The translations under genes were made by a program, and so were the position numbers. The notes below the pieces were generated by a model that worked only from the letters and a program-made list of their open reading frames with translations, was not told where the DNA came from and did no database searches. Below, piece by piece: positions 1 through 64,000 of a DNA stretch of 64,000 bases (its first letter is position 1; each line of letters begins with the position of its first letter). The stretch is from Daphnia pulex (Eukaryota > Arthropoda > Branchiopoda > Diplostraca > Daphniidae), in contig NC_060021.1 of NCBI RefSeq assembly GCF_021134715.1, forward strand, positions 11,006,501 through 11,070,500, read 5' to 3'.

Positions 1-97
1 AATAAACCAAATATTCGTGATCTACGTGAAATTTGGGGTCGATTAGATGTAATTTAAACGAAATCCAGATTTTGGCCAAAATCGAGAATTTTCCTGA
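1..97. repeat. Left copy of 97-bp direct repeat
   Basis: These 97 bases recur without a mismatch at 5779-5875. They flank the retrotransposon insertion and could be its target-site duplication, or the visible edge of a longer duplicated block, because the window starts inside the repeat. Perfect identity points to a recent event. The left edge cannot be judged. Confidence 0.85.
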
Positions 98-317
98 GAC
101 ATAGAGCTGTATTTCACGACGGCGTGACAAAGACATATCATTATAAAAGATTAGTAGATGTACGATGAGGAATTTCAATTGACTAGGCGAAGTTAGACGA
201 GAGATGGAACAATGGAAATAGTATACAGAGCGATGAAAAACGAGATATAATACACTACGATGCAACGATGGAGAACAAATTCATGCGATACATGTCATAT
301 AATCACATGCAAAACCA

Positions 318-3300
318 TTACGGAGCTGGAGTACTGGCTTCCTGGTCGTCCCCATGTCCGCGGATGTGGCGATGAATAATGGAGACAGATCCCTGGATAG
401 CCATCAGACGGCACTTCCTCCGGAGGCGGCGCCAAGGAGCCGGGGGGATGTTGAGGGCGACAGCAACCGCGTTGTTTGAAGGGAGCCAGGATCCCAAGGC
501 GCCAATAACGAAGGGGAGAGTTAACCCCAGGCAGCTGTATTTCTCTATTTTTCTGGCATGGCCAGCGTCGAGGGACTCAGGAGCGTCGAAGGTGATGGTG
601 AGATCAATTATTGTTGGTGGGTCGGTCGAGAAGATGACTATGTCCGGCCTCAGGGTTGAGCCAGGGAAGACTCTGTTGACAGTCGCTGCATGGCCGGCCC
701 TGGTGATGGTTTTCACAATTTCCGCCAGCACAAGGTCGTGTCGGCGGCCAATGGCCGGAAGATTACTGCGGCAATGGCTGGTCACGTGTGAGGTAGTCTC
801 GGCATCGACCTTGCATCTCCTGCACTTGGTGTTGGGAGCAGAGTAACCAGGATTACCGAGGAGCGGAAGCAGGCCGAGGCGGCTCTTGTGGATGAGATTC
901 CACTCGTTGAATGAGAGGCAGGTCCGATGAGATGAGAGGCGGGCAACGTCGTTAGATGGGTCAAGTAGTAGCCCCCTTGCTACCCTGCCCTGATGCAAGG
1001 CATTCGTGAGGGAGATTGTCCAGCGTTTCCGGATGACTGTGCGGAGGCCCCTTACAGCTTTCAGAGAGAGGCAGGAGACGTCGTCGGCGATCACTTTGGT
1101 CGATTCATCGCCGGATACATCGATCCTAACCTCGAGTCTTCGTGCTGATTTCCTGGCACGGGACCAGGTATTGGAGCCGCACTTGTAGAAACGGGTGTCA
1201 TAGAGTCCACCTTCTAACGAGCCAGAGAGGTAGTTAGAAAGAGGCAGCGGATCAGGTGGATTGCCGTCGAATCCCCTGGAGATGTTTTGGCTGAGCTGGG
1301 CTCTGGCAGTGAGGCGGACAACCGGATCGTTGCTATCGAGGAGTTGAGTGGCACGAGCGATGATCCAGATGTCCGAATCTTTTGCCAGTTGAGAGGCGCC
1401 TAAGCCGCCAGCCCTGCGATCAGAATAGAGGAAGCCGTTATGAGCAGTGTGGGGGACGTTGGCAACGAAACGGAGGAATTCGGCACAGCGAGCATCCATC
1501 TCATTGAGAAAACCGCGAAGGACCCTCCCTGTGGCGAGATGATGAGAGAGAGACGGCAGTAGGTGGGCTCTGTAAACCTCCAGTTTTTGCCAAGGCGCCA
1601 AGTCAGAATCGGCGACCTTAATCAGCTTGTCGGGCAGATCACAGACGGGTCGAAATGTTAGACGAGTGCCCATGGGGACTCCTAAGTAGCACTCGCTCTC
1701 TCCTTCCTCCAAGCAGCGAAGAGAGGTGCCATGAATGTGCAGGAGAGATGAGTTGGTGGCCTTACCCTTGGACAGGGAGAGGAAAGAGCATTTTGCGACG
1801 TTGAACCTGAGCCCGAGTTTCGCCGCCACGGCAAGCATGGCGTCAAGAGTAGGCTGAAGCTGATCAGGAGAGGATCCAATGAGGGAGAGGTCATCCGCGT
1901 AAGCAGTGGCCTTCAGCAGGGAGCCGAAGAGATTAAAGCCTTGGTTGGTAGGATCCTTGGCGCAGCGGATGAGGGGCTCAGCGGCAAGGTTGAAGATGAT
2001 GGAGCTTAGTCCATCTCCCTGACGGACACCGGACGTGGGATGAACGGTGACCAGTTCCTTGTTGACAACAAACTGGAAGATGCTGTTGGTGTAGATGTCA
2101 GTGAGAATGTCACGGAGCTCTGTCGGGATCGGAAGACTCTGAAAGAGTTGATGGAGGAAATCGTGGGGGAGCGAGCCAAAGGCGTTGGCAAGGTCGAGCC
2201 AGCAGATGGTGAGTCGGCTTTTCCTGAGCTTGGCCTGTTCGATGGCCGATTCCAGCAGCATGGTGTGTTCTTGTATTCCATGGACCCCAGGAAGGAAGCC
2301 CTTCTGTTCAAATGACAACCAGTCATTGTCGGACGCGACTGCGGTAAGGCGGGATGCTATGGAGCTCGAGAAGAGCTTGTATATGGTGGAAAGCAGCGAT
2401 ATGGGCCTGAAATTGCCGTAGTCGTCAGTAGGGCCCTTCTTGTATACCGGGATGGTGCGAGCCGATTTCCAACAGGCAGGAATGCCGTAGAGCCAGACCG
2501 CAGCGTATAGGAGCTCAAGCAGCCGCCCAAAAGGGTCCAGACGAAGAATGTCTTTGTATTCAACGCCGTCAGCTCCAGGAGAAGTATTGGAGGCCCGTTT
2601 GAGCTTGTGTGCGACCTCCTGGCTCGATGGTGGAAGTGAGAGCAAGGAGAGGTCGTCATCGGACAGAGGGGCCCAAGAGCATGCGTCGTACGCCGCTTTC
2701 GCTACCATAATGTCCGCTTCCGGAGGGCGAGGCTGCTCATAGGTGGCCTTGAGGAAGAGTGTGGCGGACTCGATGGAGCCAGTGTAGCACTGCGATGTCT
2801 CGCCCAGAACCTTGCGTACGGCCCTCTTCGGGTATCTTTTGAAGAGTGCTTGGAGTTTGCTGGCCGCCTCCCATCGCTTGGCATTGTTCTTCTGACGGAT
2901 TCGCTGTTGTTGCCTGGACTGGTGCCTACGCGTGTTGGACCTTTGAGGTGACGTACGAGGAGGACGAGGAGGTCTAGAGGCCTCACTGTTAGATGGGTCG
3001 TCTTTCGAAGTGCGAGAGTGCCAGTCGGCAGCGAGATCAGATGCGATCGTGTCCAGCTCAGTCCTGGAGGAGCACTCCATGATTATGGGAGCCCAGTGTT
3101 CGTAGAAGAGGTTGGCAGGAGTTGGACCGTCTTCTTCGTCAGGCAAGCTGCCGTCCAGATCGTCTACTCCTAGTTCGAGAGAGGGACTGGAAGCGCCGGA
3201 GTTCGTGGTAGGCGAAGTCCCGAGAGGAGAGTGAGGCGAAGAAATTGGCTGGTATGGAACGACAGGGCCTTGGTGAGAGACGCATGCTGGCAGATTGATG

Positions 3301-3749
3301 GTAGGTGGAGCAGGAGCTCGTCTTGTCGCTGGAGGCGTTGGCTGTGGCCTAGCGTGTGAAGGGAAAAGAGCCGGATGTGGTGCATCAATGCCTGCCAGTG
3401 GGAAGTTAGCCGAAGGAGCAGGATCCCGACGGGGCCTGCCAAAGCGTGCCGTGGGGGGAGAGCAGCCCGAGTGTGGTGATGGGATCCATGAGTCGTCCCT
3501 TGTCCTTCGAGTAGAGGTGTCATCAGGCGTCTCGTAGTAGGTTGGAGCAGGAGTATGAGCAGGTGTAGTCCTCACAGTATCCAAAGAGGCACAGTTAGTT
3601 GCCCCAGCCAGGGCACCATTCCTGCTGGCCTGTTTAGCAGCCGCACGGGCAATGACAGAAGGGTAGCAGCGGTTGGAGCAAAACTTCTTCTTGTCGTTGT
3701 GGCAGATGAAGGTATTTCTGCAGGCACTGTTGCCACAGGCTTTCTCCAT
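318..3749 (-). CDS. R2-clade retrotransposon polyprotein (reverse transcriptase + restriction-like endonuclease)
   Basis: An uninterrupted ORF of 1143 codons. The N-terminus has a Cys-rich zinc-binding stretch (residues 5-28, Cys at CGNSAC and CSNRC), followed by a long Pro/Ser-rich linker. The reverse transcriptase lies at about 380-700, with FRPISLLSTIYKL, GVRQGDGLSS and the catalytic AYADDLSL box near residue 614. The C-terminus has a CCHC knuckle (CRRC...H...C, about 971-989) and a PD-(D/E)xK-type endonuclease core with RPDIVIF and IIDLTITFD near 1030-1060. That order (zinc finger, RT, CCHC, endonuclease) defines the R2/NeSL-type clades; no APE endonuclease is present. Such enzymes nick a target and prime reverse transcription of their own RNA there. 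No frameshift or stop is seen, so the copy may be competent. The exact family is not determined. Confidence 0.93.
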   Translation of the reverse strand: MEKACGNSACRNTFICHNDKKKFCSNRCYPSVIARAAAKQASRNGALAGATNCASLDTVRTTPAHTPAPTYYETPDDTSTRRTRDDSWIPSPHSGCSPPTARFGRPRRDPAPSANFPLAGIDAPHPALFPSHARPQPTPPATRRAPAPPTINLPACVSHQGPVVPYQPISSPHSPLGTSPTTNSGASSPSLELGVDDLDGSLPDEEDGPTPANLFYEHWAPIIMECSSRTELDTIASDLAADWHSRTSKDDPSNSEASRPPRPPRTSPQRSNTRRHQSRQQQRIRQKNNAKRWEAASKLQALFKRYPKRAVRKVLGETSQCYTGSIESATLFLKATYEQPRPPEADIMVAKAAYDACSWAPLSDDDLSLLSLPPSSQEVAHKLKRASNTSPGADGVEYKDILRLDPFGRLLELLYAAVWLYGIPACWKSARTIPVYKKGPTDDYGNFRPISLLSTIYKLFSSSIASRLTAVASDNDWLSFEQKGFLPGVHGIQEHTMLLESAIEQAKLRKSRLTICWLDLANAFGSLPHDFLHQLFQSLPIPTELRDILTDIYTNSIFQFVVNKELVTVHPTSGVRQGDGLSSIIFNLAAEPLIRCAKDPTNQGFNLFGSLLKATAYADDLSLIGSSPDQLQPTLDAMLAVAAKLGLRFNVAKCSFLSLSKGKATNSSLLHIHGTSLRCLEEGESECYLGVPMGTRLTFRPVCDLPDKLIKVADSDLAPWQKLEVYRAHLLPSLSHHLATGRVLRGFLNEMDARCAEFLRFVANVPHTAHNGFLYSDRRAGGLGASQLAKDSDIWIIARATQLLDSNDPVVRLTARAQLSQNISRGFDGNPPDPLPLSNYLSGSLEGGLYDTRFYKCGSNTWSRARKSARRLEVRIDVSGDESTKVIADDVSCLSLKAVRGLRTVIRKRWTISLTNALHQGRVARGLLLDPSNDVARLSSHRTCLSFNEWNLIHKSRLGLLPLLGNPGYSAPNTKCRRCKVDAETTSHVTSHCRSNLPAIGRRHDLVLAEIVKTITRAGHAATVNRVFPGSTLRPDIVIFSTDPPTIIDLTITFDAPESLDAGHARKIEKYSCLGLTLPFVIGALGSWLPSNNAVAVALNIPPAPWRRLRRKCRLMAIQGSVSIIHRHIRGHGDDQEASTPAP

Positions 3750-3794
3750 GTCGACGGAAAGACGGATGGCCAGAGGCTGCCCCGATTCAGTGAA

Positions 3795-3885
3795 GTAGAG
3801 TCGGAGTAGAAGAGTCGGTGTAGTAGAGTCGGTGTAGTAGAGTCGGTGAAGAAGAGTCGGTGTAGTAGGATCGGTGTAGTAGAGC
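3795..3885. repeat. Short tandem repeat in retrotransposon 5' region
   Basis: About six imperfect units of roughly 15 bp with core GAGTCGGTGTAGTA. Related units recur at about 4677-4735. They lie just upstream of the retrotransposon ORF on the minus strand, where a 5' UTR or promoter would be. Confidence 0.8.
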
Positions 3886-4272
3886 CGGTCAGTTGACGCG
3901 GGCCAACGAGCCGGACAAACTGACGGATGAAAAAACCAGCTGACACTGGCCGGAAGGCGGACAAGCTGGCGGAAAATTAATCAGCTGACGCGGGCCAACG
4001 AGCCGGACAAACTGAGCGGAGGTGAAGAGTCAGCTGACGGGCAATGAAGCCGGACAAACTGTGATGCTGGAACAACTGGAACGTAGAAACAGCAGACGGA
4101 AACAGATGACGGGCTGAATAGCTGGACACTGACACTGGACACTTGGACACTGGACACTGTGACAGCTGACTGGAAGGGCGTTGACGAAAGACGACGGAGT
4201 GAAACAGGATTTTGCGGACGGTCCGGCGGAACCGACCAACGCAATCGGGCGGGAGATAAAAGGAGAAATCAC

Positions 4273-4360
4273 GGACGATCTGGCGAGATCGACCAATGAG
4301 TTCAAACAAACGGGGGGAATATCCACGGACGATCTGACGAGATCGACCAATGAACTCTCG
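4273..4360. repeat. Two-copy direct repeat in retrotransposon 5' region
   Basis: Two near-identical ~35-bp copies, 4273-4307 and 4326-4360, share GGACGATCTGRCGAGATCGA. A further set of diverged repeats around GAGCCGGACAAACTGA occupies about 3900-4060. Subunit repeats upstream of the first ORF are common in non-LTR elements and may carry promoter activity. Confidence 0.7.
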
Positions 4361-4500
4361 TCTCACGACACACAGCAATTATTATATTGAACAGGACAAA
4401 CGGACGATCAAGAAAGAAATATAATAATTGTAAATGTTGCTTTCTTCGGGTTGAAGATCTGGACGACTGCGACGTAAACTGCCAGCTGGCCAGTTTCTTC

Positions 4501-4642
4501 GTGGTTATTTTGTACGTCGAATGAATATTTGCTGAACTACTGAATAATTTTCTCCCTGCCACATTTCACCCAGAAGCCAATCGCAGATCTCAACAGACGA
4601 AATTCCCAGGTGATGATGGACGCCAGTCTAACTTCTACTTCA
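4501..4642 (-). pseudogene. Intronless copy of snoRNA-host-gene 3' exons
   Basis: Positions 4501-4543 match 5970-6012 closely, and 4544-4642 continue as a more diverged match to 6325-6429 with the intervening ~312 bp missing. At the neighbouring locus the missing piece has intron signals on the minus strand: donor ATTAC|GTGAGT at 6325 and acceptor ATTTCAG|TCAG at 6012. The upstream limit of similarity coincides with another good acceptor (CTCCTCAG|TGTAG, 6429). The stretch therefore looks like a reverse-transcribed spliced RNA. It sits just 5' of the retrotransposon in the same orientation, as expected if the RT switched templates. It could instead derive from a paralogue of the host gene, since the second half is only roughly two-thirds identical by eye. 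Confidence 0.6.
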
Positions 4643-4986
4643 CTTCCAATGTCGTCCAAATTCGCCAATGTCGCAGTAGTAGGAGGGGTGGTGTAGTTTG
4701 GTCGGTGTAGTAGCTCTGGTGTAGTATGATCGGTGAGTCAGTGGGAGTTATCCCGCTAGGTGTTGGTCTGGTCACTGAGAGAAAAGGCGGCTCCGCCGGC
4801 TTGATTAAATGAGAAGAGGAACTGTATAAAACTTGACTTGCCCAATCACTCGTGCCGAAGCAATTAGGCGAGTGCCGAGTGAGCCTAGTGAGCAATTCGT
4901 CCAATTGGTTGATCAGTAACTTCCAATTCCCATATGCCAATATGGTTTCTCAATATGGAGTAGCCGTTCAAGGAACGGTGGCTACT

Positions 4987-5033
4987 GCCATCTAGTGGCG
5001 TTGTTGGCGTGCTGGATAGCAGCCATCTGGCGG
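4987..5033 (-). promoter_or_regulatory. Pair of CTCF-like motifs
   Basis: The reverse strand of 4987-4999 reads GCCACTAGATGGC, which fits the CTCF core CCASYAGRKGGC in full. 5022-5033 reads CCGCCAGATGGC, one mismatch from it. Same orientation, 35 bp apart. CTCF is conserved in crustaceans and insects, but binding here is inference only. Confidence 0.3.
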
Positions 5034-5778
5034 AGAAGAGAGATGACTCGAGCCGTAGCGTGGTGCGTAGGGACGAGATTAGCATGGAATGGCAAAATAA
5101 AGTATATACAGCAAAGTGGACAAAACTGAGTTCAGATTGAAGAGCACTGCAAGTTTAATGTTGGTGGTGGATTACACAGCACAGAAATCAAGTTTTTCCA
5201 CTCTAAAAATTCAATCCAGGAGGAGCACCTCTTACACACGTCCGATCGGTTCGACAGCAGACGAACTGATCGTCTGTATAAAACTTGAATTTACTTATGA
5301 ATTCATCGATAATTTTCATGGAAAAAAAGGAAAACTTTTGACAACCACTCAACACAACAATCCGCCATCACATGAAAACGACGACGCCTATGTCATCTAT
5401 TGGACAACTCTGACACTCCAAGTCCCAACAATCAAAAACGAAATTTTAGTTGTGTGAGACACAGCATTAAATTTTTGAATCCTAGTGAAATTGTAGATCT
5501 TAATAAAAACAGAAATATTACATATTTAGGTACCGATAATGTTTTACCGCACTGGTTATCGAGCTGCAGTTCTGTATGTGCCATGTATAAACTCAAAGCA
5601 ATTCAGTTCTTTAGCTACTTGTATAACTTGAACAACGCACTTGTATTTGCTTTATTAAACCTAGCTTGAAATCTTGAGATTAGTACAGAGAACAAAGCTC
5701 ATTTGCTAGTTTTATGCAAATTTTCCGGAAGTATACCGGAAGTAAGCGATAGTGCCTCTACCATTGAGCTGTCGTCAA
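5034..5778. other. Unassigned sequence at the 5' edge of the insertion
   Basis: AT-rich sequence between the CTCF-like motifs and the right 97-bp repeat. An ORF of 113 codons at 5116-5457 (plus strand) has no recognisable motif and is probably chance. No splice-supported gene is seen. Confidence 0.5.
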
Positions 5779-5875
5779 AATAAACCAAATATTCGTGATC
5801 TACGTGAAATTTGGGGTCGATTAGATGTAATTTAAACGAAATCCAGATTTTGGCCAAAATCGAGAATTTTCCTGA
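5779..5875. repeat. Right copy of 97-bp direct repeat
   Basis: Identical to bases 1-97. The last bases (5868-5885) enter a perfect palindrome, TTCCTGAACTATAGTTCAGG, absent from the left copy, so the junction with the insertion at base 97/98 is sharp. Confidence 0.85.
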
Positions 5876-7354
5876 ACTATAGTTCAGGAAAATTTTCAAA
5901 ACCGGAAGTACGAAAACGTACAAAAGAAAACATGAACTTTACCACAAATTCGACGAGGATCACGAATATGTGGTTATTTTGTGCGTCGAATGAATATTTA
6001 CTGAACTACTGACTGAAATGGGAAAACCGGAAGTAGAAAAAAAAACATATTATTAAAAATCTAGCAAGTGAGCTTTGTTGCTGAAACAAAAACTGACAGT
6101 TATCACCCAAAATTTTTTTGAAGTAGCATTGAGAAATATCTACAGAGATGTTTAAAGTTGACGTAACTAAACTGATTCTGACAGGTAAAAATGATCAAAG
6201 GCTATGCTGTCTAGTGTCAGAAAGAAGAAACGTTTTAAAGTAACATGAAATGTCCGCTGTAACTCGGTGACACTCAATTGAAAAGAACTGACAAACAAAG
6301 GTAACAAATAACTTTGATACTCACGTAATATTCTCCATGAAAAATTTCATCGAAAAGCCACACGCAGCATCACACATCAAAAAAGACGAAATCCCCAAGG
6401 TGATATTGAACGCCACTTCAACTTCTACACTGAGGAGAAGGCAATCAAGACAGATATCCGTTCATGTTGTCTGCAAGTGATTCCAGACGTTTCAGCACCT
6501 GGGCAACAGTGCTGGAGAATAGATTGCTGAAAGTGATAACACCCAGTGTTGGTAAGGTAGACCTGCCAGTTATTCAGAATGTGTTCCTATTCATTGTAGC
6601 ATTCTATTAGGCTACATACTACAAGGCAACAGCAAATGTAAAGTCAATCATAAACGATGGTGGAGGTGAAAAATCCTTTCCACACAACCCAATCTGACAG
6701 AGACTGGGCATATAATTAAATGAATATCACATGTACCATTAGAAAATTTAGGTGCATAACAGCCTAAGTTAGCTTTAAACTTGAGTTTATAGGTTACAAC
6801 CAACTCAAGCATCTTGTTAGAACAGCAGTTTTAGAAATGAAATAATCAAATAAGCAGGCAGATTATACACACATAGTGATCATGTTGTATTATGCAATTG
6901 GAAAAGGAAACAGAATCAAACACAGATCATAAGTCTATCTATTGTTACTAATTTCTCCCATAATGACACTAATTTCCCAGTAACATTTTCGTCCATACTG
7001 CTGTATCGGAACTTTACAATAAACTTCGCTCCAAATCCAAAGACCTTCAAAACTGCGACAAACTGAATGACAAAAAAAAAGTTTTAGAATGATTTATAAA
7101 ACATAAAGTAAATGTCTAAGCGTAGACATTCAGATTTTATACAGCCAATATTAATGGTTTCATTAAGGTCAAACGGTAACTCGTTTTCATCAGACTGGTA
7201 ACAATTTAAAGTGATATGAACTCAAATTACCTTGTGCAAGTTTCATAGCTCCATACCATCCCACAGACGTTAAGCAACGGATCGAAAATTAACACACCTA
7301 AAATATGGAATAACGTTAGGAGAAAACTAATCTCTTTACACCAACATGTCTATC

Positions 7355-7421
7355 TACTATCAGGGACTCGAGTGGGTCTTCATAGTTATCAGAAACACAG
7401 GAAACATTTGTCATCACAAAA
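7355..7421 (-). ncRNA. Box C/D snoRNA, copy 1 of 3
   Basis: On the minus strand: box C GTGATGA (7417-7411), internal D' CTGA, C'-like ATGAAGA, and box D CTGA (7363-7360). It lies in the intron between exons 7458-7511 and 7231-7297. The stretch before box D (CCCACTCGAGTCC) and the stretch before D' (TTTCCTGTGTTT) are the presumed guides and are conserved in the other two copies. A terminal stem is not evident. The rRNA or snRNA target is not identified. Confidence 0.65.
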
Positions 7422-7542
7422 TTTACAATGAAGGTTTGACATCAATCTCTCTATTACCTCAGGACTCCTTAAGCCGACACTATTAGATCCAGCGTCTCAC
7501 CGCATATATCCCTATTAAAGAAAATCAAATGATAATATTGAA

Positions 7543-7655
7543 ATTTATCCGGTTGCCCAACCCCTTGCTTTAAGAAAACAAAGCAAGAAAGGCCTCAGGG
7601 ACTCGCTTTAATGTTGCAAACTGAACAAAAAGAAATCTGGTGTTCAGCAATTTCT
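7543..7655 (-). ncRNA. H/ACA-like snoRNA, copy 1 of 2
   Basis: On the minus strand: a 5' hairpin (CTGAAC...GTTCAG), an H-box-like ACATTA, a 3' hairpin closed by CTTGCTTT/AAAGCAAG, and an AUA-type tail (ATAAAT) three bases from the end. It sits in the intron between exons 7704-7776 and 7458-7511. The copy at 8156-8264 keeps the 3' half almost unchanged, while the 5' hairpin has diverged but still folds. The pseudouridylation pocket was not resolved by hand. Confidence 0.5.
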
Positions 7656-7959
7656 TTACAAAATATCATTTGCCCAAGATCGCAATAATCGAACCATTCT
7701 TACCTCGACAACAGGGATTTATCAAGAAAACGTATATAAACAAAATCTCCAACAATCCAATAGACCGTAGTCAGACCTAGATATACCAAATTATTAAATT
7801 AGATAAGAAAAATTTAACCAACAAACAACACAACATACCCAATAACATGCTCGCCAAGTACTCCAAGACAACCGACCGAGCAACCTAAAAAGACGACAAA
7901 ATAAAATCATCGTTAAGGTGCAGAAAGCAGTAGCTCAAATGCAGATTAAGATAAATAAT

Positions 7960-8027
7960 CTATCAGGGACTCGAGTGAGTCTTCATATAATTGTCAGAAA
8001 CACAGGAAACAATTGTTCATCATGATA
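7960..8027 (-). ncRNA. Box C/D snoRNA, copy 2 of 3
   Basis: Box C ATGATGA (8024-8018), D' CTGA, C'-like ATGAAGA and box D CTGA (7966-7963) on the minus strand. Same arrangement and nearly the same guides as the copies at 7355 and 8718, with small changes between the boxes. It lies in the intron between exons 8063-8121 and 7839-7884. Confidence 0.65.
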
Positions 8028-8155
8028 TTTACGTTTAATTCGTTAACATATTGAGCTATTACCTAATATCCTATGAAGATGGCGCCAAAAAAAAAAAACA
8101 CCGAACAATAAACCAGTCCATCTGAACACACAAAAAACACAAGTTATTTTCATGA

Positions 8156-8264
8156 ATTTGTCCGGTTGCCCAACCCCTTGCTTAAAAAAAAAACAAAGCA
8201 AGAAAGGCCTCAGGGACTCGCTTTAATGTTGCAAACAGGACAATAAGAAACCTGGCGTACAATT
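8156..8264 (-). ncRNA. H/ACA-like snoRNA, copy 2 of 2
   Basis: Second copy of the unit at 7543. It has H-box-like ACATTA, the 3' hairpin built on CTTGCTTT with its complement, and a canonical ACA tail (ACAAAT). The 5' hairpin is now CAGG...CCTG, different from copy 1 but still paired, which suggests selection on structure. It is intronic, between exons 8315-8375 and 8063-8121. Confidence 0.5.
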
Positions 8265-8424
8265 GTCTCCTTAAACAAACCTGTTTGCCGAGTCTCGCAT
8301 TAAAAAAAATTTACCTTGTGTAAAATGAACTCCTCGGATTCCAATGACGTTGACCAAGAAGCAATACCACATTACCTACAGAAAAAAATAAATCTATAAC
8401 ATCAGTTTGTATCGCTGATATCGT

Positions 8425-8506
8425 CAACTCAGTTAAAGATCAAAAGGAAGGCAGAATGAATCATCATGGAACTCGGAAAATGCTTTTAAGCGTTCTCATC
8501 ATTTCA
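8425..8506 (-). ncRNA. Box C/D snoRNA candidate
   Basis: On the minus strand: box C ATGATGA (8502-8496), a second ATGATGA acting as C' (8467-8461) and box D CTGA (8432-8429). The presumed guide before box D is TTTTGATCTTTAA. It lies alone in its intron, as is usual for intronic snoRNAs. It is unrelated to the repeated copies. No clear D' box is seen. Confidence 0.45.
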
Positions 8507-8717
8507 ATTTACGTTAAACATTACAAGTAATTCTCTCTACTCACTACGTAGATCATGAAATCACCAGCATCTCGAAACGAAAGAAAATGAAACTCCAGTT
8601 TTTGGCCCAGTAGCTCAACAATCGACGGCGGTTGTTAAACAAGACAATCTGAATAAACGAACCAAACAAATCGTCAATATTTGTTTACAGCCGATTAAAT
8701 GATATTAAAAAGCCTGA

Positions 8718-8784
8718 ATTATCAGGGACTCGAGTGGGTCTTCATGGTTGTCAGAAACACAGGAAACTGTTGTTCATCACAAAA
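8718..8784 (-). ncRNA. Box C/D snoRNA, copy 3 of 3
   Basis: Box C GTGATGA (8780-8774), D' CTGA, C'-like ATGAAGA and box D CTGA (8725-8722). It shares the guide stretches with the copies at 7355 and 7960. It sits in the intron upstream of the tandem pair, so it predates or escaped the ~605-bp duplication that made the other two. Confidence 0.65.
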
Positions 8785-9604
8785 ATCCAAAAGAAACCAT
8801 TAAAACTGTCCATTTACCTAAGAATCGCAAACACCTTCATGATTGTATCTCATCTAGTGTAATGCACACCCACTGCCTGCAAAAAAATAAAAATAAACAC
8901 CATTAAAATGTTAAATCTTCCTGTAAAGTCAAAACAAATTGTCTCAAACCGAGGTGATCAACCTCTGCAATAAATACAGATCGAGCATAAGTGGTTAGAC
9001 GTTTAATTTATGAGATCCTCTAGCACCGGAATACTACATGTGCGTTAAACCGGTGACTCTGAGGCTCAAATGCAAATGTAAAAATAACTATACCTCCTCC
9101 ATTGGCTCCATAGCCGTAACAGTCGACATCCATCCTCCACGAAATGTCTTGGCATGGAATCTTCTCTGTAAAAACGATATAACGTTAAGGCGAGGACTAG
9201 ACCAAAATGACGACAAGTCACTCGATACTTTCAGCACATTTAGTAATCAGGGTACATATTTAGGTGTCCTAAGAGTGTCATCAGCAAAATCCAACAGCAT
9301 ATTTTACATATATGATAAGAAAACCAACCTTTATTCCTCGATTACATTCAAATCAGCGAATTCTGGAAGATAGGTTACAACCAACCGGTGCAAAACCAAG
9401 TGAGGTCAGAAATCAATCTAGACATAATTGATCATGAAAATCTACAAACCATTTCAGTGTGATACTGCTTTGGTCTACACTTCAGAATATTGCGATAGAG
9501 ATTTAATCAAAATATTAATTTAGGTACACTAAATTTCATTGTAATCCTAGGGTCATCAGGACTATTTACCCATATACAATAGGAATTCGTTTTTACCTTC
9601 CAAA

Positions 9605-10161
9605 CTAGTCGTCTTCAAGGCACCAATGTAGCCTAAATGCATGATTTGTCTCACAGCCCTTCAAAAATTGTTTCCGATCCTTGCACTCATCTGCCATCAT
9701 CCCTCCTGGCATTGAAGATATCAACCTAAAATGAACAGATTAAGAGATATAATCAAACCTGTTCCTACATGAGGCAAATTAACAACTTAAATTGACAAGT
9801 TAGTTACTAGACAAGAGGAAATTTCATTCGCCTCATGACCGTTACTGCAACATTGATTTCAGACTGAACATGGAATTTCACTTAAAACTACTTATTATCA
9901 AACTTGTCCATTTTAACCAAAGAAACCCCAGACCAACCTGAGGCTTCTTTCTCTATAATATACTTCTTAGAGAAAGTCGGTTTTATTAGACTTCAACCTT
10001 ACCAAAGCAATACACATATAGATATTAAAAATGTTCAGGCTAATTACTGTGTTAAGAGCGTTAACCATATCCTACAACTACGTTTTCAAAACTTAAATGA
10101 GAAACTAAAAAATTAGAAAACCCAGAATAACCACGTGTTGATCAACTTACATGTTCAGCAT
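9605..10161 (-). CDS. Short ORF spanning exons 1-2 of the snoRNA host gene (43 aa, hypothetical)
   Basis: Joining 10161-10151 to 9725-9605 gives an ORF of 44 codons with stop that crosses the splice junction in frame. It starts MLNMLISSMPGGMMADECKD and ends HWCLEDD, with three cysteines and a charged second half. Other short uORFs precede it in exon 1, so translation is uncertain; host transcripts often carry such ORFs and are degraded by nonsense-mediated decay. No known domain is recognised. Confidence 0.25.
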
Positions 10162-10342
10162 TTGAAGGATTGGTTTGAAATGAAAAGAAGTGACGTTGGC
10201 ACTTCCATATGTAAACTTCGTTCCCTAACCGTCAGACTGCGTTTTACGGTTTAATTTTTCTACCGCCCGATGGCTCTGCAACACCTTGTTGTTGCATTTA
10301 TTTAGGTACGTCAATTCTGTTCCCCCTTTATTAAAAAAGAAA

Positions 10343-10424
10343 GAAACGCGAACTCTTACTGAGAAGCAGGTGTGTTTACTTAATTAGGTCAAAGTTTTCT
10401 TGGCCGTTTTGTTAACCAAGAAAA
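10343..10424. promoter_or_regulatory. Probable bidirectional promoter (snoRNA host gene / Nrdp1)
   Basis: About 80 bp separate the pyrimidine-rich presumed start of the minus-strand host gene from the Nrdp1 start codon on the plus strand. No TATA box is seen on either side, consistent with a housekeeping divergent promoter. Start sites are inferred, not visible. Confidence 0.4.
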
Positions 10425-11663
10425 ATGGGAATTGAAATAAATCGATTTCAAGGAGAAGTTGATGAAGAATTGTTGTGTCCAATTTGTAGTTCAGTGCTCG
10501 AAAATCCGTTACAGGTAATAATGACAGTTCGCTTCCAAAAGCGAGAGTAGCAATAAAATTTCCCCAGAGGGAATGTGATGGATTTAATAGACTTGTAATT
10601 TCAGGCACCCAACTGTGAGCATGCATTTTGCTCTGCTTGCATTCACGAGTGGCTCTCGAGACAGCCAACTTGTCCTGTCGACAGACAAAACATAACCCCT
10701 CCTCAGCTGAGACCTGTTCCCAGAATACTTCGGAACCTACTATACAGGTTGGTGGTTTGGAAGTTTGAAACCTTATTATCAGTATGAAATTGTACCATTT
10801 CTCTATTATTTTTCTAGACTACAGCTCACTTGTGATAACTCTGTTTATGGGTGCACTGCAATATTGAAACTAGATGCCCTGGAGTCTCATGTACAAGAAT
10901 GTGAGTTCAATCCAAAGAGACCGGTGCCATGTGAGCTCGGCTGTGGGCTAGTTGTGCCAAAAGACGAGTTGAAAGTAAGTGGGTTGTTTTACAGGTTACA
11001 ACTTTAAATAGTACCTTATTTATGTTGATTGCATTTCCAGGAACACAACTGCGTGCGAGAGCTGCGCTCGTTGATGCAGGCCCAGCAATCGAAACTAGTT
11101 GAGGTGCAGGCGGAAGTAGCCGAGGGCAAATTTCAGATGAGCGAACAGAAACGAGAACTGCAGCTGCTGAAGGACTACATGCTAGCCATGCGGAACGCCA
11201 ATCCTTCGCTGCGGATTCTGGCAGATCAGATGGAAGCCGACGAAGTGAGACGCTGGGCCGAAACTCTACCCAAGGCGAGAGTCCTGCGCTGGGGTGGCAT
11301 GATCTCGACTCCGGACACGGTGCTACAGGTAATATCCTACAGTTGGCGAGCTCAATACATTCAATCAAATACGATAACCTTTTAAAGTTGCAGGCAATGA
11401 TCAAGAGAGCCCTTTCCGAATCGGGTTGCCCACCGCACATCATCCAGGATCTGATGGAAAACGCCCACGAACGGCGGTGGCCGACGGGATTGTCGTCGTT
11501 GGAAATCCGCCAGCTGAACCGGCGTCAATACGAGAACTATGTCTGCCGGAGGATTCCGGGCAAACAAGCCGTGGCCGTCATGGCCTGCGACAACGGACAT
11601 ATGAATCCAGATATGATATTGGAACCGGGTCTCATCATGATTTTTGCTCACGGTGTAGAGTGA
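10425..11663 (+). CDS. Nrdp1: E3 ubiquitin ligase NRDP1 (RNF41)
   Basis: Five exons, 10425-10514, 10605-10747, 10818-10974, 11041-11328 and 11394-11663, all joined by GT-AG introns of 65-90 bp; 315 residues against 317 in vertebrates. The N-terminal RING starts CPIC (residues 18-21) and ends with the unusual CPVD (Asp in place of the last Cys), as in the family. A TRAF-type zinc region (CDNSVYGC, CEFNPKRPVPCELGCG) and a coiled coil follow, then the conserved C-terminal substrate-binding domain (RWGGMISTPDTVL, NAHERRWP, RIPGKQAVAVMAC, GLIMIFAHGVE). The family ubiquitinates ErbB3-type receptors and BRUCE/Birc6 and acts in endosomal and mitochondrial quality control. The start codon (AAAAATGG) is the first in frame. 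No key residue is missing. Confidence 0.97.
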
Positions 11664-14034
11664 CACCCCGGAATTCTTGTCAGATTATTAATCCAACAAC
11701 ATGTTTGTCTTCAGTGTCCTCGCGACCGGCTGGACCACTCCAGCGAGCTGACACTAATGAATTTGTCCCTTTTGTCCTTTAGTTCAGAAGCAGCAGTCCT
11801 CTCAACTTACTTAAAAGAATCTGATTTATCTTTTTTCGAATTGTTTATCGTCATCAGTTACTTTCATTGAATCGTGCTCAGTTTGGGGGCTAGGTGTAGG
11901 TTTTTATTTGAAATGTTTCTCAATTGGTGTCCCCGCTCTTCGGCGGTTGTAAATGTTCGATACTTGATTAATGATGGCAAAAATCTTGTTTTCTTTCATC
12001 ATCAACTTTTATGTGCAAATAATGATAGTATATTCCGCCGATGCTGCGGAATAATAAATAATAAAACAATAACTGAGAAGTCAATCGTATGGTATAGACA
12101 GTGTGTGTTTGTGTGTATTTTTTTTTTATCTTTTCGTCGATTATTTTTCTGTTATTATCTTTTTCAAACCGGGTTTACTTCTTCTCTCTTTTCAGTTATA
12201 ATCACATCATCGTCACACATGTTATGTAACATTTTTGTTTTTTTCAAAGTGTGGAAATGGGTTGAGGGTTGGGGGTGGATTTTTTGGAGATGTAATCGCA
12301 CTACATCACATAGCCATGCTCATCCGAGTATTTAATCACATCACTCAAAAACACTTCCTCTTTTTTAATGAAGTTGATTTTCTTTCTTTTTCGAAACTTT
12401 GTTTTCGTCTCCATTCGAATGGCGGAGGGGAAGGATCGGCGGGTAGTGAAACAACATGATACGGGAAGCTAAAGAGATGATTTCAAAACAAGTTATTCAC
12501 AATTAAGGACAAAATCGATGAGCCAGAGAGAGATAGAGAGAGAGAGAGAGACGTAATAATAAAGTGGTTGGATCGAAATCAAACGTCAAAGAAAAACTAC
12601 ATTGTGTTTGTTGTGTCTGTGCGAACATGTATATACAATTCTTGTACTGAGCTTCTGGAATCTGAAACACACACACACGCATGGAAAATAAAAGACAAAT
12701 GATTGGCTTTTGTTTCGACGTAATAGAATCGATAATATAATATATAAAATCTTCTGTATATCTATTTAGAGAGAGAGAGAGAGAAAATAAAAGATGGGGG
12801 GTGAATCAAACGGCAATTAAAGTTTGTAAGGGGGGTGAGCGAGTTTCAGAATGAAGGGAAAAAATGGGGGGTAACCGACGATCCCGAATCTGCTGACAAT
12901 CGGATCTGATCTGTGAGGTCCGTTCGGTTTTGAACAAAAAAAAAAGAAAATCAAATAATCAAAAAAAGCCCACACTGCGCAACTGCAGCACACATTTGTT
13001 TGTTCTTCTCCTTGTCGCTTTAACCTCAATAATTCTTCGTCTCAAATTGGGCGGGGTCGGGAGAGGAAAGAAGCGCAGCAAGACGTCGTCGTCGCTCCAT
13101 AATGACGGCCAGTGAGCTCAATCTCGCTCGCGCGAGCACGAACACGAGAGAGAGAGGGAGAGAAAGATAATGTGGGTAATCACGACACGACTTGTCCACA
13201 GACCCGCGCAACCAGCACACACGCTGGGAGGACAACAAAAACCAAAAGAAACGGGTTGAGGAGCAGGAGAAATGGTTGTTGTTGTTGTCGTCGGCTCTGT
13301 GGTGACAATTTTTGAACACAGTCTCAGGTAATTTATACATAGCATGATACAATCAGTCGATGGGACTCTTTTTTTTTTGTCTTTTTTTTCAATACATCCA
13401 ACTCGCTAATTAGAGGTGGAAAATCAAAATACGTGTGGTGTGTGTGTACTCACTGCGTGAGTCTGTGCGGAGTGGAAACGAGGGAAGAAGGTCAAATAAT
13501 CGAAATGGCGACATAATAAGACACGACCAGCGGATGGTGAGAGCAACAACAGTGGAGGTTATAAATGGAAAGACGAAGTCACACACACACACACAGAGAG
13601 AGATACTCAGGTCATCGAGTCAACGAATTGGAATGGAGCAAATTGGGAGAGTTGGTTGCTGTTGTCGATGGAGAAAACGGAAGCTCCACCGCAAGAAATT
13701 GCGGATGAATGCGCTTTCCTATTCAATCCTCCATTCGGAAGAGAATTAGGAAAACCAAATATGAAATCTTTTTCACGGAACAACAACATCATCGCCATCT
13801 TTCTTGCCTTTGTTTAGACACACAACCGCAATGTGAATTGGGAATTTAGCCATACGCAATCCATTCCGGATTCCCCCCACCCTCTCTATTGGTGGGAGGG
13901 GCCAAAAAGAAACGAGTAGAACAAACGAGATGTGTAGCAAAGACACACACATAAATAATAATTAAAAAAAAACACCCAATCAATGACAGATTATTAAAAA
14001 CGGGGGGGGGATGTCATTCCGGAATTTTTCTTTT
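11664..14034. other. Nrdp1 3' UTR and intergenic / klu-like 3' UTR
   Basis: No coding sequence. Poly(A) signals for Nrdp1 are possible at 12053 (AATAAA), 12558 and 12687. (GA)n runs lie at about 12528-12552 and 12769-12785 and a short (CA)n at 12667. The right part would hold the 3' UTR of the minus-strand zinc-finger gene; no canonical signal for it was found. ORFs here are short and low complexity. Confidence 0.6.
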
Positions 14035-16392
14035 TTATCCGGAATCTTTGCACCGTGGATCGGAGACATGGCCCAAGTCCAAGTCTTCGCTGCGGGTGTG
14101 CGTCCTGAGGTGCCTGGTAATCATGTCGCGTCGGCAGGCGGCGTAGGAGCACTGCGGGCAGCGGTAGGGCTTCTCGCCCGTGTGCGTCCGCTGGTGGGTG
14201 CTGAGGTGATCGGAGCGTGAAAACACCTGGCCGCAGATGCGGCAAGTGTACGGCTTGAGACCCGTGTGCAGCCGCATGTGGCGAGTCAACATGTCGCTGC
14301 GGGCAAACGGCCGCTGACACACTTCGCACTGGTAGCCCTTGACGACCACGCCGGAATCGGCCGAGGGGACGGGTCCAGCTGCTGCTGCTGCTGCAGCCGA
14401 CGATGAAATGGTTGGGGTCGTGGCGCCACTGGTGGTGCCACCGTTGAGCAGGGCTGAAGTCCTTTGCAGTTGGACGGGCAACTTGTGCCGCGACGTCAAA
14501 TGTTTGACCAGCCGGTCGTGCTGGTCGAAAATCTGGCCGCAAATCTCACAGCCGAAGGCGGCCGGATGGGGGCCGCCCGGAAGCAAAAGCGGAGCGGCCA
14601 TAGAGATGGGCGAAATGGCCTCGCTGTCGGCCGACAAGTCGACGGACGAGGAGGAATATTCGACGGCCGAGAGGTACTGCGACAGCGACAGGCTGCGCGT
14701 CAGAGCTTTGAGTCGCGACCCGCGCGATTTGCCCACACGCGAAGACGTCGCCGTCAGATGCGACGGATGCGACGGAGGCGGCGTCTCCAGTCCGCCGCAC
14801 AGCGGAGAGGAGAAGGCCGACAACAACTCGGACGACGACACAGAGGCCGTGCTCGTGTTGGTGCTGTTGGTCTGGTTGGGGCTGTCGGAGCTGACGCTGC
14901 TGCCAGAGCGGACAGACAAGTCGACGGGAGACTCTTGCTGGCCAAAGAGCGGCGACCAGCTGTCGGTCGAGTCGGACGAGTTGCGCTTGAGCGACACCAT
15001 CAGCGGCGGCGGCCGCAAGTGTTCCAGTCGGCTCAGCCGCTGGTGGTGGCCGTGACCAGCACTGCCACCACCGCTGCTGCTGCCGCTGCTGCCGTTGAGC
15101 GACTGGGACGCCGCGGCGGACATGGCCGGCGTCAGGACCCAGGAGGCCGGAGCGGCCAGAGGTGTTGTCGTCGTTGTTGTCGCCTGGTGATTCGACGAGG
15201 ATTCGACTTGACCGCCGGCCATCAGTCGCTCCGAAACGGAATCGCTGCACAAATCCGAGTCGGACCTGGCCCGTCTACGATTCGACGGCTCCACCACGTC
15301 GAGGAGGAAGGAGCCGCCAGAGACGGGAGCTGCCGGGCGCATGGGTTGGCCCGTCAGGCTGCTGATGTAATGATGAAACGGCGAGCTGGAGGCGTGAGGC
15401 GGAGTGATGGCCTGATGAAGATGATGATGAAGCTGGTGGTGCTGGTGCGGATGATGATAATGAGCGACTCCTCTCTCCTTGACTCCTCCGCTGGTGGACA
15501 AGTTGAGGGGCGTGGCCGCGTCCGGCACGGTGAGCGATCGGCTGCGAGTGAACGCGGTGGCCGACGGGTCCGTCTGGTCGTTGGCCGGCGGTTCGGCGGC
15601 AAAGCTCAGCGGACTGAAGGAGATGCCGCTGGGCGAGTCGACGAAGGTGGCGCTGCCCTGACTGCACGGGCTGAGTTGACTCAGCCGGTCAGAGTAGGAC
15701 GAGGTGAGACCCAATCCGGGACTAAACACTTCCTCCTCGCCTTCCTCGTCGCTCTGCGTCATGCTGGCGCTGCGCTGGGCCGAGCAGACGGCCGCCGCCA
15801 CGACGGCCGGCATGACGTGGTCGAAACTGAACACTTGGCCGCCACTGTGCTGGTGCGGATGCAGGTGGTGGACGTGCTGGATGTGTCGCAAATTGCCCCG
15901 CATCCGCAATCGAGACATGGACATCAAAGTCTGTTGCTGCTGCGGCGACGGAGACTCGCCACTCCCCACCGACGACTCCATGCTGACCGACACGGGTTCC
16001 TCTTCTTCTTCTTCTTCTTCTTCCTCCTCTTCTTCTTCTTCTTCGTATTCTTCTTCTTCTTCTTCCTCGGAGAGACTGACGCAAATGCGTCCGCGTTGAT
16101 CGATGCCTTCGATTATCTCCGGCTCACTATTGTTGTTGTTGTTGTTGTTGTTTTTGTTGTTGTTGCGGAGACTACTATGATTACTACTACTGCGGATGTT
16201 GTTGTTGTTGCGGTTCTTGTTCCTGGCGACGGGACCGCCACAACCGACACTGGAATGAGCGCTATTAGTGATCCTACCAATGGGAGCACTGCCGACCAAG
16301 TGGGCGATTCTGCCGACCAGCTGATCCAATCGTTGGCGTTTGCGCTGCGTCGTCGACCTTGCTGGCCCAACGACTGACGTGGTCGAGATCAT
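14035..16392 (-). CDS. klu: Klumpfuss-like EGR/WT1-type C2H2 zinc-finger transcription factor (main coding exon)
   Basis: An open frame of 785 codons. Finger 1 (CEICGQIF, about residues 611-634) stands apart from fingers 2-4 (about 686-768), which are linked by HTG-KPY linkers. They carry EGR-type helices (ARSDMLTRH, SRSDHLSTH) and the YAACRRDMITRH finger that marks insect Klumpfuss. The rest is low complexity: a run of about 25 acidic residues (~108-133), Asn-rich, Ser-rich and His-rich stretches. Klu acts in neural and sensory-organ precursor fate, binding GC-rich DNA in the nucleus. An in-frame TAG at 16432-16434 precedes the first ATG, so the start lies in this exon. A 3' splice site (ATTGCAG|GAAGA) at 16625 implies upstream non-coding exons. 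Family assignment is from finger spacing and motif recall; other EGR-like genes are possible. Confidence 0.72.
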   Translation of the reverse strand: MISTTSVVGPARSTTQRKRQRLDQLVGRIAHLVGSAPIGRITNSAHSSVGCGGPVARNKNRNNNNIRSSSNHSSLRNNNKNNNNNNNNSEPEIIEGIDQRGRICVSLSEEEEEEEYEEEEEEEEEEEEEEEEPVSVSMESSVGSGESPSPQQQQTLMSMSRLRMRGNLRHIQHVHHLHPHQHSGGQVFSFDHVMPAVVAAAVCSAQRSASMTQSDEEGEEEVFSPGLGLTSSYSDRLSQLSPCSQGSATFVDSPSGISFSPLSFAAEPPANDQTDPSATAFTRSRSLTVPDAATPLNLSTSGGVKERGVAHYHHPHQHHQLHHHLHQAITPPHASSSPFHHYISSLTGQPMRPAAPVSGGSFLLDVVEPSNRRRARSDSDLCSDSVSERLMAGGQVESSSNHQATTTTTTPLAAPASWVLTPAMSAAASQSLNGSSGSSSGGGSAGHGHHQRLSRLEHLRPPPLMVSLKRNSSDSTDSWSPLFGQQESPVDLSVRSGSSVSSDSPNQTNSTNTSTASVSSSELLSAFSSPLCGGLETPPPSHPSHLTATSSRVGKSRGSRLKALTRSLSLSQYLSAVEYSSSSVDLSADSEAISPISMAAPLLLPGGPHPAAFGCEICGQIFDQHDRLVKHLTSRHKLPVQLQRTSALLNGGTTSGATTPTISSSAAAAAAAGPVPSADSGVVVKGYQCEVCQRPFARSDMLTRHMRLHTGLKPYTCRICGQVFSRSDHLSTHQRTHTGEKPYRCPQCSYAACRRDMITRHLRTHTRSEDLDLGHVSDPRCKDSG
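15993..16068 (-). repeat. GAA/GAG repeat encoding poly-Glu in the zinc-finger gene
   Basis: Plus strand shows TTC/CTC triplets almost without interruption. In the gene's frame they encode about 25 Glu with one Tyr. A second triplet run (GTT) at about 16130-16160 encodes poly-Asn. Both are likely length-variable. Confidence 0.85.
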
Positions 16393-19300
16393 TCTTGTTT
16401 GGGATTCTGCTGGCTGGACAAGACCTAACGGCTACTCCAACGACGGCCAGCACCAACGTGGCCGTGACACTACAACTCACAACTCGGGTGGACGGGCGAT
16501 GATGATGCTGGGCAACTGGGCGAACCAATCCAACTGCACTGAGCCACTTTGTGTTTGAGACAGCAGCAGCAGCAGCAGTCCTGCAGCGTCCAGGGAGACC
16601 ACTGGTTGGCCCACCAAGAGTCTTCCTGCAATATCGGGGAGAGAAAAAAATAGTAAAGACATGAGTGACATTGAATTCTCAACAGGGATCTTTCCACATC
16701 CCTCACTCTCTCTCCACGCTTCATGTCACTGTTCATCCCCCCTTCACTTGTCTGTTTGCCACATTAGCTACAAATAATGAGCTCTTGTACGAGTGGACAG
16801 TAACCAGTACGCAGACACACACCCACACACAGACATACACAGTGTGTGTGTGTGTGTGTGATGGACAAGGCGAATTCAACTAGACCGTGGCAAAACGAAA
16901 AAGAGAAAACTGCTCGACGTCTTAATTCCCCGTCTAAACATGTACAGTCGACGCACGCTAGTAGTTTCTTCGATCTTCTTCCACTTCTACTGCTCAGTGA
17001 ATAAGTTGTCTGCTGTGGCTGGATACTTAGCCCAACTCATTAACTAGGGCTGGATGAATCTAACCTGATTACGTTGGTCTAATTCCCGCAGGCAAAGCCT
17101 TTGGTCTCTCGGCCGTCTAGAGAGGCACATGATTTCCTTGAGTCAATTCTTTATTAAAATCACGCGGTGACACAGAAGCCGACGAATTCGAACTGTCAAA
17201 GTTGTGCCAAACGAAAAAGAAAAAAAAAGTTGGTGCGGCGTTGCCACACGATTGCACCAAAGCGACAAACGCAGTCGCTAGCAAAAAGAAAAATCATTTT
17301 CAAAAAGAAAAAGAAAAAATAAACGCAATAAAAAAAAAAGCAGAAAAATAAAATAAAATAATTAAAAAAATAGTCTTAAATAAAAAGGTGTACACATAGT
17401 CTGCACACGTATGTTTCGGGCGGGAGTGTCTCCCGCTATTGATTGCCATACACCAGTATTGATTTCCAGGCGTACATATATATATATATATATAAAGCGT
17501 ATATAGGCCTCTCGGTCTACTACTACTAGTCTATCTATCTCGGCGTCTTCTACATATTTCACCGGATGGCAGACTCTTAAATATGTGAAGGAGAAGCAGA
17601 AAAAAAAGTTTACTCTCACTCACTCACTCACTGCCTTCTTGTGTATAGCTTACAAATAATAAATAGAGAGGGAGCCAGGAGCCAGTCAGAGTTTTTCCTT
17701 TTCTTTTTTCCCGAACGGAGGGAAAATGTCCCATCCAGTCGATGGAAGAAAAAAGAAAAGTAGAAGCTCATCACGCAGAGACTATTTTTTTATTTTCTAT
17801 TTTTTTTCTTATCTCAAAGAAGAAAAAGAAGAAAATGATAGAGGGGATGAAGAAGACTGTGATCTGCGTCAGCAGCAACACACTAACGGGTGAAGCCGAA
17901 CGTGAGGGAGAAACTCACGAAAAGAAATAGACACACACAACATTCTTGAAGATCAAGGACACACGGAGCAACGGGGTAGAGAGAGTCCTGGCAACACGAA
18001 CCCTCCCAAAAAGAAAGAAAGAACAAGTCAAAAGAAAAACACGGAGATGATCACAACAACAACGTCGTCCGTCGTTCTCCCGCGTTACTTTTTCTTCTTT
18101 TTCCCCATCATCAAATTCGGGATCGAATTTTCTTTGACGACGGACAGACATAGTGTCGTTAGCGGGGCGCCGTGAATGTGAGACCGCGATGCGGTCAATC
18201 ATCCATCTTTACCGTGTCTATCAAGAAAAAAGGCCCCTCCCACCACCAGGGCGTGACGCAATGGCCAGGTGTCAAAATGGGCCACCAACGTGTCAAGAGG
18301 ACGACTCTTTTTTTCTTCCGCCATCTCCCAATTGAAAAAATTGAAAAGAATCAAGTGACAAGTCGAAAACTTACATCCTGGCTGACATTGCAGTGCACCG
18401 TCTCGAGGAGCTGCCAACCCCACAGCCCGTGATTATACAACTCTTTGATGGCAAATGGCAAATGGGGGTTGAAACAACAACAACCACAACACTCAAACAA
18501 CAATGTTGTGTGGTGGTGGTGGTGGGGAGTTGATAGTGTCTGACTGGTCCACACAAACACACACAAAACAACACGACAAAATCGTTTGATTCGCTCACGA
18601 TCAAAAATATAAGACCAAGGAGATCGAGTGTGTGCGGGAGTCACTGGAAACGCCGAAGCGCACTCAACGACGTCCCGATGGCACCTGCCTAGAAATACGG
18701 CGACTACACCGAAGCTATAGGGACGGACTGACGGACGGGAGTGGCGGTTGGGGGGGGGGAGCACCTTCATCACGACGCCGACGCCATGCAGCATCGCCAA
18801 CCCCCCCCTTTTCCAACCTTTCCACGTCCAATCTCTCAAACTCCTACTTTTTTCGTTTTCTTCTTTTTTCTTATTTGGCTGTTTTTCCGTGTTATATACC
18901 AACGGTTTTCTCTATCCCGCCCCCCCCCCTTCTTTTTTTTGGCCCGAGAGGTGGAAAAGAACCGTAAGTGGGGTTGGGAGGGGGGTGGTGGCGGGAGCGT
19001 AGAGCAAAAAGTGATGACGTCAATGGCACAAGCTCAAGAATCAATACCAGGTTCTCTGCTGCTGCTGCTGTTGGCTCCTCAAAGGGCGTTGGTTCCGCTC
19101 CCGCTGTCGTCGTCCCTCGACTCCCGATTCCCGTTTTCCTTCACGAAATGTTTTTTTTTTTCTTTTTTCTAAAGAAGAGAGAAGAAAAAAGGGGGGCCTC
19201 GATCGACATCTGACATGGCCGCCCCGCCTAGCGGCCATCAATCTCCCGCCCCTCCGCCATTGCAAAAGATGAGAGGAGAAATCAAACGGGAGAGAAATTT

Positions 19301-22300
19301 AATTGCGCCATGGCCAATCATTAAGACAGAAATAACGTCATCTGTTGGTCGTCTAATGCACGCAGACGAATAGATTGTGACGTCTGGTGCGCGGCACTTG
19401 TTGGCACGCGGCTATTTATTCAAAGAAGTCGAGCGGGAACAGGGCGGGAGCGGCCATGTCTGTATTTGTCTACCATCTTTTTATTTTGTTTTGTTTTTAC
19501 CACGGGTGGGGGGTCGTGGTTGGACTCTACGCAATACCGGCGGAGAGGCTTATTGACTTTGTCTCGGCCAAACTTAGTCAAACAAAATGTGTTCAGCTGG
19601 GCACTTGATGTATGTCGGTCATTGGCACCAGCACCACCGCCGCCGCCGCCGCCTAATCCCGTCAAACTCTCCCCAGTGTTTCACGCTACGCTTTCTAGTT
19701 GAACGCGGCCTTGGCCAAGGCCGTGCGACTAGTCGCTTACCGCCAGAGCGCAGGACCATCACGACTTGAATTCAAAATAGGCGCCCTGAACTTGTCAAAA
19801 TTTCCGCCGATCGAAATTCAAATTTTCGGCGCCAAAATTTCAAAAACAAAAAAACAAAAAATGTGGGAGGCTCCTGATTGCCTCCTGTCCAGTCGCATTA
19901 GATGAAAACCCCGTGACGTGCCTAATAAAAAAACAAAACAAGAGTCGGACATGCACATATACGCCGCACAAAGAAAAATAGTACTATATCTAGTGTGTAG
20001 TTGTTGTTGTTGTTGTTGGATAGATGATACGCCCCACCTACGCAGACTGGCGAGTTGCGGCTTGAACTTTTCCCTGGCTGAACTCACACGGAATGGGTGT
20101 GGGTGTGTGTGTGTGTAAAACACTCGGCGAAACAACACACACACAGCTGGGCTGGCTGCAGCGTTGCGTATGTAACGTGTCGTGCGGGATTGTCGCCCCT
20201 TTTGTGATGAGCAGCAAGGGGAAAAAAAAGGGGGCAGAGAAAGACGAACGCGGAACGGGATGGAACGAAACGGAACGAACCGAACAAAACAAAATTCTTT
20301 TTATTTTTCGTTTGGGTGGCAAGAGGAAAAAAAACGAACAAAAATTTCCTGTTTCCTGTTGCTGGTGATGAGCTCCTGTCGCTTATTTCATCTTCCAACA
20401 TTTTCAATTGTGTGTGACGTACAGAGGCGACCCAAATAGGATCCGTCGAACGCCAAAAAACAAACCAAAAAAATGATTCCCACCCGAATACGATCGACAT
20501 GTCCTGGCCAATAACCAAATTTATTGACCAACCTGGGCGACCCCACGATTTATGGGATCTGCTTTTTTTTCAATTAAGTAGATGCAACAAGTCGCCAGAG
20601 GAGAAATGAAAAATCCCAAAAGGAGGAGGAAGAAGAAGAAGAAGAAGGAGAATTTCTCAAAACCCACAAGACGGGCAGGGGCAGAGAGACAAGACCCTAG
20701 AGGGCACGTACGTCTAAGTCTAAGAGGAGCAACAGGTGGACCATCGCCTCTTTCTTCTTTCTTCTTCTCTTTCCTGGGCTGCTGATATTTATACACACAC
20801 GGCGTGTGTGTGTGTGTGTGTACCTGTGTGGTGGTGGTGGTGGTGGCTGCCGGGCTATCCACATATCTCTTCGCCTCATCTCAAGAGTTAGACTATAGCT
20901 CCCAGCCAAAGCTTCAAACAGACACACAGCCACCACCCTCTTTTCCACTTCTTCTTCTTCTTCTGCTTTTGCTTCTTCTGCTTCCTATTTCTACACACAC
21001 ACAACCTCACTGTTATGTATCAAGTCCCTTCTCCCAAGTTCAGTCACAGCAACGGCACGTCGCAATAACATCACGGCACCAATTTGGCTCGAGTTTTTTG
21101 GCGGGCACATTTGAAATGCAATCGACTTACCTCGGATTTCGATGGGTTGAATAATATCAAATGACGGGTGAGCACCGGTAGTGATACAATGATGAGCACA
21201 CTTTGTCGAAACGTTGTCAAAAGTATTTCAAAAAACTTGAAACGTCGAATCGAAAACAAACGGAAGACGACGATAGAGTCAAAAAACAAATGATAATCGT
21301 CAAAAATATGAGGATGATGGATGGGAGTGATGGATGGATGGATGGATGCGCGTGTGCGACTAGCGCGGCAGTGCGGGTACGACTGAAGGGCACCGTTGCG
21401 TTGCTGCCAGTAGCCACCGCCTATAAGACTCGAGGGGACACACCGCTGCCGCCGCCACCATCGCGCCCGCCCGGGTCCAACGCGTCGGCGGGGCGGGCGG
21501 GCGGGCGACCGGGGCCCGGCACAACAACTAAGGAGCACCCCACTCGAAGGGTCCGCCCTCTTTTTTCTCTCTCTCTCTCTCATCTCACCAGTGATTGTGG
21601 AAGTAAAATAAAAAATAAAAAAAAAAGGTAATAGGAATGGAGTGTGTTGTGGGTGGAGGAGGGAGGTGGGAGGATGCAAAGGTCGTTCCATCTTCTCCCG
21701 AAAAAAGAAGCTACTACTACTACAACAACAACAACCCAAAGGGAGGGAAGCATCAGCGTCCCGAAACAACACGAAGGCTGCTGCTGCTGCTGCTCCCGCT
21801 GCGTTTTTCTTTCCATCCTCAACTTCTTCTTCTTCTTCTTCCAACATATTCCAAAAAATATAAAAAGAGAATCCTTTTTAAACAAAATAGTAGCCAAGCT
21901 TCTTAGTTTATTCATTTCCTCGCACACAAAGAAAAAACCCCAAAAAATTTATTTATCTACTTTCATCGGGAGAAAAAATTTAATTTCATCAAAATGCCCA
22001 CCGTTTCAAATTTCCGAGTTGAAGAAGAAGAAGAAAAAAATGTTTTTTTTCTTTTTCACAAAAGGTAAAAACGTGTTTTTCACCTGGGGGTTTTGGTGAG
22101 GAGTCACATAAACACACTCTCCCACACAACACGTATGCATAGTACACACACACAGGAGAGCAAAGGTAAAAAAGAAAAAAGATATGTGTGTATAAAAAGA
22201 GCGCAGAGCCTCGAGTCGAATAAGCTTCTCACGCAACGCTCAAAGCCCCGGGAGAAAGAAAAGAGATATGAAATCAAATAAGAGAGAGGGGGCGGAGGAC

Positions 22301-22371
22301 GAGGTGAAATGGGGGAGAGAATAGAGAACATGTACACATAGGCTTCTTCTTCTTCTTCTTGTCTACAGATA
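16393..22371. other. Upstream region of the klu-like gene; microsatellites, candidate 5' exons
   Basis: No supported ORF. Minus-strand donors that could end 5' exons of the zinc-finger gene: CAGGAT|GTAAGTTTTC at 18374 and ATCCGAG|GTAAGTCGA at 21130; the acceptor at 16625 would receive them. Microsatellites include (GT)n 16842-16860, (TA)n 17475-17494, (GT)n 20099-20117 and 20806-20822, and CTT/GAA runs near 20630, 20945 and 21820. GC-rich islands lie near 21430-21530. Several kilobases of likely regulatory DNA, function inferred only. Confidence 0.5.
17475..17494. repeat. (TA)n microsatellite
   Basis: About ten TA units, the longest pure TA run seen in the gene-poor region. Confidence 0.9.
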
Positions 22372-23310
22372 CAGTGGGTACCGAAAGTATCCGTACGGCT
22401 GAGAGGATCAGTAGGGAAAACGCGTTTTTCAAAACGCTCCCAAAAATAGAATTCTCGGTGGAATTCGATAAAAAATTTTTCAAAGGTTATTATTAGGGCG
22501 GGGTATCATGTGATTTTTTTTGGGAATTTTTCGACAACGTGATATGTGGTTTTTATCGCGTTGCGTAAGTATCCGTACGGCCGAGAGGCCTAGTAGGGAA
22601 TGGGCTTACTTTGGAGGCCTGTCATTCGGTATCTACGTAATATTATAGGGTGGGAAAGTTCTTAAAAAAAAGAGCTGCATTAGCTCTATGTGTGGTCATA
22701 AGATCACATTTTTCAAATTTCATTTATAGTAATGAAATCGAAATTGAAAACACGAATTATAAGTTTTCCGTTTTCTTCCCCTCGATTCCCCATCACCAGT
22801 GTTGCCATATCTCAAAATCTCTTTCTTCCCTTGGACGGAAGAGGGAGAAAGAGAAAGGATAAATATTTTTGATATGGCAACACTGGTGATGGGGAATCGA
22901 GGGGAAGAAAACGGAAAACTTATAATTCGTGTTTTCAATTTCGATTTCATTACTATAAATGAAATTTGAAAAATGTGATCTTATGACCACACATAGAGCT
23001 AATGCAGCTCTTTTTTTTAAGAACTTTCCCACCCTATAATATTACGTAGATACCGAATGACAGGCCTCCAAAGTAAGCCCATTCCCTACTAGGCCTCTCG
23101 GCCGTACGGATACTTACGCAACGCGATAAAAACCACATATCGCGTTGTCGAAAAATTCCCAAAAAAAATCACATGATACCCCGCCCTAATATTAACCTTT
23201 GAAAAAATTTTTATCGAATTCCACCGAGAATTCTATTTTTGGGAGCGTTTTGAAAAACGCGTTTTCCCTACTGATCCTCTCAGCCGTACGGATACTTTCG
23301 GTACCCACTG
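22372..23310. mobile_element. 939-bp palindromic (foldback) Tc1/mariner-type MITE
   Basis: Two arms of 440 bp (22372-22811 and 22871-23310) are near-perfect inverted copies; only a few mismatches were found (for example GTGATATG against GCGATATG). They are separated by a 59-bp purine/pyrimidine-rich centre. Ends read CAGTGGGTACCGAAAGTATC and are flanked by TA (22370-22371 and 23311-23312), the target duplication of the Tc1/mariner superfamily. No transposase is encoded, so it is non-autonomous. The arm symmetry makes the same ~70-codon ORF appear on both strands. The near-identity of the arms indicates a young insertion or ongoing arm homogenisation. Confidence 0.9.
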
Positions 23311-23312
23311 TA

Positions 23313-26300
23313 TGTGTGTGTGTGTGTGGGAGCTGTGAACGGTTCAAATGCGAGAGAGAGAGGGGGAGAAGAGATGGAATGAAAAGCTTGGCGTTCCGTC
23401 ACCGGCCGCCGCGCTACTGTTACGGCGGATCGACTATACTACACACCGGTGGTGGTGGTGTGTGGGAACTCGAAAAAGCCTCCCCCAACTCTCCCACACA
23501 TCATCGGTTCCTATTTATTATTTTTTTTTTTAACTTTTTTTTAAATATTTGGGCTCAAGTATAGACATGAGCATCCAAAGTCCTGCGTTATTTATATCCG
23601 TTTGACATTACGAGAGCTAAATTTATATAGTGTCAATCATTCGGTGATTACCGAATCCTTCACACCGTCGCCTCTGCTGTGTACAGACGATCACCGGCAG
23701 AGATAAGAAAAGTTGAAAGTCCTCACTGACTCAATGACCACAACCTCATCAAAAAACGAAAAAGGATCTCTAATACGCACGCATTGGATGGATACGGAGA
23801 CGGCGAATCCTAATAATAATCAATCATCGCCGGGCTGTCTATAATCTAGCTTGATAAATTTAGACCAACAAATATTCATTTGCGTACGGGACGCGATTAC
23901 ATTTGTTGGGGGGGATGTAAATGTACGTCAATCGCTGACTGGGGGCTTTACAATCTTTCAATTGTCTCCAGTGAACCTTTCGTCTGTTTTTGTCGTTTGT
24001 TTGCACGTTCTAACGCACACGCAAACGGCGGCCAGAGATTCGATCATTTCATTTTATTTTTAGGACTTTTTTTTTCGTTTTCCTGATTGCGCGTGTAACC
24101 TATTTTAAGCTTGGGATATATTTTCGGGCTAGCCAAAGTCCACAAGGACCTGTTGCCGTCACTCTGTTTTTCCCTTACGTAAAAATCGAGCCACGTTATA
24201 GAGTCGAGTCTCACCTTAGAATTCTCGTTTTGAGGTTTTGTTTGATATCGCCCCACCATCAAATGAAAACCTGAATTGGAAACTGTAACGCGCCAAAAAG
24301 AATCAGGCAGAGATTGCGAGTCCATCCTGTGATGATGCTGATGATGGATTCACGACATTTACCTAAATGAAATTCCAGCTGATGACCCACGCCCAGTCAT
24401 TATCATTCCCACCCGTAATTACGCGCGCGTTCTATTTGGCTAGCAGCGAAAAACAACAACAACAACCGAAATTCAAATCAAATAAAACCTGATTCATCAT
24501 TTCTATAAGATGTGCCGTTATAGAGTTTTTCAAATCTGGCCGGCGCTCAGCGTGAAAAAAATTAAGGACGAAAAAAAGGAGAAATCACGTCAAGAGTGAT
24601 TTCCACGAATGTGTGGATCGCTGGCGTCGGGATTTTTCCATGGCAACGGCAAACTTTATTTCCCACCCCCCCCCCCTTTTCCAACCTGTTCAGTGTAGAC
24701 TTTGCTGACGTCGTCGTCGTCGTCTCTACACTAGACATACAAAATGTCACAAGGTTTTGAGCGTCTCTGCACGTTGTGATGCCAAGCGCTCGGATCATCT
24801 CCCGGGCCAACCGAATCCCGCGGAGATGCAACACACACACGTATACGTACGTCAAACTCTTGTTAACATTTCATCCCGATATTCTTGATTCTTTTTCTTT
24901 TTCTTTTCTCCCTCTCAGTGTACGCCGTTTTCTTGACATTTTGTGTTTTCTTTTTATCCCCTTGATATCACGTCTATTATTTCAACGGCGTATTGCATAT
25001 TATATTATGGAGTCGCTGAGGCGGAAGACGGCCAGAGACGTCATCTTCCTCTTCCCGAGAAATCAAGAAAAAAGTTGGCGCTTTGACGTCAAACGCACAC
25101 AAGTTGCTTCTTCTTCTTGTGATGTAGAAGCCCGAAATGATTAGACACATGCCGTGATTAATTTAGTGCGGACTACTTACTTACAACTCGACAGACGACG
25201 CGGGTAATTTAAAAAGAAAAAAAGTGCACGCGGTTGTTGGCGAAATTCTTTTTTCTTTCACTCACGGGGAAACGATTGTCAACTTGTCGCCAGGAGGTCC
25301 GTCCATATGTCATTTGCAAGTCAAATTCAAGCGTTTTCGTATATTTTTCTTTTGCGTTCCAAATTTTGCGACTCGTTATTTTCTTTTCACCGCGTTGCCA
25401 CCGGTTATTTGTAGGGACTTTGTGTGTCCCGTCTAACCCCCCTACGTGACGGCTGCACGCGTCTAAACATGTGCAACTCTTTTTTTTTTTCGTTCACGCC
25501 AATCCAGAAGTCGAAATTTAAAAAAAAAAAAAAAAACCCTCAAAAAATGTACTTGGCACCCGGTGGCGGTTTGTTCGCTTCTGTTTGTCGGGTCACACCA
25601 CGGACCGAGGTGTGAGAAGAGGAAGAAATTCTCCTTAGACTTGAGCCTATACACTACCCTCCACCCTATTGGTTGAATAATTAAACATGTAAATAGGAAA
25701 ATCCTCGACAAACACGCAAGGATCCAATCACCCAGGTGATGTAGGTGAACGCGTTCTTCCCAACGATATTTGACTACCACAAACGTGGTAGCAACACGCC
25801 AAGATGATTCGACTAAAAAACAGTCGACGGTTAAGAAATTTGACCAGCAAAAATATAAAATCAAAATTTCGCGTTCAATTTTTTCCGCATCAATAAAAGT
25901 CGATTTGATTTCAAATGATGTAAGAAATGGTAACCGCAAAGTTTGTTTAGTTCTTGTAAAAAGAAAAAAGTTGACCCCACCATTGCCCCAATCTCTCCCG
26001 GGGAAAAAAAGAAAATGAACGTCGGGCGGCTTCCTCAACTTCTTTTTGGGTTGGCGTGTCGAGAAGAGCCCAGCAGCTCCTCTGTGGCCTCTCCACCTTT
26101 TATTCCATCCACCTCAGTGGCTTTTTTTTTTCTTTTAAAAAAAGAAAACATATTACTTTCTTTCTTTCTTTCTTTTTTAAAAAATGATTATAAAAGAAAG
26201 TCTCCAGCAGGAAAAAAGATAAAGCAACAGCCCTCCTCCACCTACTCCCTTTTTTTCTTTTTTTTTTCTCTCCGTAAATTTATTCATCTTCTTCTTCTTT

Positions 26301-29300
26301 CGTTCGGTTACGTGTCTGGCGGGGTCTTGTGTGGCCAGGAGCCAGAAATCGGGAGCTACTTCTTATATATGGGGGCGGGCCACCCCATAACCCCACTCCA
26401 CCCATCTCCCCCCAGCCCCTGAAAGAAAAAAAGAAGAAACTGAAGAAGAAGAAGAAACACACACAACGCCCGAAACATTCCCCCCCATCTCCTTGATATT
26501 CCTCCTCCACCTCCTTCTTGTGAACAGCAGCTTCACCAGGAGCACATCGGCGTCTAGCCGCCTCCTGTTGATGCATGTATGTCGGTAGCCGTGGGCTAGC
26601 GGCCCAGTCCACGCAGGTAGACTCGCATTTCCATCCAGCAGCAAAAGGTGGAGGAGGTGGTGGTGGTTCTTTTATATAAGGAAGGCAGTAGCTCCATAAA
26701 TGGGACATGCAACGTCTTTTCTCTTTTTTCTTCTTCTTCTTCTTCCACTTGTACGTCCCTTAAAGTCCAACTAGATTTTTCTACGTGTGTCTTGTTGCGG
26801 GCGTTTGTTAATATCCCTCCCCCTCGCAATCATGATTATTATGATTATTATTTTCTTTAATAACCTCAGACTCCCGCTGCTGGCGTTCGTTTCTTTTTAT
26901 TCTTTATATTTTTTTTAAAAAGTTAAAAATGAAAAAAGTTAAAAATGAAATTTATCATCAGGTAGATTTTTTTATTTTTCCCTTTTTTTCTTTTTCTTTT
27001 TTTGAACGGAAAAGATGGGAGACAAGAGCTAGGAGCCCGTTCGTGTCACGTCTACACGCATAAAAAGAAAGAAAGGCCATCAGCATCTAAAACCGAAAAA
27101 ATAAGAAAAAGTCTAGCGGCCGTTCGTTTACATTCCCGCAGCGGCCGAGATGTCGACCAACGCCCCCTCCAGCACTATTTCATAGACGTCGGGAATATCA
27201 ATCTCTTCTTATACGAGAAGAACTTTTACACACACACAAAAAGCTTTTTATTTTTTTTTGTTTTGTCGTCGCCCACTTTCTACCCCGGACGACGTCCGTG
27301 TGTCGCCATGTATCCCCATGTATGTAGGCTACGGCACTACCAACACGAAATGTAAAAAGAAAAGAAAAATCAAATGTCCTCCTCCTGCTGCTGCTGCTAA
27401 TGTGTGGCGAGACAAATCAAAGCGCCCAGCTTCTGTTGTTGCTTGATGGTCTTGGGGTTCAAACCGATCGCGCGTAGGTCTTGTCGTCACGCGGCCCGCG
27501 GGATTTGAACAACAACAACCCGAAAAAAAATGGCCGCCGGTCTTTTATTCTTTCCTTGCTTATTATCTTTTTCTTCTTTTCTATTCTCGTCATAAATAAG
27601 AAAAGCTTTTTCCTTCGTTCTCGCGGGGCAAAACGAAAATCTCTCATCTCTCACTCTGGACGCCAAAAAGAAAAAATCAAATTTGAACGAATAAAACAGA
27701 CGCCATCGTTGAGAATTCGATTGAAAATGAAATCAAATAAGTTTAGACCGAGTTGATGCGCGTGATATTACGGTGTGCGCCACTAAACAGACACACACGC
27801 TCGGAAAATAAACGCCAGAAATAATACCGAAACTAACCCAAAAAACGAAAAAAAGAAGAAGAAGAAAAGGAACAATGATGGAGAGCAATATCTCCTCCTC
27901 CCTATTTTACAACCTCCTGGGCTCCTGGGCTCCTTTCTTTTTTTTCAAAAAAATGTGTGTTGTGTTTTGTTTTGTTTTATTTTCTTTGGGAGGGACCCCC
28001 TGCCGCTAGTGGCTCATCTACGGATCTCTCTCTCTCTCGTCCCCCCCCCCTCTACCATTTTCCGCCCACTGCTTCTGCTCCTGCACTTTTGACTCGATTC
28101 CTCATTCATCATCTTAAATTCTTCTCCATCAGAAAGAATCCTCGGTGGAAACCGCCAGGGCATTTTCCATTTATTGCATAATTTATTGAATGGAATCATA
28201 GATTCCTTCAACTTACGTACGGTCACGTTGGGAATTGCAGGATCGTGAGAAATGATCCTGCCAAAATCCTGCGGCAATGAAATGACAAGTCTGACTGGGT
28301 TCACACACCTCCGTCTCTCCCACGACATTTCAATGACAGTCCAAAGGTACTACACGTACCGATGACTGGAACATAAACACAAAAATTACTAGAGGTGGAA
28401 AAAATCTCAAAGAGATTGGAAAAATCAAATGAACACGGCTAGACCCAAAAAAGGGGCGATCCTTCTTTGTGTGTTGAACCCTCCCTATATTTCGTTGAAG
28501 GGAGGGGGGTCCACCCCTTGAAAACTTTCATTGCATCACTTGATCTCGTATACTATAGACGACGATGCATCGGAATGGAGGAGAGGGGAGGGGGGAATGA
28601 AATCTCAATGCTAATCGCCCCGGTTGAATAGAGAGAAACGCCGACGCCGAGAGGGGGGCGTCGGTGGGAAAATATCTCCCGTTGGAATGCATCCACCCCT
28701 ACCGACGTCCAGTCATCCCACGGAGGGTTCACAACAAAACAAACAAAATTTCTTTTTCTATCAAACAGAAAAAAAAGAGAAGGGAGGGGGGACATCCCCC
28801 CTCCGAGTGACACATTACTCCGCACATCCAGCAATGCCGGAATGGATGAGAAATAATTCCGTCACCGAGCGTCGCCGTCGTGTGGGAATCATCGGACGTT
28901 CCCACATTCCACCCTCGTCTACATGTTCCTCCTATCGGCCATTGTGTGCCATTTCTCTATAACAGAGAGAATAGACGAGTGACGCAATGTCCCATGTGGG
29001 AGAGTTTCCCATAGCGTGCGAAATCAATGACCTGCTGGATTCCCGGGGACCCTGGAGGGGGAACCAAATAGACTCGGCCGTGATCATGGGGTTGTGTGTA
29101 CATGTGAAATATCAAATAAAAGCAAAAGTAAAAAGAAAAAAGATAAACCGCCCTCGCACCTGGAAATCGGCTGTCTATGCCCCTGTCCATCCGTGGGAAA
29201 TTTGAATTCCCACGTATTTTTATATGACTGGCCAATTTTTTTTTTTTTTTTTCCATTTCGGCTGATCAAAGTTTTTAACACATTGCCAAATCAGCCCTGA

Positions 29301-29734
29301 TGTTATTACCGCATAATTTATGCCGTTTTTTTTTGTGCGCCCGTTTTGATCGATAGGGTCGAATCGCTCACGTTTTCGGTTGTTCTGGTATTTATTAGGG
29401 AGGCGTGAATTTGAATGATAGACATTTGGCGATTGTAGACATGTGATATGCAAATATACTACGCATGTAGTATAGTATAGTAGTAGTGGTGGTAGTAGTA
29501 GTAGAACAGACTTTAATTATACGGTCGATCGATGTTATCCGACACACGAGCGCCCCGGTGTGTTATACAACACTCAAAACACTTTCTTCTTCTTCTTCTT
29601 TTCCCTTCAAGAGTTGTTGGTACATCGACGTCATCAGATCCTTGACGTCTAATTAACTTCTCGGCCCAGAGACAACGGTTGGCATGGCGGCTCATTCAAT
29701 TGGCAACTCAACACTGCTTCATATGATGTCATAT
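23313..29734. other. Gene-poor, microsatellite-rich DNA
   Basis: No supported protein gene. ORFs are short and mostly low complexity. One minus-strand exon-like piece, 28217-28268, has acceptor GCCGCAG and donor GTAC|GTAAGT and could be an upstream exon of the klu-like gene. Simple repeats: (GT)n 23313-23327, CTT runs near 26285, 26735 and 29583, and several poly(T) tracts (29238-29251). Otherwise nothing seen. Confidence 0.5.
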
Positions 29735-29914
29735 TGTCATAGCAATCGACTTGTATAACACTTGAAGACAAAGTACGGACTGTGAGCTTTGGCCTTGATT
29801 TCCTAATGATTTTACGTGTCAAACGTCGTCCTGTGTTGGCCGCTTTTCTCCCTCTCGATCATCGCCGTTGATTAACTTAGTCGATCAAAAAGAAATGACA
29901 TTCTCTATTGCGCA
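29735..29914. repeat. Direct duplication, copy 1
   Basis: About 180 bp that recur at 31155-31334 with scattered substitutions and small indels. The best block is the last part, with GATCATCGCCGTTGATTAAC and AAAGAAATGACATTCTCTAT shared. No ORF or transposon ends are seen. Confidence 0.85.
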
Positions 29915-31154
29915 GCAGGGAGAATTAACCTTAAACATTTGTTAGGATCTGCACCCGATTTCCTATACGAGAAAGTGGCAAGTGGTGATAGTACCCTGAC
30001 TGCTTAACAAAAACGGCAAGAGAAAAAAATAATTCTAACCGCCTAGCTCGGGAATAATCGTACCAATCGTATACGGACGATTTAAAATCAACGCCACCGT
30101 CAATCAACAGTCAAAAAGGGAAGAGTAGAGAGACGTTCGTCCTACCTTCAAGCCTGGGAAATACGGCCAGACATTCCACAAGTGCTCCAGCTGCTGAAGA
30201 GTCGAATGTACACCAGGTGGGATAGGAAAAAGGGGGTCCTCGTGAATACACCCACACACACATGGGTGTACACGAGGACAAGAAGGGATTTGTAGAAAGG
30301 GGAAGGAGAGAGATGTAAGTCGAACGACATCGCTAGTTTCTCCAATGCTGTTTATCTAAATAAAAAATGAAAATTGAGTTACGATGAATATTTCCATAAA
30401 CAAGTAGATAAAAGTTGAAAATGAAACATGTGAGTAAACCTGAATTTTTAATAAATAGGAGAATTTAAGGTTTCCATAAACTGCATATTATATAAGTCAT
30501 GTCTCATTGAAATATCTAGCAGGCCACAGGTTAATAAAAGTAACGAAAATCATTACCCAAGGGATGACACCTAGATTGTTTTGTTGCTGATGAACCAGCA
30601 CTTAGCAAAACTTGCAAATGTTCTTGTAGCTACGATGACTGGCTCAGGCCTAAAATCTGCACAAAGGAGAAGGTTACATGGTGCAAACAAACTGCCATGC
30701 TCGGCAGGGGGCTTACATGGAAAATGCTATAGTCAGGATCTCACATTACACAATTTTGAAACAGGTGAACTTTTCTATTTAAGCTCCCATATTTGCAATC
30801 TTAGTTTTATTTACCCGCCAAACAGCATGGAGTGGAAAACGTGGAGAGCATAGAGAGCCACGACACCAAAGTTCTTCACACGACGACCACATTTTTCAAA
30901 AAATTTGTTAATTATTAATGTTCTATTTTTCGTGCAGCCACGTGAACAATTCCAATAAAGTGATCGTTCCGTTTCCTTTGCAATCTGAATTCTGAAAGTC
31001 TGAAACCACTTTTCGTTTTTCTTCGAAACTTGAAATCTCTGATTTGAAAGCAGACGACACTAATATTCTAATCATGAATAAGATATCGATTGAAATATTA
31101 AAAATCGAATCCCGCAGATAATTACTAGACCAAAACACAATAAGAGCTGCTGAT
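29915..31154. other. Spacer between duplicated blocks
   Basis: No convincing gene. A minus-strand donor (CTTGAAG|GTAGGACG, about 30145) next to a capped-looking upstream stretch could mark a first exon of a minus-strand transcript. A 90-codon plus-strand ORF at 30581-30853 shows no domain or splice support. Confidence 0.4.
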
Positions 31155-31334
31155 GTCATAGCAACCGTCAAGACTTGTATAACACTTGCATAGTTTACAA
31201 ACTGTAAGCTTTGGCCTTTATTTCTTAATGATTTTATACGTGTTAAACGCGTCATGTGTTGGCCTTTTTTTCCCCTCGATCATCGCCGTTGATTAACTTA
31301 ACCGATCAAAAAGAAATGACATTCTCTATTGCGC
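31155..31334. repeat. Direct duplication, copy 2
   Basis: Counterpart of 29735-29914, about 1.42 kb downstream in the same orientation. Confidence 0.85.
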
Positions 31335-34300
31335 ACAGTGTTTTATTATTTTTTTCTCTGCGCACCACCGGGGCTTTTAAATATTTGACGTAATGTTTCT
31401 TCTTCCGTATTTCATGAAAGTACAAAGTTGAGCTCGGGACAAAAACTAATTTTCTTGGAAAAACACACGCTCCCGCTGCACCCGGTTGTTTCCTATACAT
31501 ATATATCAACTTTTTTCGAGTAGAGAGAGAGCTAGTCGCTTCGGCGATGACGTCTTTTAGCCCCATAACGCCCACGTCTATACGTTCCCCTTTTGGCTGC
31601 CCTCGATCCTTATGTGTATACCTACTCTGTACCTACTTATTTTTTTTTGCTCCGGCTGCTGCTGATATTTTGTAATGACGCACGTGGATATCTAGAAAAT
31701 CGCTCCGTCGGCTTATAAGCGCGGCGCTATATAGCGTCGAGCAATATATATACACGGTCGACTACACATCCTGTCGCGCATTGATCTGATTATCTTTTTC
31801 TTCGAGAAGAAGAAGAAGAAGAAGGAAAAGGCCCAACATTTATCCACTGGCCCATATTGTAACCTGTGTAAGTCTTCCTAACGACATATTCGTCATAGAT
31901 GTTTCATTCAACAGTTGGCTAATTAGTCCTTGATGTCTACCTATAACCTAATTGACAAAACAAATTAGAACCTATTTCTCTTATCGGGAGAGAGATAGAG
32001 ACTGCAGCTAGTTGCTCAACGTTTATAGAGTCACGTGGAGTTTATGGGTGAAACACGAGTTGATCACAAACGACGTGTATATAGTCCGTCGTCGCTCATT
32101 AAAACTACATAGTCGCTCTCGTTACAGCGGTCAGTAGTCCAGCCATCCCGAAAATAGATCACATCCCACACATCATATTATGTCTGATATCTTTGGGCTG
32201 GGCTTTCCGTATTGCGTCGATTTCATCTGATATTATATACAAGATGTGTGTCCATATCGCCCGGATAAATATAGACCTGCGGCTGCTGCCGTTATCTCTC
32301 CGATATGACAATCATCTGATTAATATAAATCAGACACCCTCCCACCCACCATTAAAAAAAAAAGGTGAACGGTGTACACGATGTGGGCGGGCGGCAACCA
32401 GGACCTTGTCTAAATTTCATCATATCTAAATGTCCACCAACACCGGGCCACTGATTATAGCCGACACGACTGGCCAGCATGACTCGGCACTAAAAGCGTG
32501 TTACAACTTTTCTAGACTTGATGATCTGAATTTTCACTTGCCTATAAGTTAGCACAAAGGCATGGGCTGCTGAGCTGATACGAAACTTTTTTATTTTTTT
32601 ATTTGGTTACATGTCGGATAAGAGAAAAAAATCAAGACGTCCGGGGTCTCACTCGAGTGGACTGAGATGTTGATGCATCTATCGGGAAAACAAACAGAAA
32701 CGCGGGAAAAGGTGAACGACGGTACGTTCTCTTATTTTTTTTTATAATCGCTCGGTTTTTATATTACATGTCTCTTTTAATTCGCACGTACTCTTGGAGA
32801 TTGGAGTTGAACTTTTGTTTTGTTGCCCGGCTGCCATGAATAACCGAGAGAAAAACAAAAACACAAAGAAATCTCGAAACCGCCGGTTGACGGGGTACGC
32901 ACCTTGTCCCGAACGAAAGTCGTGCGTGTGCACACATCACCAGTTCATCACGATGCCAATTTGATGTTTGTTTTTTTGTTCTGACGGTCGATCGTTTTAA
33001 TCCACGGCCTGATAAACTGAACAGACGTCCTTAAACACCTTCTACATTTTATCCTTTTTTCCTTGTTATATGTGACATCATTCTCCCACGACGACGACGG
33101 GTTTCACCATGGCGACGGTGGCAATTGTCCGCCAGCACGGCCTCGGTGACCCAACAAATGAAGAGAAAAACTTGATCATCACAGCGCACAGGTCTTTTTC
33201 AACCATTTCTTGTCCGGCTCTCTCCTTTTCATCATGTTGATTCTTTTCTTCTCGCAGTTTGTGTGCGGTGATGGGACTCGGACCGCTTTTTTCTTTTGTG
33301 GCCGCGGCCAGCAAAGTTTCACATCGAAACAACTGGCCGAGAGTTGTTGGTTGGTTATATGTCTCCCACAGAAAAACTGCTGGGGGTTCCTATTATTCTC
33401 CTGTATAGAAGAAAAGAAAAGGAATCCCGTGTTGTGGTTTTCATCACTCAATAGATATTCTTCTTTACATGTAAGGAGCGCCCCTCGTCTATCTGTTCCT
33501 TTTTTATTATTCAATGTGGCATGTGTAATAGAGGGCCGGCCCTATTATACTTATTCCTCCCACCCGTTTCATTTCAATTTGTTGAATAAAATATAATACA
33601 GCCCAACAAATTCACTATAGCCCCCCCTTTTTTTTTATCGTATGACGTTTTATCAAATCAGTCGAGGTGCACCATTGAAAATCCCATCGGACACCGTACA
33701 CCATCTCCTTACAATTTTTCATTATTTTATTTTTTTCTTTAAACTGAACTTGAATACATCAACAACGGCGTCTTTTGCATGTTACTGCTATTCTATAGAG
33801 ATAGAAACTACAAGAGGAATAAGAAATAAGCAATTTGATCGGTCATCCATGTTTTTGTATTATTATTATACATAGAATGGATTTGGACGGCTTCATCTTT
33901 CATTGATGCCGAGTGAAAATAGTCTAATTCATTTAGTGCAGTTTAATGGCGAGAAACTTTACGTTCGTATTTTTCAAAAGGGAAATATATAGCTACATTT
34001 GTCTCGAGAAATGGTTGGTGAATCCTTTTGATTAGGCGCTATAGGCAATCAAAACACGCGGCAATCAAAACACAGCCATAACATTCCAAATCAGAATATA
34101 AGGATTGTGCGACTGAAATGACGGCGCGGCATTCGTATCGATTTGCGGGTGTTTTTTTCGGGGGGTTCACCGGTGAAAGTGATTCACTAAAAAGTCAAGA
34201 TGCTGCATCCACAACGAGCTGATGAATAAATGCTATCAAACTAACCCGTGTAATACCACCATAACACAAAAAAAAGTTGCACATCATGAAATGAGTGTCC

Positions 34301-37300
34301 CCCAGCATTTCGTGATTGATCAAGTCGACGATTTCACAGGTCCAACCGCAAAGGGGGGAAAGAAATAAAGAAATGGAGGCTCTAACATGGATTGAAAAGA
34401 TTAATCCTTAAACTCATAATAAATGAACGCAACTGCTAATACATAGTCTATAAACTCTCCCGGGGTCCCGTGCTTATACGAAACTCGCTGCTGTGAGCTG
34501 CCGCGTGAGTCCTGCTCCGGGATATCCAATCAATGCGAAAGAAAAAGAAATGGCTGTGTAAATATCAGAGCGGAGCTAGCGCTGCTGGTTTAACATTGTC
34601 GTTGAATATACGTGGAAAAACGGGCGATGGAAGACGTCAGCCAGCATACATAACAAGTTCAGCTGCTGTAGTATATAGTGACGATGATCACTTCTCCACT
34701 ACATGCATAATGTCATCCCAAGTTTCTCTCTTGGGCTCTCTGTGCGTATGGTAGTAGTAGGATCTATACATAATCTAGGCCTCTTTATAAGATCGTTATT
34801 GCTGACGTCAGTCGTCGTCTTAATTCCCCCCCCCCTCTTCTTTTTAGCTAGAAGACCCAACACACAGCGTCATCGACGATTGGCCCGGCAACTTCTTTTC
34901 GTATCCCCACCAGCCACCGTGTACACTGTAGGTGTGTCCTGCCCGGAGAGACTGCTCCTTGACATTTCTGTCATCCATCAAGTGACATTATTACAGTGTA
35001 ATGCTGCACACCTGTGTGTTCTTTTGTTAAATTGAAAAGATTCGAAACTGGCTGCCGCCCTCTCCTGTATATCAACTTATTGGAAAGTTGATTTGCCTTT
35101 TTCACTTTTGGATTCCTATGCGCCTAGTGCTAAATCCTTGGAGATTTGGTTTCCCCCCATCACTCTCTCAGTGTCTATATAGTTCAGTTGGCTCTGATGG
35201 ATCGATAAAGTTTGACTTCAATCCGAAAGGGCTGTATACTATATCAAATTATATAAATGATTCACTTTGATTCGCTTCTTCAGACTTTCACCTGCTCCCA
35301 CCTTTTCGTGTCAACCGTCTCGTGATTCCTCGTGAACCGCCTTCTCGTGATCATACCTCCTCCTCCTCAACAACTTCCCGGTAAAACATATTTCTAACTT
35401 GTTTTTTTTTTTTTTTTTTCATTCCTTATCCATTTCTCCCTTTTCTAAAAACAGAATACTTTTACCTGCTGCTACCAAACTAAACGAATGTCCAGTCACC
35501 TTCGGCATGGAAAAAGTTGTCCCTCCTGTTGAAGATGAAGTATAAGAAAGGCTCTCCATAACCAGAAAGAACCAGAGGAGCTGAGGCACTTACTCTTTTT
35601 TTTTCTTTTATGACTTATGGAACGGTTGTTGGCCTGTCGGTTCATATCACTCCCTCCTTCTTCTCCTTTTTCTTTGTCGCTCTAGACGATTCCCTTATGT
35701 GTGCGTGGGTCTGATGGCGGCCATATAAACGACCCTCCTACCTATATCTATCTCGTCTCCTGATTTTTTTTCTTTCCAGTTGGCCTTTTTCTTTTTTCTT
35801 ATATGTGTTTACTCTGGTATGGTAGTAGTATGTGGGACGTAGACAACAACAACCTGTGGCCCCCTTCGAGATTCCTCCCCCGCCGTCTCTCTTGCCTGTC
35901 CGTCCCGTGTCCGTCGTCGAGGGCGATCAACATCTACCAAGACCAGACAACGCACATACACAACCGTGGGGCCTCCTCTCCATCCAAGATGACTATATAT
36001 GTCTCGGGGCCTCTCTTTCTCTCTTTCTTTTTGACCCGTTCGTATCAATGTCGGAATCGTTTCATTGGAACTGTCATTCTTCTTTCTGTCTTCTTCTTAT
36101 ATTTCCAGTCCATGTTTTTCTCTCTTTTTCTCGATGCATAAATGTATACACATTTCTTTTTCTTTCCTTTAAGTCGGAATATGAGGAGAGGTCCAAACGA
36201 TTTTCTTCGATTTTATTTTTATTTTTTTTCTTAGCTTGTCGGGCTGGGCTGCGCGTTATTATAAGCTCCAGAGAGATTGCCGGAGCCACGATATGGCTGG
36301 ACAAGAAAAAATAAAATAAATAGGGCCATTTGAGGGTGGACCGTGTGTGTGTGTGTTCACCTTTCATCTTTTATATTTGAAGATGCAACGAGATGACCTA
36401 GATTTATTCCCAGTCGTTTGAGGCCAGCACCATAGGATTTATTTAGACCAAACGAAAAAGAAAATCAAAAAAAGGGACCACAGGAATAATATGCCGAGAT
36501 ATGCGCGTCGGCAATTATTTTGATTTTGTCGCTCGTTTTTCTAGCCGATGATCAAACGGAAGGTACTCCCGAAACGTCCAACTCTCGTAAACGTTCCATA
36601 CACTCTCACAGACACAGCAGAGTCTGTGTGTCTTGAAAAGAACGAAAGAAATGTTCGTCGTCAAAGTGCGCGCTAGATGTGTGTGATTATTCCCGGTACA
36701 CTTTGAACTTTTCGAGTCGTGTCACGTAGGACCTCTACGTCAAAGGACTTTTGGACCCGTGGACTAGACTGCGGAAGTAGTTCAACACAACTCCTATAAC
36801 GCAAACCGTTGACAAATTTGCCTTTTTTATTATTTTTATTTTTGTTTTAAAATTTGTCCGTTATTTCGAAGGCTGATCCATCTAGCGGCCAGATTCGAAC
36901 CTCGTACAAGCTCAAGAAACCTGAAGCCGTAACAACAAAAGCGGAAGCGCTCTATTAGACAAAACCGTTTCAACATTTCCAGGCAACCGTTTCTCTATAT
37001 GATCCTCCACATTCAATTTCTCCGAATGGTTTATCGATTGTTCATCTTGTTGACGTAATCCGGCGGATCGTATTTCTCCGCACTTGCTTCAGCGCGGATC
37101 ATTTGAATGACAATGGCCCAGTTTGTATTGGTCCCCTTTGACAATGATTCCCATAATCCGCCGGATCACTCCAAAGCGCCGGTCTGCGTCGGAAGAATAA
37201 GAGCTAGGGAGGGTGGGGTAGGGAGAGGCGAGAAAAAGGGGCTGCCCGGCCACCTACCAGACGTGTTGTGTGCTGGGTGTCAGTCGGAGCAGCGTCGAGA

Positions 37301-37602
37301 GAAACCCGTCCTGAATATCTGATCGACTGAGTTTTCGCCTGTTGCGTTATATAGTTGTCCTTATTCTTTCTCTTTCTCTGCTGCCAAAAGAAACAAGAAC
37401 AAAGGTAAAAAAAGAGAGAGAGATTCGATATTATTCCTCCAGCCCTTGCAACACACCCGCCAGCCCACCACCCTGCCCCCCCAAAAAAAGAGATTTATAT
37501 GCATAGACGTTTTCCAGGCTCTCCACCAGCACCGAAAAGTTGTCTCAACTCTCCCCCAGCAGCAGATAGCGACGCAGCAATCGTCTTATCGCGGAGCGCG
37601 AC
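31335..37602. other. Gene-poor DNA with promoter-like sites
   Basis: No supported ORF. Two plus-strand promoter-like arrangements: a TATATA stretch near 31745 followed by a good donor (CCTGT|GTAAGTC, about 31868), and TATATAG near 32070 with a TCAGT initiator about 60 bp downstream. They could start the gene at 37603 or a non-coding RNA. Simple repeats: GAAGAA run 31806-31826, poly(T) 35401-35420. A degenerate CTCF-like site (CCGCTAGATGG, minus) lies near 36881. Otherwise nothing seen. Confidence 0.4.
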
Positions 37603-39303
37603 ATGTCAAACCGGCCCAGCAGCACTGCGACAGGAGCTGCAGCTTTCTACCCGCGAGACCTGCTCAACGACCGCCAGGTGAGACGACGACTCGGCTCTTT
37701 TCTGGCCCTCATCCCAAACGCTTTTGGACTCTCTTGGGCTCTCTTTTTTTTAATGCTGCCTGATACTTTCGTTATTTATGTTGTGCGCATATCGCCTTTT
37801 TGATATAATACGACAAACTCCGTATTCGGGGGCTGCTCCTGCTGGCCAAAAAAAAAAACAACCAACTGAAAATCGCAGGTGAAAAGCTGGGGAAATGTTC
37901 CGAGAGAGAACCTGCGGGACCTGCTGGACCGCATTCGACTCAAACGTCAAAGTGGAGCGGCCGTTCCATGTTCGACTACTACGACGCCATTTTTCTTTAG
38001 CGATTGGAAAACGTCAATCCTTATGGTAATGCTGGCCTGTCTGCTCCTGGCCGGCCAAGCCACTTACTCACCCTTCATTTGGCGGGCTGGCTCAGCTCTG
38101 ATTTCGACACTTCTGGCCGGCCGCGATAACTACCAGCAGCAGGTTAGTGCCACCCGACTGGCGCGACGCCGTTCTCCCCTACCAAAGTTGCCCCGGATTC
38201 TGCATGATGCTGGAACCGGTCGTGATTATCAAAACCTGATGCCAATATAATTTCAATTATTACATTAACCGGATTATTATTTTATATATACTTATACTCA
38301 GTGTTACATCCAAATGCCAGTGGACAATCGAAACGTATTCCGGCCGCCCGTCGACTGCCATTTCTGTCGGGACGTCCATCAAGTCGACATTGTCCAGCAC
38401 ATTTCTCCGCAGGATTTTGAATCGACGTCAGTTCATTTGAAAATGATTTAACATTTTGATTAAGTATAGTCCCTTTTTTCAAAATTTCCCGGGTTCTTTG
38501 CATGTGTAGTTATGCGTACAGCGGTCGGCCGGTGATCGTGAAAGATGCGCAGGCCAACTGGACGGCAGCGGACGTGTTCAGCTACGAATTCTTCAGCGAG
38601 TTGTACACGAAAGAATTCGGCGGCTCATCGTCGGCTCGATCTCGTCATCAGCGATGTCAATTCTTCCCGTACAAGACGGAATTCCGCTCGCTCGACGAGG
38701 CTCTGACGATGGGCGACCGGCGCAAATCCGAGCGGCCCTGGTATTTCGGCTGGAGCAACTGCGACTCGCAGACGGCCGACGTCCTGCGACGCCACTATTC
38801 CCGCCCTGACTTTCTACCCGAACGATCCGAGTCGTCGCGCACCGATTGGATCTTCATGGGTACCAGCGGATTGGGCGCCCACATGCACGTAAGAAACTTC
38901 TTTTTCCAGCAATCGGGTCATTGATTGGCAGTCCAGTGAAAGTGGCTCAAGGAGTCCGTGTTACTTTTCTGATTTGATTTGGTTTTTGAATGCAAGGTTG
39001 ATCACGTCAGTTTGCCCTCGTGGCAGGCCCAGATCCGCGGACAGAAACTCTGGTCGCTGGAGCCACCGCCCGAATGTTTCTACCAATGCCAGTCGATGGA
39101 AATCACCGTGCAGCCCGGCGACACCAGTGAGTTGTTGACATATCTTTATTCTTCCGCTCTGCTTTCTTTGGGGGGTTTGTTTTTTAATTGGATAAATGTT
39201 GTGTTGCTCGGTTGCAGTCGTTCTGGATACCAACATCTGGTACCACAAGACGAGCGTCGTCTCCGAGGACATCAGCATCACCATTGGCTCCGAGTACGAC
39301 TGA
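37603..39303 (+). CDS. Membrane-anchored JmjC/cupin-type Fe(II)/2-oxoglutarate oxygenase
   Basis: Six exons, 37603-37677, 37879-38142, 38302-38426, 38510-38888, 38997-39126 and 39218-39303, joined in phase; 352 residues. A single hydrophobic segment at about residues 73-95 (ILMVMLACLLLAGQATY) suggests a type II membrane protein with a lumenal or extracellular catalytic part. Then come an Asp/Cys-containing stretch (DCHFCRDVHQVD), the GRPVIVKDAQANW motif and the catalytic core. The core has HVD (His281, Asp283) and the distal metal His334 in NIWYHKT, within a GDTIVLD...W turn, so the HxD...H iron triad is complete. JmjC/cupin-8 enzymes hydroxylate protein side chains; the substrate here is unknown. 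The start has no close competitor in frame. Exact orthology (a JMJD8-like or insect-specific group) is not settled. Confidence 0.88.
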
Positions 39304-39494
39304 GGAATTACGTCATTTCCGCACTTGACTTTTAAAAGCACACGGCCTATTATTTATTTGTAGACGTTTAATTGTATTGGCGTTGAGCGTTAACGTACAA
39401 GTTGAGTTTGTCAAAGACATTTGTGATTAGTTATAGTCATATAATTTCAGCTAATAGGATCAATGTTGTAAGGTACATTTTTGGTTGGGCTGTT

Positions 39495-39989
39495 TTATCG
39501 GCCGTAGTTGTAGCCCAGCGGATAGGGAATCACTCCACCGTAGCCACCGTAACCATAGTAACCGCCATAGCCTGTAAGTAAAGGGTATCCCACTAGTACA
39601 GTTGCTCCGGCAAACGGGTAAAATCTTCGAGCAAGTGGCAATGCGTAACCTGGGCGAGTTCAATCATTTCCGTCATTTTATTCTTTAGTATGTTTGAAAA
39701 ATTCATCTTTACCGCCATAGCCGTAGCCAAACCCCTTGTAGATTTTCACCTTGGATTCACTGGGCTCCATGTCGAGGGCCGTTGAAGGATCGTCAATGCG
39801 TTGCTGGGCTAGTTCGCCAGCTGCTGCCGGAATGACGGCCAGCAACGACATCGAGACCAACAGCAGGAGGAGGACAGTCTGTTGAAACAATAATGGAGTT
39901 TCTGTGTTATACATGTAGTCAAAACTTTCCCTTTTAAAAATGATTTTCTCTTTTGCTTGTTTGAATCTTACCGGAACAAATAGCTTCAT
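39495..39989 (-). CDS. Secreted Gly/Tyr-rich peptide, family member A
   Basis: Three exons: 39989-39972 (six codons, MKLFVP), 39878-39713 and 39649-39495; 112 residues. A signal peptide (hydrophobic core TVLLLLLVSMSLLAVI, cleavage probably after AAAG) is followed by an acidic pro-region (RIDDPSTALDMEPSESKVK), a short basic stretch and, on its own exon after a phase-1 intron, a tail with YGGYYGYGGYGG and a final GYNYGR. It is the first of five minus-strand genes with the same plan. The acidic-to-lysine module LDMEPSESKVKIYK aligns with the modules of the other seven family members. Function unknown; cuticular, adhesive or antimicrobial roles are possible. Confidence 0.85.
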
Positions 39990-40010
39990 GTTTTTCTTTT
40001 AAGTGATATG

Positions 40011-40706
40011 CCGAAACACTATTCCGCAAGACGTGCTGAAACTGTAGACCTATATTAGTAATGTATCTAACAGATATTAAAAGTCGGTGTTAACTGAGGA
40101 CTTGACCGGTAGAGACTGTGAAATTTCGTTGGCTGTTATCGCCCAGCAGCTTTCTTTTCTCTTATAACTTTTTTGAATTTCGTGATGGAATGGTGAACGG
40201 AAAACAAAAGTCAGACACAAACGGGGTATATTACTTTTCCCGCTTTCTTCCTGGCCGGCCCAAAGCTGATGGATGGATTTGCGCAGAAAAGTTGTGCGTA
40301 ACAAACTTGTTACGAAGGGCGGATTCTATTAGTATGGAATTAAAAAACAATTACAAACGCCCATTTTGGTTGTTCTGAATCAGCCATCGGTCAATGAAAG
40401 GTTATGCATAACTGCTTGTCAAACATGGGTATAGTGTTACTGTTGTCTTGATGTTGTCATATGTTTCTATTCGCTGTGTCGCTATATTACTACTCCGTCT
40501 GTGTCTAGAAAATAAACTGCTGATCTGTAAAATCTTTGCTTCTGTGCATTCCCTGTCGAGAAAAGTGTCGCACATAGTATCTTTATCGGATAACATTTGT
40601 ATATTTGCGAATAGAACTTTAATGTACATGGATGGACGAATAATAATCATTCATAATACAATATAATAGAGTTATAGTACAATGCAATAGTTAGGAATTG
40701 AGAGAT
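40011..40706. other. Spacer between members A and B
   Basis: Upstream region of member A and 3' flank of member B. No TATA box of the kind seen for members C-I. Only short chance ORFs. Confidence 0.5.
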
Positions 40707-41266
40707 TTATCTTCGGTAACCAAATCCTCCTAATCCTCCGTACCCTAAACCTGTTCCGTATCCGTACCCTAATCCCGTGCCATATCCTAATCCAAGTCCC
40801 GTGCCATATCCACCTAATCCAGTTCCGAATCCGCCCAGTCCCAAATTTAATCCGTTCAATCCGCCCAGTCCGTACCCATACGTGAGTGGGTACCCAATAA
40901 GCGGGTACGATGGGTAACCGATCATCGGGAATCCAGGGTATCCACCGAAACTGTGGCCGTCGTCCTTTTTCTCCGTCTTTTTGTAGTACTTCTTTAGCCA
41001 ATGCTCCAACTTGTGTTCAATGACCTTTAGGCTGGACTCGCTGCCCTCCATATCGACAAATGCGGAATCATCGCTGGACTCAAGGCCAGCCGTGACGTCA
41101 TTCAGAACTGCGGATGCCTCTTCGATCGGCTGACTGGTACCAATCATCACCAAACTTAACAAAACAGTCTAATAAGACAAGACAAATTAAATTTCAACAG
41201 AACAATTACACTGGGGTTAACTGGAAGTAAAAATGTGAACCTTACCGTAACCAATAATGACTTCAT
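40707..41266 (-). CDS. Secreted Gly/Leu/Tyr-rich peptide, family member B
   Basis: Two exons: 41266-41246 (seven codons, MKSLLVT) and 41168-40707; 160 residues. Signal peptide (TVLLSLVMIGTS), acidic pro-region with FVDMEGSESSLK, then an amphipathic lysine-rich helix (IEHKLEHWLKKYYKK) nearly identical to that of member C. The tail is built of GYP and GLGGYGTGLG repeats ending GFGYRR. Unlike C and E, the cysteines of the lysine-rich loop are replaced (YYKKTEK). An initiator-like ATCAGTTGAAA lies about 70 bp upstream. No known enzyme or domain. Confidence 0.88.
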
Positions 41267-42081
41267 TCTCGAATTATTTGTGTGTCGTCGGGATCACAAT
41301 CTTGTGCGAGATGATGTACGCGAACGAGCTTGTTTCAACTGATATCTGAACTGGACATAGGTCGCCGACTGTATGCCGTTTTTCGTTTCACTTTCTGTGT
41401 GTGTAGAATCCAGTGAAGAAAAAAGGGACAGACTAAAAAAAAACGGCCAGGATGACGATACTGTTTTCCCTTTCCTTTGTTTGCCAAAGGGTGGACATGC
41501 GCAGATTAATGTAAAGCCAATGCCAGCCAGCCAGAACCTGTTCCTAATGGGCGGACGTAAATATACATATATAACGACATTTACGGAAAGGGAAACCAGT
41601 TCGTACCCAAAACGGGAAGCAGGTCAAGGCTTTGGAATGAAAAAATTCTTTGCTGCCACTGCGCCGAGGTCCTAAATAGTGTTCCATAGCTCTTACATCA
41701 CTTTTTTTGTATTACAAAGAAATCGCGCTTGTATAATGAATTCAATCCGAATTCAACGAACCCAAGCTATAGCAATAGCTAGAGTTTCGGCTGAATAAAT
41801 AGTAGTTTCATTCGGGATCTAAAGAGCTTTCTGCTTTCGACTCTTTCGTCGTCGGAAACTTTCTACTGGTGTACAAGGGCCATTTCGTACTTGAACGCGC
41901 TGTCATTCCTTATTTACACACATAACGTGAACAAGGTGTGCCTTTATTTGTAAAGTCGTCAAATGAAACATTTTGAAAGCCGGTGACACAAATTGAAGTC
42001 AAAAAAATGTATTAGCGTTGATCAAATGTACAAGTTGAGTTGGCACAAGAAATGTGTATAAGTTAATTAGTCGGGACATTT
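41267..42081. other. Spacer between members B and C
   Basis: Holds GCAGGTCAAGGC (41619-41630) and AACGACATTTACGG (41573-41586), both repeated upstream of other members. A TATATA stretch at 41566-41573 lies just before the second motif. No gene seen. Confidence 0.5.
41573..41630. promoter_or_regulatory. Shared upstream motifs of peptide genes (copy near B)
   Basis: AACGACATTTACGG (14 nt) recurs exactly at 44745-44758, and CAGGTCAAGGC recurs at 43052-43062 and 44935-44945. The second contains an AGGTCA nuclear-receptor half-site. Regulatory function is inferred from recurrence. Confidence 0.45.
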
Positions 42082-42738
42082 TCAATATCCGCCCAGTCCG
42101 TATCCGCCGAGCCCGTAGCCTGCGCCGTATAAAGGTGAGGCACCGTATAACCCGCCGTAAGACCCGTAAGACCCGTAAGACGATCCATAACCATAACCAT
42201 GGCCACCGCCATAAGATGACCCATAGCCACCGCCATAAGATGACCCATAGCCACCGAGATAAGGGGTAGGAGTATAGACTGGTGTATAAACAGGAACAGG
42301 AACAGGGACAGGACGGACACTATGTCCTCCGTATCCGTAACCTAAATTCAATTTGATAAATGATTAACTTTATTAAATAACCAGTAGTAATAATATTGAT
42401 TTGCGTCATTCGTACCAGTCGAGCCGCAACCTCCCTTTTTGTAGCATTTCTTCAACCAATGTTCCAATTTGTGCTCGATAATTTTCAAAGCTGATCCACT
42501 GGCCTCCATGGTCTCCTGGTCGGGATTAGCCTCAGCAACAGCTATGACGGATGCTTCGTCAACTGGAACAACAGCAGCCGGAGCAGCTGCTTCATCGACG
42601 GGCTGGCCAGCAGCGAAAGCCACTACACCAATAAGGGCGACCTGGGTTGTTGTTTTCAAAAGAATAAAAAACTTTTAAGCAGTTTTCTCCGTTTGAGATT
42701 CGACACTCAATGCGGATTATTACCAGAAGGAATTTCAT
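42082..42738 (-). CDS. Secreted Gly/Tyr/Ser-rich peptide with Cys loop, family member C
   Basis: Three exons: 42738-42724 (MKFLL), 42641-42416 and 42341-42082; 166 residues. Signal peptide (VALIGVVAFAAG), Ala/Val/acidic pro-region, module ETMEASGSALKIIEHK, then LEHWLKKCYKKGGCG, a cationic helix running into a C-x5-C loop. After a phase-1 intron the tail exon encodes a Pro/Val stretch (RPVPVPVPVYTPVYTP) and repeats of GGYGSSYGG and GYGSSYGSYG, ending GYGLGGY. The head is closest to member B; the cysteine loop matches member E (CYKKGEC). Strong TATA and initiator upstream. Cys loop plus cationic helix could be antimicrobial; the tail suggests a structural or adhesive polymer. Both are inference. 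Confidence 0.88.
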
Positions 42739-42789
42739 GTTGTGCGGATCACTTCACTTGAGATGTTGAATCTTGTAAGAGAGTCAGTG

Positions 42790-42831
42790 TTCACTGATGG
42801 TTTTCCTACTTCAGTCTCCGGTCTTTATATA
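42790..42831 (-). promoter_or_regulatory. Core promoter of member C
   Basis: TATATAAAG (minus, 42831-42823) lies about 30 bp before the initiator ATCAGTGAACA (near 42795), about 60 bp upstream of the start codon. Member D has the same initiator sequence. Confidence 0.75.
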
Positions 42832-43917
42832 CTGTGTTGTCGTTTTTTTCCCCTCCCTTGGCCAACACAGCAATAACAGGTATACGTTCTGAAGGTAACG
42901 TACTTGACGAACTGACGCAATCCGTTTTTTCCCTTTCGTTCATATTTTAAGTTGCCAAATATTTAAGAATATAGTATACATTTTTGGGAAAAAACCAGCT
43001 CTGCTGGTAAGTTGCCGCAAAGCAAATGGGATATCCTGTTTAAATCATAAACAGGTCAAGGCACACACTTCCTGACTTCCTGTTGCCGAAAGGCTACGTC
43101 AAAGATATGCAAAAAAGAGATACATCCGATTTCCCGATTATCTAAACACACCAACCCCGTGCTGGCTATTGATTTCTTTGTAGGAGATTATTTGACGCTG
43201 ACATTTATTTTTTTAATTCTATGACAAATTTAATCCGCCGAACGGATCCAATTTTCTTTGCGGATTATTTTAGAAATAAAAAACGCGGGACTTGATTGGT
43301 TATTTATAAATCAATTCATTGTGTTTGCGTGTATGCAATCACGCGCATTGGTCATTTGCAATAAAATCAGGTTAAGGCCGAATTGAAACTTGTTTCCGAA
43401 TCATTTTATCTGTAGGTCATCACTGTTAGAGACTCCTTGGAATTTATTATGCAAAATAAGGCGTTAAATATTCTTCGCGTCTTGCAACTTGCAATCTGTA
43501 TAATCGAGGCTAATTATGTTTTAATTTGATGTGTTGATCGCTGGTTGTCACGTTTGCAATCGCTATCTGAATTAAATGCCATATTTTCCCTTCCAGTTTA
43601 TCAAACGAATCTACACCGGTTTCATCGTCGTGCCAACACGTTGTCTTCGTAAAACTGGACGGAATTTAGAGGTGGTAAAACATTTTTGTCATGTCAAAAA
43701 CAAATTATGAAATGGAATTTGCATAACACATGGTGGAAATAAAAAAAGGGTTCATGAATAATGTATCTTGTTTTTTTTTTTTTTTAAATCCATCTTTTCC
43801 TGCTGATGGTAATCATTAAAAACACCAAAAGAGATTACAAAAATTGTATTTGGCTTTCAAGAGTTCACACACAAAATACAAATAATTAACAGATTAATTT
43901 AAGTTCGATTTCAGCGG
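42832..43917. other. Upstream region of member C
   Basis: Contains GGCCAACACAGCAATAACAGG-like sequence (42860-42880, resembled at 44705-44726), GAAGGTAACGTACTTG (42891-42906, resembled at 59585-59600) and AACAGGTCAAGGC (43050-43062). No gene seen. Confidence 0.5.
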
Positions 43918-44453
43918 TTACCTTCCATAACCGTAACCACCGAAACCACCTAATCCTCCATAGCCCAGTCCAAATCCTGGATAACCTCCTCCAAGACCAT
44001 ATCCACCTAATCCGCCAAGCCCTAATCCGAATCCTGGATATCCACCAAATCCTCCGTAGCCAGCACCGAACCCTGGATATCCATATCCGTATCCATGGCC
44101 GATCCCGTGATGTCCACCAAACCCGTGTCCACCGAAACCGTGTCCGCCTAAACCGTGTCCACCAAAACCGTGTCCACCGAATCCACCGTGATGACCTCCG
44201 AAATGTTTACCCAAACCGGATTCGCTGGCCATTAAATCCGAATCGATGGATTTCTCAATCGCAACTTTGTCATCCGGAATAGACGCAGCAGCAGCGGGAG
44301 CGACAGTTTCCGCAACGGGTTGGCTGGAAGCGAGGGCCGCTAACCCCAATAATACAAGCTAATAAAAATCAAACCGAATGCATCAAAGTTAGATTTAACG
44401 TTTTAACCACAATAAGTTCGATCAAAGCAGAATTTTACCAATAAAAACCTCAT
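43918..44453 (-). CDS. Secreted Gly/His-rich then Gly/Tyr-rich peptide, family member D
   Basis: Two exons: 44453-44439 (MRFLL) and 44358-43918; 151 residues. Signal peptide (LVLLGLAALASS), pro-region with an acidic stretch (KSIDSDLMASESGLGK), then a His/Gly block (GGHHGGFGGHGFGGHGLGG) followed by repeats of YPGFGLGYGG to the end (GYGYGR). His-rich repeats could bind metal ions; this is inference. It lacks the long cationic helix of B and C but keeps the short acidic module. TATA box and initiator are clear. Confidence 0.88.
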
Positions 44454-44519
44454 GGTGAAATGCTGTTGTTGTTGTAGAGATGAAATGATTCCGTATGCGC
44501 CTTGCCAGAAATTCTGTTG

Positions 44520-44558
44520 TTCACTGATGACAAACCGGTTGCGTCTATGGATTTTATA
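44520..44558 (-). promoter_or_regulatory. Core promoter of member D
   Basis: TATAAAAT (minus, about 44558-44551) with initiator ATCAGTGAACA about 30 bp downstream. Core spacing and initiator match member C. Confidence 0.75.
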
Positions 44559-45982
44559 CTAGGACTCGCCTCCTACATTCTTCCAGCAGCATCAAACGGG
44601 CTGTGGGAATTTTCAAGGTAGCGCTTAATATATAAGAAACGGACGATACCATCCCGCCCTCTCGTTCCCTGGCACCGTTCTCAAGGCAGGATTGCACCAC
44701 AACGTGGCCAGCAATAAACAACAGGCTTCAAAGGGTATATAAACAACGACATTTACGGTCATCCGTTATCGCTGCTGTGCCAACTCCCCAAAGACCTTGT
44801 CATAGGATTTGTTTTTTTGAAGTTCCTCGATGCCCTATCGAGGGTTAAACATCGAGGAATTGGTCAATGGTCATCCTTTTTCCGAAATATTCCGGAATTA
44901 CGACAGATCCGAAATCCGTGCGTGTATCGTGAAACAGGTCAAGGCTCTATACTGATGCCGACAATCTAACAAGTCTCCATCATCATTCAAAGTGTCTATA
45001 TAAGGCCTACCTACTTAGGTACAACTTTTTTTGTGAACATTCCGAAAGCAGTTTTTTCATAAGCCTAGCTTTGACTTGCCAATGCCAAGCGTTTCCCACA
45101 GGCACAAGCTATAACTTACAACTCAACTTACGCCAAAAATCTTAAAGCCTTCATTTCCCAATATGACGCAATTCTAAATTATCCATCACACATGTCGAAT
45201 TGACTGCAAGCAGATTAGGCCGACCATACAGTTATGTGAATAAATGTGTGATGGCTCACAAAAGGTTAATAATCGCCATGGATGAATAGCGTTAAACACT
45301 ATAAGGGAAAGGTGCTACTGCGACAAACGGAATGACAAGGTTATACATACGATCAGATAGTAGGTTAACCATTTCTTTTTTTCCCTAAATGTGATTGAGA
45401 CTATTTTTCCTGTTTCCTTTCTTTTTCATTTTAAATGGCAGATTGCCACTCTACTGTCCATCCATCCACATTCAAAGTAAAAGTTGGACACGTCACCAAC
45501 GTGACAAGTGGTCTCACAGATAAATATCGCTTCGAATTAAAATCCCGTTCTATGTGGCATCCGTTATCCACTCAATGATTTCATTTAAATGAAAACGTGA
45601 ATGCAACTTGTAACTCGGTCAGGCGTGCAATTAATGTTGTTGAGCAATTTGTATTTCTTGGCTGATTGCGTGGAAAAGGAAATGTTGAATCAATTCATCA
45701 AATCTGTAAAACACATGCTATCTATTGCTCTACTCGTGAAAAGCGGGAGACAAATATTTCTGAATGACAAAATTACGTAATTAAATATTTTAATATATGC
45801 TATAGACACTATGATAGAAAATTTTAAATATAAATGGTATTCATAATATCTTCGGGGCTGTTAAATTTTCGATCATTTCAATTATTTCGAAGTCTCACAT
45901 TTAGGGAAAGGAATCATAATTAAGGCCCGAATGAGCCACAAGTGTTGCAGAAAATGTAATTAATGGGGAAATTTTATGCCAA
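44559..45982. other. Upstream region of member D and 3' flank of E
   Basis: Carries a GGCCAGCAATAAACAACAGG block (44705-44724), plus-strand TATATAAA (44736-44743) followed by AACGACATTTACGG (44745-44758), an imperfect hairpin CCTCGATG...CATCGAGG (about 44826-44858), AACAGGTCAAGGC (44933-44945) and a second TATATAA near 44998. These could be remains of a duplicated promoter. No ORF is supported. Confidence 0.5.
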
Positions 45983-46939
45983 TTAACGTTTGGTCTTGGA
46001 TCCACCTTCTTTTCCGGACCCGCCTCCTTTGCCAGATCCGCTTCCTTCCGACCCGCCTCCTTTGCTGGATGCACTTCCTTTGCCAGATCCGCTTCCTTTA
46101 CTGGATGAGCCTCCGCTCTCGCCTTTGTATGATCCGGAACCACCGGAACTACTACCACTTTCATCCGATCCACCGCCTTCGCCGCTTGATCCGCCGCCCG
46201 ATCCACTTGATCCGCGGTATCCTCCATGACCGTATCCACTTCGTCCTTTGCCCTTTCCTTTACTTTTGATTACGTAGATTTTACCTTTCGATCCTCCCCC
46301 ATAGCCTCCCCCTCCATCATCTCCATATCCATCTCCCCCTTTACCTTTGCTTTTCGTTACACCTCCTCCCCCATAGCCCCCATCCCCATCCCCTCCTTTA
46401 CCTTTACCTTTGCTCTTCGTTGAACCTCCATAGCCCCCTCCTCCTCCATAGCCTCCCCCTCCATCGTCATCACCCCCATAGCCCCCTCCTCCTCCTTTAC
46501 CCTTACCTTTACCTTTGCTCTTCGACGTTGAACCCCCATAGTCTCCTCCTCCACCGTAACTGTCATATCCGTGACTTTCGTAACGATCTAAAATGACAAA
46601 ATGAAACGCAATTTGATTGGAAAGTAACAAATCCGTTATTTAAAAATAATTTCCATACCATTACGGCATTCGCCTTTTTTGTAGCATTTGGCAATCCACT
46701 TGTATTTAAAGTACTTTAAGATGAACTGTTCAGCTTTCATGTCGACCATGGGATCATATAATCGGACGGTGACGCTGGGGTCGGTGTCTGAAGAAACGTC
46801 GACGAAAGATTGGCCAACAGCTACCGTTAACACTGAGCCCAACAGGGCGGCAGCCTGTGGACAATCAAATCGTTTCCAGAATTTCCGATAGGAAATCGAA
46901 AAAATCAAAATTAAATCTTACCAGTAAACCGAGCTTCAT
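45983..46939 (-). CDS. Secreted Gly/Ser/Lys-rich peptide with Cys loop, family member E
   Basis: Three exons: 46939-46922 (MKLGLL), 46854-46659 and 46587-45983; 272 residues, the longest member. Signal peptide (AAALLGSVLTVAVG), acidic pro-region (VDVSSDTDPS), module VDMKAEQFILKYFKYK, then WIAKCYKKGECRNG with the same C-x5-C loop as member C. After a phase-1 intron the tail consists of GGYGG blocks alternating with KSKGKGKG blocks, then Ser/Gly/Lys repeats (GSGKGGGSGKEGGSKTKR). It is very basic overall. TATA box upstream. Likely extracellular matrix, adhesive or cuticle-associated; no known domain. Confidence 0.88.
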
Positions 46940-46989
46940 GGTGAGTGAAGGAACTGTGCTGGTGCTCCGCTTAGTGAGCCAGCTTATTT

Positions 46990-47032
46990 GTCAACTGATA
47001 ACTGGAACGGCTGTGTCGATGTTCTTTATATA
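46990..47032 (-). promoter_or_regulatory. Core promoter of member E
   Basis: TATATAAAG (minus, 47032-47024) and initiator ATCAGTTGACA near 46995. The initiator resembles ATCAGTTGAAA of member B. Confidence 0.7.
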
Positions 47033-47149
47033 ATCTCTGCCCTTTTCTTTTCACTTTCGTTGAGGTGTACGCGACACTGTCACCATTCTTGTTTTCTTTT
47101 CGCCTCTGCAAATGTAGTCCAGCAACTTCAAATAGACTCCATTCAACTA

Positions 47150-49513
47150 GGGTAAAACAACGAATTCCGGACAGCATCTTGGATACGCGAATGCCGGACG
47201 AAAAAGCCGACTTTTTCAATTTATAATTATAAATAAACGACGAAATTATATAAAAAACTAATGAATGAACTTTAAAATATGGCGAGGAATACACAATTGA
47301 GCCAAAGGGCATGTAGAAATACGCCCAATTAATCAAAAAATCATGAATTGAAGTTTCAGAATTTTTTTGTACGGCCTCTAATTTCGTCTGTGTGTTATCA
47401 CCTAGTGAAAACTTTTTCCTCGTAAGGAATTTCTAAGGTAATAACGAAAACAATCCCTTAACTAATTATATCAAATGATAGAGAATTGAAAGCTCTACAA
47501 TATTATATAAGGTTGCATCGTTATTTTTAAGAATTTCCCCAAATATCAGTGAAAATAGAAAACCTGGCCGAAATGCGAATGTCGGACAGCTGACGCGAAT
47601 TCCGGACAGAAAATTTCGAAAATAATTGACTTTCTTTGTTTTCACATGTCTGTACATCAATCGACGCAGAATTGAGAGACGCATCGATTGGTGTACAATG
47701 TTTACATCTTTTGTTGCGTATTTTTTTAATTATTTCAAAAACAAGATTCGATTGACAGAGGATCGAATCTGGATCGATCCAAAAATGTTGTCATCATTAT
47801 TTTGCTTTTTTCATTCCACTTTTTACCAGTATATGTAAAAGGAATATAATTTTAGTCACTTTTGTGAAAAAAAAAGAAAAAAAAACGAGCGATAAGTTTG
47901 TTAACGACTGGCATACCTAAAAATGTTGTATCTTATGTCCGGATTTTTGTTTTTTCGTAAAATAGTTCAATTTTACGATTTTTTAATTAATTGGTGTGCA
48001 TGTAACCCTAATTAGAGCTATTTTATCAAAAAAGCGTTTTAACACCGTAAAAAACCTAAATTTTTAAATCCATTTTTATCTCCCATAACGGCCCATGATG
48101 CGAATTCCGGACAGATGGCGTCTGTCTGCTAATGACTAGATCTTTGTAGAATTCTTAATATGTTGTATGGTGGCTTTGTGGATGAATGCAAGCACACGAA
48201 TTCACTGGTGTGCGGTTCAAGTCTCATAACAAACAAATTTCTTAAATACTCTCAAAAACATCCGGAACAACTTCTTGATTTAAATCTTTTTTCTTTAGAT
48301 TTACTTATCAACTACTGTTAAAATTAGCTAGGTACAGTGGGCGACTGTAACCGATGTCGACTTTGCGACGCATACATCCATGAGAGCTGCTTTCCAAGAG
48401 CAATTCTTTTGTCAAAATTTGGCATTTCAAGTTACTGCTGCCCATACTGTACTGAAATGACTATTGCGTACGTCTCATATATTTTTTTTTCTTATTCGGT
48501 ATTTAAACTAATTTTTTTAATTGTATTTAAAGTAATAGGGACAATCTTGAAGCTGCTCGTCTAGTTTTCTAAATTGCTCGTTTTCTAATAAAAAGTCAGA
48601 TTATCTAAAATAAATTATTCTTTTTCAAATAAATATTAGCCGTCGTTAATTCATGACATTCATTAAAAGTTGTTCGCAGAAAAAGATAGCGTTTGTTATT
48701 ATTCCATTAAAGGTTTTTCTTTACCTCAAAAATATTTTCCAAACACTGGGACCGAACTTCAACACTTGCCAATTTCTAATTCGTATTACTGGGTTCTACC
48801 AATGAGCCATTTAACCTTATTAAAATTGTTGTGGAACGTTAATTGTGCTGTTGTTTTCGTCTGCTGTCCGGAATTCGCATCAAGGGCTTAAAGGGGAAAG
48901 AAAAGTCATTAATTAGACGGAGTATATAACGCCATACCACTTTTATGCATCTAGACTAAAAGAGGACGTTATTCTTAATCTGTCAATACCCATTTTTCTT
49001 GAAAAAGATTAAATTTGAATTTTATTTTTATTATTCAAATTTTGGTAGTTTTCGGACATTCGCGTCATGTCTGACCGACTTTATATTCGAATTTCTCGAG
49101 AATCCCAACGAGGATTTCAATATGGTTTTTTGTTTTTGAATTATAGACTTCTTTACTTTAGTGAAATATAATTAACTAAAGTAAATATCGAAAAATAGTT
49201 TTTATGTTCTTAACTCGTTTTGAACCCAAGTCGAAAAGCTTGAGCAGACGAAAACAGTTTTTGACAGCTCAATGTTTTGATTTTTTTAATCAAAATATCT
49301 TAAAATACTTCCATTGCACTGTATAACATGTCTTGAGCAATTTTGTTAAGAATTAAAAACTGCATCGATTGATATAATTAGTTTTTTAAAATATTTCCGT
49401 CCGGAATTCGAAAAAATGTCCGGGGCATTCGCGTTTTGTCCGGAAATTCGCATTTTGGGTTTACACACAAACGCCGTAAGTCGGATCGCTGTCCGGCATT
49501 CGCTGTTTTACCC
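47150..49513. mobile_element. 2364-bp pogo-like DNA transposon with subterminal repeat arrays (defective)
   Basis: Terminal inverted repeats of 26 bp (47150-47175 and 49488-49513; two mismatches; consensus begins GGGTAAAACARCGAATKCCG) are flanked by TA on both sides (47148-47149, 49514-49515). The repeat motif GCGAATTCCGGACA is scattered inside: forward at 47187, 47575, 47595 and 48100, reverse at 48864, 49051, 49399, 49417 and 49437, so orientation flips near the middle. The only protein trace is a PHD-like zinc finger at 48337-48459. TA duplication plus a PHD finger fits pogo/Tigger-type transposases of the Tc1/mariner superfamily, but no DDE domain was found. Confidence 0.82.
48337..48459 (+). 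pseudogene. PHD-finger remnant of a transposase
   Basis: The frame encodes C-x2-C-x2-C, then H-x2-C (AYIHESCF) and finally CCPYC about 20 residues later, the spacing of the second half of a PHD finger. Such fingers occur at the C-terminus of some pogo-like transposases. A possible 3' splice site (TTAGCTAG|GTACAG) lies just upstream. No neighbouring catalytic domain is left. Confidence 0.45.
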
Positions 49514-49515
49514 TA

Positions 49516-51124
49516 TTTTTAGAAGGATTTCGTTTAAAACTGGCATATCAAAGTAAACAAAAAAATTTTAGGGACATAAGCTGTGTCGTGCATAAGAGCA
49601 ACAGCGTTACGGTAAATAAAATAAAGTGATGAAGCATCTAGTGATTAAGGGAAGTATCATCGATTATTGACATTCTGAATGTGATGAAAACAATTGGGTC
49701 AGGGCCAAAGGTAAACGGAGAGAAAATTGAAAGCATAAAACTTAACTTTCAATGTAACGAAGGCGATGAAAATTTTAAAAAGATCTCATTCTTTATTGTT
49801 ATTATTTCCAGAATTCACACTAGCTATCCACTGCTGTTTTGTTTATCAGTTTACGTAAAGTTAAAAACAAATTGGCATGTTCTCTTTTGCAGGAATAAGT
49901 CAAAAATAAAAATAATTCCAATAAATATTCTAAAACAAATTTGTCACAATTTATTTATTATTTAACTTACTTCTTTTTATTTTTGCAGTAAATAATTTTA
50001 GCAATTTAGAACAATTTGCAACGTTGCTGTTTATGCAAATCTGTAGAGCACATTTTTAGTACTTCTCCCGCCATTATAGGCCGAGCTGCCGTTGCTTGAT
50101 GTAGTGTCGTCGTCGACGAGATGTTTATGGTGAAGTAGTGAAACAAGTCAGACTGTTCAGACAAACAATTTAAGTCTTAAGACATTTGTGCAAAATACAT
50201 TAGGGTGAGACATTTTCTTCCCTGGATGTGGACAATACGTTGATCACCAATTCATCACAGAGACGCCTGGAACATGAAAAAGAATCGTCTTAAAGTAGTA
50301 AGTCGTCCATGTTTCTTTTTACCACGTCTGTGCTAGTGAAACTGGATCTCTGTAAGGTTTGGCGAACTTGTCTTTTGAAGAAATGTAAATGTTTTGCTAA
50401 AATTTGACTGTCTAAAAATGGACGACGCTTTGAAAAGCCTGTATAGAAATTAGAAATCGTCGAAGGTCAATCAGATATTGTGTCGACCACGTTTTCCCGG
50501 ATTTGACGATGTAAAACCGGCTGTGTCATTGTCAATTCTCCATCGGATTTAAGGTTTTTTTGTGTGACAGGACCCCCAATAGGCATTTTTACACTCGGTA
50601 AACAGATTAACAGATTCATGTGAAAATTTCTACATTTTAATTTGAACGAGGGTTGAAGCTCATAATCTTTGCATACTTATTTTTCATTTCCCAGTTGACT
50701 GGAAAACAAAAATTTGAATTTAACAAATCAATTTTAATTGTATTTTGTGTGGGTTTCAACATCACATTTGCCCTTGTCCCCTTTCATTATTTTTTTACGC
50801 CGAGATCTATTTTTCTGAGAAAAAGTTGTAGAAGATTCTGAAAACCTGTTAGGTAACCTCGGGGCAGGGCTTATTGCGGGAATTGATTTAACGTGCCCGG
50901 GAGAATGATTTCCTCCGTGAAAGTTATTCATTTTTTTTTTAAATAATACCACCATCTTGAAGAAAAAAAAAATACAGCTCAGCCTCTTATTGCCGTGAGC
51001 AAAATTATGTTATCGATTGCTGCAGCAGAATTTGTATTGCCGGCCTTACTACATAATCTAGAACTTTTTTTTTGGGGGGGGGGGGATTGGCTTTAATGTA
51101 AGATAACATGGATTGCGTCTTCGT
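49516..51124. other. Spacer and 3' flank of the aminopeptidase
   Basis: AT-rich, no supported gene. A minus-strand ATTAAA (51097-51092) lies about 30 bp after the aminopeptidase stop and may be its poly(A) signal. A poly(G) run of about 13 sits at 51073-51085. Confidence 0.5.
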
Positions 51125-54100
51125 TTACTGGTGGCGAATGACTTTGGAAATTGTCTTGGCTGGTTGATTGCCGGCCAGCCAAGTGCCAATTTCGCCCAGG
51201 TTCAGCGAAACCCATTGGATGTTTGATTCCACGGTCTGGATTCCTTGTTTGACACTGTTGGAATTGCCCAAGATGACTGAATGAGCGTCCCTCAGTTGAA
51301 TAAGCTGAAAAGAAACGGAAAAAAAATGTGTCAGTGATTTCAACTGTCGTCAAATTTTGTTCCATACTTTATCAAGCCCAGCTTGAGTGTTTTGACGAGT
51401 GCAGACGTAGCGATACCAGGTAGCGAAGTAAACGGAACCCAATCTGTAAAAATCAGATTTTTTTTAAATCGTCGTAACTCAATTCAAATCCAGTATACTT
51501 ACGCATTTTGAATGTCGTCCCATCGATTGATCAAGAAATCTAGAGCAATCTCGTTTCCGATTGGGTTGTTTGCTACGTTGTTGAAGACCGTGTTGACATC
51601 CGACCTCAAGATGCCCGAATTGGGATCCAGCAACATTTCGAGCAACCTGTATTATTTTTTAAATTTGAATTGTTTGATCGATCCTGTTGATTTTTTTTCA
51701 TTTTCTTTTTACCCAGAGAGTACAGTGGCTTGCTTACTGGCACACATGGCCACAAGGAAGCTGGTGTCTTCCTTTGTTTTGTACTGGTTGAAAGCAAAAT
51801 CGTATTCGGTCTGGCCGCCATACTCGATGGCCGTCCGCAGGATCGTTGACTTTTCGTTGGGTGAAACGATTCTTTAAATTCAAAATTTTTGTCAGCACCA
51901 TTATAATCAGTTCATAGACTAATTGATTGAGAATTTACTGGGCGAGATTGTCGGGTTGGCTCATCAAGTTAGCGTATGTGCTCAGGGAATTTTGGACGCA
52001 ATCAGCCACTCCCAATCTGCAGGCCCAGTTCATGGCATCGATGCGGCAATACTTTGTCAGGTGAGGATCAGACTGAGTCTCTTGGAACCCGATGAAATTG
52101 TAGTAGGGCTCGACCAGGCTTGTCATGTGAGTCTGCGCATCAGCGATCGTTTTTTTAAATAGGGAAAAACATGTTTGAATATTGATTATGCGATTATACC
52201 TTCCAGTTGGAGAACTCGGCAAAGTTATAGAGCATAATGTCGACGTAGTTGAGTTCGGAAAGAACTGCGTGCCATGGGACGTACTCTCGTTCGTATTTCA
52301 GGTACAAAGTGAGATCGAGTGCATCAGCGTATGGAATCAGTTCGGTCAAAGCCAAGTTGAAAGCATCGTCTAGAAGTTGAGCTCTGTTGTTGGCGGAGAC
52401 GCGTTGGTGGTCGGCTATGAGCTGGTCACGGATCAAACCGTAGTTGGTAGCATCGTAAGCCACTCGGTAATAGTCTGCGTTCGTGCGAAATTGCATTGAA
52501 ATATGTATAAAAGATGCGGGGAATTAAAAACTTAATTTGTTTGTTTTGAACTAACTCTGTTGATCGACGTTGAAGATGACCCATTGGTTGGCGGCAGCTC
52601 CTAGATTGGGTAATGACTTACTGATTTCATCGACAGAGAGCCAGTCTCTTTGCTTTGTCTGAGTGTAGTCGCTGGTGTACGTTAGAGGGACCCACCATTG
52701 ATAGACGGTCGGATCGGTGGTGTCATTGCTCTTCCGCAGCAGGAACCGGTTCTGTCAAAACGGGATTGAAATTTCTTTGATTGTTTCAGGGTCTTTGACT
52801 TTTCCCATCTCTCTCCCCTTCTAATGCTAATTAAGGCAGCGTATTATCTATCCCATTAAATCAAACCTGAATCACGACAGCGCCGCCCGTTTGGTAGTTG
52901 CGGATCACAGTTACATATGGGAAGCCCATTTTGAAGGTCCAAGTGTCCATGATCTCCTTGACCGTCGCAGGGAGGATCACATTTTCTGAATCCGCCTGAG
53001 TTTGAAGGGCAGCCCACAGGTTGTCTTGACCTGCATTGCCATATGCACTGTTGCAATCACAGTCGATTATTTGAAGCGATCATGAATCAGCATTTTGTCA
53101 ATAGAAACATTTACTTGTCGTTGAGATAACGTGTCAATCCCCGCTGGAACGTTTCCAGTCCGATTATATCTGCGCACATTCTAATGACGCAAGAGCCTGT
53201 AACATTTTTAAAAAATATTGTTCAATCCACTTGGTGTAAACGCATTTATTGATGTTTCGACAAAACCTTTTTCGTAGGAGATGGCGTCAAACATCGAGTT
53301 GATTTCGGCAGGTGTGTTAACTTCGATGTTGATGGGTCGAGATGTTTCCAGAGCGTCAATACCGAACACGTATTGTAAATTTTCAATGATAAACTGGTCG
53401 TTCATTTTAAAGTCAGGCTCCACCTATATGGCATACGTGAGATTGACGAAAAGATTGTTGCATAAACAGTCCAAGACAAAATCCCCGCCAGAGTCGAAGC
53501 CGACAGATTTCTCCTGATTAAATAGTATGTCATAAAAAAGCGTCTCATTTTTTGGCATTCAAGTTTTCCCCCCGACGCGACTACGTGATTATTCGCTCTT
53601 GTCCGTTGCAGAAGCCATTTGAATAGAAATTTCCAATTTTCAATCAACTTTCTTTTGTTCCTGCCAAGATTATAATCTTGAATATTGACTCTTTTTTGGA
53701 CTTCGTTTCTTCATTAGAAACTGTCTCAGCAGCTAGAGAACTTGTTTCATTTGACTATTAATTAATCACGTTCGATGAGCTCTTTTTTTGGCAACGTAAG
53801 AGATGACTTTCACTCGTCGACTGATGCAATTTAGAGCAGCTAAATGACATCTACATATGTATCATGCTAAGCATAGTTTTGGACGAGTGATCGGGGCTAA
53901 TTGATTTTTTTTAAATGGATTAATTTTATTACCGCATCAGTTCCGATGTACTCCATGTATGATGCGAATCCTTCGTTTAACCAAAGAGCGTTCCACCTAA
54001 TACCAATGGTCATTTAATCAAAGAAAACCACACTTGAATAAAAGACAAAATTACCAGTCCATTGTTACGAGATTTCCAAACCACTGATGGGCCAGCTCAT

Positions 54101-55750
54101 GAGCACTCACCACTGCGGCCAGTTGGACTGCACGGGCAGTGGCCGTACTGGGATCGATAAGCAGATATTGCTCTCTAAAAAAACGGCCGTCACATTAAAT
54201 CTTGTTTAAAATTTTGGCTATAATTTGAATCGCGGATACCTGTAGGTGATCAATCCCCAATTTTCCATGGCTCCTGTTTTTTTTTTGTTTGTTTTTTGTT
54301 TTTTATTTTAATAGGAATTCATTTAAAAAAAAATGTCTTATTTAATAATGTTGAATACTGTACAGACCTGCAGCAAAGTCTGGAATAGCAGCCATGTCTT
54401 GCTTTGGCAATGGATAGTCGATGTTGTAATAACTCTCGAAAAACTCCAAAATCCGGGGCCCAATGTTTCGTGCGTAACTGTAGATATAGTTAGAGTTAGC
54501 GTTATTTGTACATATCGGTAGGATCATCATAAATCAAGATAGAAAGTCGTTATTCCTACTCGGTGAGGTTGCGGGCATCCGGTCGGGCCCAAATGCTGAA
54601 TTCCACGTTGCTGAGTCCTGGTTCTGCTGGGATACCAATGAATTCCGACACCATAAACGCCACAAGGTACGACGACATGGTCACCGATGTCTGATAATTG
54701 TCCCAAACGAATCCAGGCATTCCAACGCTAATCCAATTTATTTTTCATTCAAAACGGAGAAGAAATCGACAGGAAGTTAGTCGACAGTCAGTAACTTTTT
54801 CCTTATTTTGTTACGTGTAATTCTTTTTATTGAGATCTCACATGGGTTCTGTTGTGATGAGCGGCATGTTGCTGACGGAAGTCCACGTCTCTTTGCGACC
54901 AACCGTGACAGTGAAATTGGCCTTCATTGTGGGCTCGTCGAAGCAGGGGAAGGAGCGGCGAGCGTCCGTTGCCTCAAATTGAGTCACGGCTAGATACCTT
55001 TCCAATGATTTAGCGCAAAGTCAATAAAATAAATATCTCGTTTCATCTTATGGAGCGTAAATAAATACTTGGTCTCGCCGTTTTCGACGTAAGATGATCG
55101 ATAAAATCCAGCCAATAAAGCGTTTAAAATCGAAATGAATTTCATGGTGATTTTGTACTGTTTGCCGGCAGTCAATGGCCGGGAGACTTGAACCGTGATG
55201 ATTTCGCGAGTCGATTGCTCATCGATGAAATCGACAACGGAAATGGGATTGCCGGTCTGCTCCTCCGTCACCTATATTTATAGCGGGGGTAAATCGTTTA
55301 ACCAGTTTTTCGTTTTCTGATTTATTTTGTGTGTCATACTGTTATGGAAGCCGGGTCGATGGTGAGATCTAGACTGTTCATGGAAATGTTGACGGTCGAG
55401 ATGATGCAGTCAAGAAATATTTCCACGTATCCGTCGGTGGTCCAGTTGCCAACCTCGATGAAGGGCAGAAGACGGACATTATATAAGCGGGGTAAGACGT
55501 CGCCCGGTAGCCGTAGATCCTCGCCTTGTCTTGGCTGAGCTTGAATATTTTTCGGGTATTTGTGACGGTAAATGTGGGCCTTTTGGGAAGGAGTGTACCA
55601 CCAGCGGCTTACTCCGTCTACCGGATCGGGAACGACTGCCGGCTCCAATAGCCTCAATTCGACCTCATCAGGGCCATCGAATTGCGTTTGGATGTTGCCA
55701 AAGGCCGAGGCGACCGCGATCAGAACAAGGAAGGGCAGCAAGTTCCTCAT
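51125..55750 (-). CDS. Secreted M1 zinc metallo-aminopeptidase (aminopeptidase N family)
   Basis: Eighteen exons, from 55750-55340, 55271-55069, 54997-54842, 54727-54560, 54477-54368, 54273-54240, 54174-54055, 53996-53933, 53423-53267, 53196-53115, 53047-52867, 52751-52556, 52474-52200, 52132-51939, 51871-51713, 51646-51503 and 51444-51369 to 51304-51125. They join in phase to 969 residues. Signal peptide ([16 protein letters not shown]); exopeptidase motif GAMENWG at 350-356; HELAH (386-390) with the third zinc ligand Glu409 in NEGF; catalytic Tyr472 in ISYEKG; a C-terminal ERAP1_C-like helical domain. It removes N-terminal residues from peptides. There is no GPI-anchor signal or transmembrane segment, so it should be soluble and secreted, unlike most arthropod gut APNs. 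An upstream in-frame ATG at 55771 would spoil the signal peptide. Confidence 0.96.
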
Positions 55751-57359
55751 TTCTTTATATCGATTCGGCAATTATTATTTCATTAATTATTCAAATGTAA
55801 TATTTACTTGACTTACTTGAAATCCTACTTGAACTGAGTTACTCCAACTTCGTCAATCGAGTGATCGTACAAATTGAAATTGAAACACAAAACCCAACGC
55901 CATTTATCATTATTTGAACGAGATTATTTTGAGCATCCAAGTGTGCATTCGTTTGCCCATCCGGGTCATTTGTAATGATATAACCATCACCTGTCGAGAT
56001 TGTTATTGTTCCCTTTGACCAAATATTTTTTTTTATTTTTACACAAGTACAGACTTGTCGATGTGATAAAGTATTTCGAGCTCAACGAACAACAACAAAT
56101 TAATCCATGCATGTGCTTATTTTTTTAAAAGCGGTTTTAACCTGATTCTGCGTCGAAACTACATTTTTACTTATTGTCTCGTTGCTCCGTCCAAATCATT
56201 TCCAGATTATTGAAGTGTGTATGTTAGTGAGATGATTTTTTTTTAAATAATAAAAACGAGAATCCAATTTTGGTCACTTTCCAGTGAAACCTGAGAAAGG
56301 TGAAGGACAACCATCGGACTTGTATATCTCGCATCTGCGTTGTTCAGATTCTAGTTGCTTCTTCATTTTCTTATTGTTACGGTCGAATAAACACAACTCG
56401 CACGGCGAGAAGGGACTCTAATAATTTTAAACCATCCTTTTTCGAAGTTGTTGTTGTTGTTGGTCGCTTCTTAGAATAGGAAAGGCTCACCGAGGTCCTT
56501 CACCTCCCCCCTAGAACGAAAGAGAATAACAACAACCTTCCCTATGCATACACTTTGTATGCCCATAGCTTAACTTGTTATGAACGCCGAAATGCCGCCT
56601 CTCCGGATGGAGACGGCCGACGGCTATGACCTCGGTCTAGCCCATACATGGACTTGTAGAATGAAGATACGGTTGGTTATTATTTGTCTTTCAAGGTCGT
56701 GTTGAGCCTACCTGAAATGTGCCATTGTTTGGAAAGACTTTAAAAGCTAGTGTGTATACACGGTTCGTGTGCACCGGTGTTAAATGCCAACTATCCCTTT
56801 CTTTGTTGTGGGCCTTTTTATTTTTTTTTTTCACTCTCTCTTTCGGTTTCTTGTCGAAATTTGTTCGAAAATTGAGTGCCTGTTGTCTGAAGGCCTTTTT
56901 TCAGAGTTTTATTGCTGGTCGTAAAAAAGCAAAAGATGTTAAATAGATATATGTATAACTCTCCGTTGGGATTGGAGTTGACCCACTGTTAGCGCAGCGA
57001 TATTGATTTCATATGTCAAATGAGGCAACAGTTGTAATTATTCACGTTTTGAAAAATTTATATTTCATTCAGAAGAGCTAGGGTTTAACATACAGAACGA
57101 TTAATTGAGCGAAATGAGGGAAAAGGTGACACTTGACCACAGAAAAGTATCGTATGATATGAAACTGTTTCGTTCAACGGAGCATATAGAGAAACATTGG
57201 GAAGTCAAAAGGGAGTGAGGTATAGTCAGATAACGGCACAGCGTGATCCAACGTATAACAAACAAAAAAAAACACAATCGAGTCGTCGTTCATCAGTCAA
57301 CAGGAATTGGGTAATAACATCATGCACATACTGCGTGTCAAGTAGCTATTCCAAAGTTC
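55751..57359. other. Upstream of aminopeptidase; no gene seen
   Basis: AT-rich. The stretch 56376-56710 begins TGTTACGG and has sequence texture like a solo LTR, but no matching end and target duplication were found. A (GTT)n run lies at 56449-56463. ORFs are short. Confidence 0.4.
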
Positions 57360-57803
57360 TTATTTTCGACCGTAGGAATAGTCGGGTGCCTTCTCTTTCT
57401 TGGGTTTGCCGTAAGAGGACTTTGGAGCTTTTGGGGCCTTGGCTTTAGGGGCACCGTAGGCGGCTTTAGGTGCTTTGGGAGCCTTGGCTTTTGGAGCACC
57501 GTAGGATGCTTTGGGGGCCTTTGGTGCTTTGGCTTTAGGTGAGCCGTACGACGATTTTGGGGCTTTAGCTTTGCCGTAACTCTTGGCGAACAATTCGGCC
57601 GTATCCAAATCGTCGACGATGGCTCCCGTTTCGCCTTTTTCGCCCTCCAACGGAACGGAATGAACCATCACGATGGCCATAAAGAGTGCGATCAACTGTG
57701 CAATAAATGAAACAAATCAAATCAAACAGATGTTATAAGTGGGCCGGGGTGAAGAATAGATTGACCGAAAGTTGAGAGAAAGACTTACCATGAGGAGCTT
57801 CAT
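57360..57803 (-). CDS. Secreted Ala/Pro/Lys-repeat peptide, family member G
   Basis: Two exons: 57803-57789 (MKLLM) and 57695-57360; 116 residues. Signal peptide (LIALFMAIVMVHS), short acidic pro-region (GAIVDDLDTAELFAKSYGK) whose DLDTAELF matches the module of the other members, then about four repeats of SYGAPKAKAPKAPK and a basic end (YSYGRK). The tail is highly cationic and Tyr-containing, resembling arthropod or mussel adhesive and cuticle repeats in composition only. TATA box upstream. Confidence 0.87.
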
Positions 57804-57866
57804 TTTGTGGTAGTACTCACTAGAATGTTAAACAGGAAAGTGTGTGCATTTGAGGAGAATCGGCCC

Positions 57867-57874
57867 GTTTTTAT
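57867..57874 (-). promoter_or_regulatory. TATA box of member G
   Basis: TATAAAAA on the minus strand about 65 bp upstream of the start codon. Confidence 0.6.
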
Positions 57875-59058
57875 ACGGTAGATGTGCCTGCAGGGCGGGC
57901 TTGAAGAAGACGAAAAGCGAGTTTCAATAGTAGCATTTGTCTTCCCTTTCTTTCTCCTTTTCTCCGCCCGCCTCTTCGCCTATCCATTGGCTTTAGAGGT
58001 ACGTGCATAGTGGAGTAAGATGCGGTTGTTGCGCTCCGGATACCGCTGCTGCGCCAGCACGACCCAGCGATGGATGGCGGTCCGTCTTATCCTTCAGTAA
58101 TGCAAGTGGCCTATAGCTACACAACCCAAATAATAATGCTGCTGGGCCAAGTAGGAAAAACGGTCCCTCAAAAAAGTTGGGAGGAATGCTGAACTGATGG
58201 GTAATTTCCGATAATAAATAGCGCCAGCAATATATAGGAAGATTACCTGTCGGCCTTGAACTAATTGTTTTTTTCAAGAGTCTCATGTGAAAGCAAAAGT
58301 TTCGTCACTTGATATACCTAAACAGCAGAAATAGCTATGCTAAATATTTGTGTTGAGATGGTTTCCTCGTTTGATGTCAGTTAGCTTGAAACCGGCCCAT
58401 CTATCGAAAGCTGAATCTTAAGTTATGCATTGTCGTCGTCGGGTTTTTTTTGTGTCCTTCTGTTGTCGTAGATTGCTGTGGCGTCATGTGTAACAGACAA
58501 GACTTCTGGTTCGATCCGTTTCACATCGAAAGAAAGAAAAAAAGGGCTCGCCGAGTTCCTTGTTTGAATAGACATATTTTTCTTGGAAACTTTCACTGCG
58601 TTTGAGAGCTGCCAACATTTCCTGTTGGGAAATTGGAAAGCTCGCGCGTTTCACGCATATTGGCCATCTGCTTTGCCTAATTTCTCTGCGGATTTCTCTC
58701 TAAACTTCATCAACTTGCCGCAACTGTTGTCCTCTCCACAAAACAAATAGCTTGGCCACAACAGATGAGGCCTTCCTTTTCTTCGTCAATTGTTTGGCAT
58801 AGCATCGGAGAAAATGACGTGAACAATGTTTGCTTTTATTTTCAAAGAAAACTTGTATTTAAAAAATCGTGAAAAAAGGAAATACCGTAAAACGTATTGC
58901 GCGTAACAAGTTATTTAATGATTGACAGGTGAAAAGAAGGATGCCTTTGTAGAGAAAGCTCGATGTGTGTGTGTATGTTTTTTTTTGTTTGGTTAAGCTC
59001 TGCATGTCTGTTTCCATTCACTGGAAAAAAACTTGAGTTCCAGATAAACAAAGTCTGG
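57875..59058. other. Spacer between members G and H
   Basis: No gene supported. A T-loop-like GGTTCGATCC at about 58510 has no surrounding tRNA fold. Confidence 0.5.
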
Positions 59059-59415
59059 TTAACCCTTGTGGAACTTTTTGTGGTAAACTGGAACTGGATG
59101 GTAGACGGGACGTGGATGGTAAACAGGGACCGGATGATAAACTGGAACTGGGTGATGTTGCACCCTATGGACTGGATAGGCGTGGTGCTTGGAATGTTTC
59201 TTGTACTTTTTCAAAAAGTGTTCGTCTCCGACAAGATCGTGCTGGCCATCGCCGTCGACCGCTTCAGTTTCCGTCGGATTGGCCAACGTAACGGCAACCA
59301 AGACCGCCAGAAGAGCAGCGAGAATCTTTAACATTGAAAATAATTGAAAATTGTCATTTTCATTTTTTAAAACACATTTTTTAACATTTAAGTGACTTAC
59401 CATCAGTAGCTTCAT
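59059..59415 (-). CDS. Secreted His/Pro/Val/Tyr-repeat peptide, family member H
   Basis: Two exons: 59415-59401 (MKLLM) and 59325-59059; 93 residues. Signal peptide (ILAALLAVLVAVTLA), acidic pro-region (TETEAVDGDGQHDLVGDEHF), lysine-rich LKKYKKHSKHH, then repeats of HPVPVYHP ending HKKFHKG. It is a close paralogue of member I, which lies 0.95 kb away in the opposite orientation. Repeats of the type PVxVYH recall cuticle and eggshell peptides; His suggests metal binding. Function unknown. Confidence 0.9.
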   Translation of the reverse strand: MKLLMVSHLNVKKCVLKNENDNFQLFSMLKILAALLAVLVAVTLANPTETEAVDGDGQHDLVGDEHFLKKYKKHSKHHAYPVHRVQHHPVPVYHPVPVYHPRPVYHPVPVYHKKFHKG

Positions 59416-59499
59416 GATGTTGTAGAGAAATGTAGACTGTGGTGGTAACGCTGGGATACTCCAGGCAGGATTGTGATGATTACTGCCATGTTCTGCTGC

Positions 59500-59509
59500 C
59501 TTTTATATA
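59500..59509 (-). promoter_or_regulatory. TATA box of member H
   Basis: TATATAAAAG on the minus strand, about 90 bp upstream of the start codon, with a GCAGT initiator-like site about 25 bp downstream. AAGGTAACGTGCTTG at 59586-59600 resembles a site upstream of member C. Confidence 0.65.
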
Positions 59510-60360
59510 CAGCCAGCACAACTATTAGCCATCTAGTTGGTGACGATGATTTTTACGCAACTCGCATTGGCTGTGTCGATACTAAAAGGTAACGTGCTTG
59601 TTGAGGCGTAGCAAGGTAACAATGAGTTCCGCCTTCTTATCCCAAATATATCTCAACGTCCATGCCACCTAACCTTGAGACGCATCTCGTTCAGGTAAAT
59701 TTGAAAGCCATGAGCAGTCGGCATTTTTGTGTTCAAGGGAAACAACGACGATGTAGTCTAGGCTGTTGGGAAATTGCAACACCAGCATGCACGATTTTCA
59801 TTTTATTTTAAGAGAAAAAAAATGTCGCACTAATCCCTTCAGCCCCTAATGGGTAGCGTTCAGACAACCGGCCTTGTTTTGATGCCATAAAACTCAATAA
59901 AACTCAAAAGGTCAATCCCATATTATTCGCGCCGTCGTGTCAAGTTTTGTAGGAAATACGTTTCAAAATAGGAAATACGTAATACATGTGTGCCCGAGGA
60001 AAGTGAATGTCTTGGCATTGAAAACCCTATCAAAGCGTGTCGTTGGGTATTTCAAATAGTTCGGATTTTGAGACGGAAGCAAGGGTTACCTGGGAGAATC
60101 GTTGAACTTACCCAACATTTTGTCTTTCAGCCTTTTTGTCAAGGTCGTTTTGATGGCCATCGGAAGCTTCCCGAACGCAAGGCTGAGCTACAAAAAACGC
60201 AAAATCATCGTGAGCTGCGAGAAGCTCGAAACAAATTATGTAATGGTAACACACGGGAGGTGGGTCTTGCTGTATATATAGAGGTGGTCATCAGGTTGAT
60301 ATTCATTCCAATATTGTCCAAGATCTTGTAACGTAGACAGTTCTTTCGTTCTTACGCAAA
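59510..60360. other. Shared divergent promoter region of members H and I
   Basis: About 0.75 kb between the two TATA boxes (59500 minus, 60273 plus). No ORF is supported by splice sites or motifs. A divergent pair of paralogues probably arose by inverted duplication and may share control elements. Confidence 0.5.
60273..60281 (+). promoter_or_regulatory. TATA box of member I
   Basis: TATATATAG followed about 12 bp later by initiator-like ATCAGG; about 80 bp upstream of the start codon. Confidence 0.6.
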
Positions 60361-60679
60361 ATGAAGCTCGTGATGGTAAGTCGCTGATGTTTTAAACTTT
60401 AAAGGCATTTTGATCACTTTTGATATCTCTTCTTGTGTCAAGATTCTTGTTGCTCTTGTGATGGTCTGGGCGACCGTCTCTTTGGCTAATCCAATGGAAG
60501 CTGAGGTGGGCGAGGCGGTTGGTGGTGAAATCCACGATCTGGCCGGAGACGAACACTTCTTGAAGAAATATTACAAACATCGTTCCTATCACCCAGTTCC
60601 GGTCTACCGTCCAGTTTATCATCCACCCCCTGTGTACTATCCAGTTCCTGTTTACCACAAAAAATATCACAAGGGTTAA
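60361..60679 (+). CDS. Secreted His/Pro/Val/Tyr-repeat peptide, family member I
   Basis: Two exons: 60361-60375 (MKLVM) and 60443-60679; 83 residues. Signal peptide (ILVALVMVWATVSLA), acidic pro-region, module HDLAGDEHFLKKYYKH (nearly identical to member H), then repeats around YHPVPVYRPVYHPP and the end HKKYHKG. A poly(A) signal AATAAA lies at 60849. It is the only plus-strand member of the cluster and is divergent from H. Confidence 0.9.
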
Positions 60680-62799
60680 TCAAATCAGATCAGAAAATCA
60701 TGCCAAAAGGCAAAAACTGTGCTAACAAATAACGAGCTTTCTCCATCCTCATTCTCTTGTCCTCACTTCTCAATAATTGATTTTTTTTTACCAACTGGTT
60801 AAGCTCAATGCAGCTTGGTTCATGAATATATTTGTTAAATTTTCGTTTCAATAAAAACAAAGTTCTTTCATATGATACCGTCTCGCCTCTAGGTACTGGT
60901 AACCTGAAATTTGATGCTATAAAAAAAGAAATTGTGATTTGTTTGTCGACGGAAACCATTTTTTTAAGTCAATTAGGAATCCAGTTTTACTGCTTAATGT
61001 TTGAGTTAATTAATTTTTGGTCTCTAACCGGTTATAGTTAGTTGTCTTAGTCAGTATTCAGTTACAATCGGAAGAACAAATTGATGTAATTAACGTGATA
61101 CTTGCATATTTGCATACTCAGCAGCTGATAGGATTGCGAGACAAATGCTGCTTTTTCCGCTTTAATACGTTTCACTTCAGCAGTTAAAATTTTCTATTTT
61201 TATTCTTGACCAAGGTCGAAGAACTTGATAAATGGCCAGCGAAGATAAATGGCAGCTAACTTATTTTTTTACGATCTTCTCAGTTTTCATTTTTTTGTAT
61301 GGGCTGACAGACAGCTAATTGCTTCATAAACTACAAAACTACCGAATTAGCCTATCCAGAATTGCGAGTTTTTTGTTTACTATTGGGCAATGTCACTCAT
61401 ATTCGGATTTATGGTATATATTTTTTAAAGGACTTTGCCTTGTTTATTGTAAACGTGGACGTTTTTCGGATGTTGTCTATTCAAACCAAGAATAAAATAT
61501 TCCGTTGCGTCATTCTGCATTGCAATACAGATTGAGATTTGACAAATCTGTGTAAACCAAAATATTATATTCGAGCAAATAGAGTTTACTACGACCCAAT
61601 AGTGTCGACGTGGTTTTACTTATTCTGGTGTGAATTGATTTGCCGCTGTCTGAATGTTTTGTGAGGGATCTGGGGAATTCGAAACTTTTTCGACTGACAC
61701 GTCTGAGTATTGCTATTGCCATTATCCTGAGTTATAACTGAGGGTGGGAATACCCTATCTTACACCCTACCTTAGTTAACCTCTAGGTAATTTGTTGGGT
61801 ATTCAGATATGTTTAATCTGCACTAGGTCCAGCGCTATTTTACTTAATGTGACATGCGGTATGAAACTTATTGTACTTGATTGTGGAATCATTAAAATTG
61901 GTTTCCTTACTTTCCTAATTATATGTTGAATTTGGACTGCCTTTTGATCTAAATTAAGCAAACAAATTGAAGAAATATTTTGATTGTAGAAAGCAATTTT
62001 GAGTTTTAGATATTGTTGTTTCATCACCTATTTGAATAAATAGAATATTGCTATGAGCGTATATATAGAACGACGCAATCGCAATGAAAAAACTTAAAAA
62101 CCTGAATTAATCTTCAGATTCCTACTTATCCGATTTATTTTATTTGTTAGGATGCCCGGTCAGAAGACCAGGCTTTCGAAAAATTAGTCATATAGACTCA
62201 TCAATTGCTCCCAACCACGGAAATCTTTAGTAAAAGGCGAAAGATTTATCCGGGTGTTGATTGGAAACCAGAGTACTTTTCAGAGGAAAACTTCCAAAAT
62301 ATATACCGTTGCCCATCTCAAGGGAGACTAGCGAAATTTGTTCTATTTTGAGCATTCAAAACAACAATCCGTTTCAAAATACTTTTTTTTACATATAAAT
62401 TTCTGTTAGAATGAAAACCGCTACACAAAGTTCACTTACCAGTTTTGAAATATTTCTCTTTAACTAATGTTAGCTGAGTAAAAAGTTAAATTTTAGGATA
62501 AAAACTATGCTTTAGCATTGGGAAGGCAGTAGGAAACGCCCCAAGCATTCTAAAGGTTGGGCATGGGTTGGAAAAGGGAGAGGGACGTACACGTACGACG
62601 CGTACGACCAATTTTCTTATTATCCACTTATTATTTACAGAATTTGAAAAGGATATGAAAATTGTTGTTTTTTTCAAGTTTTTCTTATGTTAGAATAAAA
62701 AATTTGAAAACTGTTAAGTAATTGAAACTATTGCCATAAATTTGATCCGTCAACCTCGCGAACGAAATCAGTATTCGCTACTGCTGTGCAATAACAAAT
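60680..62799. other. AT-rich spacer upstream of SDHC
   Basis: 3' UTR of member I up to about 60870, then AT-rich DNA without a supported gene. A locally palindromic GTACACGTACGACGCGTACG lies near 62589-62608. Confidence 0.5.
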
Positions 62800-63561
62800 A
62801 TGGCGCTTTTACGGTAGAAATAAAATATAAAACAATTTTTTAAAACTTTCCTAATATCTAGAACCAGTTTTTTTCTAAATATGTTTTTAATTTTGTTTTT
62901 ATTAGTACCATCTTAAAAAATACTACCCAAACCCGGCTACTCACAGCAGCTCCGGTCAAATCATGGTAGATGTTTTGGTGAAGGATGATTTAACATATTT
63001 TAACGTTTCCCCTTATTAATTGCTGCAGGCAACACACTGTGTCAGCCTCTACGTTCGGAATTAAAAGCGTCGAAGCTAATCGTGCTAAACCCCTTTCAAA
63101 TGAAAATTTTGAAGATAAGAATAAGAGGTTGCAACGGCCAATTTCTCCCCATCTATCTATTTACCAATTCCAGTCTAATATGGCTTTGTCCATTACACAT
63201 CGTTTTACTGGTCTTGCACAAAATGGACTGATGTATGGTCTAGCTATTGGTAATTTCATCAATCAATCTTTACATCAATAAATATGTTTTAATATGCTTT
63301 ATTTGTAATCTGATAGGTGCCATGGTATTGCCTGCATCATTTCCACATTATTTGGGAATGTTGGAAGCTGCACACCTTCCACTTATTGTATTGGCTGGGA
63401 AGTTTCTCATTGCTTTTCCATTTTCCTATCACCTGATTAATGGAATGAGACACCTTGTGTGGGATACTGGTTTCAACCTCACAATTAAGGGAATTCAAAG
63501 CACAGGGTATGTTGTCCTTGCAGCTGCTGTTTCATTAGCATTATATTTGACATCCCTTTGA
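62800..63561 (+). CDS. SdhC: Succinate dehydrogenase cytochrome b560 subunit (SDHC)
   Basis: Four exons, 62800-62813, 62906-62965, 63029-63249 and 63317-63561, in phase; 179 residues. The N-terminus is a basic mitochondrial targeting region. The family signature RPISPHLSIYQ is followed by SITHRFTG (quinone-site Ser/Arg) and three membrane helices. HLINGMRHLVWD contains the likely heme b ligand His137. The protein anchors complex II in the inner mitochondrial membrane and passes electrons to ubiquinone. The first exon codes for only MALLR before the intron; this start fits a mitochondrial presequence. A poly(A) signal AATAAA lies at 63623-63628. Confidence 0.96.
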
Positions 63562-63659
63562 ACACAGTACATGCAATCCAATAACTGCATTGTATTTACA
63601 GTTTGATTTGTGGGTGGGTGTGAATAAAGGTAGTAGACTGTTACATAAATAATGTGTTT

Positions 63660-64000
63660 TCATTTGAAAATATTTGCTTTGTAGAAGCTCAGTTCCATCA
63701 GACTTTCTTTTATGTCATCCATGGCTCTATGAGTTAAGGATTTTGGGGGAGCATTTTTCAAAACATCTGGATACCACCTCCTAATTCCAGATGTATTTTG
63801 CTAATGATTTAAAAAAAAAAGTTTAAATTAATTTATTACCTTCCCAATTCCTTGATGGTTGAAACATCTATTATCCGGTAGTGCAGATGGTTTATGAGTT
63901 TGGGCATGTACTTGTACAGAAATCTTTTATCTTCACCAATGGAATTCCCAGCCAGCGGGCATTCTCCGGGGTTAGTATAACGACCAATAAAATCAACAAG
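63660..64000 (-). CDS. REXO2: Oligoribonuclease (REXO2), 3' part, cut by the window edge
   Basis: The last two exons, 63840-64000 (continuing beyond the window) and 63660-63780, join in phase and give 94 codons with stop. Motifs: [35 protein letters not shown] and RRWYP, then [18 protein letters not shown], which supplies the last two residues (His, Asp) of the DEDDh exonuclease site. The enzyme degrades 2-5-nt RNA oligomers in mitochondria and cytosol. Its stop codon is about 100 bp from the SDHC stop, tail to tail, so the two 3' UTRs probably overlap. Confidence 0.95.

Follow-up and report, generated by a model that had tools for sequence, protein, structure and literature searches.

A Daphnia pulex gene cluster that may encode one family of secreted proteins with a constant head and fast-evolving tails

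Within a window of 64,000 nucleotides from Daphnia pulex, eight small genes (G1 to G8), together with two members added from whole-genome searches (G9 and G10), are on balance best read as one small family: the proteins would be secreted, probably to form a matrix of the cuticle type, and would combine a constant head with a tail that evolves fast. As an earlier note on this DNA had described, we could read a signal-like stretch (called by eye), an acidic stretch and a Lys-bearing module in all eight genes, and the motifs quoted there were all found. With boundaries drawn by hand, net charge across the eight genes ranges from -4 to -9 in the acidic stretch and from +1 to +5 in the Lys-bearing module. 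We propose that these three parts, the Lys-rich module being a short one, make up the constant head, which purifying selection would keep, and that the low-complexity tail behind it is reshaped as short tandem units are gained and lost in frame. The cluster illustrates how repetitive, probably secreted proteins come to differ and why their relationship is readily overlooked.

Gene models and genomic setting

The eight genes have clean two- or three-exon models and are genuine genes; the start codons proposed earlier are all correct, and the outer limits of 39495 and 60679 hold as well. On the minus strand, G1 (39495-39989; exons 39972-39989, 39713-39878 and 39495-39649) encodes 112 aa with a Gly/Tyr tail, and G2 (40707-41266; exons 41246-41266 and 40707-41168) encodes 160 aa with the head module VDMEGSESSLKVIEHKLEHWLKKYYKK (40977-41057, minus strand) and a GLGYGTG-type tail. 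G3 (42082-42738; exons 42724-42738, 42416-42641 and 42082-42341) encodes 166 aa; its head module ETMEASGSALKIIEHKLEHWLKKCYKKGGC (42426-42515, minus strand) bears a C-x5-C motif, and its tail runs through PVPVPVPVY and then GYGSSYGG-type units. They are followed on the same strand by G4 (43918-44453; exons 44439-44453 and 43918-44358; 151 aa; GGHGF/GYPGF-type tail) and G5 (45983-46939; exons 46922-46939, 46659-46854 and 45983-46587; 272 aa), the latter having C-x5-C in its head and GGGYGG, KGKGKG and GSGK in its tail. G6 (57360-57803; exons 57789-57803 and 57360-57695; 116 aa; KAPKAxYG-type tail) and G7 (59059-59415; exons 59401-59415 and 59059-59325; 93 aa; PVPVYH-type tail) are also on the minus strand, and G8 (60361-60679; exons 60361-60375 and 60443-60679; 83 aa; PVPVYR/PVPVYH-type tail) is on the plus strand.

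In each of these eight genes the first exon is only 15-21 nt long (5-7 codons) and encodes MK followed by 3-5 residues, with MR in place of MK in G4. A phase-0 intron then interrupts the signal-like stretch. All ten members have such a short first coding exon with a phase-0 intron, and a second intron, in phase 1, lies close to the head/tail boundary in G1, G3, G5 and G9.

Between G5 and G6 lies an aminopeptidase N-like gene on the minus strand (approximate limits 51128-55750), whose M1 and ERAP1_C domains are read from two exon frames. It is outside the head family and served as a clock. Its closest genomic copy, as judged from the first exon, adjoins G9, which is located 0.66 Mb away; G10 is on another contig. 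The duplication carried the aminopeptidase gene along with a family member, and the dS of the neighbouring aminopeptidase pair matches that of the G3/G9 heads, both readings being near saturation (dS >1). Since that block duplication the G3/G9 heads have evolved with a dN/dS of 0.24 (0.10-0.46), measured over just 61 codons, and purifying selection acts on this head. By comparison, no similarity beyond composition was detected between the G3 and G9 tails. The duplicated aminopeptidase gene serves as an internal clock that separates the rate of the head from that of the tail.

Kinship of the heads

By using plain translated searches of the whole genome, we found that G9 matches G3 (1.6e-12) and G2 (1.7e-11), G8 matches G7 (1.1e-8) and G6 matches G10 (8.9e-6). 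The earlier statement that these genes escape linkage by ordinary search is wrong for G2-G3, G7-G8, G5 and, weakly, G4 via G9, and right for G1, which finds only itself. Three weak genome matches were not accepted as members, two of them after inspection of the frame (C10:10883080, E 5.7; C5:4819834, E 0.39) and a third at C7:3044146 (E 0.19). A scan of 264 kb for further small secreted low-complexity genes returned G4, G6 and G10 and nothing else; as its filter missed seven of the ten known members, it says little.

Head profiles were then ranked against a control of 264 kb with 5,432 frames, the minimum length being 30 aa. When each of the ten heads was left out in turn (5,423 frames), the held-out head ranked first in six cases, second in two and third in one, the remaining one, G6, ranking 51; the E-values themselves could be high (G1 5.2, G4 1.7, G6 53). 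Among the 28 pairs of window heads, 13 had a score that no more than 5 in 1000 shuffled pairs attained (uncorrected counts per pair, with about 0.14 such pairs expected), and each of the eight genes takes part in at least one of them; the remaining 15 pairs did not reach this threshold. A lack of mutual matches above chance between the heads, looked for with profiles and shuffles, is not what we found. That unrelated secreted low-complexity genes look alike here by chance or composition is very improbable: the common motif is short and 15 pairs are not significant, but the genome-search links, the leave-one-out ranks, the G3/G9 dN/dS and an initiator motif described below all speak against it, and such an artefact is already refuted within G1-G5 and G9, within G7/G8 and within G6/G10.

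The members fall into subfamily A (G1-G5 and G9), which has a common initiator motif, and subfamily B (G6-G8 and G10), which has a short module. The initiator TCAGT[TG], picked after inspection, occurs in 6/6 A genes versus 7.7% of 5,000 control stretches, and in none of the four B genes. The earlier note had derived all eight genes from one ancestral gene. Profiles and searches strongly support a single ancestral head for each of three groups (G1-G5 with G9; G7-G8; G6-G10); to the common ancestry that would join these groups, the head comparisons lend weaker, moderate support. A less likely possibility is that A, G7/G8 and G6/G10 represent two or three distinct families in one region, their heads being alike through an acidic-then-Lys pattern frequent in small secreted proteins. 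The weakness of the matches across subfamilies agrees with this, the best full E-value being 0.54 (B profile on G2), as do the absence of the A initiator from B genes, the location of G10 on another contig and the cross-profile ranks of some members (of 5,422: G1 380, G5 488, G6 2,495). The score of G6 with the A profile was reached by 137 of 1000 shuffles, and since G6 ranks 51 when left out and 2,495 with the A profile, its placement rests on G10 and G8. However, the cross-profile rank tests between A and B gave p = 2e-5 and 0.004, and at most 5 of 1000 shuffles reached the scores of G2, G3 and G4 with the B profile and of G7, G8 and G10 with the A profile. The pair scores G2-G8, G3-G8 and G5-G8, the short first exon and phase-0 intron common to all, and the PVPVY tails of G3 and G7/G8 also argue for common descent across the groups.

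The short consensus proposed earlier misses a longer helix-like stretch in the heads of G2, G3 and G9 and the C-x5-C that closes the module in G3, G5 and G9. The hydrophobic moments of the G2, G3 and G9 helix were reached by just 2.3-3.8% of shuffles and no such moment was seen in G5-G8, so that it is present in three of the seven heads tested and was rejected as a property common to all heads. Following signal and acidic stretch in these three genes, this cationic helix would fit precursors of defence peptides, in which an acidic pro-part masks a cationic amphipathic helix that is later released, and the Gly- or His-rich tails may act too. In G3 and G9 the helix is followed by C-x5-C, which is also reminiscent of frog-skin peptides. 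We regard this reading as unlikely, as G5-G8 have no comparable moment, no Pfam peptide family was found at its cut-off, and a released helix does not need long repeat tails growing in frame. The charge order and the model helix also count for the matrix-type family that we favour.

Growth and turnover of the tails

Tail similarity beyond composition, expressed as z-scores versus 300 shuffles, mostly tracks the head subfamily. Within subfamilies, it reached 11.9 for G7-G8, 5.0 for both G2-G4 and G6-G10, and 3.7 for G3-G4; across subfamilies, it is limited to the PVPVY block (G3 versus G7, 7.1; G3 versus G8, 5.2). The tails had been called unrelated, which does not hold for all of them. Free interchange of tails we reject as stated, because their similarity lies mostly within subfamilies and PVPVY alone crosses, and this comparison lends no support to replacement of tails. 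Their repeated re-expansion is supported. Each of the 13 tandem-repeat rows reported for 38-64 kb falls within the coding sequence of a tail (2,006 of 26,001 bases) and has a period divisible by 3, which supports tail growth by in-frame tandem expansion. Tails bear Tyr in nine of the ten genes.

Proposed role and known systems

The proteins would be secreted into the cuticle or another extracellular matrix. Pairing of the acidic stretch with the Lys module, within a chain or between chains, may maintain solubility during export and guide assembly, and Tyr, His and Lys residues of the tail may be cross-linked. It is plausible that different polymer chemistries stand behind a constant, putative processing head. 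A more speculative idea, to which we give little weight, is that the head is an assembly and targeting cassette kept across arthropods, and that wherever arthropod genomes have a cluster of low-complexity secreted genes that look unrelated, its members belong to one family and their common head has escaped notice; if so, tail chemistry would be free to evolve because the head does the export and docking.

Among the ten full proteins, no Pfam family was found at its cut-off and no known cuticle domain, and the CPR chitin-binding RR domain gave no match with the E threshold set at 10. Matches below cut-off, including SteA-like_C on G7 (E 0.0057) and Mucin-like and Nucleoporin_FG on G6 (E 0.01), were attributed to composition or signal-peptide noise. 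We also rejected 11 sequences from a PDB profile search (E 0.059-0.84), nine of which are ACE or ACE2 chains aligned over the first ~40 residues, and a single NCBIfam match (E 0.053) from one of nine head exons. No description of the Daphnia head family appeared in the literature searched, a scope that excludes most subscription papers.

A conserved front and a fast-changing remainder are known from vertebrate SCPP genes, frog-skin peptide precursors and spider silks; the Daphnia family differs from them in that its cationic module sits in the conserved part. Compared by description, it resembles the insect CPLC and CPG proteins, which are also secreted and of low complexity. In the review PMC12426002, what marks each CPLC subfamily (CPLCG, CPLCA, CPLCP, CPLCW) is a conserved region of its own, and what marks CPG, described in Lepidoptera, is GXGX or GGXG repeats. 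GGXG repeats are readable in all six A tails and absent from B tails, so that only A fits this repeat criterion. The C-x5-C motif recalls the CPCFC cuticular proteins, where that review describes it as repeated (PMC12426002); membership was rejected, as the motif is single-copy in the Daphnia family and present in G3, G5 and G9 alone (3/10 genes).

The closest likeness in setting is with the clusters of a Drosophila cuticle-motif survey, whose proteins are also encoded side by side, carry a signal, are rich in Gly or Pro and lack Pfam domains (PMC2932725). In that survey their origin is called a puzzle because the members align poorly and are not recognisably homologous, whereas the kinship of the Daphnia genes emerges by head-only comparison. 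Our cluster offers, for one crustacean, a worked answer to this puzzle, by duplication with a conserved head and in-frame repeat turnover in the tails, and head-only profiles combined with intron phase provide a concrete route to regroup orphan low-complexity secreted genes.

Ten genes with a common head

All eight gene models in the window (G1–G7 on the minus strand, G8 on the plus strand) could be rebuilt, with products of 83–272 aa. The first coding exon of each is 15–21 nt long, encodes MK (MR in G4) plus 3–5 residues and is followed by a phase 0, GT-AG intron, and the second exon completes a signal-like stretch and goes on to encode an acidic stretch and then a Lys-bearing module, these parts together forming the head. 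A second intron, of phase 1, lies at or near the boundary between this head and the low-complexity tail in G1, G3, G5 and the new gene G9; one exon encodes both in G2, G4 and G6–G8.

By comparing the mature heads of G1–G8, we found that in 13 of the 28 pairs at most 5 in 1000 shuffle pairs reached the observed score, with every gene belonging to at least one of them; in the remaining 15 pairs more shuffles did so. Single-head translated searches across the whole genome (133,188,837 bases, 13 contigs) found two members outside the window (C5:11006501–11070500), G9 on the same contig (about C5:11,727.3–11,727.7 kb) and G10 on another (about C2:11,690.7–11,691.1 kb). The G9 head matched G3 (1.6e-12), G2 (1.7e-11), G5 (0.0017) and G4 (0.10), that of G6 matched G10 (8.9e-6) and that of G8 matched G7 (1.1e-8), and the sole match of the G1 head was G1 itself. 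Because the first pass of searches was seeded, weak family members may have escaped.

Then, profiles were built from nine heads and the tenth was ranked among 5,423 frames from 264 kb. The held-out head came first for G3, G5, G7, G8, G9 and G10, second for G1 and G2, third for G4 and 51st for G6, and its score was matched by none of 500 own-letter shuffles for nine heads and by 1/500 for G6. Since the E-values of G1 (5.2), G4 (1.7) and G6 (53) are weak, the case for these three rests on rank and not on E-value. Shared ancestry of the heads within subfamilies is well supported, and the eight-gene head family proposed in the earlier note holds, now with ten genes.

Two subfamilies and their tails

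We ran the profile of subfamily A (G1–G5 and G9) on the heads of subfamily B (G6–G8 and G10) and vice versa, against a background of 5,422 frames. The B profile ranked G2, G4, G3, G9, G1 and G5 at 2, 9, 20, 36, 380 and 488 (p 2e-5), with 0, 2, 5, 11, 23 and 44 shuffles per 1000, respectively, at the head's score; the A profile ranked G10, G8, G7 and G6 at 3, 13, 64 and 2,495 (p 0.004), with 1, 2, 1 and 137. Common ancestry of A and B heads is moderately supported.

The core promoters divide along the same line as the heads. TCAGT is a common initiator in arthropods, and TCAGT[TG], chosen after inspection of the promoters and not beforehand, occurs within 130 nt upstream of the ATG in 6/6 A genes, 0/4 B genes and 7.7% of control stretches (n = 5,000). 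A TATA box lies 33–36 nt upstream of the initiator A in four of the six A genes (absent from G1 and G2); all four B genes have a TATA box without such an initiator, the nearest being at −72 to −94. This pattern speaks for genuine transcription units and for kinship among the A genes rather than for any special function.

Tails of A are Gly/Tyr-rich, with PVPVY in G3, GGHGF in G4 and GGGYGG, KGKGK and GSGK in G5 as extra types, and those of B carry PVPVYH (G7 and G8) or KAPKA (G6 and G10). Likeness above composition was found within subfamilies (G7–G8, G6–G10 and G2–G4) and across them (G3–G7 and G3–G8). Between 38 and 64 kb of the window, where tails occupy 2,006 of 26,001 bases, all 13 reported tandem-repeat rows (10 separate places, as some rows overlap) fall inside tail coding sequence, allowing a 3-base tolerance at the hand-set tail edges, and all periods are multiples of 3; none of the reported arrays lies in the G1 or G8 tail. 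The tails had been described as interchangeable or re-expanded: these in-frame arrays, all in tails, speak for re-expansion, and swapping is not demonstrated.

The aminopeptidase block and the neighbourhood

An aminopeptidase N-like gene outside the family lies between G5 and G6 (window 51128–55750, minus strand), and G9 adjoins a second one (C5:11,727–11,733 kb; loci L036 and L037) in the same order and orientation. The two copies share 83% identity over 875 codons in 14 hand-picked exon-frame pairs. The first exon has 17 genome matches, of which the G9-side copy is closest, at 77% along almost the full exon; the others are at 34–61%, plus 72% over 43 residues at contig C7. The aminopeptidase pair has a synonymous divergence of 1.17 (0.97–1.47), and the 61-codon head exon of G3 and G9 one of 1.13 (0.62–2.32; 978/1000 resamples defined). 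These matching values are consistent with a single block duplication, whose dating is approximate because dS values beyond 1 approach saturation and G3 is perhaps not the exact counterpart of G9. Since the duplication, dN/dS has been 0.08 for the aminopeptidase and 0.24 (0.10–0.46) for the G3/G9 head; between the G3 and G9 tails (89 and 26 aa), likeness above composition is absent (z 0.9).

Eight of the 17 first-exon matches lie within 60 kb at C4:384,107–443,378, a larger aminopeptidase cluster. YYTEAPKYYTE-type repeats, scattered across several frames as if broken, occur on both flanks of the window and near the duplicated block (L029:6214–7021 and L031:4250–4800, plus strand; L038:2300–3300, minus strand). 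The window also holds, on the minus strand, a 1220-aa reverse transcriptase-domain open frame (318–3980; Pfam RVT_1, E 1.2e-26) and a 798-aa C2H2 zinc-finger open frame (14035–16431). The gene left of G1 (37870–39303, plus strand) presumably resembles a JmjC-type protein, judging by eye; Pfam left 38460–38924 unmatched and gave only a below-cut-off MHC2-interact match at 37870–38250.

Possible function and comparison with known families

All ten heads, divided at hand-set boundaries, have an acidic part with a net charge between −3 and −9 and a Lys module with one between +1 and +5. A matrix-secreting epithelium most likely exports the proteins. The acidic stretch would be suited to pairing with the Lys module, in the same chain or in another; this pairing may keep the tails separate along the secretory path and later aid docking in the matrix, where tail Tyr, His and Lys side chains could be cross-linked.

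The main functional rival is that the cationic helix of the head acts in defence, as a defence peptide. G2, G3 and G9 have in common LKxIxHKLxHWLKK[CY]YKK, a stretch whose hydrophobic moment is equalled by 2.3–3.8% of shuffles; on the same test, the G5–G8 heads have no such moment. AlphaFold, given an alignment of nine of the ten heads, places a helix at residues 47–68 of the G3 head exon (block pLDDT 80–82 in the core) in a model of low confidence outside it (mean 61, pTM 0.30). A C-x5-C pair is carried by G3 (window 42416–42641), G5 (46659–46854) and G9 (L036:7424–7621), and both Cys are absent together from G2 (40707–41168), which hints at a disulfide. As for the matrix mechanism, its only demonstrated parts are the head anatomy and the selection pattern; location, assembly and cross-linking we infer.

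No Pfam model reached its cut-off on the eight full proteins of the window, and G9 and G10 gave zero matches at E up to 10. In searches with nine head exons, each matching family appeared on at most one exon (best E 0.034). Definitions of CPLC, CPCFC and CPG come from a review (PMC12426002), and we compared the family with the latter two. None of G1–G10 shows the repeated C-x5-C motif by which that review defines CPCFC, and its GGXG description of CPG suits the A tails, a likeness of description that need not mean homology. Clustered low-complexity secreted genes without recognisable homology are described in Drosophila (PMC2932725, section 9), and these are the nearest published description that we found for the ten genes.
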